From IMG/VR virus record IMGVR_UViG_3300001450_000038, positions 1 to 58,762 of that record: 58,762 nucleotides of DNA, one strand, 5' to 3'. This stretch comes from a virus. This document shows, one piece after another, positions 1 through 58,762 of this stretch. Under the pieces are notes generated by a model. It ran no database searches. It was not told the DNA's origin and worked only from the letters and a program-made list of their open reading frames with translations. A program made the position numbers and the translations under genes. Position 1 is the first letter of the stretch; each line of letters begins with the position of its first letter.

Positions 1-8586: not shown

Positions 8587-9722
8587 ACTAATTTTTTATT
8601 TAAGATATTATCTCTTACAAAATCTGTCAATAAAGACGTTACCTTTTCATCATTTTCCAAAAACTCGTAGAACGCACGACTACCCTGATAAGACTCTTTG
8701 AAATCGATTTTTTTGCTAGTAAGGTATCCCTTCAACTCTTCATCAAGCTTAATCCAAGCTCCAGCTTTTTCTAAATAGCCCCACATAAGAAGCATTTCTA
8801 CAATCTCCCTCTCTATCCAAATAGACTTGCCATCCATGCGTCCATGTTTAATTGGGTAACTAACTACTTGGCCTGTAGATTCATTTGTTGATTTCAAAAT
8901 AGCGACCTTAGCAAGATGTCCATAAATCTTGTTATCTGGAGTTATCTGTTCATTAGGTTTTTCTAAAATCTTGTCAGACTTGTTCTGCTTCAAAAATTGA
9001 AGAATCCAATCTGGATAATGGAGAATAGCATTACCTCCGCTACTGTTTGTTTGGTTATTTGGATCTGCTTTAGCGTATTGACTAACATTAATTGAGCTAC
9101 GAACTTGAGAAATCATAATACACATATGCCCGAATTTACTCATTCCCAAGCTAACCCGTCTTAAAAAATCAGAACACATCAACGCTCCTCCTGCGACCTT
9201 TCTCGCGTCAGAAGAACTTTTTTCTAGATCTTCTTTGCTTATTAGACCGTCCATACTATCGATTACGATACAAAACTTTTCTTGATCATGGTTATTCTTC
9301 AATAACCCCCTCAAAAAATCTACCACAGTATCTGTAATATTACACTCCCACACCAAACAAGTTCCAGTTACCCAATCTTCTGGATTGTTAACAAATTTAA
9401 TTCCAGCTCTATTCCTTATGTCTTCACTGAGGCGACCCTCTGCCATTACGAACAATCCTTTTGAGTTTTTTACTCCCTTCATCATATTATGCATTACATG
9501 TAATGCTTCGTTCGTTTTGCCTCCCTCGTTGGCTCCAATGAATCTATGTAAGCCTGAACCCAACCCTCCCCCTAAAACCTTATCAAGAATCATAGATCCG
9601 CTAGACACAAGATATTGCTCAGCGGCTTCTTCAAAATTAAGGTGATACTCTTGGTTTGACTTAAAGTATGCTTCTGTATATTCCTTTGAACTATTTAAGT
9701 TCTTGCTCTTCTTTTTACTCAT
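8583..9722 (-). CDS. RecA/UvsX-like recombinase
   Basis: 379 residues. RecA-fold ATPase: LDKVLGGGLGSGLHRFIG leads into Walker A GANEGGKT at 63-70; FVMAEGRLSEDIRNRAG; Walker B CIVIDSMDGL; CIMISQVRSSI; and an L2-like loop SSGGNAILHYPDW. Length and motif order fit phage RecA/UvsX proteins that pair homologous strands during recombination-dependent replication. The C-terminus (from about 300) is divergent. Its partners here may be the SSB at 22781-23374 and the possible annealing protein at 26184-26957. Confidence 0.85.
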   Translation of the reverse strand: MSKKKSKNLNSSKEYTEAYFKSNQEYHLNFEEAAEQYLVSSGSMILDKVLGGGLGSGLHRFIGANEGGKTNEALHVMHNMMKGVKNSKGLFVMAEGRLSEDIRNRAGIKFVNNPEDWVTGTCLVWECNITDTVVDFLRGLLKNNHDQEKFCIVIDSMDGLISKEDLEKSSSDARKVAGGALMCSDFLRRVSLGMSKFGHMCIMISQVRSSINVSQYAKADPNNQTNSSGGNAILHYPDWILQFLKQNKSDKILEKPNEQITPDNKIYGHLAKVAILKSTNESTGQVVSYPIKHGRMDGKSIWIEREIVEMLLMWGYLEKAGAWIKLDEELKGYLTSKKIDFKESYQGSRAFYEFLENDEKVTSLLTDFVRDNILNKKLV

Positions 9723-10158
9723 TTAAAAAATCTTTTAAGGTTTTCTTCTTCGTCTCTAAGATATCTTCTCCCGCTTTCTCCTTCGTGTCAATAAATTTAT
9801 CCTTATCTGGAGGCTTATAATAAAATTCCTTATGCTTCTTAAGTAAATACTCCTTGCCCTCTCTAGTTAAAAAGTATTTTATTGTATTTTTAAATAAAAA
9901 CGGCGGTTTCACCTTCTCTAAAAAATCTAGATCGTTATTAAATTGATTAAAGACTGTCGTTGCTGCATGCATCTCCATGCGCCAATCTGTAGCCTTAGAG
10001 CCACCTAACATTCTTTTCACAAAGTCTCTCCGATCTTTAAAAAAAGGTTTCGGAGCCTTCTTCTTGGTAGGCTTAAATATGTAACCACATTCACATGAGC
10101 CTGCTCTAGCTCCAACTAGGACACTACATGAAGGACAGGTCTTTTTACCTCTAGGCAT
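9715..10158 (-). CDS. Zinc-ribbon protein of unknown function
   Basis: 147 residues. The N-terminus is a compact zinc ribbon, with CPSC at 8-11 and CECG after about 11 residues, followed by a lysine-rich basic stretch. The rest is helical and charged with no family recognised. It overlaps RecA by eight bases and starts the replication block just after the sugar genes. A DNA-binding accessory of recombination or transcription is a reasonable guess from the ribbon and position only. Confidence 0.6.
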   Translation of the reverse strand: MPRGKKTCPSCSVLVGARAGSCECGYIFKPTKKKAPKPFFKDRRDFVKRMLGGSKATDWRMEMHAATTVFNQFNNDLDFLEKVKPPFLFKNTIKYFLTREGKEYLLKKHKEFYYKPPDKDKFIDTKEKAGEDILETKKKTLKDFLNE

Positions 10159-10161
10159 GGA

Positions 10162-11196
10162 TTAAACCATACTCAACTTCAAATCATTGTCAACCATTTT
10201 TCTTACGAGACCAATAAAGTCTGTTTTAGGCTTCCAACCCAAGTGCCTTCTAGCCTCCGAAGAATCACCCCAAAGAACTTCTACTTCAGCGGGTCGATAG
10301 AAATCTGGATTAATTTTCATTAGGGTCCGACCTTCATGTAAATATTTTTCCTCCACACCCTTTCCAACCCACTTGCACTCTTCTACAGCGAAGCCAGCGA
10401 AGTTAAACGCTTGTTCTACGAACTCTCTAATAGTATGAGTTTCATTAGAGGATAGAACATATTCCTTAGGCTCTTCTTGGCTCAGCATTAGCCAAATACC
10501 TTCTACGAAGTCCTCAGAATCACTCCAATCTCTTTTCGCGTCAATATTCCCCAACTCAAGAGGTTTAAAATCATTTAAAATATACTCTTTTTTAATGCGA
10601 GCTACATTCTTTGTGATCTTACGAGTAACAAACTCTTCACCACGACGAGTCCCTTCATGATTAAATAACCAGCCCTGTACAGCAAACAAGTCGTAAGAGT
10701 CTCTCCAGACTTTCACCATATGCCTCGCGCTAGCCTTAGAAACCCCATATGGGCTTCTTGGGCGCAGAGGATGAAGTTCTGACTGGGGAGAATATAAAAC
10801 GTCCCCAAACTCTTCTGAGGAGCCAGCATTATAATAACGACAATTAGGGCAATGCTTCCTTATAGCTTCCAACTGGTATAAAACAGCCATTGTGTTCGTT
10901 TCCATGTGATTGACTGGCATCTTCCAGCTAACCCCGACAAAAGAATTAGCAGCAAAGTTAATAAAATAATCTGGCTTCTCTTCTGAAATCACAAGATCTG
11001 TATTTGCTTGGTCTGCAACATCAAGATCAATTAATTTAAATCTAGGATTATCCTTAAGATGAGAAATATTCTCATGGTTTTTGACACTAAGGCGGCGGAC
11101 TCCCGCAATAATAGTATGTTCCGTATTCTCCAAAAGATAGTCTGTCATGAAACTACCGTCTTGACCTGTAACTCCTGTAATTATTACTTTTTTCAT
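10162..11196 (-). CDS. gmd: GDP-mannose 4,6-dehydratase
   Basis: 344 residues, extended short-chain dehydrogenase. NADP-binding GVTGQDGS at 8-15, the GMD-type SSEEFG at 126-131, the catalytic Y150 and K154 in SPYGVSKAS, and LFNHEGTRRGEEFVTRKIT are all GMD signatures. It converts GDP-D-mannose to GDP-4-keto-6-deoxy-D-mannose in the cytoplasm. The next gene, one base downstream, encodes a ColD-like enzyme that would use exactly this product. A related reductase or epimerase is less likely given the FNHE and RRGEEFVTRKIT block. Confidence 0.88.
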   Translation of the reverse strand: MKKVIITGVTGQDGSFMTDYLLENTEHTIIAGVRRLSVKNHENISHLKDNPRFKLIDLDVADQANTDLVISEEKPDYFINFAANSFVGVSWKMPVNHMETNTMAVLYQLEAIRKHCPNCRYYNAGSSEEFGDVLYSPQSELHPLRPRSPYGVSKASARHMVKVWRDSYDLFAVQGWLFNHEGTRRGEEFVTRKITKNVARIKKEYILNDFKPLELGNIDAKRDWSDSEDFVEGIWLMLSQEEPKEYVLSSNETHTIREFVEQAFNFAGFAVEECKWVGKGVEEKYLHEGRTLMKINPDFYRPAEVEVLWGDSSEARRHLGWKPKTDFIGLVRKMVDNDLKLSMV

Positions 11197-12354
11197 TTAA
11201 ATATTATTTAATTTAGAAACCAGTTTTTCAATTTTTGTTTCTCTTAAATTATGGAAAAGGCCCACGTAAAAGCCATTGTGATGTAGATTAATCGAGTTGA
11301 CATAGTCAATTCCATCTTGGAAAAACTCTTTATAGCAAGTTTGATAGCCTAAAAATCCAGATATAATAGGTCTGTATTCTATATCTAGATCTTCACATAT
11401 ACTCAATGCTTTCTTTTTTTTATTACCTTTACATATAATAGGCAGACAAAATGGAACATGTTCTCCGTCTTCTAATTCAGAAGGTAAGTAAAATTTACTT
11501 AAGTCTAGCTTTGATTTAAATACATTATACAATTTCTTTCTAGATTCCGTGTATTTCTGCACTCTTTTCAGATCGAGCATACCAACAAAAGCATTGAAAT
11601 CTGAGTTTCTAAAATTATTACCGAGAGTATGGAAATCAAAAAGACTGTCCACTAATTTGTTCTCATAGCTAGAGGTATCTATATTGTAAGCCTTTAAACT
11701 CCTAACCATGCCATGATTTCTGTTGATTAGATAATATTCATATTCCTTTTTTGAATTAGTGAATATAAAGCCACCCTCAATAGATTGTATTTGATGACCA
11801 AAGTAAGTTGAGGTTGTAGACGTAAAAAACGAAGATACATTTCTGTTATTATAAGTGCCAAATGTATTTTCACAATTATCAAAATTTATATTTACTCCAT
11901 ATTTTCTTTGCAACCTCTGATATTCGCTCATTTTCGGCGTAAATCCAATCAGTGAAGTTGGGAAAACACAAGCTATTCTGTCTTTATTCTCGATAATGAA
12001 ATCTTCCAGTTTAGATAAATCCATAGAAAAATCAGACAAGCACACATCAATAAATTTAGGATTGAACCCCGCTTTAATCCAAGGAGAACAAGATGTCTGC
12101 CAAGTAGTTGAGGGTAATACTATAATATCCCTATCTTTACAAATAGATTTTTGATAATCTGCCAAAAGAGAATTGGCAGTAGACCCGCTTGAAACATAAA
12201 CAGAATATTTGCACCCTACATAATCTGCCATTTTGGATTCAAACTCTTTAACTCTATCTCCTTGAGTCCATCTATTAGCAGGATTCAATATAAATTTGCA
12301 GATCTTGAGCCGATCTAAAAAAGAAAAATTATTAATATTTAAAGGCCAATTCAT
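11197..12354 (-). CDS. ColD-like PLP-dependent GDP-4-keto-6-deoxymannose 3-dehydratase
   Basis: 385 residues, DegT/DnrJ/EryC1 fold. Landmarks: VYVSSGSTAN, the PLP-anchoring Asp in NINFDNCENT (D159), YFGHQIQSIEGG, RNHGMVRS and IEYRPIISG. In aminotransferases of this family a Lys sits six residues before the EGG; here that position is His187. The same Lys-to-His change defines ColD, which removes the 3-hydroxyl from GDP-4-keto-6-deoxymannose, and many flanking motifs also follow ColD. The upstream gene makes its substrate. Product would be GDP-4-keto-3,6-dideoxymannose. No ColC homologue for the last step to colitose is in the window. An inactive aminotransferase is the alternative. Confidence 0.78.
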   Translation of the reverse strand: MNWPLNINNFSFLDRLKICKFILNPANRWTQGDRVKEFESKMADYVGCKYSVYVSSGSTANSLLADYQKSICKDRDIIVLPSTTWQTSCSPWIKAGFNPKFIDVCLSDFSMDLSKLEDFIIENKDRIACVFPTSLIGFTPKMSEYQRLQRKYGVNINFDNCENTFGTYNNRNVSSFFTSTTSTYFGHQIQSIEGGFIFTNSKKEYEYYLINRNHGMVRSLKAYNIDTSSYENKLVDSLFDFHTLGNNFRNSDFNAFVGMLDLKRVQKYTESRKKLYNVFKSKLDLSKFYLPSELEDGEHVPFCLPIICKGNKKKKALSICEDLDIEYRPIISGFLGYQTCYKEFFQDGIDYVNSINLHHNGFYVGLFHNLRETKIEKLVSKLNNI

Positions 12355-13286
12355 AATTTATTATATTGTTCTATTATATTTCTAGCTATAGATACTTTGC
12401 TAAACCTATTCTTATATTCATCACTAAATTTATCTACAAAATCTTTACAATTTTTGTTCCATATTGGATCATTTATTAATTTAGCTATCTTGTCTGAGCA
12501 AGCAGGAACAGAGATACCTGACCAAAATTCTTCACTTGTTGGGTCGTCATCGCAAACAATTATTTTTGTTCGTGCTACAACTGATTCCAAAGCTGGTAAA
12601 CCGACTGATTTAAATGCAGAAGGAAAAAATATATATTCTACAGAGTTGTAAAGAATATTTAAAATTTCATCACTAACTATACCATAATAATTTCCAAACC
12701 TTGGATTTTCTGAACCCACTACAGCCAAAGATTGAGCAGTATCTCCTGACTTTATAATAGTATCTGAAACAATATTGAATCTTTTATTTGGATCGTTGGC
12801 CCTGCCCACATAAAGATATTTGTAATTATCTCCATTTTGATTTTTTATTTTATCATTATCATCTATATCTAGATATGAAACTTCTTTAATTGGATTATAA
12901 ATAACTTCACTCTGTAGGCCACACCAGTTCAATATCTGCCACTGCACTTCCTTGCATATGCATGTTATTAAATCACAATCTTTTAATTTTTTCTTCAGAT
13001 CTGAGGGGTCATAGTTTCTACCATACGGGTTATCTATATAAGGATATCTAGAAATATCGTAGTTCCTGCCATCAATACAATGAGGAGGCAAATCTAAAAC
13101 ATTGTAAATAATTTTAGCTTTAGAATTTTTTATCCTAAAATCTGAGTCATAAGATGATGGATCATTGCAGTAGATTATATCAGCGTCTTCCACCCTTGTT
13201 ATATTGCACCCAAATTCTATAAAACCTTCTCTTATCCTATCTATTTGATTTATGTAGTGCTCAGCTCCAGCGCAGTAAATATTCAT
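12351..13286 (-). CDS. Glycosyltransferase, GT4-like (GT-B fold)
   Basis: 311 residues. The C-terminal half carries the GT4 signatures YVGRANDPNKRFNI (start of the donor-binding domain) and FFPSAFKSVGLPALESVVA, with the nucleotide-sugar-binding glutamate in LPALES. The N-terminal half is a shortened Rossmann domain (MNIYCAGAEHYINQ). It overlaps the ColD-like gene by four bases, so it may use the sugar made by the two preceding enzymes. Donor and acceptor cannot be read from sequence. Confidence 0.7.
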   Translation of the reverse strand: MNIYCAGAEHYINQIDRIREGFIEFGCNITRVEDADIIYCNDPSSYDSDFRIKNSKAKIIYNVLDLPPHCIDGRNYDISRYPYIDNPYGRNYDPSDLKKKLKDCDLITCICKEVQWQILNWCGLQSEVIYNPIKEVSYLDIDDNDKIKNQNGDNYKYLYVGRANDPNKRFNIVSDTIIKSGDTAQSLAVVGSENPRFGNYYGIVSDEILNILYNSVEYIFFPSAFKSVGLPALESVVARTKIIVCDDDPTSEEFWSGISVPACSDKIAKLINDPIWNKNCKDFVDKFSDEYKNRFSKVSIARNIIEQYNKL

Positions 13287-13287
13287 T

Positions 13288-14049
13288 TTAAATTATTTTA
13301 ATCTCTGGTTTAATTTGATTGAATCTACAATAGAAATCGTCGTTAAAACATAATTTGTTTTTTTCTTGATCCCATTTATATGAACAAACTCCATTATATC
13401 TTTTTAGCTGATATTCCACTTTTGCTTTCAAAAACTCATCGGAACCAATCCAAGAATAATGATCAGGAAAACAACTTTCTTTAGGAATTTGCGAGACAGA
13501 AAGGCTTTTATAATCTACAAGATTATTATCGATATTATAAGCAACATCATTTTCATAATAAAAATGACTAAGAGATGTTTTCCCATTAACTTTCGTAGAG
13601 AAAATTCTCGGAGGATTAAAATCTTCTATATATTGATTTTTTGAAAAAACAAAATTTTTAAAGTTTATTTTATATGTCTGACTCTTGGGATTTTCTTTTA
13701 TATATTGGATAGCTTTCTTTATATCTTCTTCTGAATAAAACTCATCTTGATCTAATAGCCATATATAATCAAGATCGTAAGCCATTAAATGTTGTAGAGG
13801 AGAGTTTCTAGAAAAAGAATCATTTGATTCCTTACCCAAACAAATGTAATCTACAAAACCTCTATGCTCTTTCAATAACTGCATGGGAGTTTCTGTATCA
13901 TCAATATCCCATCCGCACTCAACATACTGAGGATACTGATAACTTGAAACAGCAACTTTATTTATCTCTGGTATATTTTTCCAATTTTCTAAACACCTAT
14001 TTGTGTATTGAGGAAATCCATAAAAATTGCACAGTAACCCTATTTTCAT
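13288..14049 (-). CDS. Glycosyltransferase-like protein with DxD motif (GT-A type)
   Basis: About 253 residues from the ATG at 14049, chosen because it forms an ATGA overlap with the upstream gene; a TTG four codons earlier is possible. IWLLDQDEFYSEEDI is a DxD-type metal and nucleotide-sugar site after a strand, typical of GT-A enzymes. The opening, MKIGLLCNFYGFPQYTNRC, resembles family 2 or related proteins. Second transferase of the cassette; substrate unknown. Confidence 0.55.
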   Translation of the reverse strand: MKIGLLCNFYGFPQYTNRCLENWKNIPEINKVAVSSYQYPQYVECGWDIDDTETPMQLLKEHRGFVDYICLGKESNDSFSRNSPLQHLMAYDLDYIWLLDQDEFYSEEDIKKAIQYIKENPKSQTYKINFKNFVFSKNQYIEDFNPPRIFSTKVNGKTSLSHFYYENDVAYNIDNNLVDYKSLSVSQIPKESCFPDHYSWIGSDEFLKAKVEYQLKRYNGVCSYKWDQEKNKLCFNDDFYCRFNQIKPEIKII

Positions 14050-14840
14050 ACTTTTTCCCAAAGTTTTAATCCATGTTTAACCCTACCTCTGGCTTTTAAT
14101 TCTTCTTCTGTAACATCGTGTGTATTAGGATCTCCTCCTGTTGCCTCCACCCAAAAACTATGCCAGAATTTATTAACTTTAAGTCTTTCTTTTAAATCTA
14201 CATAACCTAAATGATATACAAAAGGCGCACCACTTAAGCAATATTGGAGAGCTTTCTTTTCATCATTAAAATCACAGAGAGGGTAAGTTTGAAGTAGCTC
14301 TCCTTTATCATTAATTAACTCGTCAGTACTAGTCTTATTATAATCTGGTCTACCATCTTTCTTTATGGCGAAATTGACTGGACCCCTTTTTAAGCCTCTT
14401 TTATGGATATACCATTTAGCAGCTATGTCTATATAATGATCATAATCTCCATATAAATTTATAACAGGAACAAAGAAAGAAGCATAATCATCAGAAGAAA
14501 GAAGTTGTTCTCCCAGATCTTCAATTATAAACTTCTCTCCTCCTAAACGTTCGTCTAGATTTTGTTGTATTAGCAAATCTCCAGAACAAGCTTGAAGAGC
14601 TAAGTCTTCAGTTTTGCCGTAACAATATGGATCATCGTAAGGAATATTTACAGAAATAACTTTTAAGTTATAATTTTTCTCTTCTCCATACTTCCTAATA
14701 ACAGACTCTGTATCATCAACACTTTTATTAACTGCAATACAAACTTCATCTGCGTAATAAAACCAGTTATCTAAAGCATCCTTGTGATCAAATGCTTTAT
14801 CTAAAATATTGAACGCCGTTGAGTATATGCTAATTTTCAT
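14046..14840 (-). CDS. Glycosyltransferase-like protein (GT-A type)
   Basis: 264 residues. Opens ISIYSTAFNILDKAFDHKDA; then ADEVCIAVNKSVDDTESVIRK matches the GT2 segment holding the donor uridine or guanine, and LLIQQNLDERLGGE gives a DxE acidic motif where the DxD normally lies. An HxxxH-like region near 220-235 (HLGYVDLKERL, FWHSFWVE) may be acceptor-binding. Similar in layout to the two flanking genes, suggesting an expanded GT-A family. Function in glycan assembly is inferred. Confidence 0.55.
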   Translation of the reverse strand: MKISIYSTAFNILDKAFDHKDALDNWFYYADEVCIAVNKSVDDTESVIRKYGEEKNYNLKVISVNIPYDDPYCYGKTEDLALQACSGDLLIQQNLDERLGGEKFIIEDLGEQLLSSDDYASFFVPVINLYGDYDHYIDIAAKWYIHKRGLKRGPVNFAIKKDGRPDYNKTSTDELINDKGELLQTYPLCDFNDEKKALQYCLSGAPFVYHLGYVDLKERLKVNKFWHSFWVEATGGDPNTHDVTEEELKARGRVKHGLKLWEKV

Positions 14841-14842
14841 TA

Positions 14843-15685
14843 TTAAAATTTAATTTGCTTGAAGCAGTTAAAATCATGTTTATCTATAAATCCTTCTTTT
14901 TGTTCTTGTATATTGTATCTATACCAATCATTTAAAAATTTGTCAAAATTTATACACTCTTTTATTTCATCATTTAACCTAAATCTAAAACACTCTTCTA
15001 CAGAAGATATACAAAAAGGATTTAAACCCTCTTTTTTAATAAGCTCTATTAATCTATTGCGGTTTTCATATCTTTTATTTACTAATTCTAAATCGTCTTC
15101 AAATCCCAATAAAAGATGATTGGTGTTATAAAAAAAATAATATTTAAAATTATGATTAATAAAGTGCAAGGGGTCTTGTCTTTTTTCTTCTCTAATATTT
15201 TTTTGATAACCTTCTTCCCAAAAAGGTTGATTTGATAACTCAATTGATTTATTGACTCCGACAATACCTTCGTGAGGATTATTCACAAAAGCAGTTCGTT
15301 CATTAAATTTAAATAATAATCTTTTGTTATGCAGATATACTCCATTTACTCCCGAATAATCTAGATGGCCGCAAATGTGTTTCAATTTGCATGTAAAATC
15401 TGGAGAAAGTCTCTCCAAAGTATCTATTGTAAGAAACCAATCGCCAACTTGCATCCGACTCTGAAATAACGAGTGATTCCTACTGAAGTCTAACCTATTA
15501 CACCATTTGGTATAAATTATTTCTCCCTGACCCTTTACGCTTTCCAGATAATCTGCACCATCATCTTTAGGATAATGAAAGGTCCAAATCAAACCATCAA
15601 AGTGATCTTTAATTGGCTCAATCAATTCTTGAAGATCTTGTTTATGACCTTCTGTAGTTATACCTATTAACCAAAGTTTATTCAT
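14843..15685 (-). CDS. Glycosyltransferase-like protein (GT-A type)
   Basis: 280 residues. MNKLWLIGITTEGHKQDL starts a Rossmann-like strand. DGLIWTFHYPKDDGADYL and GDWFLTIDTLERLSPDF occupy the places of GT-A nucleotide-binding and acidic motifs, though the acidic motif is reduced to DTLE, so metal dependence is uncertain. Abuts genes of the same sort on both sides. Catalytic activity is less certain than for the neighbours. Confidence 0.45.
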   Translation of the reverse strand: MNKLWLIGITTEGHKQDLQELIEPIKDHFDGLIWTFHYPKDDGADYLESVKGQGEIIYTKWCNRLDFSRNHSLFQSRMQVGDWFLTIDTLERLSPDFTCKLKHICGHLDYSGVNGVYLHNKRLLFKFNERTAFVNNPHEGIVGVNKSIELSNQPFWEEGYQKNIREEKRQDPLHFINHNFKYYFFYNTNHLLLGFEDDLELVNKRYENRNRLIELIKKEGLNPFCISSVEECFRFRLNDEIKECINFDKFLNDWYRYNIQEQKEGFIDKHDFNCFKQIKF

Positions 15686-16416
15686 CCTATATGTTCAGAG
15701 TATAATTTTTCTGGATTAAAGAAAGAAAACGGAGTATTGCTATTGCTCATGGGTTTCAAAAGATCTCCAGACATCAACTCACAATGATAAGATCCAAGTT
15801 TATCTAAATGTTGTTGAGCCGCCTTCCACGCAATAAATATTTCGTTAGTCCTACTAATATTAGGTTGGAAAGTAAAGGTGGGGCCATATTGAGTATAATT
15901 TATAGCTTGAGTTAAAATATCTCCAGTCTCGTTATTATGATCTCCATCTGGAGGTCCATATTCTTTACCCCGATTAAATCTAACACAAAGTTGGTCAGGA
16001 TTATTGTCCAGAAATTCTAAGCTTTCTTCAAGGACTTCATTTAAAGATATTTTTGAATTGATCAACCAATCGTCTTCCAACCACAAAGAATATTTTTGTT
16101 TTCTAACTTCTTGATCAGAATACGCTTTATAAATATCCTTGAAATAACCAGCCGAGTGAGATAAATGATTTTCACTGTGATGCACAATCGACTCTTTAGT
16201 CTCGATGACTCTTATACCATACACACAGCAGAAAGATTTTATTTTGTCTGCTACTGATTCCTCTTCGTCTCTAGTCTTTAAATGTAAAACTTTGTTTGAG
16301 AAAAGATTGGGATCTACTTTTTTAAATAGATCTTCAATAACATCTCTGTAAGTATGCTGACCACCATGACCCATGGTAGTGCTAAATAAGATTAAATTTA
16401 ACGGTAGTTTTTTCAT
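15682..16416 (-). CDS. Glycosyltransferase-like protein, first of the minus-strand cassette
   Basis: 244 residues. LWLEDDWLINSK is a clear acidic DxD-like site after a hydrophobic strand, and LPLNLILFSTTMGHGGQHTY opens the fold. It is the first gene after the RNR operon. Its ATG is three bases from an 8-bp perfect stem whose distal arm contains AGAGG, so its translation may be controlled by RNA structure. It starts a run of seven tightly packed sugar genes down to gmd. Donor and acceptor unknown. Confidence 0.5.
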   Translation of the reverse strand: MKKLPLNLILFSTTMGHGGQHTYRDVIEDLFKKVDPNLFSNKVLHLKTRDEEESVADKIKSFCCVYGIRVIETKESIVHHSENHLSHSAGYFKDIYKAYSDQEVRKQKYSLWLEDDWLINSKISLNEVLEESLEFLDNNPDQLCVRFNRGKEYGPPDGDHNNETGDILTQAINYTQYGPTFTFQPNISRTNEIFIAWKAAQQHLDKLGSYHCELMSGDLLKPMSNSNTPFSFFNPEKLYSEHIG

Positions 16417-16419
16417 AAA

Positions 16420-16456
16420 CCTCTGGGCCTTGTATGGAAAAGTTAAGACCCAGAGG
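16420..16456 (-). promoter_or_regulatory. Hairpin covering the ribosome-binding region of the first glycosyltransferase gene
   Basis: Arms at 16449-16456 and 16420-16427 are perfectly complementary (CCTCTGGG and CCCAGAGG as read on the minus strand) around a 21-base loop. The second arm ends three bases before the ATG and contains AGAGG, the only SD-like sequence there. No U-run follows, so it is not an ordinary terminator. Translational control or RNA processing is inferred. Confidence 0.5.
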
Positions 16457-16467
16457 CTACTATGACC

Positions 16468-16487
16468 TCAAGGAGGCAAATCCTTGA
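16468..16487 (-). promoter_or_regulatory. Second hairpin in the same leader
   Basis: A 7-bp perfect stem (TCAAGGA with TCCTTGA, loop of six). On the minus strand an alternative pairing GGAGG with CCTCC overlaps it, so two exclusive folds are possible. It lies directly upstream of the 16420-16456 hairpin. No U-tract follows. Confidence 0.4.
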
Positions 16488-16524
16488 CCTCCCTTATTGT
16501 ATTGAGAAAATTATCTAAAATCAA

Positions 16525-16641
16525 CTAATCTTCGGCAATATGTTCGTTTATTTTGCCCAAAATATAAGCTAAAGTCTCATCATATTCTAATTCAACATTT
16601 TCAATGTCTTCCTTCTCAATTATAGGTTCTGCAATAGTCAT
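16525..16641 (-). CDS. Possible 38-residue acidic small protein
   Basis: A short ORF in the gap between nrdA and the glycosyltransferase cassette: MTIAEPIIEKEDIENVELEY followed by about 18 residues ending AED. It is acidic and predicted helical, has no clear SD, and matches no family I recognise. Codon use looks like the neighbours. It could be a translated small gene or chance. Confidence 0.35.
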   Translation of the reverse strand: MTIAEPIIEKEDIENVELEYDETLAYILGKINEHIAED

Positions 16642-16679
16642 AGTAATGACTATCTACACTAAAATATATATATCGGAAA

Positions 16680-18323
16680 TTAACCCTCACACGATTTGCA
16701 TTGCATCAAGGATCTTGAAAGCTCTTGACTTGGATTAGCGCTCCTTTGGTAATACAAGCCTTTTACTCCATTTTCCCAAGCATAAATCATAAGTTGATTA
16801 ACTTCTTTCGCAGGAGTATTTGGGGGTATCATTAAATTTAATGATTGTCCTTGATCTAAATATTTCTGCCTCTGGGCAGCTTGAATAACAACTTCTTTCT
16901 GAGAAATCTCTTCAAATGTCTTAAATATACCCTTATCATCATCAGACATAAAGCTCAAATTTTGAACAGATCCTCCTGTTTTAAGTATACTCAACCAGAC
17001 TTCGTCATTATCTTTCCCATATTCTCGTAATACATTTTTCAAGTAAGGGTTCTTGTAAGTGAATTTCCCCTTAGCCAAATTCTTGACAAAATAATTTGAA
17101 TTCAAGGGTTCAATAGAAGGAGATACTTGACCCAAAATAAAAGAACTACTGGTTGTCGGAGCTATAGCTAGAGTAGTTGTATTTCTGCGACCGTAATCTT
17201 TAGCATACAAGGGACCGCCTAAAATGTTAAAAAGATCCCCTGTTGCTTTGTCACTAGATTTTCTAATCTTTTTGAATATAGAACTATTAGCTAGCTTGGC
17301 CTCCATACTCTCAAAAGTAATACTCTTACTCTGTAGGTAAGAGTGCCAACCAAGGACTCCCATGCCTAAAGCCCTGTGCCGTTTAGCGAAATTATGAGAA
17401 GATTCCATAAATGGAATATCTTTAGTTTTAATAATATACTCTTCCATTACCGCATCGAGAAACATAGTCAAAACCTCAATAGCGTCAGTTTTAATAATTT
17501 CATCCCATTGAACTAGATTAAGGGAAGACAAACAACAAACAAAGGATTCATCTTCTTTTGAAGGAAGGCTTATCTCATTACAAAGATTAGAAGCGAATAT
17601 CTCCATCGCATTATCTTTGTAACAGTCTGGGGCTTGATTATTAGCAGTATCTTTGAAAAATAAATATGGGTATCCCGTTTCAAACCTTTTTTTAATTACT
17701 GAAGCCCAGATCTGACGTTTATCTGAATCTCCATCAATCATAGATTTCATCCAATCATCTCCAACAGTAATCCCAAAAGACATCTCTTGGATTGCATTAC
17801 CCTCACTCCTTATACGCAAAAATTCTTTGATATCAGGATGATCAATAGGTAAATAAGCAGCGAAAGAACCCCTACGGACATTACCTTGAGAAACTACAGC
17901 TGCCACCTTATCAAAAAGTTCCATAAAATGGACTGCCCCAGAAGATTCCCCACCTGAATTTATTTTAGCTCCCCTACCACGGAGTTCTCCAAAATAAGCT
18001 GAAGTCCCAGAACCGTGTTTGGTTTGCATTCCAACCTCACTTTGCTTTGACAAAATTCCATCCATTCTGTCAGGAACATATACCCCATTACAAGAAATAG
18101 GGAGACCCCTCTTCCTCCCGAAATTAGACCAAACAGGAGAAGCGAGGGAATAAAACCCTTGCTTCATATAAGAAATGAATTTATCAGAAAATCCCTCAAT
18201 ACCCAAATATCCTTGGGCAGTATTAGCTATATCTTCAATCCTTTCTTCTGGAGTTTCTCCTTTTAAATAGCCCCTTTCAAGGAAAATCCTTGAATCTTCA
18301 TTTAGCCAATAGTATTCAGTCAT
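16680..18323 (-). CDS. nrdA: Ribonucleoside-diphosphate reductase, large subunit
   Basis: 547 residues, class I alpha chain without an N-terminal ATP-cone, so overall-activity allostery is probably lost. Catalytic landmarks: C78 in PISCNGV, the NLCNEI motif carrying the thiyl Cys and Glu, CCLSSLNL with the redox partner Cys, TTTLAIAPTTSSS, the radical-relay tyrosines in GLYYQRS, and a C-terminal CKSC (C542, C545) for reduction by thioredoxin or glutaredoxin. It makes deoxyribonucleotides for phage replication. The nrdB stop lies immediately upstream. Confidence 0.92.
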   Translation of the reverse strand: MTEYYWLNEDSRIFLERGYLKGETPEERIEDIANTAQGYLGIEGFSDKFISYMKQGFYSLASPVWSNFGRKRGLPISCNGVYVPDRMDGILSKQSEVGMQTKHGSGTSAYFGELRGRGAKINSGGESSGAVHFMELFDKVAAVVSQGNVRRGSFAAYLPIDHPDIKEFLRIRSEGNAIQEMSFGITVGDDWMKSMIDGDSDKRQIWASVIKKRFETGYPYLFFKDTANNQAPDCYKDNAMEIFASNLCNEISLPSKEDESFVCCLSSLNLVQWDEIIKTDAIEVLTMFLDAVMEEYIIKTKDIPFMESSHNFAKRHRALGMGVLGWHSYLQSKSITFESMEAKLANSSIFKKIRKSSDKATGDLFNILGGPLYAKDYGRRNTTTLAIAPTTSSSFILGQVSPSIEPLNSNYFVKNLAKGKFTYKNPYLKNVLREYGKDNDEVWLSILKTGGSVQNLSFMSDDDKGIFKTFEEISQKEVVIQAAQRQKYLDQGQSLNLMIPPNTPAKEVNQLMIYAWENGVKGLYYQRSANPSQELSRSLMQCKSCEG

Positions 18324-19295
18324 TTAGAATAAGTCGTCTGCATTATAAGTCTGAGAATTTTTTGAGTATTCTACAGGTCGGGAATAAAAAAAGTCCGTGG
18401 CATTGTTCCCAAGTAACTCCTCTTCAAACCAGATTGTATCTTTTAGCAGGTTTTTGTCAACTTCAAAAGGTTGTTTAAAACCAATTTGTTGCATGGACTC
18501 ATTAATTCTATTTTTAATGAACTCTTTCAATACAATAGCATTCAACCCTTTTTGACGAATTCCGTTGATCATCCAATCAATAATCTTACTTTCAGCTTCA
18601 AAAGCACATACTGCTTCTTGAGCTATTTTTTCCCCAAGCTCTTCATCAAAAAATTCTGGGTGTTCTTCCCGAATAGTATTAATCAGCTTCATGCCTACGA
18701 GAGCGTGAATATTCTCTTCATTCCTTGTATACTTCACTTGCTGGTCAGTATCTTTTAAGACATTTTTGTTACGAGCAAACCAGTTTATCACGTAAAATTG
18801 AGAAAACAACGATACATTCTCTACAAAAAGAGTGAATAGGATTAAAGCATAAACATATTGCTTCTTGTTATTTTTGTAAAACTTGTGTGTATATTTACGC
18901 AAATAGTTTACTCGACCCTGTATGAAGTCTAGCTTAAGATTTTCTTCAAAAACCTCTTCTAGTCCGAGTACCTCAAGGAGTCTCTCATAAGCATTATTGT
19001 GAATAACTTCAACATTGGCCATAACAAAGCCCAAATCACTAAGAGACGGATGAGGTAAATTATCACCTAATTTACTCCAAAATTTCTTAACAGCTACCTC
19101 AATTTGACCAATCGCTGAAAGAGTTCTTATAATAATCTCTTTTTCTTGATCGTCTAAAACCACGTTAAAGTCTTGAATATCTGAAGCAAAACTGAATTCT
19201 TTATCAGTCCAGAACCCATTATGCATTGCCTCGATAAATTCTCCCGCCCATGAATAATGGTCAGGCTTTCTGGAAATTTGTTCGTCAAAGATCAT
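18324..19295 (-). CDS. nrdB: Ribonucleoside-diphosphate reductase, small subunit
   Basis: 323 residues, ferritin-like di-metal protein. VEVIHNNAYERL provides metal ligands E96 and H99 and the radical tyrosine Y103 at the expected H+4 position; GQIEVAV provides E65; EENIHALVG holds the second Glu-His pair. The tyrosine marks it as a tyrosyl-radical enzyme rather than a Chlamydia-type one. First gene of the nrd operon. A minus-strand TAAAAT lies only six bases before the ATG, within a GTGTAA-type site. Confidence 0.92.
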   Translation of the reverse strand: MIFDEQISRKPDHYSWAGEFIEAMHNGFWTDKEFSFASDIQDFNVVLDDQEKEIIIRTLSAIGQIEVAVKKFWSKLGDNLPHPSLSDLGFVMANVEVIHNNAYERLLEVLGLEEVFEENLKLDFIQGRVNYLRKYTHKFYKNNKKQYVYALILFTLFVENVSLFSQFYVINWFARNKNVLKDTDQQVKYTRNEENIHALVGMKLINTIREEHPEFFDEELGEKIAQEAVCAFEAESKIIDWMINGIRQKGLNAIVLKEFIKNRINESMQQIGFKQPFEVDKNLLKDTIWFEEELLGNNATDFFYSRPVEYSKNSQTYNADDLF

Positions 19296-19304
19296 CTTGT
19301 AATT

Positions 19305-19310
19305 TTACAC
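19305..19310 (-). promoter_or_regulatory. GTGTAA element before nrdB
   Basis: On the minus strand GTGTAAAATTACAAG precedes the ATG. GTGTAA ends nine bases before the start, and TAAAAT, a -10-like hexamer, ends six bases before it. No -35 at normal spacing. One of nine such hexamers noted in the window. Confidence 0.45.
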
Positions 19311-19385
19311 AGAATATCGCCTCGTCAGAACTGAGTCAACTCTATTTTTAATAAAAAGAGCAAAGCTCATTTAAATTAATATAAA

Positions 19386-19446
19386 CGTATGGGTAACGTA
19401 TGGAATATTATTTAAATACGTATCCCATACGAGCGTTTCCAATACG
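19386..19446. promoter_or_regulatory. Cluster of CGTAT-n3-ATACG operator-like sites
   Basis: Three 13-bp sites lie in the divergent gap between nrdB and the sigma-like gene: CGTATGGGTAACG at 19386-19398, the perfect dyad CGTATCCCATACG at 19419-19431, and CGTTTCCAATACG at 19434-19446. A weaker CGTATGGAA starts at 19397. Repeated dyads between divergent operons suggest a dimeric repressor or activator. They do not match the NrdR box. The rest of the 250-bp gap (19296-19546) is AT-rich and holds no ORF. Confidence 0.55.
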
Positions 19447-19509
19447 ATATATTTCTTATATTAAGATAAGATTCTAGCCTGTCAAGAACAAAATTTTATG
19501 AGATTTTAC

Positions 19510-19537
19510 TTGATTTTTTTGACTTTTTACTTATAGT
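19510..19537 (+). promoter_or_regulatory. Sigma70-like promoter of the first plus-strand island
   Basis: TTGATT at 19510-19515, 16-base spacer, TATAGT at 19532-19537. The GTG start follows nine bases later, so the leader would be only a few bases long. The same -35 and spacer are seen at 41469-41496. Confidence 0.5.
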
Positions 19538-19546
19538 AAGAAAAAA

Positions 19547-20143
19547 GTGATCAATAATCTCTCAGATTCCGATTTAACTGTATTAATTAGAGAAGATAAT
19601 GACGAAATAGCCTTGAACGAGCTAATCTCTAGACATTCAGGTATTTACGTTGACATGCTTAAAAAGTTTGGTTCAAATTGCCTGACCAGAAATCAAGTCT
19701 GCGATATAATGGGCGAAAAAGATTATGTAATCTACAAAGCTGCTCTAGAATATGATGAAAATAGGGCTAAGTTTTCCACTCATTTGGCAAATAAGACGAA
19801 ATATATGTGCCTTACTCAGAAGACTAAAAACAAGAATAATAGGGTCACTTCAAATTTTGATGAAATACAATTTTGTCAAAAAGACAAGAGTCACACTCCA
19901 GACCAGTCTTGTAATATGAATGATTCGTTTTCTAGGATCATTAATCTGATTGAAAAACATCAAGATAGCCGCTTAAAAATAATCTTTCACGAGAGGTATT
20001 TTTGTGGTAAGAGGGGCAAATTAAAACCTTGGAAGGAAGTTGCTGATATATTAAATCTCTCAGCACAAGGTTGCATAAATATTCATGACAAAGCAGTGTT
20101 AGAATTAAATCAAAAAATAGATAATGAAAAGATTAAATTTTGA
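19547..20143 (+). CDS. RNA polymerase sigma-70-family-like factor
   Basis: 198 residues, start GTG (no other start nearby; promoter immediately upstream). A region 2-like helix set runs about 18-95 (DEIALNELISRHSGIY, YKAALEYDENRAKFSTHL), and a region 4-like helix-turn-helix lies near 150-190 (WKEVADILNLSAQGCINIHD). Size and layout fit phage-encoded or ECF-like sigma factors that redirect host RNA polymerase. First gene of the plus-strand island, next to an operator cluster. A second such protein is encoded at 56270-56947. Confidence 0.6.
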   Translation: MINNLSDSDLTVLIREDNDEIALNELISRHSGIYVDMLKKFGSNCLTRNQVCDIMGEKDYVIYKAALEYDENRAKFSTHLANKTKYMCLTQKTKNKNNRVTSNFDEIQFCQKDKSHTPDQSCNMNDSFSRIINLIEKHQDSRLKIIFHERYFCGKRGKLKPWKEVADILNLSAQGCINIHDKAVLELNQKIDNEKIKF

Positions 20144-21209
20144 AGGGCCAATAAACTCACTCAGTTTAGGGAATGTAACAGTAAATATTCTAAGAGAACT
20201 AAAAGAAAGAGACCTTGAAATATCCTTCTTTCCCGTAGGAGATAAAGGTGATTTTTCCGCTTACGACAAAATATCCAAAGATTTCCAGCAATGGGTTAGT
20301 AATATTTCAGCTACTAGACTTAAAAAATTAGACAAAAATACGCCATCCTTAAAAGTTTGGCATATTAATGGTTCAGAAAAAGTTCTGCCTAATCAATTCC
20401 TTTATACTTTTTATGAACTTGATTCCCCTACGGAAGAAGAAGTAAATATAGTCAAACTACAAAAACATGTATTTTTCTCATCATCAGAAGCCTCGCAAGC
20501 CTTCAAAGACAAAGGCTGCAATAATGTTAGTCATGTCCCTCTTGGTTTTGATCAGGATTTCCAAGAAACGAAAAAAGAATATCTAAAGGATACAATCCAT
20601 TTTGGTTTAGTGGGTAAATTTGAAAGAAGGAAAAATACTCAGGCTATTATAAAATTGTGGACTCAGAAATTTGGTAATAACCCCAAATATCAATTATCCT
20701 GTCTTGTCGCGAACCCATTTTTAAATGGAGACCAAATGAATCAAGCGATTAATAATTCTCTTAGTGGGCAAACTTGGTCAAACATTAATTTTTTACCTCA
20801 CTTAAAAACAAATTCTGAAGTAAACGATTTTACAAATTCAATTGATATCGATCTTTCTGGACTTTCAAATGGAGAAGGTTGGAATCTTCCCGCTTTCAAT
20901 GCAACAGCTCTTGGTAAATGGTCTGTAGTTAGCAATTGTTCCTCCCATAAAGATTGGGCAACGGAAGATAATAGTATTCTTGTAGATCCAATTGGCAAAC
21001 AACCTTGTTATGATAACTTCTTTTTTAAAGAAGGGATGCCTTTTAATCAGGGAGAATATTATAAATTAAATGCAGATGATATTGAAAAAGGTTTTGACAA
21101 AGCCCTAGAGAAAGTGGGACAAAAAAACACAGATGGGACAAAATTGCGCGACATGTTTACATATTCTAAGAGCGTAGATGCTATTTTATCTCGTATCTAT
21201 GAGGATTAG
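20124..21209 (+). CDS. Glycosyltransferase, GT4-like
   Basis: 361 residues. The C-terminal half has FGLVGKFERRKNTQAII and LSNGEGWNLPAFNATALG, the donor-binding strand and E-x7 region of GT4 enzymes. WHINGSEKVLP and FYELDSPTEEEV belong to the acceptor-side domain. Overlaps the sigma-like gene by 20 bases, so probably co-transcribed from 19510. Substrates unknown. It is related in style to the GT4 domain at 23355-25070. Confidence 0.72.
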   Translation: MKRLNFEGPINSLSLGNVTVNILRELKERDLEISFFPVGDKGDFSAYDKISKDFQQWVSNISATRLKKLDKNTPSLKVWHINGSEKVLPNQFLYTFYELDSPTEEEVNIVKLQKHVFFSSSEASQAFKDKGCNNVSHVPLGFDQDFQETKKEYLKDTIHFGLVGKFERRKNTQAIIKLWTQKFGNNPKYQLSCLVANPFLNGDQMNQAINNSLSGQTWSNINFLPHLKTNSEVNDFTNSIDIDLSGLSNGEGWNLPAFNATALGKWSVVSNCSSHKDWATEDNSILVDPIGKQPCYDNFFFKEGMPFNQGEYYKLNADDIEKGFDKALEKVGQKNTDGTKLRDMFTYSKSVDAILSRIYED

Positions 21210-21241
21210 ATCCTTGGCATGAGTTGTGTTATATAGTAAAT

Positions 21242-21529
21242 ATGAATTACTCATATAATACAAATAAAACTGAAATTAAAGACAACGGAGACGATTATAT
21301 CGCCCAATTTGAACTAGCAGGTTTCTCAAAAAAAGACCTTGATGTTACAGCTACAAATTCAAAATTAATCATTGATGCGAAGAATGAAGATAGACAAAGT
21401 CATTTTAAATTAAATTTATATGGAATTGTTTCTATTGAAAATATAGTATCAAATATGAAGAACGGTCTTCTTACAGTAACTCTTCCCAAAAAGAGTGTAA
21501 TAGGACGAAGAAAAATAGAAGTTATATAA
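21242..21529 (+). CDS. Small heat-shock protein, Hsp20/IbpA type
   Basis: 95 residues from ATG 21242; an in-frame TTG at 21224 exists, but the protein aligns from MNYSYNTNKTE. The alpha-crystallin core reads DDYIAQFELAGFSKKDLDV, LIIDAKNED, and the conserved GLLTVTLPKK near the end. It would hold unfolded proteins as an ATP-independent chaperone. Phage Hsp20 genes are common in marine T4-like viruses. TATAGT lies at 21232-21237, four bases before the start. Confidence 0.85.
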   Translation: MNYSYNTNKTEIKDNGDDYIAQFELAGFSKKDLDVTATNSKLIIDAKNEDRQSHFKLNLYGIVSIENIVSNMKNGLLTVTLPKKSVIGRRKIEVI

Positions 21530-21909
21530 TGTCAATATACCTATATAAACACCCCACGAAAGACGAGTATGAAGAGGTTATTCAGGGAATGAATGACCCC
21601 CATACTTTCTCAAAAGATGGAGAGGAATGGCGAAGAGTATTCACAGTTCCACATGCCTCGATATCAAGTAACGATGACCCTTTTAACTCTAACGCCTTCG
21701 TCGAGAAGACAGGTAAAATGAAGGGTACTGTGGGAGATATGATGAGCTATTCTGAAGAGTTGAGCCAGAAACGAGCAGATAAACATGGAGGACAAGACCC
21801 CGTTAAGACTAAACACTTCAAAGACTACGAAAGGGACATCGGCAAAAAGCACATTGCAGATAAGCAAACTAGTTTTGAGAATAAATCAATAAAGATTGAT
21901 ATGGATTAA
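21529..21909 (+). CDS. FmdB-like protein lacking the zinc cysteines
   Basis: 126 residues. The first 45 follow the FmdB layout (MSIYLYKHPTKDEYEEVIQG, then DPHTF and WRRVFTVP), but the CxxC pairs that bind zinc in that family are absent. The remainder is charged and ends KSIKIDMD. Start ATG overlaps the Hsp20 stop (TAATG). The gene ends convergently with the fibre-like gene (four-base overlap). Role unknown. Confidence 0.45.
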   Translation: MSIYLYKHPTKDEYEEVIQGMNDPHTFSKDGEEWRRVFTVPHASISSNDDPFNSNAFVEKTGKMKGTVGDMMSYSEELSQKRADKHGGQDPVKTKHFKDYERDIGKKHIADKQTSFENKSIKIDMD

Positions 21910-22742
21910 ATGGAGGTTAAACCGATTCCAGCCCAACTCCCTCCAATAAATACACATAAAGTAGATCCTGAAATCGCTAATGCTCCAGTTGCTTCCACTG
22001 AAGGAGAACCATCAGAAGAACCCATACTATTACCTAACCATTTAGGGAGGGCAAATCCCGTCTGATATCTTACAATGCCCGTTACAGTGTGAGGACCGTT
22101 AAACATTTCTTCATTGACAATGGTGCTGCCGCTTAATACCGCATCGCTCAAAACATCTAATTGACCACTAAATATGCCAGTTCCGTCTACACTTAAGCTC
22201 TGTTGGAAATAAGTGTCTCCACCTTGGAAGAAATGACCAGAACTAAATTTCGCATATAAGGCGTCTTGCTGACTTACGGTAATTGAGTTTGTAGTTAGGT
22301 TATCTTTTAAGACGACACTACCCGTTGCAGTTTCAGTAAACGTTATACCATGCCCAGCTAAGCAAACATTTTCTTGACTTCCCGTTCTGAATTCTACAGA
22401 ATCTGCGCGAAAAACAGCATTATTAATCCCGCTAATGCTACTGTCATTGCATGAAATTGCAAAATTATTATATGCGTTTAGTCCATCTCCTATTTCAGTA
22501 TCACTACCTAGAAACAAAAAGTTTCCACTATTTGTATTATAGATGTTATCGATTTTCTGAGCAAAACTTGCAATTGATTTACCGTTATTAGTCAAATCTC
22601 CTGTAAAAGAAAAATCACCTGTCAAGTTCCTAGAAACATTGATTTGAACTCCCGTATTTGTTTGAGTTATATTTAGATCTCCAGAATCACTAAAGAAAGT
22701 GTGCAATTGGATCTGTTCAGGTTGAATTTTATTAAAAGCCAT
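21906..22742 (-). CDS. Fibre-like virion protein
   Basis: 278 residues, rich in Gly, Ser, Thr and Asn, with beta-type repeating segments (NLTGDFSFTGDLTNNGKSI, SLSVDGTGIFSGQLDV) and a C-terminal region ending SGSTLCVFIGGSWAGIGL. This composition and the GIFSGQL-type repeats are typical of phage tail fibre or appendage proteins. It stands alone on the minus strand between two plus-strand islands, away from the other tail genes, and has a GTGTAA element 25 bases upstream. Receptor-binding is a guess. Confidence 0.55.
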   Translation of the reverse strand: MAFNKIQPEQIQLHTFFSDSGDLNITQTNTGVQINVSRNLTGDFSFTGDLTNNGKSIASFAQKIDNIYNTNSGNFLFLGSDTEIGDGLNAYNNFAISCNDSSISGINNAVFRADSVEFRTGSQENVCLAGHGITFTETATGSVVLKDNLTTNSITVSQQDALYAKFSSGHFFQGGDTYFQQSLSVDGTGIFSGQLDVLSDAVLSGSTIVNEEMFNGPHTVTGIVRYQTGFALPKWLGNSMGSSDGSPSVEATGALAISGSTLCVFIGGSWAGIGLTSI

Positions 22743-22767
22743 GATACAATAGATTATCTTCTATAAA

Positions 22768-22773
22768 TTACAC
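22768..22773 (-). promoter_or_regulatory. GTGTAA element before the fibre-like gene
   Basis: Hexamer GTGTAA on the minus strand, 25 bases before the ATG at 22742. It shares the 38-bp divergent gap with the SSB gene, whose own -10-like TATAAA is at 22762-22767. Confidence 0.35.
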
Positions 22774-22780
22774 AAATTCA

Positions 22781-23374
22781 ATGAAATTTACTCTTTATAA
22801 GCCAAACTCTAAAAATGCAGGATCTGCATTCAGTTTTGATATCGCAAAAGACAAGAAGGGAAATGCAGTTATGTACGTCTCTATGATTCAACAACATAGC
22901 TGGAATGATCAAACTAAAAGCGGGTCTTTTAAAGAAAATGCTAAAAATCCAGAAAAGTCTGGAACCATTAAGTTAACAGCTAATGAAGCTGGAGAAATTT
23001 TATCTTCACTAAAAACCAGAATCCCTTTTGTAGCATTCCATAGACGGGATAAAGACACTACGATCATTAAATTCACCCCTTGGGACAAAAAAAGAAAAAT
23101 CATGAATAAAAATGGGGAAGAATGGCTTGAAACCCCTGCATTTGGGTTCACGGTAACGAGAAATTCTTCTCAGATATTCAAGCTTCCTCTAGAAGCTGGA
23201 GAAACAGAAGTTCTTGGAGAACTAATGAAAAAGTATATTTTAGACTCTTTTTTTGTCGCTGACGCTTATCAGAATCAAAAACCCAAATACGAAAAGAAAG
23301 AATACGAAAAAAAACAATACGAAGAGCCAAAACAAGAGGTAACTGAAGACGAAGATGACGGAGTCCCATTCTAA
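22781..23374 (+). CDS. Single-stranded DNA-binding protein
   Basis: 197 residues. An N-terminal beta-rich domain (MKFTLYKPNSKNAGSAFSF, then MYVSMIQQHSW and FVAFHRRDKDTTIIKF) is followed by a lysine, glutamate and tyrosine-rich linker. The last nine residues, EDEDDGVPF, closely resemble the DDDIPF tip by which bacterial SSB recruits repair and replication proteins. The core is not an obvious bacterial OB-fold and is closer to phage-type SSBs. It would coat ssDNA at the phage fork. Overlaps the next gene by 20 bases. Confidence 0.7.
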   Translation: MKFTLYKPNSKNAGSAFSFDIAKDKKGNAVMYVSMIQQHSWNDQTKSGSFKENAKNPEKSGTIKLTANEAGEILSSLKTRIPFVAFHRRDKDTTIIKFTPWDKKRKIMNKNGEEWLETPAFGFTVTRNSSQIFKLPLEAGETEVLGELMKKYILDSFFVADAYQNQKPKYEKKEYEKKQYEEPKQEVTEDEDDGVPF

Positions 23375-25070
23375 AAAACTAAGGGTCTTAATACACTCTA
23401 ATCATAGCAGACTTGTTACGGGGTTTGGGAAAAATGCTAAAAATATTTTGTTAGCATTACATAATGACCCACACATTGAAGTGATTGAAGCTGGAAATGG
23501 CGCGAAATTTGGAGCCGACTTACTGACTCCTTGGGAGTCTTATGGGACTCACCCCAGTGATCCATCATTCTTAAGATCAATCCGAGGGGACGGGCCGAAA
23601 GAAAGAATGGCTCAATATGGTTACTATACGATAGATGAAATTGTAGAAAAATCTAAACCAGATGTATATCTTGGGATTGAAGATATTTGGGCCTTTGCCG
23701 AATATCACAAAAAACCTTGGTGGAATAAAATTAACAAAGTTCTTTGGACGACTTTAGATAGCCTCCCGATATTGGATCAAGCAAAACAAATGGAGCCTCA
23801 CTGTGATAAGATGTTAGTGTGGGCATCATTTGCAGAGGAAGAAATGAAGAAGCTTGGACACAAAAATGTAGAGACAATTCATGGTGCTGTCGATTACTCT
23901 CATTTCAAACCAATGGATTATAGATCTGCTGTAAGAAAGAGATTTGGTTTAGACTCAAGTTATGTAATAGGATTTGTTTTCAAGAACCAATTGAGGAAAT
24001 CAGTACCGAATCTTTTAGAAGGATTTAAGATTTTCAAAGAAGAAAACCCGAATGTTAATGCAAAATTACTATTGCATACAGATTGGGGGGAAACATCTCA
24101 TGGCTGGGACATACCAAGGTATCTTAAAGAAATGGATATTGATCAGGATGATGTATTGTCCACTTACCTTTGCCATGCTTGTGATTATTACCACATTGCA
24201 CCTTATCAAGGAGAAGACAAGGACTGTCCACGTTGTAAAAAAGAAAAATCGTTTAAAACTAAAAATAGCGCAAAGGGGATTAATGAAAAACAGTTGAACG
24301 AACTCTATAATTGTATGGACGTTTATTGTCATCCATTTACAAGCGGAGGGCAAGAGTTACCGATTCAAGAGGCTAAAGCAGCGGGTCTAGTGACTTTAGT
24401 CACGGAATATTCCTGTGGAACAGATTCGTGCTATGAACATCAAGGAGGAATCCCTCTTAAATGGAATTCATATAGAGAACCCAGCACCCAGTTTATTAAA
24501 GCATCGACTTGTCCGAAGGATATAGCTGCAAAGTTAAAAATGGCGCGAGGGATGACAGAAGTTGATACTATGGTTCTAGCGGAGAAGGGGATAGAATACG
24601 TAAAGAAGGAGTTTTCAGTACAATCTACAGTAGAAAAACTGAAGAAAGTCCTATTAAACCTAAAAAAACCCGAAGTTAAAGAAGAAGAGGCTAAAGACTC
24701 CCCCAAGACTTTAGGGATTGAAGATGTATTAGGCGATGAAGGCATTTCTAATAGAATCGCCGTTGTTCTTCCTGAATCAGCTGGAGATATTCTCATCCTA
24801 AATTCTTTAATGAAAAATCTTAAAGATTTATATCCAGAAAAAAATATATACGTATTTACTAAACCCCAGTTTTATCAAATGATTGAGGATAATCCAAGCG
24901 TTCATAAAATCCTTCCATATCAAGATAGTCTTCAAAACCTATTAATGCTAGAAGGGAAGGGAGACCATCAGGGGTATTTTGACATGGCTTTTTTACCTAA
25001 TATCGGGACGCAAAAACATTTAAACTATCTTCATAACGGTAAAGATAAAACACAATTTGAGTTACGATGA
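23355..25070 (+). CDS. GT4 glycosyltransferase with zinc knuckle, fused to the N-terminal half of a GT9 domain
   Basis: 571 residues. Residues 8-440 form a GT4 enzyme: VTGFGKNAKNILLAL, FVFKNQLRKSVPNLLEGFK, and SGGQELPIQEAKAAG with the E-x7-E donor site. Inside it, CHAC near 273 and CPRC near 293 make a zinc knuckle, an unusual insertion. After a charged linker, residues from about 465 form the first Rossmann half of a GT9 (heptosyltransferase) domain: RIAVVLPESAGDILILNSL, then VHKILPY. The ORF ends in ATGA, and the second GT9 half follows in the next frame. It may be one enzyme made as two chains. Confidence 0.72.
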   Translation: MTESHSKKLRVLIHSNHSRLVTGFGKNAKNILLALHNDPHIEVIEAGNGAKFGADLLTPWESYGTHPSDPSFLRSIRGDGPKERMAQYGYYTIDEIVEKSKPDVYLGIEDIWAFAEYHKKPWWNKINKVLWTTLDSLPILDQAKQMEPHCDKMLVWASFAEEEMKKLGHKNVETIHGAVDYSHFKPMDYRSAVRKRFGLDSSYVIGFVFKNQLRKSVPNLLEGFKIFKEENPNVNAKLLLHTDWGETSHGWDIPRYLKEMDIDQDDVLSTYLCHACDYYHIAPYQGEDKDCPRCKKEKSFKTKNSAKGINEKQLNELYNCMDVYCHPFTSGGQELPIQEAKAAGLVTLVTEYSCGTDSCYEHQGGIPLKWNSYREPSTQFIKASTCPKDIAAKLKMARGMTEVDTMVLAEKGIEYVKKEFSVQSTVEKLKKVLLNLKKPEVKEEEAKDSPKTLGIEDVLGDEGISNRIAVVLPESAGDILILNSLMKNLKDLYPEKNIYVFTKPQFYQMIEDNPSVHKILPYQDSLQNLLMLEGKGDHQGYFDMAFLPNIGTQKHLNYLHNGKDKTQFELR

Positions 25071-26197
25071 GCCATCTAGCAGAGGAATACGCCAAATCAT
25101 GCGGAGTAAAGATTGGTAAACCAGTATTGAATCCTCATTATTTCCCAGTTTTATACGATAAGTATATTACAATTCATAATGACAAGAAAGTTCAGGCGAA
25201 AGAATATGACATGTGGGTTGATGTTGTTGAACTTCTTAAAACGCATTTGGGAGATATTAAAATCATCCAAGTCGGAGCTAAAGGAGAAAAAACAATTGAC
25301 GGCGTAGATGCTCATATGCCCACAGAAACTCTGAAGCAATCTGCATATATTATAAAAAACTCTCTGGGACATGTCGGGATTGATAGCGTCCCTGTTCACA
25401 TAGCTTCTGCATTAGATAAGCCCGTTGTAGGTATCTATGCTCACACATATGCAGACACATGTTCTCCGCTTTGGAATGATAAAACAAAAGCGATAACAAT
25501 TGAATCAGATAGGGGTGGAAAAAAACCCTCATTTTCTTTAGAGGAAAATCCAAAAACAATTAATTTCATAAAACCAGAGGAGATCGCTCAAGCTGTTCTT
25601 GATGTTTTAGAGATCGATGAAAAAGTTGTTCATGAAACTATTTTCATTGGGGGTAATTATAAGTCAGATTTTTACGAGGTTGTACCGATAAAGCGCACAA
25701 ATATTGTGTCTGATCATATCGATGTAAGGATGGACTACGCTCATAACGAAGAAGTCCTGTATCATATTCTACAAAGAAATAAAGTTGAAGTTACTACTTC
25801 AAAACCCATTAGCGAGAGCCTGATTAAATCCAAGAGAATAAAAAAGTTAATATATAAAGCGGATTTGTTTGATCTTGATTTCTGTAAACTTGTAAAAGAT
25901 CAGGGTATACCCACTATCACAATATGCACCTCTTCAGATAACCTCACTGAAGAAAGATCAAAAAACTTTGATCAGCTAATTAATTATCTAGATACTGAGG
26001 CTATTATTGAGAATAATAAAAAAAGGATTGATATCGACGATTTTAATACAATTAAAATTAAAAGTAATAAAAAAATTGTTTGTGGAGACGAGATTTATCC
26101 TAGCTATTTTGATTTAAATGAACGAAAAAATTTAGATCATTTTTATCTTGACTTAGAATTTTTTAGAGTTTACCGTGAGCCACATGAGCAAGAATAG
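25067..26197 (+). CDS. C-terminal half of a GT9 heptosyltransferase-like domain plus extra domain
   Basis: 376 residues. Residues 1-190 continue the GT9 fold exactly where the previous ORF stops: SHLAEEYAKSCGVKIGKP, then NSLGHVGIDSVPVHIASAL and KPVVGIYAHT, the nucleotide-sugar site of GT9 enzymes. The rest (about 195-376) is an unrecognised Rossmann-like domain (KKLIYKADLFDL, IPTITICTSSD). Start overlaps the preceding stop as ATGA; termination-reinitiation, a -1 frameshift or a sequencing indel would each explain the break. Alone it lacks the acceptor half. Confidence 0.68.
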   Translation: MSHLAEEYAKSCGVKIGKPVLNPHYFPVLYDKYITIHNDKKVQAKEYDMWVDVVELLKTHLGDIKIIQVGAKGEKTIDGVDAHMPTETLKQSAYIIKNSLGHVGIDSVPVHIASALDKPVVGIYAHTYADTCSPLWNDKTKAITIESDRGGKKPSFSLEENPKTINFIKPEEIAQAVLDVLEIDEKVVHETIFIGGNYKSDFYEVVPIKRTNIVSDHIDVRMDYAHNEEVLYHILQRNKVEVTTSKPISESLIKSKRIKKLIYKADLFDLDFCKLVKDQGIPTITICTSSDNLTEERSKNFDQLINYLDTEAIIENNKKRIDIDDFNTIKIKSNKKIVCGDEIYPSYFDLNERKNLDHFYLDLEFFRVYREPHEQE

Positions 26198-26957
26198 TGT
26201 TTACGGTCCAGATATTTACAAAAGAAACGAGCACGGCCTTTTAGAGAATGCTTCGTATTGTTTTAATGAAGACGGATCTGTTGATTGGAGATCCATGATC
26301 AAAGACGATTTCCTTTATCCTAATAAAGGTTGGTTTGAAGCAAGAAAGAAGCCTGTCCCAAGCTCTACTGATGGATTGAAAGATAATCAACTCCTAATCA
26401 TGCTTGGAGGCATTAAAGAACTAGCCAAGCTAAGAGGTTTTGAATCAGTGTCATTTGAAACAGAGAACATTTCCGATGGATATGTCAAAGCAACTTGTAG
26501 AATTATTTGGGGAAAGAATTACGAAAGCTCTGGAATCAACACAATTTACGAAGATGTCGCCAATGCCTCATTAGATAATACGGATGATTTTTGCGCTAAA
26601 TTCCTAGAGACTATTGCTTGTAATAGGGCTTTTGTTCGTTGTGTCCGTAATTTCTTAAATATCCATATCGTAGGGGCAGACGAGATTGATAAGTCAAAAG
26701 GAGCGAATAATTCTAATAGTGTGGAATATGATGCCTCTAGTGACTCAGTAATGCTCCCATTAACCCCCTCAGGATCGCTCCAGAAGGCTTTGAACGAGAA
26801 TCATGGAGTAAAGTCCTTTGAGGAGTTTAAAACGTTTCTAAGGTCATTGTGGAAGAAGGAGTCTTACCGAAATGAAGAGGCCGCGAATTGGATGTCTTAT
26901 GAGGACATCCCAGCCAAAGAATGCAGGAAATTGATGGCAATCTGCAAAAAATCATAG
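26184..26957 (+). CDS. Unassigned protein, possibly a Rad52-like annealing protein
   Basis: About 257 residues from ATG 26184; GTG 26175 is an alternative. ADEIDKSKGANNSN divides a folded N-terminal part from a helical C-terminal part. The stretch KATCRIIWGKNYE, then ETIACNRAFVRCVRNFLNI resembles single-strand annealing (Rad52/Sak-like) phage proteins, which share an NRAxxRxxR helix. The SSB lies a few genes upstream, which would suit recombination. The match is weak, and I would not assert the function. Ends convergently with the tail hub gene, six-base overlap. Confidence 0.4.
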   Translation: MSKNSVYGPDIYKRNEHGLLENASYCFNEDGSVDWRSMIKDDFLYPNKGWFEARKKPVPSSTDGLKDNQLLIMLGGIKELAKLRGFESVSFETENISDGYVKATCRIIWGKNYESSGINTIYEDVANASLDNTDDFCAKFLETIACNRAFVRCVRNFLNIHIVGADEIDKSKGANNSNSVEYDASSDSVMLPLTPSGSLQKALNENHGVKSFEEFKTFLRSLWKKESYRNEEAANWMSYEDIPAKECRKLMAICKKS

Positions 26958-29447
26958 ACCTAGAGTGTTCCTCTGTCTCGCATTAAAGGAGCTTGGAAGC
27001 ATTGATTTCGGAGTCAGCGCCTCCATTCCTTCTGTAATCTGGAAACCTTGATCTGGTGGAATTAGCTTTATCGTAGACTCACTCACTGTAGTTGTAATAC
27101 CATCTGGACCGATAGAGATAGAAACAGAATTCATTGTTGGAGAAAACTCTGGGATCTGAAGGCCATAGAAAGTCCTACTAGAAGATTCAGGCTTATCAAA
27201 GCGATTACGGTATTTACCTCTAATTTTTTGGAGAACCTTCATTTCTGCAGTTGAACCAGAAGCAGATGATAGACTGAGCTTGTTTAACATATTATGAGGT
27301 GGGCTTTCAATTGAATTATATTTCAAATCATAACGATCAAAAAGTTCAGCGATCTTCTGATCGTCTTCTGAAGCTTCTGCCAATTCATCGTCTTCAGCTT
27401 CTTCTCCATCTTCGCTTGTTTTATTGACCCGTGTCTTACTTCGTTTATAGGTTAATCGTAAAGTCGTTTTTTTCTTTATGGCTCTATAATAATTGTCAAT
27501 TGATTGATTCATCAAATGTTTCATTCCCTCAACAAGAGTTTTATCGATAAGGTTGTTGGGGAAAGTTGGTCCACCTACAAGTAATCCTTCTGTGTGATTA
27601 GGATCTTCATAAATTTCATAATATTCCTGCAAAGGAGAAAAATCTACCTTCGCATCTTTTTGAACTATTTTCTGATTGTTCGTGGATTTAACTCTTTCTA
27701 ACTTAGGTATAGACCTAATAGCTATGAAATGATGCTCATGAGTGCTTTTTGCTGGGACTCCTCCAATACGATTTTCTGCTTGAGTCAAATTAGCTAGACC
27801 TTTGACTGTCACATCTTGGTCTATGCCCAAAGAGTCAAAAAAGTCTGTTATGGGGGATAATTCCGAAATTTCGTTTATTTTATCAGAGGCTTTTAAAGGA
27901 CCAACAACATTGACATTGTTACTATTTGAGAACTCCATTCTCTCTACCTTATATTCTGAATAGCCATTTGAAATGTAAATACCTCCAGCTATTTGATAAA
28001 ATAATTTCAGAAAGCTATATAATTGACTTCCATGGGGTCTAGGCATTTTTTTAAGATCGGTTCCTTCAAAGTGTTGGAATCTCACATACTTAAATTTGTT
28101 TGTGATCCTATTCATATTAAGAAGAGATGTTTTCTTCGCTTCTTTTTTCGCTTCTGCATCGTTAATAGCGAATACTGCTCTGTATTTTTCATCAGCATCT
28201 CCCCCATGCTCTTCTAGGAAAGGAATTAGTGGTAGAGCAGTTCCTTCTGGATTTAAAACAGGTTCATAATCATATAGTTTACTTAAATCAAACGGATGAT
28301 CATTTAATTTTTCTTTACCAAAAACTTCATTTTTCAAAGCTTTATTTTTAGCTATTGCAGTTGCGAAATAGGTAAATTTATCAAAAACATCAACACTTTC
28401 CTCCTGATCAAACAAACTGAAAAAAGCAGCCAAAACAGTTCTAGATGCTTTTTTATGTATCCCTAGAGTCTCAAATCGACATCTTTTAAAGAAAATCGGT
28501 CTAGGTCTATCGTCATCTTTAGGATTGTTTGAATCTTTTTCTGTAGATCCATTATAAACGTTAACTATTTTATTAGAAACGATACTCTCAGTGAAAGATG
28601 CACTTACAATATCGGAATTGGTTGTATCTGTATAATTATCAATTGGTATTTGACTAGCTATTTCACTGTTAATTAAGTTAATACTTCCATTTCTAGGGTC
28701 TACATACCAATAATAACCCAAATAACTTGCTATACTACTAACAACACTACTTAGAGTGCCACTGGTCTCAAATAAAGTATTATTGCTTGAGGGTAATCCA
28801 TTTATAGATATGCCAACACTATTTAAAGCTGATCTAAAATCAGAAAGGGTATAACCAAATTTCAAATCGTATTGAGATAAATCTGGAGCAGCCTTATAAG
28901 TGCCATTTACAAACTCAGTGTTTAAACTAAGATCTTCTTTTAATTTCTTATTGTGATAGACAAGGCTAATCTTAACTCCTTGAAAGTTGGCTGCAGACTC
29001 TACATTATAAACTTTTCCCATGTAGATAACAGACCCTTCAACTCTTGGTCCCTGAGATCTAAAAGATGTTAGGGGAGTATTTGCAACCTCTGTAAAATAT
29101 GGAACTGGACCTTCAAAATCACTACCTCCATTTGGACCAGAATTGATACCCCGAACTAAAACCACATAAGATTCTAAAAGTAAGGACGTTCTATCCACAT
29201 ACCTTCTGGTGATCGCTTTTTTTGTAGGGCCAGCCGAAGTAGTTTTCTGAGTGCAGATAAAATTACCAAGCATCTCAGTAATTTTAGGATTAGAAAAGTT
29301 ATTGATCTCACCTAGCCCACCGACGACAATGCCCAAATCTTCCCCAGTCTCTACAGATTTGGGGTTCAAGAAAGAAGTTACAGACGCTGTGTGACCTCCT
29401 CCAGCGTTTGTAAAATTCAAATCTACTTTTGTTATGCCTTCTCTCAT
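26952..29447 (-). CDS. Tail hub / baseplate-type structural protein
   Basis: 831 residues. The middle segment, LNSVGISINGLPSSNNTL, then SVVSSIASYLGYYWYVDPRNGSI, is typical of phage tail hub proteins of the gp27/Tal kind, where a small domain with D-x-x-x-G-x-I packs on the tail tip. An acidic stretch near 660-690 (EDGEEAEDDELAEASEDD) is a likely flexible linker. Last gene of the virion operon, four-base overlap with the next. It probably sits at the tail tip; no lysozyme or peptidase motif was seen. Confidence 0.6.
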   Translation of the reverse strand: MREGITKVDLNFTNAGGGHTASVTSFLNPKSVETGEDLGIVVGGLGEINNFSNPKITEMLGNFICTQKTTSAGPTKKAITRRYVDRTSLLLESYVVLVRGINSGPNGGSDFEGPVPYFTEVANTPLTSFRSQGPRVEGSVIYMGKVYNVESAANFQGVKISLVYHNKKLKEDLSLNTEFVNGTYKAAPDLSQYDLKFGYTLSDFRSALNSVGISINGLPSSNNTLFETSGTLSSVVSSIASYLGYYWYVDPRNGSINLINSEIASQIPIDNYTDTTNSDIVSASFTESIVSNKIVNVYNGSTEKDSNNPKDDDRPRPIFFKRCRFETLGIHKKASRTVLAAFFSLFDQEESVDVFDKFTYFATAIAKNKALKNEVFGKEKLNDHPFDLSKLYDYEPVLNPEGTALPLIPFLEEHGGDADEKYRAVFAINDAEAKKEAKKTSLLNMNRITNKFKYVRFQHFEGTDLKKMPRPHGSQLYSFLKLFYQIAGGIYISNGYSEYKVERMEFSNSNNVNVVGPLKASDKINEISELSPITDFFDSLGIDQDVTVKGLANLTQAENRIGGVPAKSTHEHHFIAIRSIPKLERVKSTNNQKIVQKDAKVDFSPLQEYYEIYEDPNHTEGLLVGGPTFPNNLIDKTLVEGMKHLMNQSIDNYYRAIKKKTTLRLTYKRSKTRVNKTSEDGEEAEDDELAEASEDDQKIAELFDRYDLKYNSIESPPHNMLNKLSLSSASGSTAEMKVLQKIRGKYRNRFDKPESSSRTFYGLQIPEFSPTMNSVSISIGPDGITTTVSESTIKLIPPDQGFQITEGMEALTPKSMLPSSFNARQRNTLGL

Positions 29448-30304
29448 AAAATAATATCTTCTACTAATGTTTTTACAGTGAACTCATTCCCCTCGATAGA
29501 TCCACTAATCAAAGCATTAACTCCTGACTTTATTATACTTACACCTGTATAAAGCTCTAGATAGTTAGATTGAAGCTCTGAGACTCCATTAATATAATAA
29601 TTTGTTCTTTTCTCTATAAATCCAGAACCAAAAACATCAGGATTTACCCCTGTTACAGAGTCTGACCTAAATCTCTTCTTGTAAGCAGAGTATTTAAATT
29701 TATTTTTATTATTTGTTGTGACTACACCTCCGACATTTTGGGCTTCTGATCCAGCTCCTCCAAAAAGAGGTATGAAATTAGACTCTGTCCCAACAGAAAC
29801 TCCAACGCCAACACCAGAATAAACCTTTTGACCATTTAAAAAATAATCACAATCTGAGAAACTAACCGACCCCACAGAATTTACGATGGAAGCTTTTAAA
29901 GTTTCCCCTAAATCACCTGTCGCAGCAATTATCCCAGAGCCAGAAACTAGATTATAAGAAATATCATCCGAAGCATTTGCTGGAGTGGTCTGATCAAAAA
30001 ATATCCTACTCTTATCAATCGGATCACTCTCCTCATCTTTAATAAAGAAATCTCCAGTATTTATTTGGTAAGATATTTCATTAATCGCTAACCCAGTTAT
30101 CGGAATCTCCTGAGTTAAAGTTTGCCCATTTAAAGATAATTGAAATCTCCGATCCTCAAGAGATACTCTTCGGTCATAATAAACGATGTCTTGAGACCCC
30201 GCTACATCTTTATTTAATAAAAGAAAATTATCTGTATGCAAATCCAAGGAAGAGCATCCAGAAATCGTAGCGTCACCAGTAAATATAACAGAGTCGTAAA
30301 TCAT
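29444..30304 (-). CDS. Tail-tip structural protein, unknown
   Basis: 286 residues, Ser, Gly and Asn-rich and beta-type (YYDRRVSLEDRRFQLSLNGQ, YSGVGVGVSVGTESNF). Segments such as DFFIKDEESDP followed by INGVSELQSNYLELYTG resemble small tail-tip or fibre-attachment proteins. No named family. Translation is coupled to both neighbours by four-base overlaps, so it is a virion component by context. Confidence 0.5.
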   Translation of the reverse strand: MIYDSVIFTGDATISGCSSLDLHTDNFLLLNKDVAGSQDIVYYDRRVSLEDRRFQLSLNGQTLTQEIPITGLAINEISYQINTGDFFIKDEESDPIDKSRIFFDQTTPANASDDISYNLVSGSGIIAATGDLGETLKASIVNSVGSVSFSDCDYFLNGQKVYSGVGVGVSVGTESNFIPLFGGAGSEAQNVGGVVTTNNKNKFKYSAYKKRFRSDSVTGVNPDVFGSGFIEKRTNYYINGVSELQSNYLELYTGVSIIKSGVNALISGSIEGNEFTVKTLVEDIIL

Positions 30305-31689
30305 ATCCTATCTCCTAAATAATAAATGTAATCTTTCTTCAAGTATTCTCCACTTACGTCCATTCTAATTCCTGAATCATTAGACTTGGGGGTATCTATT
30401 ACAGTCTCATACATAGGCTCTTGAATAACTCCACTTATTTTATCCAAAAACCCTGTTTGTATTCTAGACCCAAATAACTGAACAGAAACAGTAGCGGCTC
30501 CAGATATACCCCTTTGTTCTATATACTCTGCTACTGCTCCCTCGACATCTTGTAATCCCAAGGTATCAAATGCAGAAGTGTCTCCAGTCGGCAAGTATTG
30601 ATAACCAGAATCTGGATGTAGAAACCCGACCTCTTCTTTTACAAACCCAGTTACTTGGTTTACATCAAAAGATCTATAAATAAAATATCTATCACCCTCT
30701 CCCGTGTTAGTATTTGAATCAAAAGAGAAGTTTCCTGTAAGCATCCCTCTTCCCGTAGACAGGTTAAGACTTCCAGTATTCTCATAGTCGTACCCAGTTA
30801 TACCCGTTTCATAAACTGTGGTTTGATGATATCCTGTAATTCTAGTCTCCGTTGTAGCTGATTCAGAAGAGGTGAAGTAATTTCCTATCATTCCACTACC
30901 CAGACCAAATATAGTATTAGGAGAAATATAACCCGACAGTAAAGCGAAGGAATTTAGGCTTACATTAGAAGTCTTAAATTCTCCGTTTGTCCCTCTAAAA
31001 TATTGATTAGAACCCCCGATGTAAAAATCTTCATTATTAGCGATAAAAGATGTGTCAACATTGAAATCATCCTTATCAATTTGTTGATTGAAGAAATCAT
31101 ATTTGCACATGGTGACTTGATTAAATCCAAGGGAAAAACTAATTATGTTTCTTTTAGATAATTCTAAATCACTAGAAGTATATATGAAATCCCCGTCTTT
31201 GCCAAACCCTTGGTAAAAAAGCTTCCCCCTATCTGTTATGCCGAAATTAAATCCTTTTGCTCCTGTTATAACTTGATCATTGATAGTTGTTGAACTCTTC
31301 TCAAGAGAACCAAATAATACGCAATCATTCACTTCTCCATTAAATTCAAAGTCCATGATAACAGAGCAGTTAGAATAAGGCAGTGTCTCAGTACCTGTAA
31401 TTTGCAAGTTTGATTCAGACAAGTCGGCTTTATCATTAATTAAAAATGTTCCTGTAGTTAGCTGTTTAGCCCCTGCATTTGTGGTAGAACCTAACCCAAC
31501 TACAATTCCGCTATATATTCCTGTATCATTTGCTGGCTCGCAATTTTCTATAACAGAATATTTGGTTCCTGCTCTATTATCAATTCCAATATGCCTACCA
31601 CTAAGCCCAGAAAAATCATAAAAGACAAGTAAGTCATTATTATTTCCTAATGATTCTGTTAAAGAGTAATTTAAACCTTTTTCGCTCAT
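30301..31689 (-). CDS. Virion protein with LamG/concanavalin-like fold
   Basis: 462 residues. The first 250 look like a jelly-roll lectin domain: LLVFYDFSGLSGRHI, SNCSVIMDFEFNGEV, KRNIISFSLGFNQVTMC, NNEDFYIGGSNQYFRG. Such domains in tails bind surface glycans. The second half has Tyr-Thr-Gly repeats (TTVYETGITGYDYENTGS). It may contact host carbohydrate, which would be notable beside a large sugar-modifying gene set. Assignment is by pattern only. Confidence 0.5.
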   Translation of the reverse strand: MSEKGLNYSLTESLGNNNDLLVFYDFSGLSGRHIGIDNRAGTKYSVIENCEPANDTGIYSGIVVGLGSTTNAGAKQLTTGTFLINDKADLSESNLQITGTETLPYSNCSVIMDFEFNGEVNDCVLFGSLEKSSTTINDQVITGAKGFNFGITDRGKLFYQGFGKDGDFIYTSSDLELSKRNIISFSLGFNQVTMCKYDFFNQQIDKDDFNVDTSFIANNEDFYIGGSNQYFRGTNGEFKTSNVSLNSFALLSGYISPNTIFGLGSGMIGNYFTSSESATTETRITGYHQTTVYETGITGYDYENTGSLNLSTGRGMLTGNFSFDSNTNTGEGDRYFIYRSFDVNQVTGFVKEEVGFLHPDSGYQYLPTGDTSAFDTLGLQDVEGAVAEYIEQRGISGAATVSVQLFGSRIQTGFLDKISGVIQEPMYETVIDTPKSNDSGIRMDVSGEYLKKDYIYYLGDRI

Positions 31690-31690
31690 A

Positions 31691-33295
31691 TTAATAGTAT
31701 CTACTTACATTATAAGAAATAGAATTGTCATTTAAACTACTTGACTCAGAAAATATATATACTCCTGTCATATATCCACTCACAACATCCTTTAGTTCTT
31801 GCAACTGTCCTGTGGAGGCTTCACAAACAGCAGACGCAGAAAACTCTCCTGCACTACGGTTATTTATTTTTTGTTTTGCAAACCCCCCTAAACTTGGAAC
31901 TATTCCACTTCGCTCCAATGGTTGTTTATCAGTTAAAGTAACTTTTAAACCCGTCAGGGTTCCATTAGAAAGATCTGGCCTATTATCAAATTCTAATGAG
32001 TAATTAATTATACTATCAGATGGATTTTTAGAAATGGACCTACTAAGCGGCTCAGGGTTAATATAGTCTCCACTTATATAGTATCCAGTTGCATACCCTG
32101 TAAAGTCTTGCAAAGCCTCAATAGCTAAATTTAAAAACCCAGACCCAGTAGCTATCCCACTATATTGCTCATCTATTTCAATAAACCTTTGCCCAGTAGC
32201 TGGGTCTCCAGTAGGGATAACTTCAAAAGGAGAATTATATTTAAATTCTCCCTGAATTGAAACTTTAACTTTTGAATCATCTTTGCTAGCATTCACAGAA
32301 GAATTTCTCTTATGTGAAACATTTCCGACTTGGTCTGTATTTTCAGGGTCAGAGAATACATAGGAAAAGTTAATAACATTAGTTCCTGTATCTATATCAT
32401 AAGATACTGTTTTCGGACCTCTATCCATAAAGGTATAGATTCCGCTTTCATAATCAGATAGGGAAGATGCGATGGCGTTAACTGCAATTTCTTGAGCTTG
32501 AGATGCTGTAAATAGTCCTGTAGTCACAAGACCCTCCGAGTTTCTAATGGAGTCAAAGTCCCCTTGAATACTAGCGTTAACGTTCACGCTTAAACCAGCT
32601 TCTTTCTCGTAAGATATAGAACAGTTTGATGAAAAAACTCCAGATAAGCCAGTCTTCATATACTCGCTTGAGTTATAACGATAAGTTTCTTGCAGCCCGT
32701 AGATATTCTGGCTCTTGTCTATATTCTCTGTCCTAGACATCAAATAGCCTGTCGCTCCAGTCAAAAATAGACTTAAATCACGATAACCTGTTGTTCTACC
32801 AGTGACGAAGTGTCTAGCATTTACCAATGGAGAGGTCGCATCAACTTTTAACCCTTGTGCCGAAACATTGTGGCTAGCCTCTACCACACGACCATCTTGT
32901 TCATTAAAAGACCAAGTATCGGTAGGATTATTTATTCCAAAAAATTCAGAAAAGTCTTCCGATTTATAACAGCTAAAAGATACAGAATAAGGCAAGACAG
33001 TACTCAAATCAGAATCGGAAAAAGAAATTGTCTCAGGCTTTGCTTGTGTAAAAGTCTTATTACCTGCGTCATGAGAAACAGTAAGAGTTTCAAATGTTGA
33101 CATTAAACCACTAACCATTTGCATCTTCTGCAAGTGTAAACCACTTAAATTTTCTCCAGTTAAGTTGCCTACGAGTTCAACCGTATTTCTAAAGTGGTCA
33201 GCCTTGCCTCCAAGGTAAACAGGCTCAACCCCTTGTCCAACGAAAGGGAAAGGAGTTGGGAAAGTATAAGTTCCATATGTAATTTGTTCAGACAT
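31691..33295 (-). CDS. Repeat-built tail structural protein A
   Basis: 534 residues. Several similar beta-hairpin units end in strands such as NVINFSYVFSDP, IINYSLEFDNRP and ISYNVSRYY, about 100-150 residues apart. The following gene (33295-34842) shows the same units, so the two look like paralogues. Thr and Ser-rich with TGYATGYYISGDYI-like loops. Its place between tape measure and hub suggests the distal tail. No named family recognised. Confidence 0.5.
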   Translation of the reverse strand: MSEQITYGTYTFPTPFPFVGQGVEPVYLGGKADHFRNTVELVGNLTGENLSGLHLQKMQMVSGLMSTFETLTVSHDAGNKTFTQAKPETISFSDSDLSTVLPYSVSFSCYKSEDFSEFFGINNPTDTWSFNEQDGRVVEASHNVSAQGLKVDATSPLVNARHFVTGRTTGYRDLSLFLTGATGYLMSRTENIDKSQNIYGLQETYRYNSSEYMKTGLSGVFSSNCSISYEKEAGLSVNVNASIQGDFDSIRNSEGLVTTGLFTASQAQEIAVNAIASSLSDYESGIYTFMDRGPKTVSYDIDTGTNVINFSYVFSDPENTDQVGNVSHKRNSSVNASKDDSKVKVSIQGEFKYNSPFEVIPTGDPATGQRFIEIDEQYSGIATGSGFLNLAIEALQDFTGYATGYYISGDYINPEPLSRSISKNPSDSIINYSLEFDNRPDLSNGTLTGLKVTLTDKQPLERSGIVPSLGGFAKQKINNRSAGEFSASAVCEASTGQLQELKDVVSGYMTGVYIFSESSSLNDNSISYNVSRYY

Positions 33296-34842
33296 TACTC
33301 TTCAATAAATAAATAAGTTAAGTTTCTAGTAGCTTTCCCGTCCCCTAGGTTTAGACTTGTTGTATCCGAGGTAATATGAATAACATCCTCATCAACCAAT
33401 TCATTTAATTCCGCAGTTTTTGATTGCAAAATTTCTTTGGCTTTGAGTATTCCTGCACTTTGACTAACTGTAGCTTCAGCTGACACGCTCGCTTGTCCGA
33501 CAGTTTTTAGATTACTCTGTACAATCTGATCTGTTAAATCTTCTAAATTTAAAAATTTCTCCAATCTATTAATTTGATTTGTTTTATTTAAAGTCTTTTT
33601 AAATTTAAGTAATCCATCGTCAGATGATTGATATGCATCATCACTAGTGAATACTACACTCTCAGTAATCTTTCCCTCGGTTTTTAAGAAGTTTGTTGAC
33701 CTACTCTTTTCAAAAAATTGAAATGTAGGATGAAATAATCTACGAATTTTTAATGAATATAGAGGCTGCTCGTTTCCCCAAGAAGCCCTAGTATTTTTAA
33801 ATTTATCTATATTGTTCTTTCCATCCGATACGTATTCTATAGATAATGAATAACTTATAAATCTTCCATCTTTACTCTCAGTTCCAGAATATGATATCAC
33901 ATTCTCTTGAGATTTTTTGGGATCTGTTGAAAAAGAAAGGGAGATAGTTGCTTTATTTCCGTCTGTAGAGACTGCTTTAGATATAGAGTGTGGGTTGCCA
34001 AATTCAACTTGTTCTTCAGCCTTCTTCGCGTCAATAATATTTGCTATAGCTGCATTGATAACATTTTCAGAATCTAATCTAAGAGAAGTAAGATCTATAT
34101 TTATAGTTTTGTTTAAGTAACCTCTTTCATCAATACTCAAGTTTTGAGTCTCTTTTTTACTGACCTTATTTGCATCATCAACTATTGAAGAATTCACATT
34201 CTCCTCTAAAGAAACGCTTAGCCCAATAAGATCATAAGTCTCACTTATCAAGCCCCGAAAATTATTGCTAATTTTAGCGTTTTCAGATATTCCATCTTCT
34301 TGATAACCAAAGTCAGGTCTATTCCCGAAATAATAATTAGTTAAAAAGGTCTTGGCATTATTGAGAAATTGATCTCCCGCATCTTGAATATATGTTAAGG
34401 ATATCTTTCTACTTGAGCTGTAATCAGAGCCATTTCTAGAGAAATCATAAGACTCAGAAAAACTAGATATTGCATGAGGGTTTGGAATGTATTTTGCAAA
34501 CTCAGAAGAAGAATAATCATCTAATCTTCTATACTCTTCTATTGTAACAGATACAACTTCAGATCCTACTAGAGTCCCAGCATCAAAACTATATGAAGTT
34601 ATTTGACCATTTATATAATCATCAGCTCCGATTCTTGCTGTAATGTTTGGCCTGTTGTAGGCGCTTTCAATAGCGTCCCTGCCTTTAACTAAAGTAGTGT
34701 CTTCTTGTTCAATATTAATATCAGAAACGTCAATCTGATAAGATCCAACAACCTTATAGCCAAATAGCTCCTCAGTGTTCAGATAAGAATATTCTATCTG
34801 AACCGAAGAAGTTAAAACATTTGTTACTATTAAGCTAGCCAT
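33295..34842 (-). CDS. Repeat-built tail structural protein B
   Basis: 515 residues. Units ending KATISLSFSTDP, FISYSLSIEYVSD and RNLTYLFIEE repeat the pattern of the downstream gene, with intervening helices (ENVINAAIANIIDAKKAEE). The first 110 residues (VQIEYSYLNTEELFGYKVVG) resemble a domain that wraps the tube end. Follows the tape measure gene by 17 bases and shares one base with protein A. A distal-tail or baseplate role is inferred from order. Confidence 0.5.
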   Translation of the reverse strand: MASLIVTNVLTSSVQIEYSYLNTEELFGYKVVGSYQIDVSDINIEQEDTTLVKGRDAIESAYNRPNITARIGADDYINGQITSYSFDAGTLVGSEVVSVTIEEYRRLDDYSSSEFAKYIPNPHAISSFSESYDFSRNGSDYSSSRKISLTYIQDAGDQFLNNAKTFLTNYYFGNRPDFGYQEDGISENAKISNNFRGLISETYDLIGLSVSLEENVNSSIVDDANKVSKKETQNLSIDERGYLNKTINIDLTSLRLDSENVINAAIANIIDAKKAEEQVEFGNPHSISKAVSTDGNKATISLSFSTDPKKSQENVISYSGTESKDGRFISYSLSIEYVSDGKNNIDKFKNTRASWGNEQPLYSLKIRRLFHPTFQFFEKSRSTNFLKTEGKITESVVFTSDDAYQSSDDGLLKFKKTLNKTNQINRLEKFLNLEDLTDQIVQSNLKTVGQASVSAEATVSQSAGILKAKEILQSKTAELNELVDEDVIHITSDTTSLNLGDGKATRNLTYLFIEE

Positions 34843-34859
34843 TTTAAATTTTATTATCT

Positions 34860-37800
34860 TTACTCAAGATCTGTTTCTGTAGTAAGCTTCCCAACTTTCA
34901 ACTTTAAGGAGGCTAACTCTTTAGTTAATGTAGTTATTAAGGCTTTCTGAGTTGATACAAATTCAGCGTTTGTCTCAATTAAACCACTTGTGTCAACAAC
35001 TGTTTGAGTTATCTTGGCTGAAAATTTATTTAAATTAGCTACATTTGCAGCTGCATTGTTCATTTCATCCAACAAGCTATTTATATTCTTAGCTAACCCA
35101 GCAGTATCTGCGTCCGTTTCTAATCTTTTGTAATTTTCTTTTGTTATCTCAAGTTGTCTTCTTAAATCTTCTTGAGTTTTAGTCAATTCATCTATCGCTT
35201 TTTTCTCTGACATCCCTTCTCCAGCAAGGAGATCGTCAACAACACTCTCCCCTTTGTAACCTCCTTTTCTAGCTGCTCTTTCTAGCGCCTCTCTAGACTC
35301 TTTATCCCCGAAATAAACTCTAGCTCTGGATTTAGCTCCCATAGCCCCCTCTCCAGAAAATATTTTAGAAAGTTCAGGCGCTAGTTTCTTAATTAGTTCA
35401 GAGAAGTTTTGAGTCAACCCTGCATTCTCTCCACCCTGCTGAACAGCGGCTTGCATTTGAGCTAATTTACGGACCTCTTCTCTTGTCATTTCAAAAGTCC
35501 CTCCTCTTCTTTCTACAGCAGACTTCCTAGCTTGGATATCTTTTGTAAAAGCTCTTAGATTGGTCATAGAGTCCATTAAGAAATTCAATGATCCCCCCCC
35601 TTTATTTCCCGCTACGGCTTTTTGAATAAAGTTTTCTGAAGCTTGAACTTCTTTTTCTTTTAGTTTTGATTTTTGCTTCTCTATATCTAATATACCTTTT
35701 TCAAGAGCTACCATTTTATTCTTAAATGAAATAGCCGACTTATTCACAATTGAATCAAAGTTTTCTCCAGCTGAAGTTACAGCATCCTGAAGCCCCTTTA
35801 AATCTTCTTCCGAAATTCCAGATCCAAACTTATTGGCTTCATCAAATTGTTTTTGAGCTATTGCTTTTTCATTTCTGGCTGCATTAATATCCCTAAACAT
35901 TAAGTTTTGTTCAGAGGCTAATCCTACAGCGCCAGCGAAGGGACCAGAGACAGATTCAGATAACTGGGTTCTTAGTGTACCCTGAGTTTGCTCTGATTTA
36001 ATTCTATCACCCACAAGAGCGCCCATAGCTAGAGCTTCTCTAGCCTTAGCTAACTTAAAACTTGCGACTCCTATAGCATCATTTGCCTTAATTATGTTTT
36101 CTTGATTTTTTAGTTCTGCCTTTTCGGTTAAGAATCTAGTACCCGCTAGCCTCATCGCAGCTTGATTTAAATTATGTTGAACTATTTCTCTCTCTTTATC
36201 CGAAATCTCTTCTCCCCTTTTGCCCCGCTCAAGGATTTCTGTTTTGGCTGCTAAAGCTGCTGAATAAGCGTTTTCAAGACCTACAGAGGCTGCAAAACCA
36301 TCTGACTGTTTAACAAATTCTAAATTCTTTTTTACTTCTTCATTAAATGTAGATACGTCAAAATCTAAAACTCCAGATTCTCTAGCCTCTCTAGAGGAAG
36401 CCTGTTTCCTAAGCTTTACTTCTTGGTCTGCTCCTTCAGAGTCTCCTAATTTGCCGCCTAAGTATCCTCCTATTGCTCCCCCTATAATAGTCCCAACAAC
36501 AGGTACTACAGAACCAATCAGTCCACCTATCAAAGCTCCACCCGTAGAGCCAGCGGCACTTTTATATCTCTCGTCTTTTTGAGACTGTTCTAAATCTTTA
36601 TCAAAGAAAGCTGAACCAGCTTGAAATGCTCCCACCCCAATTGCTCCGACAGTTCCGAGTCTTTTAGCCGCCACACCCGCTTGAGAACCCTTCATTGCAG
36701 CTTGTGGGCCAAGTCCCATTTTTCTAAACTTGCCATAATCTCTCATTTGAGACATCTGACCCTTTCCTCCTCTTCCTAGATTGCCCAGAAAACCTGTTGA
36801 AGCAGCACCTCCTAAACCAGCTCCTCCTCCCAAAAGGAATTTCCCAGCTGCACCAGCCCCCCCTCCAGTAACGAGATTTAGGGTACTTAAAGTTATTAGT
36901 GCGTTAGCTGCTATTGAAGCACCCTCTGCTAGACTCTGCATTGCTGATTTTGCTCCTACTCTAGCCTTGCCTTCTTCTTTAATAGCTTTGATGCCAGATT
37001 TTATGTCTGCATAACTTTTTTTACTTTGTTTTAAAGATTCTATTTCCTCTGAAGTACTAGCATCTACAGCGTTTTTATTTTGTTCGTAACTTGATGTTAC
37101 GCCTCCCAAGATACCTTGTAGTGAGAAAAGACCAATCATTAATGCACCAGTCGGACCAGTTTCGCCGCCTCCACCAGTATCCCCTTTAGCCCCTTTAGCC
37201 CCTTTAGTCCCTTTAGCAAACTTAGGCATATAGCCTCCAGCAAAACTTTTCTTAGAAAACTTGGGCCTCTTAACCGTAGTATATCTCCCTTGGTTAGCTA
37301 ATTTTTTAGCAAAACTAGAATAACTATTCTTTCCAGCATTCTCCTTATAATCATACAGGTTTGTCGCTTGGTTTTTAACTCCAAACATGGTGTTAACATC
37401 TTTGCGTTTCTCTCCACTAACCCCCTTAATATCAAAATCTCCCCCATCGACCTTTCGGGCTGGACTAATTCCTAATCCAACATTAACAGCAGCTTCAAAT
37501 GCCGCGCCAACAACTCCTCTGAGTGCTCCTTTACCACCACCCTGTCTTTGTAGCATTTTGCTAATTTGAGATGGTTTAGGCTTACCTAGAATAGGATTTA
37601 ACGATCCAGCATAGTTTGCTGCACTTGTAGTAACCCCTCTTGTTATATTCTTCCTCAGTCTTTCGTCTTGAGGGTTGGCTGCTCCATCAACAGTTTCTGG
37701 AACCTTGGGTCCATAAACACCCAATCCCGCCCCGTATTCAAACCCCATGTTCTTACCCTTGAATTTAAATCTACCTCTAGTCCCCTTATTTATTCTAGAG

Positions 37801-39779
37801 GTTTTACCTATATTCGGAACAAGCATAGCTGATCCAGTAGGATTAACTTGAATTACATCCTCCATTTTTTGAGTAGGCGCAACCTTCGGGGCTGCTCCGA
37901 ATCTACTACTGGCAGCAGCTCCACTATATCCAGCATCTATAGCTTGTTGCCTAGTTGTTATATCTGTCCTATTCTTGAGGGGAGATAAAAACCCTCTGTT
38001 ATATTTGGGTAGATTTCCTCCAGCATACATGGGGATAACAGCAGAATTTCCTCCTGCAAAATTAGGTATCTCTACCTCATTGTCATTCATGACAAATCTA
38101 CGGCCACCAATAGTCCCCTTACCGAAATGAGCTTGCACATTATTAGGAGCGCCAAGCATTCTAGCGGTAGCCTCTTCCTCCATAAATCCAGAAGCATAAC
38201 GCTTGCCCCGCCGACCCTTAAAAGTCCCAGAAGTAGCACTAAACCCAGTAACACCTTTCGCGGCAGCAGAGGTCGCAATTTGCCTCACCAACTGGGCTTG
38301 TCGCTCCAAAAGTTTGTTTTCGCTCCTTATAGCATTTAAAACTAATTGTTCTTTTTGGGCTTGAGTTATTGTCGAGCTTGTAATTGCATTTCTAAGGCTT
38401 TCATCCTTTTGCAGCAAACCGACGATCCCCCCTTCAATATTTTTAATCCTCTCTGTCTGGGTTCCAATCGCGAACAAGGATTTTAATCCGTCTCCAGCGA
38501 ACCTAGCGACTAATTTGAAAATCTTAATAAAAGCAGCTGTAAAGATGACTACAGCGGGGCCACTCAGGAAACTACCTATGGCTTTAAACAATCCTTTAAT
38601 AAACGTATTGCCCTTATCTGGATCAAGAGCCTTATCCAAAAACTCTGTAAACTTATTGGCTAAACCAATTAGGTTTTGTAGAAGAGGCCCAAAAGTAATT
38701 GTCCCTATCTTTTCAGAAAGACTGGTTAAACCCTGAACAAGTACATTTATTTGAGATGATATTGATTTGCTTAACTCTGCGTTCTTTTGAAAAGCTTCAT
38801 TTGTGGCTTGAGAGGCTGTTCTCGCTGCACTGGCAAATATAGAAGTATCAGAACCCAAGTCTTTTAAAGCAGCACTAACAACGTTAATTTGGAATACGCC
38901 ACCTGCGAGTTCTTTGATTTGAGAAGCCACAGTTGGATCGGAGACATTCTGCAAGGCTACAGATAAAGCGTTGAGTTTTTGAATTCCTGTTTGAGTCGCA
39001 TCAATTTCAACCCCCAACTCTTTAAGTTTGTCAATTGTACTTCCCCTAGATATTCTAGTGAAAATAGATTTAAATGCGTTACCAATAACCGCTCCTCCCC
39101 TAGCTGTCTTTTGTTCTACAGCTGTCACAAGCCCCAAGAGCTGATCAAAACTAACTCCAGCATCCTCCGCTGTAGATCCAGCACGACTAAATGCCTCTGC
39201 CAAATCCTGAGCAGATACAGCGAAAGCTGTGTCAACAGCAACCAATTTATTAACGATTTGATTTGCGTTTAATCCAGCAGATGCAAACCCGTTAATCGCA
39301 GCAGTGAGGGCTTTAACAGATTTCTCTGCATCTAATCCAGAGATTCTCGTTAGGACTAAAGACGCTTTTAGTCTTTTAGCGGTCTCTTCTGCGCTTAGAC
39401 CTTGCCTAGCTAATTCAGCAGCACCATCTGCAACGGTCGCAAATGATTGGCCAGTTTCTTTTGCAACCTTAAATATTGAATTCCTAAATTTATTGAATGT
39501 CGCGTCAGTAGCTTGAAAAATAGAGTTTATTTCAATTAATCGTTTTTCTACTTCAATAGTTGAAGAAACTAATTTTTTAAAAGATTGAGTTACTCCGTTT
39601 AGAACGGCGGTAGTAGCTCCAAATGCAAAGACACGAGCCGTGGAAGCATCCAGAGATTTCTGGAACTCCGAGGCTTGTCCCGTGATTCTCCCTAAAGCCT
39701 GTTGAACCTGCTTCGTAGAAGAATTCAGGCTCTGCGGGTTTAGAGAGACATTTAGGGATGCATTTAGACTGGTAGCCAT
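34860..39779 (-). CDS. Tape measure protein
   Basis: 1639 residues, the largest ORF. Residues 60-330 are the conserved tape measure core (FRNSIFKVAKETGQSFATVA, then GAVIGNAFKSIFTRIS). Hydrophobic segments lie near 410-430 and 880. A glycine-zipper-like stretch near 1080-1110 (IIGGAIGGYLGGKLGD) could insert in the host membrane. Two features are unusual: a globular insert near 750-840 (AAFEAAVNVGLGISP, DGGDFDIKG) and a collagen-like repeat near 855-880. The C-terminal 400 residues are coiled-coil-rich. It sets tail length and is ejected with the DNA. GTGTAA element just upstream. Confidence 0.9.
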   Translation of the reverse strand: MATSLNASLNVSLNPQSLNSSTKQVQQALGRITGQASEFQKSLDASTARVFAFGATTAVLNGVTQSFKKLVSSTIEVEKRLIEINSIFQATDATFNKFRNSIFKVAKETGQSFATVADGAAELARQGLSAEETAKRLKASLVLTRISGLDAEKSVKALTAAINGFASAGLNANQIVNKLVAVDTAFAVSAQDLAEAFSRAGSTAEDAGVSFDQLLGLVTAVEQKTARGGAVIGNAFKSIFTRISRGSTIDKLKELGVEIDATQTGIQKLNALSVALQNVSDPTVASQIKELAGGVFQINVVSAALKDLGSDTSIFASAARTASQATNEAFQKNAELSKSISSQINVLVQGLTSLSEKIGTITFGPLLQNLIGLANKFTEFLDKALDPDKGNTFIKGLFKAIGSFLSGPAVVIFTAAFIKIFKLVARFAGDGLKSLFAIGTQTERIKNIEGGIVGLLQKDESLRNAITSSTITQAQKEQLVLNAIRSENKLLERQAQLVRQIATSAAAKGVTGFSATSGTFKGRRGKRYASGFMEEEATARMLGAPNNVQAHFGKGTIGGRRFVMNDNEVEIPNFAGGNSAVIPMYAGGNLPKYNRGFLSPLKNRTDITTRQQAIDAGYSGAAASSRFGAAPKVAPTQKMEDVIQVNPTGSAMLVPNIGKTSRINKGTRGRFKFKGKNMGFEYGAGLGVYGPKVPETVDGAANPQDERLRKNITRGVTTSAANYAGSLNPILGKPKPSQISKMLQRQGGGKGALRGVVGAAFEAAVNVGLGISPARKVDGGDFDIKGVSGEKRKDVNTMFGVKNQATNLYDYKENAGKNSYSSFAKKLANQGRYTTVKRPKFSKKSFAGGYMPKFAKGTKGAKGAKGDTGGGGETGPTGALMIGLFSLQGILGGVTSSYEQNKNAVDASTSEEIESLKQSKKSYADIKSGIKAIKEEGKARVGAKSAMQSLAEGASIAANALITLSTLNLVTGGGAGAAGKFLLGGGAGLGGAASTGFLGNLGRGGKGQMSQMRDYGKFRKMGLGPQAAMKGSQAGVAAKRLGTVGAIGVGAFQAGSAFFDKDLEQSQKDERYKSAAGSTGGALIGGLIGSVVPVVGTIIGGAIGGYLGGKLGDSEGADQEVKLRKQASSREARESGVLDFDVSTFNEEVKKNLEFVKQSDGFAASVGLENAYSAALAAKTEILERGKRGEEISDKEREIVQHNLNQAAMRLAGTRFLTEKAELKNQENIIKANDAIGVASFKLAKAREALAMGALVGDRIKSEQTQGTLRTQLSESVSGPFAGAVGLASEQNLMFRDINAARNEKAIAQKQFDEANKFGSGISEEDLKGLQDAVTSAGENFDSIVNKSAISFKNKMVALEKGILDIEKQKSKLKEKEVQASENFIQKAVAGNKGGGSLNFLMDSMTNLRAFTKDIQARKSAVERRGGTFEMTREEVRKLAQMQAAVQQGGENAGLTQNFSELIKKLAPELSKIFSGEGAMGAKSRARVYFGDKESREALERAARKGGYKGESVVDDLLAGEGMSEKKAIDELTKTQEDLRRQLEITKENYKRLETDADTAGLAKNINSLLDEMNNAAANVANLNKFSAKITQTVVDTSGLIETNAEFVSTQKALITTLTKELASLKLKVGKLTTETDLE
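37182..37217 (-). repeat. Four 9-bp tandem repeats encoding a collagen-like tract
   Basis: Units CCCTTTAGC at 37182, 37191 and 37209 with one variant CCCTTTAGT at 37200. On the minus strand they encode Thr-Lys-Gly or Ala-Lys-Gly, followed by GDTGGGGETGPTG. In-frame expansion or contraction by slippage is possible. Confidence 0.7.
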
Positions 39780-39789
39780 ATAGTGTAAT

Positions 39790-39795
39790 TTACAC
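39790..39795 (-). promoter_or_regulatory. GTGTAA element before the tape measure gene
   Basis: Minus strand GTGTAAATTACACTAT then ATG; ten bases separate the hexamer from the start. It is one arm of the dyad GTGTAATTTACAC at 39783-39795, so a repressor site is an alternative. Confidence 0.4.
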
Positions 39796-39798
39796 CTA

Positions 39799-40668
39799 TC
39801 AGCTTAAAAAGTCCTCTGCTTTAAGTTCTCCCCCTCTTACTTGAGATTTACGTCTTAGATCATCTAGACCATGAGAAACCTTTGTGTCCTTCTCTTCTTT
39901 CTCCTCGTAATTCATCATTCTTACTGGGTCTCCATAAATTTCCTCGGGTATTCTTGTGTTTTTAATCTTATTTAATAACCCATTGGAGACTACGATTAGA
40001 TATTTTTGAAAGTTTGTTATATCCTCAAATGTCTTACCCAAGAGCGTTAAAGGATTCCCATCTTGAGCAGAGAATAAATCAAAAAACCCACCAAAATAAG
40101 AGGCTTTTAATATTGATTCTCGATTATTGAGTTCCCCATACCTAGAGAACATAGCTGTAGTAAAAACAAGCTCTTGCTCTTGAGTCGGAGATTCTGTAAA
40201 ATCTAAATCCATAAAAATAGACTGTTTAAACATCCTCTTAACTCTTTTTACTTCAGATAAGTGCTCCGCACTATAAGAAGTTATATTGGCTCTTTTAACC
40301 CTGATTTCTTTGAGTTCGTCTTCTTGACTATCTATCTGCCTCTTGAATATTTCCTTTTGCTTGGGATCTTCAATCTTACCGAAAGCTGTAAGTGATTTTT
40401 TTATAGTCCACTCTAAGGACTTTATTTTATCCTCTTTCTGCACTGACCAAGACTTTCTTTTAATAGCGGTCTCAACTAGATCTTTCTCGGTCTTAATACC
40501 TGATTTTATAGATCGACTAATATCAAGCTCTTGTAGGTTATCTAATTCAAGAAGTTCAAGCACAGTAAAGTGCTTGAAATAGCATTGACTATCAGAACTT
40601 GTTAAAACACTGTATCCACGAACTATGTCTAATAAGTCAATAGAGTATTTATTCTCCTTGTTGTTCAT
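39799..40668 (-). CDS. Putative tail assembly chaperone, distal ORF
   Basis: 289 residues, mostly helical and charged, opening SIDLLDIVRGYSVLT. No family name, but it sits directly before the tape measure gene and overlaps the upstream ORF by 20 bases, the place of the G/GT chaperone pair in siphoviruses. It has its own ATG inside the end of the upstream gene. A slippery sequence for fusion by frameshift was looked for and not seen. It would bind the tape measure during tail assembly. Confidence 0.5.
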   Translation of the reverse strand: MNNKENKYSIDLLDIVRGYSVLTSSDSQCYFKHFTVLELLELDNLQELDISRSIKSGIKTEKDLVETAIKRKSWSVQKEDKIKSLEWTIKKSLTAFGKIEDPKQKEIFKRQIDSQEDELKEIRVKRANITSYSAEHLSEVKRVKRMFKQSIFMDLDFTESPTQEQELVFTTAMFSRYGELNNRESILKASYFGGFFDLFSAQDGNPLTLLGKTFEDITNFQKYLIVVSNGLLNKIKNTRIPEEIYGDPVRMMNYEEKEEKDTKVSHGLDDLRRKSQVRGGELKAEDFLS

Positions 40669-41461
40669 CTAAAGCTTCTGCTTCAGGTTCAAACAGGTCT
40701 TTTAGAGCTTCATCAATTGATTTCTGATCATTGCCCATTTTATTATACCAAATACTAGCAACCCTAATAAGCTTCTCAAAACACTCGTCGTAAATCTTTT
40801 TGGCTCTTAAGAATGTAGCGTCTTCAATGTCTTCGTCTTCAGCTTCTTGTAGTCTAATCAAGAACATCCGTTTTTGCTCAAATTCGTCTCCTTCAAAAAT
40901 ATCAAACAAATCTTTCTTGTCATTGATACTATCTTCAAAATAAGAGAAGTTTAACACCAGCCACTCAATAACTTTTATCTCAGCTTTTGAGTCTGCAGTT
41001 TGACTGAATTGAGACCTTAGAGAAGTTTCATATTCATGTAGTTGAACTCTAGTATGCGTGAACAGTTTTTTAGCTTCTTCTAACTGCTCTTTTTGCTCTT
41101 CAGACAAATCTTTTGCACCAGCAAAAAACTCAATTGTTCTTGAGGATTCCATATTATCAATGATAATCTGGTTCATGGCTTCTTGGGACGTTTTAGAAGT
41201 AAGCCCGCCCATGTCTCCAAGTTTCTTAGACAGCATAGCTTTAGTTAAAAATCCAGCGTTAATATATTCGTTGTATTTCTGCCCGTAGAAGAACTCGGCG
41301 TCTTCAAGGTCTAGAATAGATGGCTTCCGAAAAACAATTCTATTCTTAATGGTGTTTTTTACTTTTTTAGTAGTTTCAACTGGACCATTTTTAGTTTTTT
41401 TGACATGAGGAACCTCTTTCTCAATGGTTCTCTTTACATCAAACGAGTATAGCTCTTTCAT
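40649..41461 (-). CDS. Putative tail assembly chaperone, proximal ORF
   Basis: 270 residues, helical and acidic towards the C-terminus (RLQEAEDEDIEDATFL, FEPEAEALDEQQGE). Opens VKRTIEKEVPHVKKTKNG. By position between tail tube and tape measure it fits the first tail chaperone, although 270 residues is long for that family. A sigma70-like promoter lies just upstream (41469-41496). Confidence 0.45.
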   Translation of the reverse strand: MKELYSFDVKRTIEKEVPHVKKTKNGPVETTKKVKNTIKNRIVFRKPSILDLEDAEFFYGQKYNEYINAGFLTKAMLSKKLGDMGGLTSKTSQEAMNQIIIDNMESSRTIEFFAGAKDLSEEQKEQLEEAKKLFTHTRVQLHEYETSLRSQFSQTADSKAEIKVIEWLVLNFSYFEDSINDKKDLFDIFEGDEFEQKRMFLIRLQEAEDEDIEDATFLRAKKIYDECFEKLIRVASIWYNKMGNDQKSIDEALKDLFEPEAEALDEQQGE

Positions 41462-41468
41462 GTATATT

Positions 41469-41496
41469 ATTATATAAATATACAGAAAAAAATCAA
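41469..41496 (-). promoter_or_regulatory. Sigma70-like promoter before the chaperone genes
   Basis: Minus strand: TTGATT (41496-41491), 16-base spacer, TATAAT (41474-41469), then seven bases to ATG. The mRNA would start at or next to the initiation codon. Confidence 0.5.
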
Positions 41497-41894
41497 CTTA
41501 TACAACCTGTGGCCTCTAAAGAAAGTACCGAGTCCCCATGTTTAGTGAACATAACTAGATTTGACCTTCCATTCAAAACGCTATCTCCCGTCACATCTAA
41601 TCCATTAGCTATTAAAATATCATCTTTATAATAAGAAAACGTGGAGTTTAGAAAATCATGATGTATTTCAAGGTCAAAGGGGACTCCGCTTCTATAACCC
41701 CCAAAGAAATTACCACTTTGGTCAAATATATAACCTTCCGCTCCAGAAAACGTCATTAAGTTAGCTGTTTTAAAACCTCCGTCTATACCTGTCTCCATAA
41801 TGGAAAACTCAAAACCACTGATAGGAGAATCAATCGTTACATCTACATTGTAGATACAATTTTTATAATTTGGTAGGTTTCCGCTAGTAATCAT
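41493..41894 (-). CDS. Small tail structural protein, unknown
   Basis: 133 residues, beta-type (DVTIDSPISGFEFSIMETG, YKDDILIANGLDVTGDS). The segment GFEFSIMETG with SGAEGYIFDQSG has the look of a carbohydrate- or cohesin-like beta-sandwich. Four-base overlap with the second tail-tube-like gene. Probably a tail decoration or tip component; no family recognised. Confidence 0.5.
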   Translation of the reverse strand: MITSGNLPNYKNCIYNVDVTIDSPISGFEFSIMETGIDGGFKTANLMTFSGAEGYIFDQSGNFFGGYRSGVPFDLEIHHDFLNSTFSYYKDDILIANGLDVTGDSVLNGRSNLVMFTKHGDSVLSLEATGCIS

Positions 41895-42736
41895 TTTATT
41901 ATTGGGAAATAGTAAGAGAAACTTACAGAAGTATTATCGTCTAGAGAAGTCGATTCCTCAACAGATTCTAAACAACAGCCACTTGTAGTAAAATCTAAAA
42001 TAGATTCATTGTCTCTACCTTTTAAGTCGATAGTAATCACCCCGCTTTCGCAAACTAGACTGGAAATATTAATTCCAGTAACATCTGTCTTTAAAACATT
42101 AAAATTAAGACTCCCCTGAGCTGGCATCTGAGGATATCTGTATTGAGGGACTCTAGTACCCAACCTAGTTACAGGAGTCTTTTGAAGAGAAACTGATATA
42201 GAAAAATCTTGTATATTTAAGCCAGTAGTATCTATTCCTTCGTCGCCGTTAGAAGATGTGTAGATCTCGATATCTTCAGGTCTAAAGAACCCGTCAAATA
42301 TATCGTTAGATTCACTTGTTAAAGCTCCAGCGTTAGTAAAAATAGCTCCATCTCCCTCGTAAGAAGAAGATCCCTTAACAATATCCCCCACAGATCCATT
42401 AATAGAATAAGATGTTAAAGCTGCTCCAGAAATAGTGGTCACACCAACAGAGTCCTTTGCTTTAAATTCAAAAAAACCAGTAGATAAAAAACCTGACTTC
42501 ATATTTTGGTAGCTGTAAATAGGGTCAATCCCAGTAGCTCCAGTTGTTAAATTAACGTCATAGGTTAATGTGGTAGATTGGTTGGAGGTTAATATTCTGT
42601 CTACAGAGTGGGAAGCTCCTAATCTTTGGATATCAACAACACTCTTAGGAGATGAAATAGATAGCGAGGTTACAGAAGGAATCCGCTGATCATCTACAAA
42701 AAGCTGAACATCACTAGAATGAATCCTATCTGGCAT
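41891..42736 (-). CDS. Second tail-tube-like protein (paralogue)
   Basis: 281 residues. The C-terminal part follows the main tube protein: VSLQKTPVTRLGTRV against VPLSRTPIEALGSAK, and ESTSLDDNTSVSFSYYFP against SQGLDDNESIELTFSTQV. It may cap the tube, form the neck end of the tail or decorate it. A strong terminator separates it from the main tube gene, and it has its own GTGTAA element, so its dosage is probably set separately. Confidence 0.6.
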   Translation of the reverse strand: MPDRIHSSDVQLFVDDQRIPSVTSLSISSPKSVVDIQRLGASHSVDRILTSNQSTTLTYDVNLTTGATGIDPIYSYQNMKSGFLSTGFFEFKAKDSVGVTTISGAALTSYSINGSVGDIVKGSSSYEGDGAIFTNAGALTSESNDIFDGFFRPEDIEIYTSSNGDEGIDTTGLNIQDFSISVSLQKTPVTRLGTRVPQYRYPQMPAQGSLNFNVLKTDVTGINISSLVCESGVITIDLKGRDNESILDFTTSGCCLESVEESTSLDDNTSVSFSYYFPIIK

Positions 42737-42744
42737 ATAGTAGT

Positions 42745-42750
42745 TTACAC
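42745..42750 (-). promoter_or_regulatory. GTGTAA element before the second tube-like gene
   Basis: Minus strand GTGTAAACTACTAT then ATG; eight bases between hexamer and start. It begins right after the U-tract of the terminator at 42751-42781, so transcription is stopped and restarted here. Confidence 0.5.
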
Positions 42751-42781
42751 AAAAAAGCCCCGCATTCCTGCGAGGCTTTTT
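42751..42781 (-). terminator. Intrinsic terminator after the major tail tube gene
   Basis: Minus strand AAAAAGCCTCGCA, loop GGAA, TGCGGGGCTTTTTT. An 8-bp GC-rich stem with one mismatch and a run of U. The flanking A-run would let it work on both strands. Confidence 0.85.
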
Positions 42782-42799
42782 CTAGATATAATAGTTATA

Positions 42800-44080
42800 T
42801 TAAGACCCAGCTCCGTCTTCCGAGGAATAAGGTGATATGGTATTGTTCTTTTTATACATGAATCCTTCTCCAAATTTTTGAGAAGCAGTAGTGCTATATA
42901 CATCAGGTTGATTTGCATTAATTCCAGAGTAAAAGAATCCTTGATCAGTTTGGTTTACTCCTCCAACCTGAGTGGAGAATGTCAATTCAATTGATTCATT
43001 ATCATCTAAGCCTTGAGAGAATCCCTGTGAATCCATCACAGCCTTCTGCATAGTGTATTGATGTTTAGTTTTCCCGTCACTTCCCTTTACGGTAAGAGAG
43101 ATATTTGTCGTCTCATTTCCAGCGTTTCCAGTCAAGATCTTATCTATTTGACCTGATTGAATATTTTTGAGCAGCGCACTCACAGACATGGTGACGTTGA
43201 TTGGGAAATCCAAGGGCTTAGCAACAGCCTTGGCTGATCCTAGGGCTTCAATAGGAGTCCTAGAAAGAGGGACTTCAATAGAAGCACTCTGAACATGCAT
43301 ATCTCCGAGATCAGTTCCTCCAAAAGAAAATTCTTCTGTGGAAAAAGCTAGAGTTACATCTTCTGGGCGTAGAACAAGAACATCCATATTACCTGTACTA
43401 GGAGTACCAAGCATAAATTGACCCGTATCTGCGCGGCCACCAGCTCTATTCAAAGATGGGTTATAAAGGCCAGAACTTGTTGTATCAAATGTAATGTTTT
43501 CTGCAGTTCCATCAATATCTACCCTTGGGATCTCTCCAACAGCAAAGTTAACAGAATAACTCTCAAAGTTACAGTTCCCGAGAGAAACAACATCATGACC
43601 AGCTCTTTCCGCTGTAGAGAATCTCCCAGTTGGGTTATCAATAAATGAACTAGTAGATGCAAAAGCATCTTCGCCCTCTTTAACAGTCAAAACAAAAAGG
43701 TTCTTCTCTCTTTTGGCTGGATCTTCAGCAATGATCCCAGAGATAAATTGATCTTGAAGAACGCCAGCGTTATTCTTACCGAGACCATTAAATCCTAAAT
43801 TACCCTCGTTTTCTCCATTCCCAAGATAATACCCAAGGGAAAAAGAGGGGTTAAGATCACCTAAAGTGATCGTTCCAATTCGTGCTAGTTGACCAAATTC
43901 TCTAATGTCCTGTCGCCCTCCAGCGATATCAACGTCAAAAGATAAAGTGTCTACTCGATGTAGCTGTTGAGGCATAACGCCAGTGAGTGATGCTTGAGGC
44001 GCTGTAAGGCCACCAAGTGTACCAGTAGGGGATACATAAACAGCTTTGCTTTGTGAAATTATTCTAGTTCTAGAAGCCAT
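42800..44080 (-). CDS. Major tail tube protein
   Basis: 426 residues. Beta-rich tube-type protein: DTLSFDVDIAGGRQDI, NCNFESYSVNFAVGEIPRVD, HVQSASIEVPLSRTPIEAL, DDNESIELTFSTQVGG. The sequence around GEIPRVDIDGTA is typical of siphovirus tube subunits that stack as hexamers. Longer than most, so an added surface domain is likely. It has its own leader with two GTGTAA copies and a terminator right after it, as expected for a highly expressed protein. Confidence 0.68.
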   Translation of the reverse strand: MASRTRIISQSKAVYVSPTGTLGGLTAPQASLTGVMPQQLHRVDTLSFDVDIAGGRQDIREFGQLARIGTITLGDLNPSFSLGYYLGNGENEGNLGFNGLGKNNAGVLQDQFISGIIAEDPAKREKNLFVLTVKEGEDAFASTSSFIDNPTGRFSTAERAGHDVVSLGNCNFESYSVNFAVGEIPRVDIDGTAENITFDTTSSGLYNPSLNRAGGRADTGQFMLGTPSTGNMDVLVLRPEDVTLAFSTEEFSFGGTDLGDMHVQSASIEVPLSRTPIEALGSAKAVAKPLDFPINVTMSVSALLKNIQSGQIDKILTGNAGNETTNISLTVKGSDGKTKHQYTMQKAVMDSQGFSQGLDDNESIELTFSTQVGGVNQTDQGFFYSGINANQPDVYSTTASQKFGEGFMYKKNNTISPYSSEDGAGS

Positions 44081-44107
44081 AAGATTTTAAGTTAAAAATG
44101 TAAAGGT

Positions 44108-44123
44108 TTACACCTTCTTACAC
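44108..44123 (-). promoter_or_regulatory. Two GTGTAA elements before the tail tube gene
   Basis: GTGTAA occurs twice on the minus strand (44118-44123 and 44108-44113), 27 and 37 bases before the ATG. The nearer copy is part of TGTAAAGGTTTACA, a perfect dyad. This is the longest leader among these sites. Confidence 0.4.
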
Positions 44124-44127
44124 AGAT

Positions 44128-45012
44128 TTAAGCCCTAGGGAAACGATAAGTGCATAATTCAAAGTCAATATAGCCAATTGAGATATTTTTATTTAAGTTT
44201 TCCCTGATTCTTTCTGACACGATCTTTGATACAGAAACATCTTTGATATGAGACTTCACAGGATCTGATTGCCCTGAAATTAAATTATTATAATTATAAG
44301 GGAAATCTTTAATGGAAAAAGAGAAACCGTATGGGAAATCTTCATATGGGACATGAGTCATGTCTTTTCTGACAGAGTCTCTAAATAAAGATAAAACGGA
44401 ATCTAGAGTATAATTATCAAAGGATAATACCATAACTCTGATTCTAGTAGTAGTGTCTTCCTCTCCCCCGAAAGAAAATTCCTTGTTATCTGAAGAAGCT
44501 ACAGATATGAAACATGCTGGCAAAAAGTAAGTGGTCTCATCAAACTCTCCCGTTTTACCATACTGATAAGGTAACTCTGTAGCGCTATCTTTGAAATCAG
44601 AATGAATGATGATTTGAGCATCAGTATCATTTGTGATATAGGTATTTACTTCTTTTACTGTAGAATTTGCCGTCAAAGCATTGCTTGCTATCTCTGCACC
44701 AGAGGCTTGCGGGAAAATAAGTCTACCATTTTCGTAATCTGTAAAAATACCTCCATTTTCGTCATAATCACCTGTAATAAAATTATTCCCTAAGAAAAAA
44801 CCTGAGTTTGGATTATCAACTCCATATTCTCCTACAAGAGATCGGTACTTGCCTTGAAATCCTATATGAGTTGATGGTATATCAGAAAAAGATCCTGATA
44901 CAAAAGCATTATCTAAATCTATTTTATAAGCCTTAGCCGAATCACTCAACAAGCGATTTTCAAACCATAGGTAAAAACTGGATAAAATATTCTGATCAAA
45001 TTGTGCTTTCAT
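44128..45012 (-). CDS. Head-tail connector / tail terminator candidate
   Basis: 294 residues. MKAQFDQNILSSFYLWFEN starts a helix; the later part has RIRVMVLSFDNYTLDSVLSLF and ends SIGYIDFELCTYRFPRA. Order (capsid, adaptor, closure, completion, this gene, tube) matches the tail terminator in siphoviruses. No direct family recognition. Overlaps the previous gene by four bases. Confidence 0.45.
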   Translation of the reverse strand: MKAQFDQNILSSFYLWFENRLLSDSAKAYKIDLDNAFVSGSFSDIPSTHIGFQGKYRSLVGEYGVDNPNSGFFLGNNFITGDYDENGGIFTDYENGRLIFPQASGAEIASNALTANSTVKEVNTYITNDTDAQIIIHSDFKDSATELPYQYGKTGEFDETTYFLPACFISVASSDNKEFSFGGEEDTTTRIRVMVLSFDNYTLDSVLSLFRDSVRKDMTHVPYEDFPYGFSFSIKDFPYNYNNLISGQSDPVKSHIKDVSVSKIVSERIRENLNKNISIGYIDFELCTYRFPRA

Positions 45013-45650
45013 CTATCTAACCTTAACAAATTCTTTTTAAAATTCTCTATTAACTGCCCAATATACGGAGTCCTAGTAAACTTTACACCAGAAGATCTAT
45101 TTTTGACCTGTATCCCCGTACCAGAAGAAGATTGCCCAAAACCAGCAGAGCTGTATAGAAACTGCCCTAAGTTTGTTATACCTCCTTCTTCAACGCTTTT
45201 CGCCCAACTCTTTCCTGTCATCCAAGGGATCGGAGTCAAATTATATATGTCATCTGTAGAGGGTATATAAAAAGTAACGTTGTATTGCCCTTTGTTATTC
45301 CTTTTCCGTACCGTAAACCTAATCTTTTGTCTAAAAATCTCAGATATAATTTCCGTTGGATTATCTCCTCCTGAGAACCCTATAAAAGAAAAAAGGTTAC
45401 CGTATCCTCCCAAGCTTCCACTAGTATTAGACGCAGTCGGACCAGCATCTAATTCAACTGTGATTGGGTGTACTTTAAATTCTTTTTGTAGGTCTTTCTG
45501 CCTATCCTCTATTTTTGGAGCGATAACCTGCCGAATAGCCATCGCCATAGATTTACTATTCGGGCTATCTGCAGTAAGCTCTCTTAGTAGTTCTTTGGCG
45601 TTTATAGTCACCACGGGCTTTGAAACCCTCATGAAATTCTTTTTTGCCAT
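45009..45650 (-). CDS. Neck / tail completion protein candidate
   Basis: 213 residues. An N-terminal helix with KELLRELTADSPNS, then beta strands (KIRFTVRKRNNKGQYNVTFY) and a basic end (IENFKKNLLRLDR). It occupies the slot of HK97 gp10-type tail completion proteins, and SWAKSVEEGGI resembles their conserved W-and-G patch. One-base overlap with the upstream gene. Assignment by position mainly. Confidence 0.45.
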   Translation of the reverse strand: MAKKNFMRVSKPVVTINAKELLRELTADSPNSKSMAMAIRQVIAPKIEDRQKDLQKEFKVHPITVELDAGPTASNTSGSLGGYGNLFSFIGFSGGDNPTEIISEIFRQKIRFTVRKRNNKGQYNVTFYIPSTDDIYNLTPIPWMTGKSWAKSVEEGGITNLGQFLYSSAGFGQSSSGTGIQVKNRSSGVKFTRTPYIGQLIENFKKNLLRLDR

Positions 45651-46096
45651 TAGTTTTCACGTTTCAAAAAGATCGAGTAAAATTGAGTATCAAATGGTCC
45701 GATGATTTTTGCATCTCCATCAATTACAAAGAGTTGATCATCAACTTCTATCTTTGAACAAATCTTAAGTTTCTCGTATGCGTCAGCTTTTATTTTGACT
45801 CTAATTTGGCCTTCTGATCCTACAAGATTCATTTGTCCGTTCCCATCTAGTATATCTTCTTTTTGTTCGTTTTTATAATAAATGCGAGCAGGGAACGTGT
45901 ACTTGGTTAGAGTTATCTCAGAAGAGATTTTGGCTGCGTTTTTATTTCTGCCATACAAAGGGTTGAAATTAAGCTCAGCTGGGACCACAGAAGCCTCCTT
46001 GACGTAGATAAAGATATTTCTAGCAAATGTATCATGGACGTTACTTAAAGCTGAATTAATAGCGGATTTTTCAGCGTCTGTGAGTAAGGAGGGCAT
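45650..46096 (-). CDS. Head closure protein candidate
   Basis: 148 residues. N-terminal helices (LTDAEKSAINSALSNVHD), then a beta barrel-like region (VEASVV-type strands, GQIRVKIKADAYEKL, KIEVDDQLFVIDGDAKIIG). A small beta barrel here matches SPP1 gp16-type stoppers that seal the portal after packaging. Position agrees; no motif is decisive. Confidence 0.45.
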   Translation of the reverse strand: MPSLLTDAEKSAINSALSNVHDTFARNIFIYVKEASVVPAELNFNPLYGRNKNAAKISSEITLTKYTFPARIYYKNEQKEDILDGNGQMNLVGSEGQIRVKIKADAYEKLKICSKIEVDDQLFVIDGDAKIIGPFDTQFYSIFLKREN

Positions 46097-46097
46097 A

Positions 46098-46586
46098 TTA
46101 AACTAATTGACCAGACAAGTTAAAAGTTCCATCTGTCCCTGCGACTTGAACGGGGGAAGATTTTTGATAGTTATACTGGAAAAGGAGTCCATCAAGAGCT
46201 TCTTGAGCTTGTTCTCCTAAATCCTTATATGTTTTGGCTACAGAGTTTTTATTCTGTCTCTGGATTGTCGTATCACCTTCTTTAATGGTCACCCAATCTA
46301 CAGAATCAGAATAAGTAAATGATCTTAGAGATTCTCTTGCTGATTTTTGGTAATACCAGATCTCATACAATTTAGAAAAAATATTCTTTTCTACTTCAGC
46401 TAGACCTGTATTATCCATTAAGATCGCTCCAGTAGAGTCTACTGAAAATTCTTCATGTATAAGGCCATTAAACTCTCCAATATTAGTTTCCAGCCACCCA
46501 GAAACAAATCCAACATTATATGACCCCGTATCATTAGGGAAATCATATGTGACAATATCAGTAGCTAAAACTCCAAGATCATTCAT
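46098..46586 (-). CDS. Head-tail adaptor candidate
   Basis: 162 residues, mostly helical (EVEKNIFSKLYEIWYYQKSA, NSVAKTYKDLGEQAQEAL). Helical proteins just after the capsid gene commonly bind below the portal as adaptors, as in the gp6/gp15 group. The opening (GVLATDIVTYDFPNDTGSYN) is unrecognised. Positional inference. Confidence 0.45.
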   Translation of the reverse strand: MNDLGVLATDIVTYDFPNDTGSYNVGFVSGWLETNIGEFNGLIHEEFSVDSTGAILMDNTGLAEVEKNIFSKLYEIWYYQKSARESLRSFTYSDSVDWVTIKEGDTTIQRQNKNSVAKTYKDLGEQAQEALDGLLFQYNYQKSSPVQVAGTDGTFNLSGQLV

Positions 46587-46589
46587 TAA

Positions 46590-47012
46590 TTAAAAACCTT
46601 CTTTAAATAACCTTACAGTAGATTCGTAGTCTGGGGAACTTGGATCTAAAATTGGTTTAGATGAACCTTGAACTGTTACGTTGTGTTTCTGGACATAAAA
46701 ATCAAAAGATTTCATCAAAGATTTCCTAAGTAGGTTCATATTTCTCTCTCTTGGGATGCCAACTCTAGCTGCTAAATCAGTTAATTCAGAAGCATTACAA
46801 GAATCTAGACGTTGCCTGAAAACGTCTCGATGTAGTGTCCCATAAGGATTCATTTGAGGCATACCCAATAGATCTTCTAATTCTTTTACATGTTCAATCT
46901 GTTCCTCCTTAGAACTCCTGTGTTTACCATCAGTGACATCAAACTCTTCTAAGTGTTTCTTTTCAATTCCCTTTGAAGCTTTCATTTTCTTTGCTGGTTT
47001 TTTCTCACTCAT
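46590..47012 (-). CDS. Small basic protein next to the capsid gene
   Basis: 140 residues. Lysine-rich start (KKPAKKMKASKGIEKKH), then SELTDLAARVGIPRERNMNL, which resembles a small SAP/HeH-type helical motif that can bind nucleic acid. Lies directly after the capsid terminator. It could be a head protein or adaptor; no family recognised. Confidence 0.5.
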   Translation of the reverse strand: MSEKKPAKKMKASKGIEKKHLEEFDVTDGKHRSSKEEQIEHVKELEDLLGMPQMNPYGTLHRDVFRQRLDSCNASELTDLAARVGIPRERNMNLLRKSLMKSFDFYVQKHNVTVQGSSKPILDPSSPDYESTVRLFKEGF

Positions 47013-47043
47013 AATACATAATAGTTAAAATTTAGATAAAAAT

Positions 47044-47081
47044 CAAAAAAAAAGAGCCGCCCCTTATGGAGCGACTCTCTT
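47044..47081 (-). terminator. Intrinsic terminator after the major capsid gene
   Basis: Minus strand AGAGTCGCTCC, loop ATAA, GGGGCGGCTCT, then nine U. All eleven positions pair if two G-U pairs are allowed. It begins about 20 bases after the capsid stop. Confidence 0.9.
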
Positions 47082-47101
47082 TATAAGTAACATCAGGTTG
47101 A

Positions 47102-48241
47102 TTATACCACCAAGCCGATAAGAGCTGTATTGTCGATGCAAATACGACCCTCTTCAACTTTACCGTAGTATCCAATCTTGTTCTGACGAACAGAGAACTG
47201 ATCGTCAACAAGGACTTGGAATTCAGATGGTGATCCCTCACCAACAACGGTAGGACGGATAAGAGCATCCTTAGAACGGTCGATACCGATGAGAATTTCA
47301 TCATCACCAGTTACCCAAGTTCCAGATCCTCCACCACCGATAACAGTAGCACCTTCGGAAGCAACAACAGCACCAAAGAGCTTATTGAAGCGTTGTCCGA
47401 TGCCCATCTCGTTGATCTCCATAACATTAATTCCGTAGAAAGAAGGAAGACCAGCAGCACTGAAGAGTTCTTGACGAAGAGCGTCAGGAGCAGGAAGACT
47501 GTCCTTAACTGCAGATCCGTAAGGGGCTTCAGCGGTGTTGATTGGGTTATAAGCCATTGCCCGAAGCTCCTCGACCATTTCTGGAGAAATAAGGAGATCA
47601 GAAATACCAGATTTAATGCCTCCAACAGGAGTTCCTCCACTGAAGGAACTATTGATACGCTTACTCTTGGTAATCAGGTTATTAAAGTCTGCAAGGACAA
47701 AACGGTCAGCCGCAGAAGAACCAATGATGCTTCCACCAGCGGTTGTTCCAGTTCCAGTTCCTTTTACCAAAGCGGTAGCGAGAACGTTGAAAGCGGTAGT
47801 CGTTTGCTTGAGCAGGACTTCTTGAGCCATCCGAGTGAAAGTCTTACTTACAACATCGAGGCGAGCCTTACGGACGTACTTGCGATCAAACGCAAGAGCA
47901 CTGTCCAAAGTGTAAGTGCTGAACTTCAACTCATTGTGAGCGGGGAAGACTTGACTGTATGGGAGTCCACCAGCAACCTGTTGAGAATACACTTCAATGT
48001 AGTCTTGGTCGGTAATGTCGTGGAAAAGGTCCAAGGGAAGAGAAGGATTATCATCTTCTCCATAAGAAATCGTCGTATAGAGATTTCCAATGGTAGGAGC
48101 ATTGTTGATAACTTCAGATACAACAGGTCCAAGCAGTTCTGCAACTGCTGCCTGAGCCTCATAAGCCTCTTCACGATTATTAGATCCCATTGCTCTAATA
48201 AGAGCCAACTGATCTTCAGTTCTTTTAATTGTGATTTTCAT
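47102..48241 (-). CDS. Major capsid protein, HK97-fold type
   Basis: 379 residues. Helical start (KITIKRTEDQLALIRAMGS, then EAYEAQAAVAELLGPVVSE), an extended middle and a C-terminal domain with DQFSVRQNKIGYYGKVEEGRI, the strand pair often seen at the end of HK97-type subunits. LLISPEMVEELRAMAYNP is a P-domain-like helix. No long N-terminal delta domain, so a separate scaffold is expected, and the upstream protease-scaffold gene supplies one. Highest-output gene, judging by the strong terminator after it. Confidence 0.85.
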   Translation of the reverse strand: MKITIKRTEDQLALIRAMGSNNREEAYEAQAAVAELLGPVVSEVINNAPTIGNLYTTISYGEDDNPSLPLDLFHDITDQDYIEVYSQQVAGGLPYSQVFPAHNELKFSTYTLDSALAFDRKYVRKARLDVVSKTFTRMAQEVLLKQTTTAFNVLATALVKGTGTGTTAGGSIIGSSAADRFVLADFNNLITKSKRINSSFSGGTPVGGIKSGISDLLISPEMVEELRAMAYNPINTAEAPYGSAVKDSLPAPDALRQELFSAAGLPSFYGINVMEINEMGIGQRFNKLFGAVVASEGATVIGGGGSGTWVTGDDEILIGIDRSKDALIRPTVVGEGSPSEFQVLVDDQFSVRQNKIGYYGKVEEGRICIDNTALIGLVV

Positions 48242-48252
48242 TTTCGTAAATA

Positions 48253-48882
48253 TTAGCAGTTAAGTTTAAGAATTGCGTAAGCACCTGCGAAAGCATCAGT
48301 CGTTCCACCTTGTGACTCACGAAGTCCAGTTCCAATGAAGGTTCCGATTGAATGAGTGTGATGTTGACCGTGGTTAGCTGCAGTACTAGTGATACCAGTA
48401 ATAGTTCCATTCAAAGAAGGCACAGCGAACTGATTAACAGTAGGTGCGACTCCATTTGTGAGACCATTTGCATTGATTGTGAAGATACCTTTTGTAGCGA
48501 TAGGAACCGCTTCGCCAGATACAACACACTGAAGTTCTTCCTTCTTCTGTGGGTAGTATAGAAGGTTCTCTCCGTTTTCATCTTTAGCGCGGACATCGCG
48601 CAAAAGAATTCCGAGAGCTTTAGCATTACCTCCAGTAGCGACCATTTTGGTCACCTTGTAAGGTACTTCTGGGTAAAGGGAAAGACCTTTGCCCATAGTG
48701 GATTGATACGAGTCGGCATCGCCTCGTTCAACATAACTGACAGGATCGTCGGAAAGGTTAGCAGCGCTTACCTTTACAACAGAACCAGCCTCACCCGTTT
48801 CGGCATCAAGAGAATAGAAGTTGATAACATCATTCTCGTCATATTGACGAAAGGGCAATAAACGTGTAATTTCGTTAGCCAT
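48253..48882 (-). CDS. Head decoration protein candidate
   Basis: 209 residues. NEITRLLPFRQYDENDVINF with later VVSGEAVPIATKGIFTINA resembles head decoration or DUF2190-type proteins placed between protease and capsid. An unusual C-terminal tract, NHGQHHTHSIG, is His-rich and could bind metal or help trimerise. Follows the protease-scaffold gene and precedes the capsid gene by 11 bases. Stabilising the shell is the likely role. Confidence 0.6.
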   Translation of the reverse strand: MANEITRLLPFRQYDENDVINFYSLDAETGEAGSVVKVSAANLSDDPVSYVERGDADSYQSTMGKGLSLYPEVPYKVTKMVATGGNAKALGILLRDVRAKDENGENLLYYPQKKEELQCVVSGEAVPIATKGIFTINANGLTNGVAPTVNQFAVPSLNGTITGITSTAANHGQHHTHSIGTFIGTGLRESQGGTTDAFAGAYAILKLNC

Positions 48883-48902
48883 AATATATAATTGTTAATT
48901 TT

Positions 48903-50402
48903 TTAGTTTGCAACTTCTACAGAGAAGTTCTTCTTAAGCCTCTCGACAAAAGAAATTTGTTCGCTTGCTTCAGCGTTGTTATTAGGGATAGAAGCTTCAG
49001 CCTCTTCTCCTTCAACTTCAAGCTCTTCTTCCGACTCTTCTTCGTTAGCAGCCTCTTCTTCAGGTTCGTCACCTTCTTCACGGCTAGCAATAGCTTCGTC
49101 GATACGAGCTTTAATTTCTGCTTCTTTTGACTCAATATTCTTTTTGAGTTTGTGAGCAAAAATCACTTCAAGCTTTTCCTTATAGGAATTAAAATTTTCT
49201 TCGGAAGAACCTAGGTCTTTTACTTCAGCAGTAACCAAAGCGAGTTCTTTCTCGTTAAGGTCATAATCGCTATCAATAAAATTCATACGGTCATTGAAAA
49301 GGTCAACAGCAGCTTTTGCTTCAACCTCACCCCTAAGAGCGTCTAGTTCTTCTTTTGTTTGCTTAAAAGAGTCTTGCAACTCATTAAGCTCAGCTTCGGC
49401 TTTAGCCTTAGCTTCCTGCTCAACTTTCATCTTGGAAGTCCAAGACTCGTTGTGTTCTACGAGAGTATCGCGGATACTTTCGCTAACAGTTTTAGCCTCA
49501 GAGCCTTCCTTCACAGCAGAAGCAACACTCTTGGTCAACTGACAGATTAATTGATCAAATTGTTCGTTATCCATATTAAAAATACTTTTTAATTTGTTTG
49601 AGTTTACATTAATATTACTATTTCGGGAAATTTTTTCTACTTTTTTATTATCTAAATCATTTTTTGTTGTATAAACTCCCTTTACTGCGGCGGCAGGATT
49701 TTTAGTTAATGCTGCCCCTAAAGGATAAGTTTGGCCGACAATTAATCTATTCACAGGATTGCCGTTTTTATCGACTCCCTTCCCTCCTAACCCTCTAATA
49801 TATTGTTTTAAATCTTCTTTTTCAGCACCTTCTGCGATGATAGATTCGTTTAGATATTTAGAGCCAACAGCCACTTCAAACTGCTTGAATGCTAGTTCCC
49901 AGCTGGTAGAGATACTTTGATAAGACGGCTCCTCTTCTTCAGAAGCTTCTGTGATAGCCTCGGCTAATTCAGGATAAACAGATTTATAAATCAATCCAGC
50001 AGCATTAATATAAAAAGGCTCTGTTTTATCAGCATAAGATTCAATATCATTATCTTTAAAATCAAACTCTTTATCAGAGAATGAAGCATTAATCATATGA
50101 CCAACTATTTTATCTTTTTTGTGCTCAATATTGATTGGCTTATTAATAAAACGTTTTACAGCTGCGATAGCTGTTTCCGCATCAATGCCGTCTCCATTTT
50201 TATTAAACTCGTTCACCTTGGCCAAATTAAAGACCACAGGCAAAACATCGATATTCTCTTCTGGATTAAAGTCTTCTGGCAACAAAGATTCTGCGGCTTC
50301 TTGAATAGAACCTTTAGAAAGCCCAAATAATTCAAACTCTTCGTTTTTTATCTCCCTTACTTTTCCTTCAAATAAGCAAATGTTAAAATCATCCAACAAC
50401 AT
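48903..50402 (-). CDS. Prohead protease fused to scaffold
   Basis: 499 residues. The N-terminal half is a prohead serine protease: NKPINIEHKKDKIVGHM with H94, and PSYQSISTSWEL with the Ser near 163-167, the U35/U9 pattern. From about 277 the chain turns into a charged coiled coil (QEAKAKAEAELNELQDS) and a very acidic tail (EEGDEPEEEAANEEESE), as expected for a scaffold that is cut out during maturation. An in-frame ATG at 49574 (residue 277, MDNEQF) exactly at the junction could make the scaffold alone, as lambda C/Nu3 does. Confidence 0.8.
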   Translation of the reverse strand: MLLDDFNICLFEGKVREIKNEEFELFGLSKGSIQEAAESLLPEDFNPEENIDVLPVVFNLAKVNEFNKNGDGIDAETAIAAVKRFINKPINIEHKKDKIVGHMINASFSDKEFDFKDNDIESYADKTEPFYINAAGLIYKSVYPELAEAITEASEEEEPSYQSISTSWELAFKQFEVAVGSKYLNESIIAEGAEKEDLKQYIRGLGGKGVDKNGNPVNRLIVGQTYPLGAALTKNPAAAVKGVYTTKNDLDNKKVEKISRNSNINVNSNKLKSIFNMDNEQFDQLICQLTKSVASAVKEGSEAKTVSESIRDTLVEHNESWTSKMKVEQEAKAKAEAELNELQDSFKQTKEELDALRGEVEAKAAVDLFNDRMNFIDSDYDLNEKELALVTAEVKDLGSSEENFNSYKEKLEVIFAHKLKKNIESKEAEIKARIDEAIASREEGDEPEEEAANEEESEEELEVEGEEAEASIPNNNAEASEQISFVERLKKNFSVEVAN

Positions 50403-50410
50403 ATTATGTC

Positions 50411-50416
50411 TTACAC
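50411..50416 (-). promoter_or_regulatory. GTGTAA element before the protease-scaffold gene
   Basis: Minus strand GTGTAAGACATAAT then ATG; eight bases between hexamer and start. It overlaps the stop codon of the portal gene. Confidence 0.45.
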
Positions 50417-52366
50417 GGAAATTTGAGTTGAATGATATAAAATTGCAGAAGCCAAGTCATCCAATTGATGTTGACATCCTAATTCTAGAACTTTTTGGTT
50501 GACTGCGAGAGAAGACAGCTTGTCTAAATCTTGAACTATTTCTGATAAAGTAGGCTCCCAATCAATACTGTCTTTAGCGATAACAATAGATTCACAAACT
50601 TGAGTCACCATCTCCTTCTTTTGCTTAGACATTCTTTTGAGTCCAAACTTTGAAGCGAATTCTCTAAAAGCTAAAATTTCAAGTTCATTGATTCTTTTAG
50701 TGGCTTCCACGATGTTTTTCTTTGAGTAAGAGGAATTAGAGACCCCAATCGGTCTTCCCCCAGACGGTGCAACAGCTTGAGGTTTATTAGGTTCTGGAGA
50801 ACCACCCTCTTCTTCATTATACAAATTAATTGTATTTACAAGAGGCATATAATGCCCTTTTTCACGCTCTTCCTTAAATTTATCTTGAGCTACTTGCATA
50901 TCAGAAGCCTTAGGGAAAACTCCAGTGTGGACAACCTTCATGCCTTGTTCTGGGGTAAGGACTCCCAACTCCATCAATCTTGTGGCCAACTTTGACAGGT
51001 TATTGTCATCCATTGTATCTGTCCTAACAAATTTAGCTTCTGGCCAAGAACGAAGGCCAGCAGCCTTGCATATTCTTCTGATCTCAGGATTAATAAAGTC
51101 ATTTAGGAAGGCTCTACGAGACTCTTCTAATCTCTGGAAGAAAACCTTCATTTTGATTTGAGTATCCGAATATTTGGATTCTCCTATAAGAATGTTCTGC
51201 AAACCCTGTTCAATATCTCTGTTTAAGACTTCGTATTTTTCTGGGCCTACGACTTTCCGAATATCTGGAATGATAAAATCTGCTTTTGTTGTATAGTCAG
51301 AAACAAGAACACGACCAACACTCTGATTCTTAAATATTTGCTGCATGGCAGCTAGGTTTCGGTGATTGACTCCGCCCTTATCTGGCTCATTGCCCATTGT
51401 CACTAATAAAACTACATTCTCAATAGAACGACTAATTGCCTGATCAATATTCTTCAATTCTATTTTTCTATTAATATCATCAAGAACAGAATAACCTAAG
51501 GGGATCGCCAAAGGCTCGTAATCTTGCTTTTTAGCGAAAACAACGTGCAATAATTGTGGGTCAAGTTTAATTTGAACTCTAGTCATTGCATAAGAACTTT
51601 TTCCTGATTTAAGGGCTTGTTGGACATCTTCGGGCAAAGATTTAAACATTTCTAACTCATGTTCTGTCTCTGGCTTTTGCAGCCGAGAAATTTCAAATGG
51701 AGATAATACCTTAAAATATTCATAGCCACTAAATGAAACAGAGCCTTTTGTTGCGATATCTGTGGGGTTGATCAAAAGATATCTAATAGGGATTTCTTTC
51801 CTAGAACTAGCCCCATAAGCTTCTAGCATTTTTTGTGAATTTTTAAGAGGTATTTTCCCATCTACTCTATAAAAGAAGACGTTACCTGATCGGTAATACT
51901 CTCTGAAGTATTGTTGTTTTAAATCATGCATCTTGATTCTTTTGAACCAAGCGTCGATAAATTTTCTAGATTTTTCTGTACCCCCCTCAAGATATACTTC
52001 TGAGTCAGCAAATTCAGACAAAAGATCAATCGTGCCTTTAAAAGAAGAAATATTAAAATAAGCTTTTTGACAAAGTTCTACTGCTTCTTTAGCGTCTGCA
52101 GAGTCTTTCTCATAGTTAAACGGTAAGATTCCGTTTTTGATATTTTCAAATTTATTACCTAAGCCTGAAGTGGCAACAGCATTGGTACGAGCTTTCGTTC
52201 TAGCTGTAGGAGAGTCTAAACGAGAAGACTCTGAGCTGAAAACAGGTTCTCCAATTAGTTCTGGCTGAAAACCCTCGTCTTGAGGTTGAATTAGGTTTTC
52301 AAGTGGAATTTTTTTCTTATTGAACTTTTCCCAATATTCAGAGCGTTTAGTATATCTACGAGCCAT
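50411..52366 (-). CDS. Portal protein
   Basis: 651 residues. Portal-type core: YFNISSFKGTIDLLSEFADS, then YFREYYRSGNVFFYRVDG and LLINPTDIATKGSVSF, a long helix with KIELKNIDQAISRSIENVVL, and VFFQRLEESRRAFLNDFINP. It forms the dodecameric ring through which DNA enters and leaves. The C-terminal 130 residues (after KASDMQVAQDKFKEE) form an added domain not needed for the ring. Between terminase and protease, as in most tailed phages. Confidence 0.85.
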   Translation of the reverse strand: MARRYTKRSEYWEKFNKKKIPLENLIQPQDEGFQPELIGEPVFSSESSRLDSPTARTKARTNAVATSGLGNKFENIKNGILPFNYEKDSADAKEAVELCQKAYFNISSFKGTIDLLSEFADSEVYLEGGTEKSRKFIDAWFKRIKMHDLKQQYFREYYRSGNVFFYRVDGKIPLKNSQKMLEAYGASSRKEIPIRYLLINPTDIATKGSVSFSGYEYFKVLSPFEISRLQKPETEHELEMFKSLPEDVQQALKSGKSSYAMTRVQIKLDPQLLHVVFAKKQDYEPLAIPLGYSVLDDINRKIELKNIDQAISRSIENVVLLVTMGNEPDKGGVNHRNLAAMQQIFKNQSVGRVLVSDYTTKADFIIPDIRKVVGPEKYEVLNRDIEQGLQNILIGESKYSDTQIKMKVFFQRLEESRRAFLNDFINPEIRRICKAAGLRSWPEAKFVRTDTMDDNNLSKLATRLMELGVLTPEQGMKVVHTGVFPKASDMQVAQDKFKEEREKGHYMPLVNTINLYNEEEGGSPEPNKPQAVAPSGGRPIGVSNSSYSKKNIVEATKRINELEILAFREFASKFGLKRMSKQKKEMVTQVCESIVIAKDSIDWEPTLSEIVQDLDKLSSLAVNQKVLELGCQHQLDDLASAILYHSTQISV

Positions 52367-52374
52367 ATCAAAGT

Positions 52375-52380
52375 TTACAC
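52375..52380 (-). promoter_or_regulatory. GTGTAA element before the portal gene
   Basis: Minus strand GTGTAAACTTTGAT then ATG; eight bases between hexamer and start, in the 43-bp gap after the terminase gene. No -35-like hexamer at the usual distance. Confidence 0.5.
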
Positions 52381-52409
52381 TAAAGTTATAAAAGTGACTT
52401 TAGAACTTT

Positions 52410-54299
52410 TCAAATAGCAAAAGGAATAAATGTTCCTTCTGGCTTTCTCTCTTCATTAGCATTTTCTGAATCAAAGAACACCTTGGCAAACCAATTGCCC
52501 AGAACCAAGGCAGAATAAGAATCTTTTCTTGCTCTATTCGGCCCTTTCTGTCTCCTGAGGTTTTGAGGCAAGTTAAATGCCTGTGATCCTTGTGGGTTCC
52601 CTATGACCTCAATGTTAGCGCATTCAGACTTTGTAAGTTCTACTACATACTTTTGATGATCAATCAGATCAATCATCATGGCCCCTTTGGACGCCTTTGG
52701 TGTTTTGATATCCCATTTAAGCTTATCTATAGGAATATTCTTTTTCCTTTGTGAATCAAAGTGGCTATCTATCGCTCTAGAAGCAAATAAAATTCTTTTA
52801 TGATCTATCGCCGCCTGTAGCATCTCGTTAGCATTTCTAATCCAGTTGGAGGTAGGTTTTCTTAAAATGCAATAATTTCTCTCTCTTAGATTATATTGAT
52901 TTTTAAAATTTAATATATCTGAGTTCCAATTCTCTGGTTTCTCTAGATCAACTTCAACTACTCCGATTTTCACTTTAGCGTCTTTAAATAAAGCGCTTTC
53001 ATTACAAGAATTTATAAACTGAACTCCTCCATTGTAGTCTCCACATATACCGACAATATTAAAGTGTTGTATTAGGTATAGGAAGTAATCCATGTGTTGT
53101 TTTAGAGAAACACCAGCAATAGCATAACTATGTACTAAACAGATTTTCTGAGCGTCTCTATCGACTTTGAAGACATGCATTGCAAAATGGTCAGCACTTG
53201 TATTACCAGCCCAGTTGGGGTCAAAAGCAAGTATATATTCATCACTAGAGTTCCCAATAATTTCTACAGCAGGAGATTCACCATCAGGTATAGTGCAAGC
53301 AGCCATTTTTGATAATCTAAAGTAGCCATCGCTCTCATCAATAAATTGTGCGCCAAACTCCCTCTTGAACTGCATTTCTGACATTGTAGCTTTAGCTTGC
53401 TTGAGTAGGTTTTGGTCATATAGTCTTTTCGGAGCACAATCATAGCTTAACTGCATAATGAGTCTATAAGCATCATCTTTTGAGTCTTCATCCTCGTTAT
53501 CTTCTATATCTTGCCCGAAGATAAGGTCTTCATATTTTTTGTATAATTTATACATATACTCAAATTTAAATGATGGAGATGATAAGATGATAAGCTTGTT
53601 GTTTGGCCATACGTATCTATCCTTTTCTTTCATCTCGCCTTTGTCGATTACTCTCGATTCTAGATTGTATAGTTCTTCCCTCTCGATAGGATTTTCTACC
53701 ACACCAAGGAATGGTATGATAACTTCGTTAAAAATCTTTTCTGGAATAGTTAAGAACTCATCCAATACAATCCGATTAAAACGAAATCCACGAAGCCTTT
53801 CTCCATTAGCTAGAGGCAAGGCTATCGCCCTAGCTTTACCCAAAGTCATTGTCCATTGGTCAGTTCCCTTCTGAATCCTGAAACCACACTCTTTAATTAG
53901 ACTAGCCTCGGGCTTACTCACAATATCTTCCATTTTTTGAAAAATTTGCTTAGATTGCCTAAAACTACCTGCGATAACACCAATGTTAGCATTCGGGTTG
54001 AGCAAGCATTCCATCAATACGTAGACCGCAGTAGAGAACGTCTTAGACATACCACGGGAAAAAACAAACATAGAATAATCAGAAACCATCATTCCTTTAA
54101 TTGCCATAGCCTGAAAGGGGAAGAGCTTGACTCCCAAAAAAAGTTCCGAAGTAAAAGCAATGTTATTTCTTAGAAACTTATATAATAAATATTTAGCTTC
54201 TTCTTCTTTAATTGTGCCTTCTATTTTTTTCAGAGAGTTATTCAACTCCTGAGAGGAGTGCTCAAACCGAAATCCTTGTTTCCCTTTTTTCCAAGCCAT
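52410..54299 (-). CDS. Terminase large subunit
   Basis: 629 residues. ATPase: deviant Walker A SRGMSKT at 81-87, Walker B RIVLDEF with D180 and E181. RNase H-like nuclease: LAFDPNWAGN, GICGDYNGG and GAMMIDLIDHQ supply the acidic residues. It cuts concatemers and pumps DNA into proheads. A domain between ATPase and nuclease carries a charged insert (EDNEDEDSKDDAY). Start lies inside the C2H2-ERCC4 gene (38-base overlap), suggesting coordinated production. Confidence 0.92.
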   Translation of the reverse strand: MAWKKGKQGFRFEHSSQELNNSLKKIEGTIKEEEAKYLLYKFLRNNIAFTSELFLGVKLFPFQAMAIKGMMVSDYSMFVFSRGMSKTFSTAVYVLMECLLNPNANIGVIAGSFRQSKQIFQKMEDIVSKPEASLIKECGFRIQKGTDQWTMTLGKARAIALPLANGERLRGFRFNRIVLDEFLTIPEKIFNEVIIPFLGVVENPIEREELYNLESRVIDKGEMKEKDRYVWPNNKLIILSSPSFKFEYMYKLYKKYEDLIFGQDIEDNEDEDSKDDAYRLIMQLSYDCAPKRLYDQNLLKQAKATMSEMQFKREFGAQFIDESDGYFRLSKMAACTIPDGESPAVEIIGNSSDEYILAFDPNWAGNTSADHFAMHVFKVDRDAQKICLVHSYAIAGVSLKQHMDYFLYLIQHFNIVGICGDYNGGVQFINSCNESALFKDAKVKIGVVEVDLEKPENWNSDILNFKNQYNLRERNYCILRKPTSNWIRNANEMLQAAIDHKRILFASRAIDSHFDSQRKKNIPIDKLKWDIKTPKASKGAMMIDLIDHQKYVVELTKSECANIEVIGNPQGSQAFNLPQNLRRQKGPNRARKDSYSALVLGNWFAKVFFDSENANEERKPEGTFIPFAI

Positions 54300-55215
54300 T
54301 TATTCTTTTGTCTATAAAATATTGTAAGTCTACATTCCATAAGTCTTTCCCGTGGTATAAGATTAATGGTATGAGTTTTTTTGCTCCAGCCCTATTGTGA
54401 GCGAAAACAATTTGAAGGTTTTTCGGGTAATCTATTATTAAATTTCTTACATTATGCCACAAATAACCCAAGTTAGATTTGAACTTAGAAGTTTTATTGT
54501 GTTCTTCTAGTTTGTCTATCGAGGTCTCTGCGACAATGAACATATATGAATTAAACTCAACACATCTATCCATCTCTCTTCTGAAACGCTCTATATCTTT
54601 ACCGAAAGTTTGTCTAAAATCGTCTTGCGCTTTTCTGTCTACGAAAGTCTTAGAATAAAGGTCTCCTCGTGCAGTATAATCCCCGAAGTCTAATTTATTT
54701 GTTATGGAGTCCTCAAATATTAATGGAGCCTTCTCTCTCGTGTCTGTGAATAGAGGAATACTCTTATGAGACGATTCCCAGAAATTTGAGGGAAGATTAT
54801 TGTTGTAATAATTTTCTACTTTAAATTCTTTTAAAAAATCTGAATACGAACCCCAAAACTTTTTATAATAAAAAATATTCGCCATTTCAGACAAGTCATA
54901 AAAAAGATTAGGTGGGGAAACCTTGATATCCTTTAATTCAAATTTTTCTTTTGTTCTCTGTTTGATATAATCTTTAACCTCCTTTTTCGGAGCATATTCC
55001 ATCCAAGAAACAAAATTATCGTAAGTGTTGAAGTTGTCGCGCATATATTGGTCATAATTTCTAAAAGCTAGCTTTTCATTAGTATACAAGTCTCTTTTGT
55101 CATAATGTTTTACATAGTAGTCTCCTATAGTAAGTGTATGTGCTTTCAGGTGAGCATGGAAACTCCTTTTCTTATCAAACTTCTTACCACACTCTAAACA
55201 AACAAATTCACTCAT
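54262..55215 (-). CDS. C2H2 zinc finger fused to an ERCC4/XPF-type nuclease
   Basis: 317 residues. N-terminus: a classic C2H2 finger, FVCLECGKKFDKKRSF then HAHLKAH, with ligands C6, C9, H22 and H26. Residues 155-260 form an ERCC4 nuclease: FTDTREKAPL (D158, E161), FGDY at 177-180, VDRKAQDDF (the GDx-ERKxxxD motif with D193 for Glu), then IERFRREMDRC. ERCC4-fold enzymes cut branched DNA. Its 38-base overlap with terminase suggests a role in packaging or in removing junctions before packaging. The fusion is unusual in phages as far as I know. Confidence 0.75.
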   Translation of the reverse strand: MSEFVCLECGKKFDKKRSFHAHLKAHTLTIGDYYVKHYDKRDLYTNEKLAFRNYDQYMRDNFNTYDNFVSWMEYAPKKEVKDYIKQRTKEKFELKDIKVSPPNLFYDLSEMANIFYYKKFWGSYSDFLKEFKVENYYNNNLPSNFWESSHKSIPLFTDTREKAPLIFEDSITNKLDFGDYTARGDLYSKTFVDRKAQDDFRQTFGKDIERFRREMDRCVEFNSYMFIVAETSIDKLEEHNKTSKFKSNLGYLWHNVRNLIIDYPKNLQIVFAHNRAGAKKLIPLILYHGKDLWNVDLQYFIDKRINGLEKRETRISV

Positions 55216-56273
55216 AAAATTTCCTTCTTAGATATTCCTAAAATGCGAGCCTTATATTCGTCCATGGACTCTAATCGATCTGCCTCTTCTTCAATTAGCT
55301 TATTTTGCATCTCCGCCATTAAAATCATGCGTTCTCGCTCTTCTTTCTCTTGAAACGCTTCCACTAAAGCCGCAATACTTCCATTTTGCTCCCCCCTTGC
55401 CTTTAAACGCGCCTGACGGCTCCCGTTAAGGTCTTTGGTCAAAGATTCAATTCTCTTCTCACATTGATTCAACTCCTCGCTGGTGGCCTTTATAAGCTCA
55501 GTAAGACGCATTGTTAAATCTCGCTCATTATCAGTGTCGTTGAGCATTGTATTCAATTTATCAATTCTTTGTTGAATATGTTTCTGTCTAACGTAGTTTG
55601 TGCAGACCGTAATATACAAATTTAACTCATCATTAGTTAGATCTGGCTTATCCCAAACTGTTCTTACAAATTCACTCTCAAATAAATCTCGATCTGCTAT
55701 TGTCGAGTATTGATTAATAAAATGTACGAACCTAGGGCTTTTGAGATAAAAAAGCAACTTTTCGCACATTCTTTTCTGCTTGGTCTGGATGGTTATTTCA
55801 TCAAAATTTTGTCCAGCCCACTCATTTACTTTTTTTATTGATTTAGATAGGGATTTGGGAGATAGCCATTTATCACTAGTCAACATTTCATTATCATCAA
55901 CAATTTCTGGCCTATATCGGCGTAAATATTCCATTACTGTCCTATGTTGTTGACTTAGGGGTTGAATTCCTCTATCCTTAAATGTCAAACGGGTTACTTC
56001 AAGGGCGTTCATGCCTCTTTCAACATTGTTACCCATCAAAAACTGTTTCTGCTCACCTGTTAAGTCAACTTCTTCCGCTTTCGGCGCAAGAGAGGTTGTA
56101 AAATCCAAGCTTTTGGTAATTAAAAACTTCCTCACACATCTCCCCTCCTTTGAACGACCGTCCAAAGAGTCATTATTAAATACAATTTGAGTAATATGCT
56201 TTAAATCGGGGTTCTTTGCAAACTCAACCTCGATTTTTTGTTTTTGTTCCTCTGTTAACTCAATATCATTCAT
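55212..56273 (-). CDS. Small terminase candidate with duplicated N-terminal module
   Basis: 353 residues. Two similar modules open the protein: LTEEQKQKIEVEFAKNPDL and RCVRKFL (6-50), then LTGEQKQFLMGNNVERGMNA and TVMEYLRRY (70-116), both helix-turn-helix-like. A helical middle and a long coiled coil follow (LTELIKATSEELNQCEKRIE). DNA-binding plus oligomerising coil beside the terminase and nuclease genes fits a small terminase that recognises packaging sites, but no family was recognised. Confidence 0.5.
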   Translation of the reverse strand: MNDIELTEEQKQKIEVEFAKNPDLKHITQIVFNNDSLDGRSKEGRCVRKFLITKSLDFTTSLAPKAEEVDLTGEQKQFLMGNNVERGMNALEVTRLTFKDRGIQPLSQQHRTVMEYLRRYRPEIVDDNEMLTSDKWLSPKSLSKSIKKVNEWAGQNFDEITIQTKQKRMCEKLLFYLKSPRFVHFINQYSTIADRDLFESEFVRTVWDKPDLTNDELNLYITVCTNYVRQKHIQQRIDKLNTMLNDTDNERDLTMRLTELIKATSEELNQCEKRIESLTKDLNGSRQARLKARGEQNGSIAALVEAFQEKEERERMILMAEMQNKLIEEEADRLESMDEYKARILGISKKEIL

Positions 56274-56947
56274 AAAATATCGTTATCCTTCATAATTCTA
56301 ACCGCAATTTGATAAAATTTCTTTTTTAAATTTGCTATTTGTTTATATCTGGGTTTTTTCCTCTTCACCGAATCAGCTTTAAACCCAAATTTCTCTGCTA
56401 CTTCATTTTCATCTCTATTCTCAACATAAAGAAGATAATAAATCTTTTTATGCTTCTCATTCAATTCTCCCATGACTAATTTGTGAAGTCGCTTAGATGA
56501 ATCTTTATAATCAAGGTGATCTTTTAATGTAGTCGTCCCTGTAAATAACCCCTCCTCTAAAGCCAATGGAAGTTTAATATTATAGGCTTTTTCTTTTTTA
56601 TTCTTCCACTTAGCAAAATCAGGGCAACTAATATCTTGCCCCTTACTCTTTGTTAAAGCACAACTATCTGACCCCATATTATGAGGACATCTTAAACAAG
56701 GCTTGGCAAAACTTGAATAATTATTCCTAATCAAATTCTTAATCTGATTGGAGATAATCATGGAAGCCCAAGGCTTAAAGGGTCGCTCTTGATCCCAAAG
56801 ATGCCACTTCTTAAAAATATGTAATCGGATTATTTGACATACATCATCGTAATCCATCCACGCTATGGCACTCAATTGCCACTTCGGTCGATATTTTTTT
56901 AAAAGGTCTTCTAAATCAGGGCTTTGACTTTCAAAATCATTCTCCAT
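56270..56947 (-). CDS. Sigma-like transcription factor with Cys4 insertion
   Basis: 225 residues. Region 2-like: YDDVCQIIRLHIFKKWHLWD then FKPWASMIISNQIKNLIRNN at 33-76. Region 4-like: LNEKHKKIYYLLYVENRDEN, then VAEKFGFKADSVKRKKPR. Between them C84, C87, C96 and C108 form a probable zinc site. Size and absence of other sigma regions recall T4 gp55, the late sigma that reads a single -10 element. It may be the factor for the GTGTAA sites. Four-base overlap with the upstream gene in the minus operon. Confidence 0.6.
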   Translation of the reverse strand: MENDFESQSPDLEDLLKKYRPKWQLSAIAWMDYDDVCQIIRLHIFKKWHLWDQERPFKPWASMIISNQIKNLIRNNYSSFAKPCLRCPHNMGSDSCALTKSKGQDISCPDFAKWKNKKEKAYNIKLPLALEEGLFTGTTTLKDHLDYKDSSKRLHKLVMGELNEKHKKIYYLLYVENRDENEVAEKFGFKADSVKRKKPRYKQIANLKKKFYQIAVRIMKDNDIL

Positions 56948-57302
56948 CTATATCCCTCATACGTGAGGACGAACAATCTCTAATAGTCTTATCCAAAAGC
57001 TCTTGCCCGTCAGGATCTCTCGATTCAGGACGGGAAAAATTTTCCTGAGGGCCATTCGCCTCCGAAGAAGTGACAGAACCCCAAATATCCTCAATTTTTG
57101 TTTTTTGTTTGTCATTCTCGACAACAATATCTCTTTTTAACTTGCTTAAATTAATATCAAGATCAGAAACCTCTTCTACTTCTTCCCTTTTGGCTGCAGA
57201 AGAAATAGAACCCAGACTATGACCGCAACTAGAGCAGAATTTAGGCTTAGCGATCTCATATAAGATCTTAAAACCACAGGATACACAGAAAATCTTATTC
57301 AT
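56937..57302 (-). CDS. Zinc-ribbon protein
   Basis: 121 residues. N-terminal ribbon with CVSC at 6-9 and CSSC near 23-26. The rest is polar and probably disordered (SSAAKREEVEEVSDLDINL, ending RMRDIDGE). It overlaps the sigma-like gene by 11 bases, so a role with transcription is possible but not shown. Confidence 0.55.
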   Translation of the reverse strand: MNKIFCVSCGFKILYEIAKPKFCSSCGHSLGSISSAAKREEVEEVSDLDINLSKLKRDIVVENDKQKTKIEDIWGSVTSSEANGPQENFSRPESRDPDGQELLDKTIRDCSSSRMRDIDGE

Positions 57303-57310
57303 GGCTAATT

Positions 57311-57991
57311 TTATTGTTTTATTTCACTTTTTTCAATTTTATCTACTAAATAGCTTATGATTTTATCTCTCATAACGTCTTCCTTACCAAATTTTAAATG
57401 ATGAATTCCGAAAGACTGGCTTTCTTCATCATCAAATATATTACAAAACTTATTAAAACCAGAAGACCTAATATCACTTTGCATTGTATCTCCACATAAG
57501 AACAATGTAGTGTTAGTTGAAATGCGGGTTATGATAGTTGTAAGTTCTCTTGTTGTCATATTTTGTGCCTCATCCACTATAACCATCTTGTTTTTCCATG
57601 TAGCGCCTCTCAAAAAGTTAATCGGGGCCGCTTCCAACACTTTCCTGTCTTGTATTTGTTTTTTTTCTGGACCATTTAATAATTCATCCAATTTATCTTC
57701 TAACGGACCCAAATACGGATTGAACTTCTCATCCATGCTTCCTTTCAGAAAACCCATCCCCTTATCCGCACTCTCAGCCAAACTCCTCAAATATAATATA
57801 TTAAGCAACTTGTCCTCATTGTATTTATATAACGCCGTATATACAGATAAAAATGTCTTCGCAGTCCCCGCTGGCCCACTAATAAATACAACCCTTGTTT
57901 CAGGGTCACGCATTATCTTGTGGAATTTACTTTGTTTCTCTGTCAATTCTATATGACCCAACAATAATGAGTTTTTATTTCCAAACGTCAT
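57311..57991 (-). CDS. phoH: PhoH-like ATPase
   Basis: 226 residues, short PhoH core. Walker A GPAGTAKT at 39-46, Walker B MVIVDEAQN, and the PhoH-typical GFLKGSMDEKFNPYLGPLED and LFLCGDTMQSD. PhoH-like ATPases of the helicase-like fold are common in marine phages; their role is not settled (RNA handling or phosphate response). First gene of the minus-strand block, with a GTGTAA element upstream. Confidence 0.9.
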   Translation of the reverse strand: MTFGNKNSLLLGHIELTEKQSKFHKIMRDPETRVVFISGPAGTAKTFLSVYTALYKYNEDKLLNILYLRSLAESADKGMGFLKGSMDEKFNPYLGPLEDKLDELLNGPEKKQIQDRKVLEAAPINFLRGATWKNKMVIVDEAQNMTTRELTTIITRISTNTTLFLCGDTMQSDIRSSGFNKFCNIFDDEESQSFGIHHLKFGKEDVMRDKIISYLVDKIEKSEIKQ

Positions 57992-58003
57992 TTGTGTTAT
58001 TTG

Positions 58004-58009
58004 TTACAC
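58004..58009 (-). promoter_or_regulatory. GTGTAA element before phoH
   Basis: Minus strand GTGTAACAAATAACACAA then ATG; 12 bases between hexamer and start. GTGT and ACAC arms flank an 8-base core here too. The rest of 57992-58141 is AT-rich apart from two C/G runs (58048-58060 and 58100-58110) and holds no ORF. Confidence 0.4.
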
Positions 58010-58141
58010 GCATTAACTCTCAATTGGCCGCTTGTTTATAGAATACACCACCCCCCCGCCGAAATCCAGTCAAGTTAAAAGTTCAAAATTCTCAAAAAAC
58101 CCTCCCCCCTCTGCGGCTAAAAAAAATGAATTTTTATACAG

Positions 58142-58177
58142 AAAAAGCTTTTAAAAAATCTTATCTCAGTATATAAT
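58142..58177 (+). promoter_or_regulatory. Early-type promoter with AAAAAGCTTTT upstream box
   Basis: AAAAAGCTTTT at 58142-58152, 19-base spacer, TATAAT at 58172-58177, then six bases to ATG at 58184. The transcript should begin at or next to the ATG. The same layout recurs at 58601-58635. Confidence 0.65.
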
Positions 58178-58183
58178 TCCCCC

Positions 58184-58594
58184 ATGAAAGAGATCACCTC
58201 AATCACCACAAAGTCAGTCCAAGATCTTACTTTTGATGTTATCGCTGAACAAATTGAAACTAGCTATATGTCTGAGGAGTTCACTTGGCATTGCGAGTTT
58301 ATATATAAAGGTAAATGCTATGAAGGTATCATCGCAGCTTGTGCAGTTGACCCAAAGGAAAACCACGCCGATGAGATCACCGACATCAAAGAGAGAGCGT
58401 TCACCTATGGCGAAGTCAAGGACTCCATAGAGTTTGGGGAAGTAGTTGAGCAGGATGGCTGCTGGGCTACTCACTTAGTGGCTTTCACCCATGAGGGCAA
58501 GGAATACACTGGCGGTATACAGTCAGACCCATACTTGAATGGGACTATCCACGATGACGAGGTTATAGAATACCCTGAAATAAATTCAAAATAA
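58184..58594 (+). CDS. Hypothetical protein with internal repeat
   Basis: 136 residues, acidic. Two halves resemble each other: WHCEFIYKGKCYEGIIAAC with DEITDIKE, and THLVAFTHEGKEYTGGIQSD with DDEVIEYPE. This suggests a duplicated small beta domain. No family recognised. No SD; the promoter sits so close that the message is probably leaderless. Small proteins from strong right-edge promoters often act on the host early in infection, but no activity can be read. Confidence 0.7.
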   Translation: MKEITSITTKSVQDLTFDVIAEQIETSYMSEEFTWHCEFIYKGKCYEGIIAACAVDPKENHADEITDIKERAFTYGEVKDSIEFGEVVEQDGCWATHLVAFTHEGKEYTGGIQSDPYLNGTIHDDEVIEYPEINSK

Positions 58595-58600
58595 TAGCAG

Positions 58601-58635
58601 AAAAAGCTTTTTTAAATCAATTTATAATGTATAAT
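58601..58635 (+). promoter_or_regulatory. Second early-type promoter, same design
   Basis: AAAAAGCTTTT at 58601-58611, 18-base spacer, TATAAT at 58630-58635, six bases, then ATG at 58642. Near-copy of the promoter at 58142-58177. Confidence 0.65.
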
Positions 58636-58641
58636 ACCCAC

Positions 58642-58762
58642 ATGACAGCAAACAACACAGGACGCACTTACCACGAAAGAGTTTTAGATGCTCGCGAGTC
58701 ACTTGCCAAGGACACAATGAAGCGCGAAGTAGAGCGCGAGGCCAACCCTATCGACTGGAAAG
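58642..58762 (+). CDS. Hypothetical protein (partial)
   Basis: Forty codons are visible before the right edge; it opens MTANNTGRTYHERVLDARES. Charged and helical, no family recognised. No SD, and a TATAAT six bases upstream supports this start. Confidence 0.55.
   Translation, partial: MTANNTGRTYHERVLDARESLAKDTMKREVEREANPIDWK

Follow-up and report, generated by a model that had tools for sequence, protein, structure and literature searches.

A phage gene pair predicted to encode consecutive steps towards a GDP-3,6-dideoxyhexose

Why would a phage encode GMD directly beside a DegT-family protein that has histidine at the position of the PLP-binding lysine, and which sugar would the two enzymes make? 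3,6-Dideoxyhexoses are known mainly as bacterial O-antigen determinants, and colitose is a bacterial surface sugar. The gene pair lies on a linear IMG/VR virus record of 58,762 bases (the whole of this stretch is referred to here as the window), which also encodes a terminase large subunit, a family B DNA polymerase, a primase, an exonuclease, and RecA-like and DnaB-like genes. Both genes are on the minus strand, the GMD ORF at 10162-11196 (344 aa) and the ColD-like ORF at 11197-12354 (385 aa). We consider it probable that they encode consecutive steps in the synthesis of a GDP-3,6-dideoxyhexose, with the reductase and glycosyltransferase steps proposed below.

The minus-strand gene order is five glycosyltransferase-like or unassigned genes (from 16416 down to 12351), then the ColD-like ORF, the GMD ORF, and the RecA-like and DnaB-like genes. 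The TAA stop of the ColD-like gene directly abuts the GMD ATG, and the start of the ColD-like gene is overlapped, as ATGA, by the glycosyltransferase gene at 12351-13286. Given this order and the tight junctions leading into the ColD-like gene and then GMD, the glycosyltransferases are upstream in transcription. The preliminary description had the pair followed by several glycosyltransferases; the five genes do lie at higher coordinates, yet they are transcriptionally upstream, and for only two of them is the evidence reasonable, i.e. a GT4-type glycosyltransferase (12351-13286; PHROG 2170 at 4.6e-6, and PF00534 in six of eight homologues, best 1.4e-11) and a GT2-like glycosyltransferase (13288-14061; PF00535 at 2.4e-4, best homologue 6.2e-6). 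Two others are probable GT2-like glycosyltransferases on weak evidence: 14046-14840 has no match itself (PF13704 matched one homologue at 2.4e-6), and 14843-15685 matched the SunS-type model TIGR04195 at 3.6e-5, with PF00535 in two of eight homologues (best 7e-4). The first gene of the apparent operon (15682-16416) had no Pfam, NCBIfam or PHROG match and is left unassigned; all five are on the minus strand. Promoter-like sites in the region were not above shuffled expectation and terminator-like sites were barely above it. Comparison with a 91%-identical relative (L004) gave dN/dS values of 0.098 for GMD and 0.042 for the ColD-like gene, i.e. both are under purifying selection.

The first of the two enzymes was readily recognized. 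The 344-residue protein matched Pfam GDP_Man_Dehyd (PF16363) at 1.1e-101, its best PDB match among GMDs was 2z1m (1.5e-81), and it contains the motifs TGVTGQDGS, SPYGVSK, FNHEGTRRG, FVTRKI and FYRPAEV, with the NAD-binding and SPYxxxK motifs among them; the earlier identification as GMD therefore holds. Its TIGR01472 (gmd) score was 315 bits, which is under the 415-bit equivalog cut-off of that model, and we therefore name it a divergent GMD-like enzyme rather than a certified equivalog. Most of the GMDs of its viral relatives also score below this cut-off.

A PDB sequence search with the 385-residue protein gave E. coli ColD (2gms, 2.6e-37) as the best match, ahead of E1 (1.7e-21) and perosamine synthase (1.6e-16). 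The protein has the DegT/aspartate-aminotransferase fold, as indicated by its match to PF01041 (1.8e-42) and by an AlphaFold model (pLDDT 96.4) for which 61 relatives were used. ColD was the top Foldseek match of this model (best chain, E 1e-32) and also had the highest VIA Z score (47.3), followed by perosamine synthase (44.8) and E1 (44.4). The gap between ColD and perosamine synthase is modest, and the choice between them was therefore not made on fold alone. In the viral fold library nothing viral was closer than giant-virus aminotransferase-fold proteins.

The PLP-lysine position is occupied by His187 (codon 187, CAT on the minus strand, at 11794-11796; context FGHQIQSIEGG), which aligns with His188 of E. 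coli ColD, an enzyme with solved structures of its H188N and H188K/S187N variants. Although the position of this histidine had been left out of the search patterns used to find relatives, its equivalent was kept in 80/80 viral loci and 61/61 aligned relatives, and the same histidine was present in all of the cellular relatives scored. The equivalents of ColD His188, Trp88, Asp159, Ser183 and Asn248 were invariant in 61 sequences; the last four have roles in ColD. The preliminary description had treated His187 as the hallmark of ColD: the histidine is indeed at the lysine position, but by itself it is not diagnostic, because a histidine there is common to E1/RfbH and SpnQ as well (PMC8987622).

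In a maximum-likelihood tree of 45 sequences, support was 100/100 for the split between His enzymes and Lys aminotransferases, and 99/98 for the split between the Fe-S enzyme E1/RfbH and the ColD half of the His enzymes. Grouping with amino-transferring enzymes was checked on this tree, and the window protein falls with ColD, apart from perosamine synthase, QdtB and the other Lys enzymes. Within the ColD half it belongs to a virus-dominated clade whose stem is long (1.17 changes per column) and whose neighbours are cyanophage, Bacteroidota and Legionellales proteins. From sequence, tree and modeled fold, the ORF at 11197-12354 is predicted to encode a ColD-type PLP/PMP 3-dehydratase, most specifically a GDP-4-keto-6-deoxymannose 3-dehydratase.

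The neighbourhood of the gene in other genomes bears on its substrate. Of 50 related contigs, 38 carry GMD and none carries CDP-glucose 4,6-dehydratase, which favours a GDP-linked substrate. A strong GMD was found in 58 of 84 loci; GMD-like sequence occurred in 247 of 50,697 phage records, and in a bacterial positive control GMD lay within 3.5 kb in 46 of 73 ColD-type loci. Together with the position in the tree and the best structural match to ColD, the contig counts support the two-step route to GDP-4-keto-3,6-dideoxymannose put forward in the preliminary description, with catalysis and the suggested surface remodelling as predictions.

In the ColD reaction the sugar forms a Schiff base with PMP, the histidine takes a proton and the C3 hydroxyl leaves; the enamine is then hydrolysed to a 4-keto-3,6-dideoxy sugar, and glutamate regenerates PMP (PMC8987622). 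The viral proteins fit this route, as they keep the histidine and lack the cysteine stretch of E1 in the region compared. In the proposed pathway, GMD would convert GDP-mannose to GDP-4-keto-6-deoxymannose, and the ColD-type enzyme would remove the C3 hydroxyl, with His187 as the acid/base and PMP regenerated from glutamate. Hydrolytic release would then give GDP-4-keto-3,6-dideoxymannose without the Fe-S cluster and reductase of E1. The products of the upstream glycosyltransferase genes would attach the sugar either to a glycan of the host surface or to the virion.

A pathway to a finished sugar also needs a reductase and, as previously noted, no recognisable one is encoded in the window. The search for a ColC-like gene was extended to the near-identical contig G001 (79.6 kb), which adds ∼21 kb to the window, and neither ColC nor GMER was found there; such a gene was found beside ColD only in other viruses, where it is of GMER type, i.e. 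in cyanophages and many other relatives. A whole-contig profile search gave strong GMER-type matches on 16 of 50 contigs, and none on the close relatives of the window or on clade members of 132, 140 (G009), 203 and 209 kb. The complete colitose set (GMD, ColD and ColC together) was therefore found neither in the window nor in G001 or the close subclade. The reductase is likely to be absent from the window-lineage virus, although because all of the contigs are fragments this does not prove its absence from the whole virus. As no reductase was found in the window lineage, the supported product is GDP-4-keto-3,6-dideoxymannose; its reduction would depend on the host, on an unrecognised enzyme or on a part of the genome outside the contigs sequenced. 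A second SDR of G001 (L014:16615-17496) was rejected as ColC, as it matched ADP-heptose 6-epimerase (TIGR02197) at 2e-65 and GDP-fucose synthase very weakly. G001 carries this HldD-like epimerase gene together with an HldE-like kinase and nucleotidyltransferase as separate genes (L014:9307-10565), which suggests from sequence a phage ADP-heptose route; the heptose-epimerase profile also matches the contigs G008 and G014 strongly.

Elsewhere among the viruses, a GDP-fucose-synthase-type (GMER-type) epimerase/reductase, which is an SDR, immediately adjoins the ColD gene in 28 of 84 loci. In the cultured cyanophages ACG-2014f and S-CAM7 the GMD, GMER-type and ColD-type genes are consecutive and are followed by a GT11-family gene. 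In these cyanophages and many related viruses the GMER-type enzyme probably finishes the sugar, giving GDP-L-colitose or a stereoisomer. In a tree of the adjacent viral SDRs, these formed several separate lineages within the GMER family. None fell inside the bacterial ColC clade; they sat on other GMER branches, were rejected as ColC orthologues and are therefore labelled GMER-type. It is possible that they nevertheless work like ColC, and some could instead make GDP-L-fucose from the same intermediate. Repeated recruitment of such SDRs beside ColD supports a shared pathway, but is no proof of a ColC role. On one contig (G005) the GMD and GMER-type genes adjoin each other (L020:6592-8602) ∼40 kb from its ColD-like gene (L007). 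A gene for a NodU-type carbamoyltransferase (e.g. L006:7226-8842) lies near the ColD-like gene in ∼10 viral loci, a hint of carbamoylated sugars.

The alternative that survives best accepts a true 3-dehydratase and has the window lineage drifted to another GDP-linked product, or to a keto-sugar that its glycosyltransferases use directly. The virus clade carries specific residues near the active site, at protein positions 174, 181, 183 and 191 (including Thr181, Thr183 and Ser191), and a two-residue deletion before Ser182; with the long stem, these changes make substrate drift possible, and no reductase was found in contigs of up to 209 kb. However, other members of the same clade adjoin GMD and a GMER-type reductase, and the contigs are incomplete, so that we regard such drift as unlikely, while giving it more weight than any of the alternatives that follow. 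Somewhat easier to entertain, although still tentative, is a wider reading of the family as a whole, in which a virus-dominated group of GDP-sugar C3-dehydratases, found across large aquatic phages, provides the 3,6-dideoxy sugars of glycans specific to the phage (for masking of the host surface or decoration of the virion), and the window lineage, having no virus reductase, relies on an enzyme of the host or else transfers an unusual dideoxy sugar, either a keto form or one modified in some other way.

The pair could also act on GDP-heptose instead of GDP-mannose. ColD homologues of Campylobacter jejuni act on GDP-6-deoxy-4-keto-heptose (PMC10440746), and family membership alone therefore does not fix the substrate. 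The GDP-3,6-dideoxyheptose pathway of C. jejuni HS:5 resembles the viral pair in that a GDP-sugar 4,6-dehydratase is followed by a ColD-family PLP C3-dehydratase, and G001, as described above, has ADP-heptose-type genes. However, the HS:5 pathway starts with a GDP-heptose dehydratase that is only distantly similar to the GMD of the window, which matched GDP-heptose 4,6-dehydratase (7us5) at 2.5e-23 as against 1.5e-81 for GMD. The heptose genes that were seen resemble the ADP route and not the GDP route, and heptose-epimerase-like genes at E<=1e-25 were on only 6 of 50 contigs. With GMD adjacent, mannose is the likeliest source, and use of heptose is improbable.

Less probable again is that the ColD-like protein is an E1/RfbH-type CDP-4-keto-6-deoxyglucose 3-dehydrase making paratose- or abequose-type sugars. 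E1 shares the PMP chemistry and the histidine, which serves as its catalytic base, and the S-CAM7 copy is annotated as CDP-4-keto-6-deoxyglucose 3-dehydrase; six of the 50 related viral contigs do carry true RfbH-type genes. However, E1 depends on a [2Fe-2S] cluster together with a reductase, acts on a CDP-linked substrate and forms the separate clade described above. The window protein scored 115 bits against the NCBIfam RfbH model (cut-off 423), and in the region compared with the Cys-rich stretch of E1, between His214 and Phe241, no Cys was present in 43 of 44 viral-clade rows. Its direct neighbour is GMD, and none of the related contigs has the CDP-glucose 4,6-dehydratase that this chemistry would call for. 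The six RfbH/E1-type genes on viral contigs, which are present there besides the ColD-type gene, are L065:13447-14763, L069:2851-4176, L079:4027-5352, L087:5077-6387, L090:1814-3142 and L100:11814-13121, four of them above the NCBIfam cut-off.

Weakest of all, and strongly disfavoured, is a perosamine-synthase-type sugar aminotransferase that would turn the GMD product into GDP-perosamine: the Pfam family and PHROG 3139, to which the protein belongs, are both named aminotransferase and the fold closely resembles that of perosamine synthase, but the lysine needed for transamination via an internal aldimine is His187 here and histidine in all 80 viral relatives, the tree puts the Lys enzymes on the other side of a 100/100 split, and by sequence the protein matches ColD much better.

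The predicted ColD-type pathway has close parallels in known systems. It resembles the GMD-ColD-ColC colitose pathway of E. coli O55 and Yersinia pseudotuberculosis in its first two enzyme types, the His-for-Lys change, the expected GDP-linked intermediate and gene adjacency; in contrast, the window pair is phage-encoded, its second protein is 26-28% identical to ColD and sits in a separate long-stem virus clade, and its lineage lacks ColC. The cassette of Synechococcus phages ACG-2014f and S-CAM7 (GMD, GMER-like, ColD-like, GT11) is likewise phage-borne and places GMD and a ColD-type enzyme beside glycosyltransferases, but its ColD-like protein is 31-32% identical, belongs to a neighbouring clade shared with bacteria and has an adjacent epimerase/reductase. 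Cyanophages such as S-SCSM1 and S-SKS1 also carry nucleotide-sugar genes that start from GDP-mannose, GMD and GDP-L-fucose synthase, which have already been described (PMC9602691); theirs is a fucose route, and a C3-dehydratase was absent from the stretches read.

The phage gene module is thus real and widespread, its chemistry is well predicted and its function putative. The viral auxiliary genes of a marine survey include gmd, fcl and ascC/ddhC/rfbH (PMC10653327), and some of its ddhC calls may belong to the ColD-type virus family. Among open-licence papers on phage colitose or dideoxy sugars we found no report of an assembled pathway. Our results suggest that a route to 3,6-dideoxyhexoses is encoded in phages, cultured cyanophages among them, and they correct a recurrent annotation in deposited phage genomes, where these proteins appear as aminotransferase, hypothetical protein or CDP-sugar dehydrase. 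If the route operates as predicted, this kind of surface-sugar chemistry would have a viral reservoir, and it could alter the adsorption of competing phages or disguise virions.

A megablast search of phage records with window positions 20000-44000 found nothing, and that part therefore has no known close relative in culture. Two more glycosyltransferases (PHROG 2170) are encoded on the plus strand at 20124-21209 and 23355-25070, a second glycan gene group past the ribonucleotide reductase genes. The family B DNA polymerase seems to be split between 471-3032 and 3633-4331, which are separated by another ORF; an N-terminal part and a main part align with different ends of PHROG 405. Outside the viruses, two Hydromonas genes (L103:4094-5254 and L102:5244-6485) nest inside the virus-dominated ColD clade; the first is on a chromosome-like contig, flanked by ordinary chromosomal genes and accompanied by two glycosyltransferase-like genes, a context that suggests virus-to-bacterium transfer or an island.

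Follow-up and report, generated by a model that had tools for sequence, protein, structure and literature searches.

The hexamer GTGTAA is, on the evidence of its sequence context, almost certainly a one-part promoter in this phage, and it is probably read by a sigma factor that the phage itself encodes. The window, by which we mean the whole 58.8-kb viral record analyzed here (58,762 nucleotides [nt]), is probably a piece of a larger genome; the records of its relatives reach 80 to 160 kb. An earlier note on this DNA had proposed GTGTAA as a directional, single-element late promoter, and that reading is supported by the enrichment of the hexamer upstream of genes, its conservation in orthologues, the missing −35 element, the adjoining terminators, and the set of genes that carry it.

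Over the whole window and on both strands, GTGTAA occurs 20 times against 20.7 (20.74) expected, which is the level of chance. The earlier note had suggested counting it in 50-nt upstream windows against shuffled controls, and there it is enriched: a copy lies in this interval for 9 of 55 genes, compared with a mean of 0.41 and a maximum of 4 in 2,000 dinucleotide shuffles. Among all 4,096 hexamers, none is more enriched at 6 to 13 nt before ATG (6 occurrences versus 0.07 expected). The minus-strand copies listed in the note are all present in the window. Those that we retain, with the elements next to them, are as follows.

58004 to 58009, minus strand: GTGTAA of phoH (57311-57991), 12 nt before the ATG
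52389 to 52401, minus strand: AAAGTCACTTTTA, an accessory element upstream of the putative portal promoter
52375 to 52380, minus strand: GTGTAA of the portal gene (50411-52366), 8 nt before the ATG
50411 to 50416, minus strand: GTGTAA of gene 48903-50402, 8 nt before the ATG
44118 to 44123, minus strand: GTGTAA of gene 42800-44080, first tandem copy, 37 nt before the ATG
44108 to 44113, minus strand: GTGTAA of gene 42800-44080, second tandem copy, 27 nt before the ATG
42751 to 42776, minus strand: intrinsic terminator GCCTCGCAGGAATGCGGGGC-TTTTTT, directly adjoining the next GTGTAA
42745 to 42750, minus strand: GTGTAA of gene 41891-42736, 8 nt before the ATG
39790 to 39795, minus strand: GTGTAA of the tape measure gene (34860-39779), 10 nt before the ATG, within the dyad site GTGTAAATTACAC
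22768 to 22773, minus strand: GTGTAA of gene 21906-22742, 25 nt before the ATG, a weaker site
19305 to 19310, minus strand: GTGTAA of nrdB (18324-19295), 9 nt before the ATG

The usual spacing had been given as 8 to 12 nt, and six of the listed genes fall in that range; the copies of genes 21906-22742 (25 nt) and 42800-44080 (27 and 37 nt) lie farther out. At 50411 to 50416, the TAA of the hexamer doubles as the portal stop codon. The phoH gene heads the run phoH-56937-sigma-55212-54262-terL. The identity of nrdB comes from Pfam and that of the tape measure gene from PHROG; the tape measure and phoH assignments are firm, and the portal assignment is a weak match to the portal of Bacillus phage Stahl. 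The names "protease-scaffold" and "tail tube" used in the note found no family match for the genes concerned. The copy that it had assigned to a fibre-like gene (29539-29544) lies about 92 nt upstream, inside coding gene 29444-30304, and is probably there by chance. We take the intragenic copies in general, this one included, as chance occurrences, the total being equal to expectation. On the plus strand, the copy 28 nt before gene 21529-21909 falls within the open reading frame (ORF) that precedes this gene and is probably chance as well.

We gathered about 150 related viral contigs by terL and sigma searches and called their ORFs mechanically (longest ATG ORFs of at least 60 amino acids [aa]); we read the family and its relatives as uncultured marine phages. 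GTGTAA at 6 to 13 nt before ATG is the top hexamer in 8 of 10 long relatives and the second in G010; G019, of 56 kb, shows no clear enrichment. The combination of hexamer and nearby ATG is strongly strand biased in most long relatives, and the reversed control pattern is low. Even among loci whose sigma factor is only 30 to 48% identical, GTGTAA remains the top signal (37 versus 0.77 expected).

Conservation follows individual genes. Portal orthologues carry the hexamer in 38 of 39 cases, at exactly 8 nt in 35 of them, and AAAGTNACTTT is found near the portal start in most long relatives. All 21 phoH orthologues have it at 11 to 12 nt, and all 5 orthologues of gene 41891-42736 carry it upstream. 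For gene 48903-50402, GTGTAA is present in 28 of 38 orthologues, and almost every remaining one has GTGTAT at that position; the spacer of 8 nt is nearly fixed in length but not in sequence. At least one copy precedes 17 of 21 orthologues of gene 42800-44080, mostly as two in tandem. The nrdB orthologues of six relatives and one relative of gene 21906-22742 likewise carry it, and from neighboring in-operon genes it is absent or nearly so.

Pooling 1,075 distinct upstream regions, we scanned all hexamers at all distances without prompting and recovered GTGTAA at 8 to 11 nt before ATG (65 versus 2.4 expected; p = 4e-68). By distance, there are 23 cases at 8 nt, 23 at 9 nt, 14 at 10 nt, and 5 at 11 nt, with none at 6 to 7 nt, a single case below 8 nt, and a thin tail reaching about 40 nt and beyond. 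A distribution with such a floor at 8 nt would be expected if the element sets a start 7 to 8 nt downstream and the start codon cannot precede that start. As the earlier note had remarked, the hexamer comes without a regular −35: the logo of 60 de-duplicated sites shows none, only a T-rich stretch just upstream. The sites thus have a single −10-like element without a −35, as T4-type late promoters do. With that −10-like signal about 8 to 12 nt before the start codon and a Shine-Dalgarno (SD) sequence nearly absent, they also have the marks of leaderless genes. Copies retained at 25 to 39 nt, as at gene 42800-44080, indicate that not all of these promoters would be leaderless.

The same unprompted scan brought out TTGACA/CTTGAC at 27 to 31 nt and TATAAT at 5 to 8 nt before ATG. 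These belong to a second class, TTGAC-N17-TATAAT ending 5 to 8 nt before the ATG, which lies on other genes; its −35 is plain in a logo made by the same method, and with a scoring matrix its −35/−10 pairs cluster 5 to 9 nt from ATG. The pair of a −35 and a TATAAT-like −10 expected of a host sigma-70 is therefore found in this class and not at the GTGTAA sites. From its sequence, this class reads as an ordinary sigma-70-type promoter that would start transcription on or near the ATG. Two members in the window serve as examples.

41462 to 41496, minus strand: TTGATT-N-TATAAT ending 8 nt before the ATG of gene 40649-41461, contrast class, sigma-70-type leaderless
10159 to 10193, minus strand: TTGACA and a weaker −10 (TATGGT) before the ATG of gene 9715-10158, contrast class

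Orthologues of gene 40649-41461 in four relatives and of gene 9715-10158 in six are also of the sigma-70 class, and CTTGC(A/G)-N-TATACT/TATAGT promoters a few nucleotides before ATG recur in several relatives. A single terL match in bacterial genomes, on a contig binned as Flavobacteriaceae, offered a host lead that we set aside because the early promoters are TTGAC/TATAAT-like. Such promoters do not resemble the Bacteroidota promoter consensus. The phage neighbors of nrdA and DnaE gave no clear host signal.

Genes seldom belong to both classes: 85 have GTGTAA or GTGTAT only, 47 have the sigma-70 type only, and 2 have both, and nearly all multimember gene clusters sit wholly in one class. The GTGTAA class comprises the tape measure gene (8 genomes), gene 48903-50402 (8), portal (7), phoH (7), and nrdB (6), as well as genes 41891-42736 and 41493-41894, a holin-like protein, and a tail-fibre-assembly-like protein. 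In the sigma-70 class are gene 9715-10158 (6 genomes), genes 26175-26957, 3633-4331, and 40649-41461, and an additional sigma gene in G020. The GTGTAA class is likely late or middle-late in timing. Two of its members, nrdB and phoH, do not belong to the classical late genes.

GTGTAA genes also differ from others in what precedes them. Intrinsic terminators lie just upstream of 18 of 84 GTGTAA genes versus 34 of 473 others (Fisher p = 3e-4). The T-run of the terminator abuts the hexamer in several unrelated genes, as at 42745 to 42776 of the window. The median intergenic gap is 43 nt before GTGTAA genes versus 4 nt before others, and an SD-like motif is found in 1% of the class.

The candidate reader of GTGTAA is encoded in the phoH run.

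56270 to 56947, minus strand: phage sigma factor of 225 aa, with sigma-2 at about residues 1 to 78, a four-Cys insert, and a sigma-4-like helix-turn-helix at about residues 149 to 225

Its N-terminal part matches Pfam Sigma70_r2 (4e-8, 33.4 bits against a cut-off of 24), placing it among sigma-70 region 2 proteins; the r4_2 match of the C-terminal end (E = 0.005) is below the cut-off. In an alignment of 31 relatives, region 2 is conserved, C84, C87, C96, and C108 are invariant, and the C-terminal region is basic; a profile search confirmed at least 586 relatives. In a structure model with a mean pLDDT of 78 and a pTM of 0.39, at which domain orientation is unreliable, the protein matches sigma factors over both domains, with extracytoplasmic function (ECF) sigma factors (SigH, SigL, and SigE) among the best, and residues 150 to 225 superpose on SigA region 4 at 2.0 Å over 64 residues. 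By this model, the factor is probably ECF-like, combining sigma-2 and sigma-4-like domains around a four-Cys insert, and not of the gp55 type. A profile search against PDB sequences returned a chance match only, and tblastn against named phages returned none. Two sigma-like proteins had been noted in this DNA; only the 56270-56947 protein matches the region 2 model, and the neighboring 121-aa protein, considered as a second sigma factor, gave weak zinc-ribbon matches and was dropped. A sigma-70 region 2 protein is encoded in all 13 records searched, and exactly one in 12 of them. The sigma factor has a sigma-4-like end, yet the GTGTAA sites have no −35 signal.

The rival that the earlier note had named is an operator, GTGTAA being half of a GTGTAA/TTACAC dyad; as considered here, an operator or activator site would be bound by a phage regulator, with a separate promoter nearby. 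At the tape measure gene the dyad is indeed perfect, and relatives retain it as GTGTAA(A/T)TTACAC or a close variant, but the description does not extend to the sites in general: TTACAC lies near no more than 3 of the 72 sites in relatives, all of them at tape measure orthologues. The sites are strongly directional, no further −10 or −35 surrounds them, and neither the hard 8-nt floor nor the adjoining terminators would be expected of an operator, which we regard as very improbable. We give just as little credence to a translation signal that aids start-codon choice in an SD-poor phage with no promoter involved. The hexamer does sit roughly where an SD sequence would, in a class from which SD-like motifs are nearly absent; however, it mostly opens transcription units, after gaps or terminators, and some of its kept copies lie 25 to 39 nt from the ATG. 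The canonical −35/−10 pair of the other class, standing in the same frame to the ATG, further suggests that promoters sit at this position. The gaps, upstream terminators, and rarity of SD motifs argue against the translational and the operator readings alike.

A promoter read by another factor, be it a host alternative sigma, a host sigma with a phage cofactor, or an unrecognized phage polymerase, is unlikely, though less so than either of these. GTGTAA is so constant, with sigma identity falling to about 42%, that a shared host factor could explain it. Because nearly all loci were collected through sigma or terL, the comparison set is one of sigma-carrying genomes, and the link between sigma factor and site is an association. 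Against another factor, the phage sigma is present in every genome tested (13), GTGTAA is unlike the −35/−10 pair of the other class, and a search of the records, which may be fragments, found no single-subunit (T7-type) RNA polymerase, though the positive control of that search was silent too.

We therefore favor reading by the phage sigma factor and propose the following course of events. GTGTAA, with its variant GTGTAT, would be the −10-like recognition element of late promoters, recognized by host core RNA polymerase carrying the 56270-56947 protein through sigma domain 2, with no −35 needed. Transcription would start about 7 to 8 nt past the hexamer, at the start codon or within about 1 to 5 nt of it. 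The late operons (phoH-sigma-terL, portal, 48903-50402, the tail genes, tape measure, and nrdB) would then yield mostly leaderless or near-leaderless mRNAs without an SD sequence; for early genes, transcription would start at host-type TTGAC-N17-TATAAT promoters, likewise placed so as to leave no leader. The sequence itself establishes the element with its position, direction, and conservation, the lack of a −35, the near separation of the genes into two classes, and the sigma gene; the start sites and the leaderlessness are deduced from promoter geometry. Late transcription would probably reinforce itself, since the run that opens with the GTGTAA site of phoH includes the sigma gene farther downstream. 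We consider this explanation as a whole to be likely and hold it with good confidence.

The resemblance to T4 that the earlier note had drawn is partial. In T4, the reading of late promoters takes gp55, which supplies sigma-2, together with gp33, a separate sigma-4 mimic, and the gp45 clamp (PMC2988020, PMC7892883). The one-element logic is common to both systems: one −10-like element without a −35, at structural genes, with a phage sigma-2 protein that would redirect host RNA polymerase. The architecture of the factor and the placement near the ATG are not gp55-like. T4 uses the TATA-type late box TATAAATA rather than GTGTAA, and a sigma-2-only gp55 with gp33, whereas here a sigma-4-like domain (of which we are moderately sure) and a four-Cys insert lie in the same chain. 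The same pipeline run on 45 kb of T4 recovered the late box as TAAATA/ATAAAT/TATAAA about 25 to 30 nt before ATG, compared with 8 to 12 nt here, with an SD-like signal at 3 to 6 nt, between box and ATG. T4 late transcription is also clamp activated; here, a search confined to DnaN-type clamps placed DnaN domain 3 below the cut-off in 13 of 13 records, possibly fragments, and a host clamp is a possible alternative to a phage clamp. GTGTAA at 8 to 11 nt is absent from T4, Pelagibacter phage HTVC008M, Cellulophaga phage phi38:1, and Bacillus phage Slash in the same pipeline. Several ATGs of HTVC008M have the TATAAATA box no more than a few nucleotides upstream, so a comparable leaderless arrangement may have arisen in a T4-type late system.

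Phages phiEco32 and 7-11 also share features with this system: a phage sigma is paired with TAATGTATA/TGATGT-type promoter elements, the sigma factors are about 215 to 225 aa, and the short motifs stand before phage-sigma-dependent genes (PMC4331800). The phiEco32 element shares with GTGTAA a TGTA core and nothing more, and the accessible text does not mention a leaderless arrangement. The phiEco32 sigma and the 56270-56947 protein have no pairwise sequence similarity, although a deep homology within the sigma-70 superfamily is possible. In bacteria, leaderless genes have their −10 box about 12 nt ahead of the start codon (PMC3160421, PMC12340547). The geometry of a −10 box beside the start codon without an SD is shared with them; here it occurs in a phage lineage, in a phage-specific late class and in a host-type class. 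ECF sigma factors, which rank among the top matches of the structure model over both domains, differ in that the present system has no −35 motif and an extra four-Cys insert between the domains.

One-element phage-sigma promoters (T4 gp55 and phiEco32/7-11) and a −10 beside the start codon in bacteria are thus already known. A search of the open-access literature found no relevant paper on GTGTAA as a phage promoter. What is new is the combination: a new element, an unusually built sigma factor, and two promoter classes that are both placed as for leaderless genes in an uncultured lineage. We suggest further, tentatively and with somewhat more doubt than belief, that early and late mRNAs are leaderless throughout the lineage and that a single chain, the sigma factor, corresponds to the T4 pair of gp55 plus gp33: sigma-2 would read GTGTAA, and the four-Cys insert and sigma-4-like end would bind not a −35 but polymerase or an activator.

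With this sequence rule, late transcription units can be located on the basis of DNA alone across a large uncultured group, with its at least 586 sigma relatives. Leaderless expression of phage structural genes becomes directly testable, and a sigma factor with putative one-element specificity and no −35 becomes available for comparison with T4 gp55 and phiEco32 gp36.

Three features of the window flank the portal promoter or lie in the region around the sigma gene and phoH:

52389-52401, minus strand: AAAGTNACTTT element, immediately upstream of the portal promoter
56937-57302, minus strand: 121-aa protein (PHROG 2546), adjoining the sigma gene
58010-58150: non-coding stretch separating phoH from the divergent gene at 58184-58594

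The window and its long relatives carry one or two copies of AAAGTNACTTT per genome, and in most long relatives the element lies close to the portal start; it may serve as an activator site, an operator, or a packaging signal. Across approximately 17 relatives, the phoH intergenic region contains strongly conserved blocks (a G-rich run and then TTTTTT; CTTGAC; GCGGGGGGGTGGTG; and CTATAAAC).

The protein adjoining the sigma gene gives weak zinc-ribbon matches and is a possible transcription cofactor. In a 162-kb relative (G020; L193-L201), sigma-70 region 2 occurs in three proteins, and the gene for one of these has a sigma-70-type promoter upstream.

Promoters of the form CTTGC(A/G)-N-TATACT/TATAGT, in which the -10 element is followed by ATG a few nucleotides later, recur in L209-L212, L216, L135, and L227 and constitute a very clean predicted leaderless early promoter family. 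A terL contig (L150; terminase 82% identical) sits within a MAG labelled Flavobacteriaceae; because the early promoters are sigma-70-like, this placement is possibly a binning accident.

In Pelagibacter phage HTVC008M (L206), several ATGs are preceded, at only a few nucleotides, by T4-late-type TATAAATA boxes. Given this short spacing, late mRNAs made from these boxes would likewise be leaderless.
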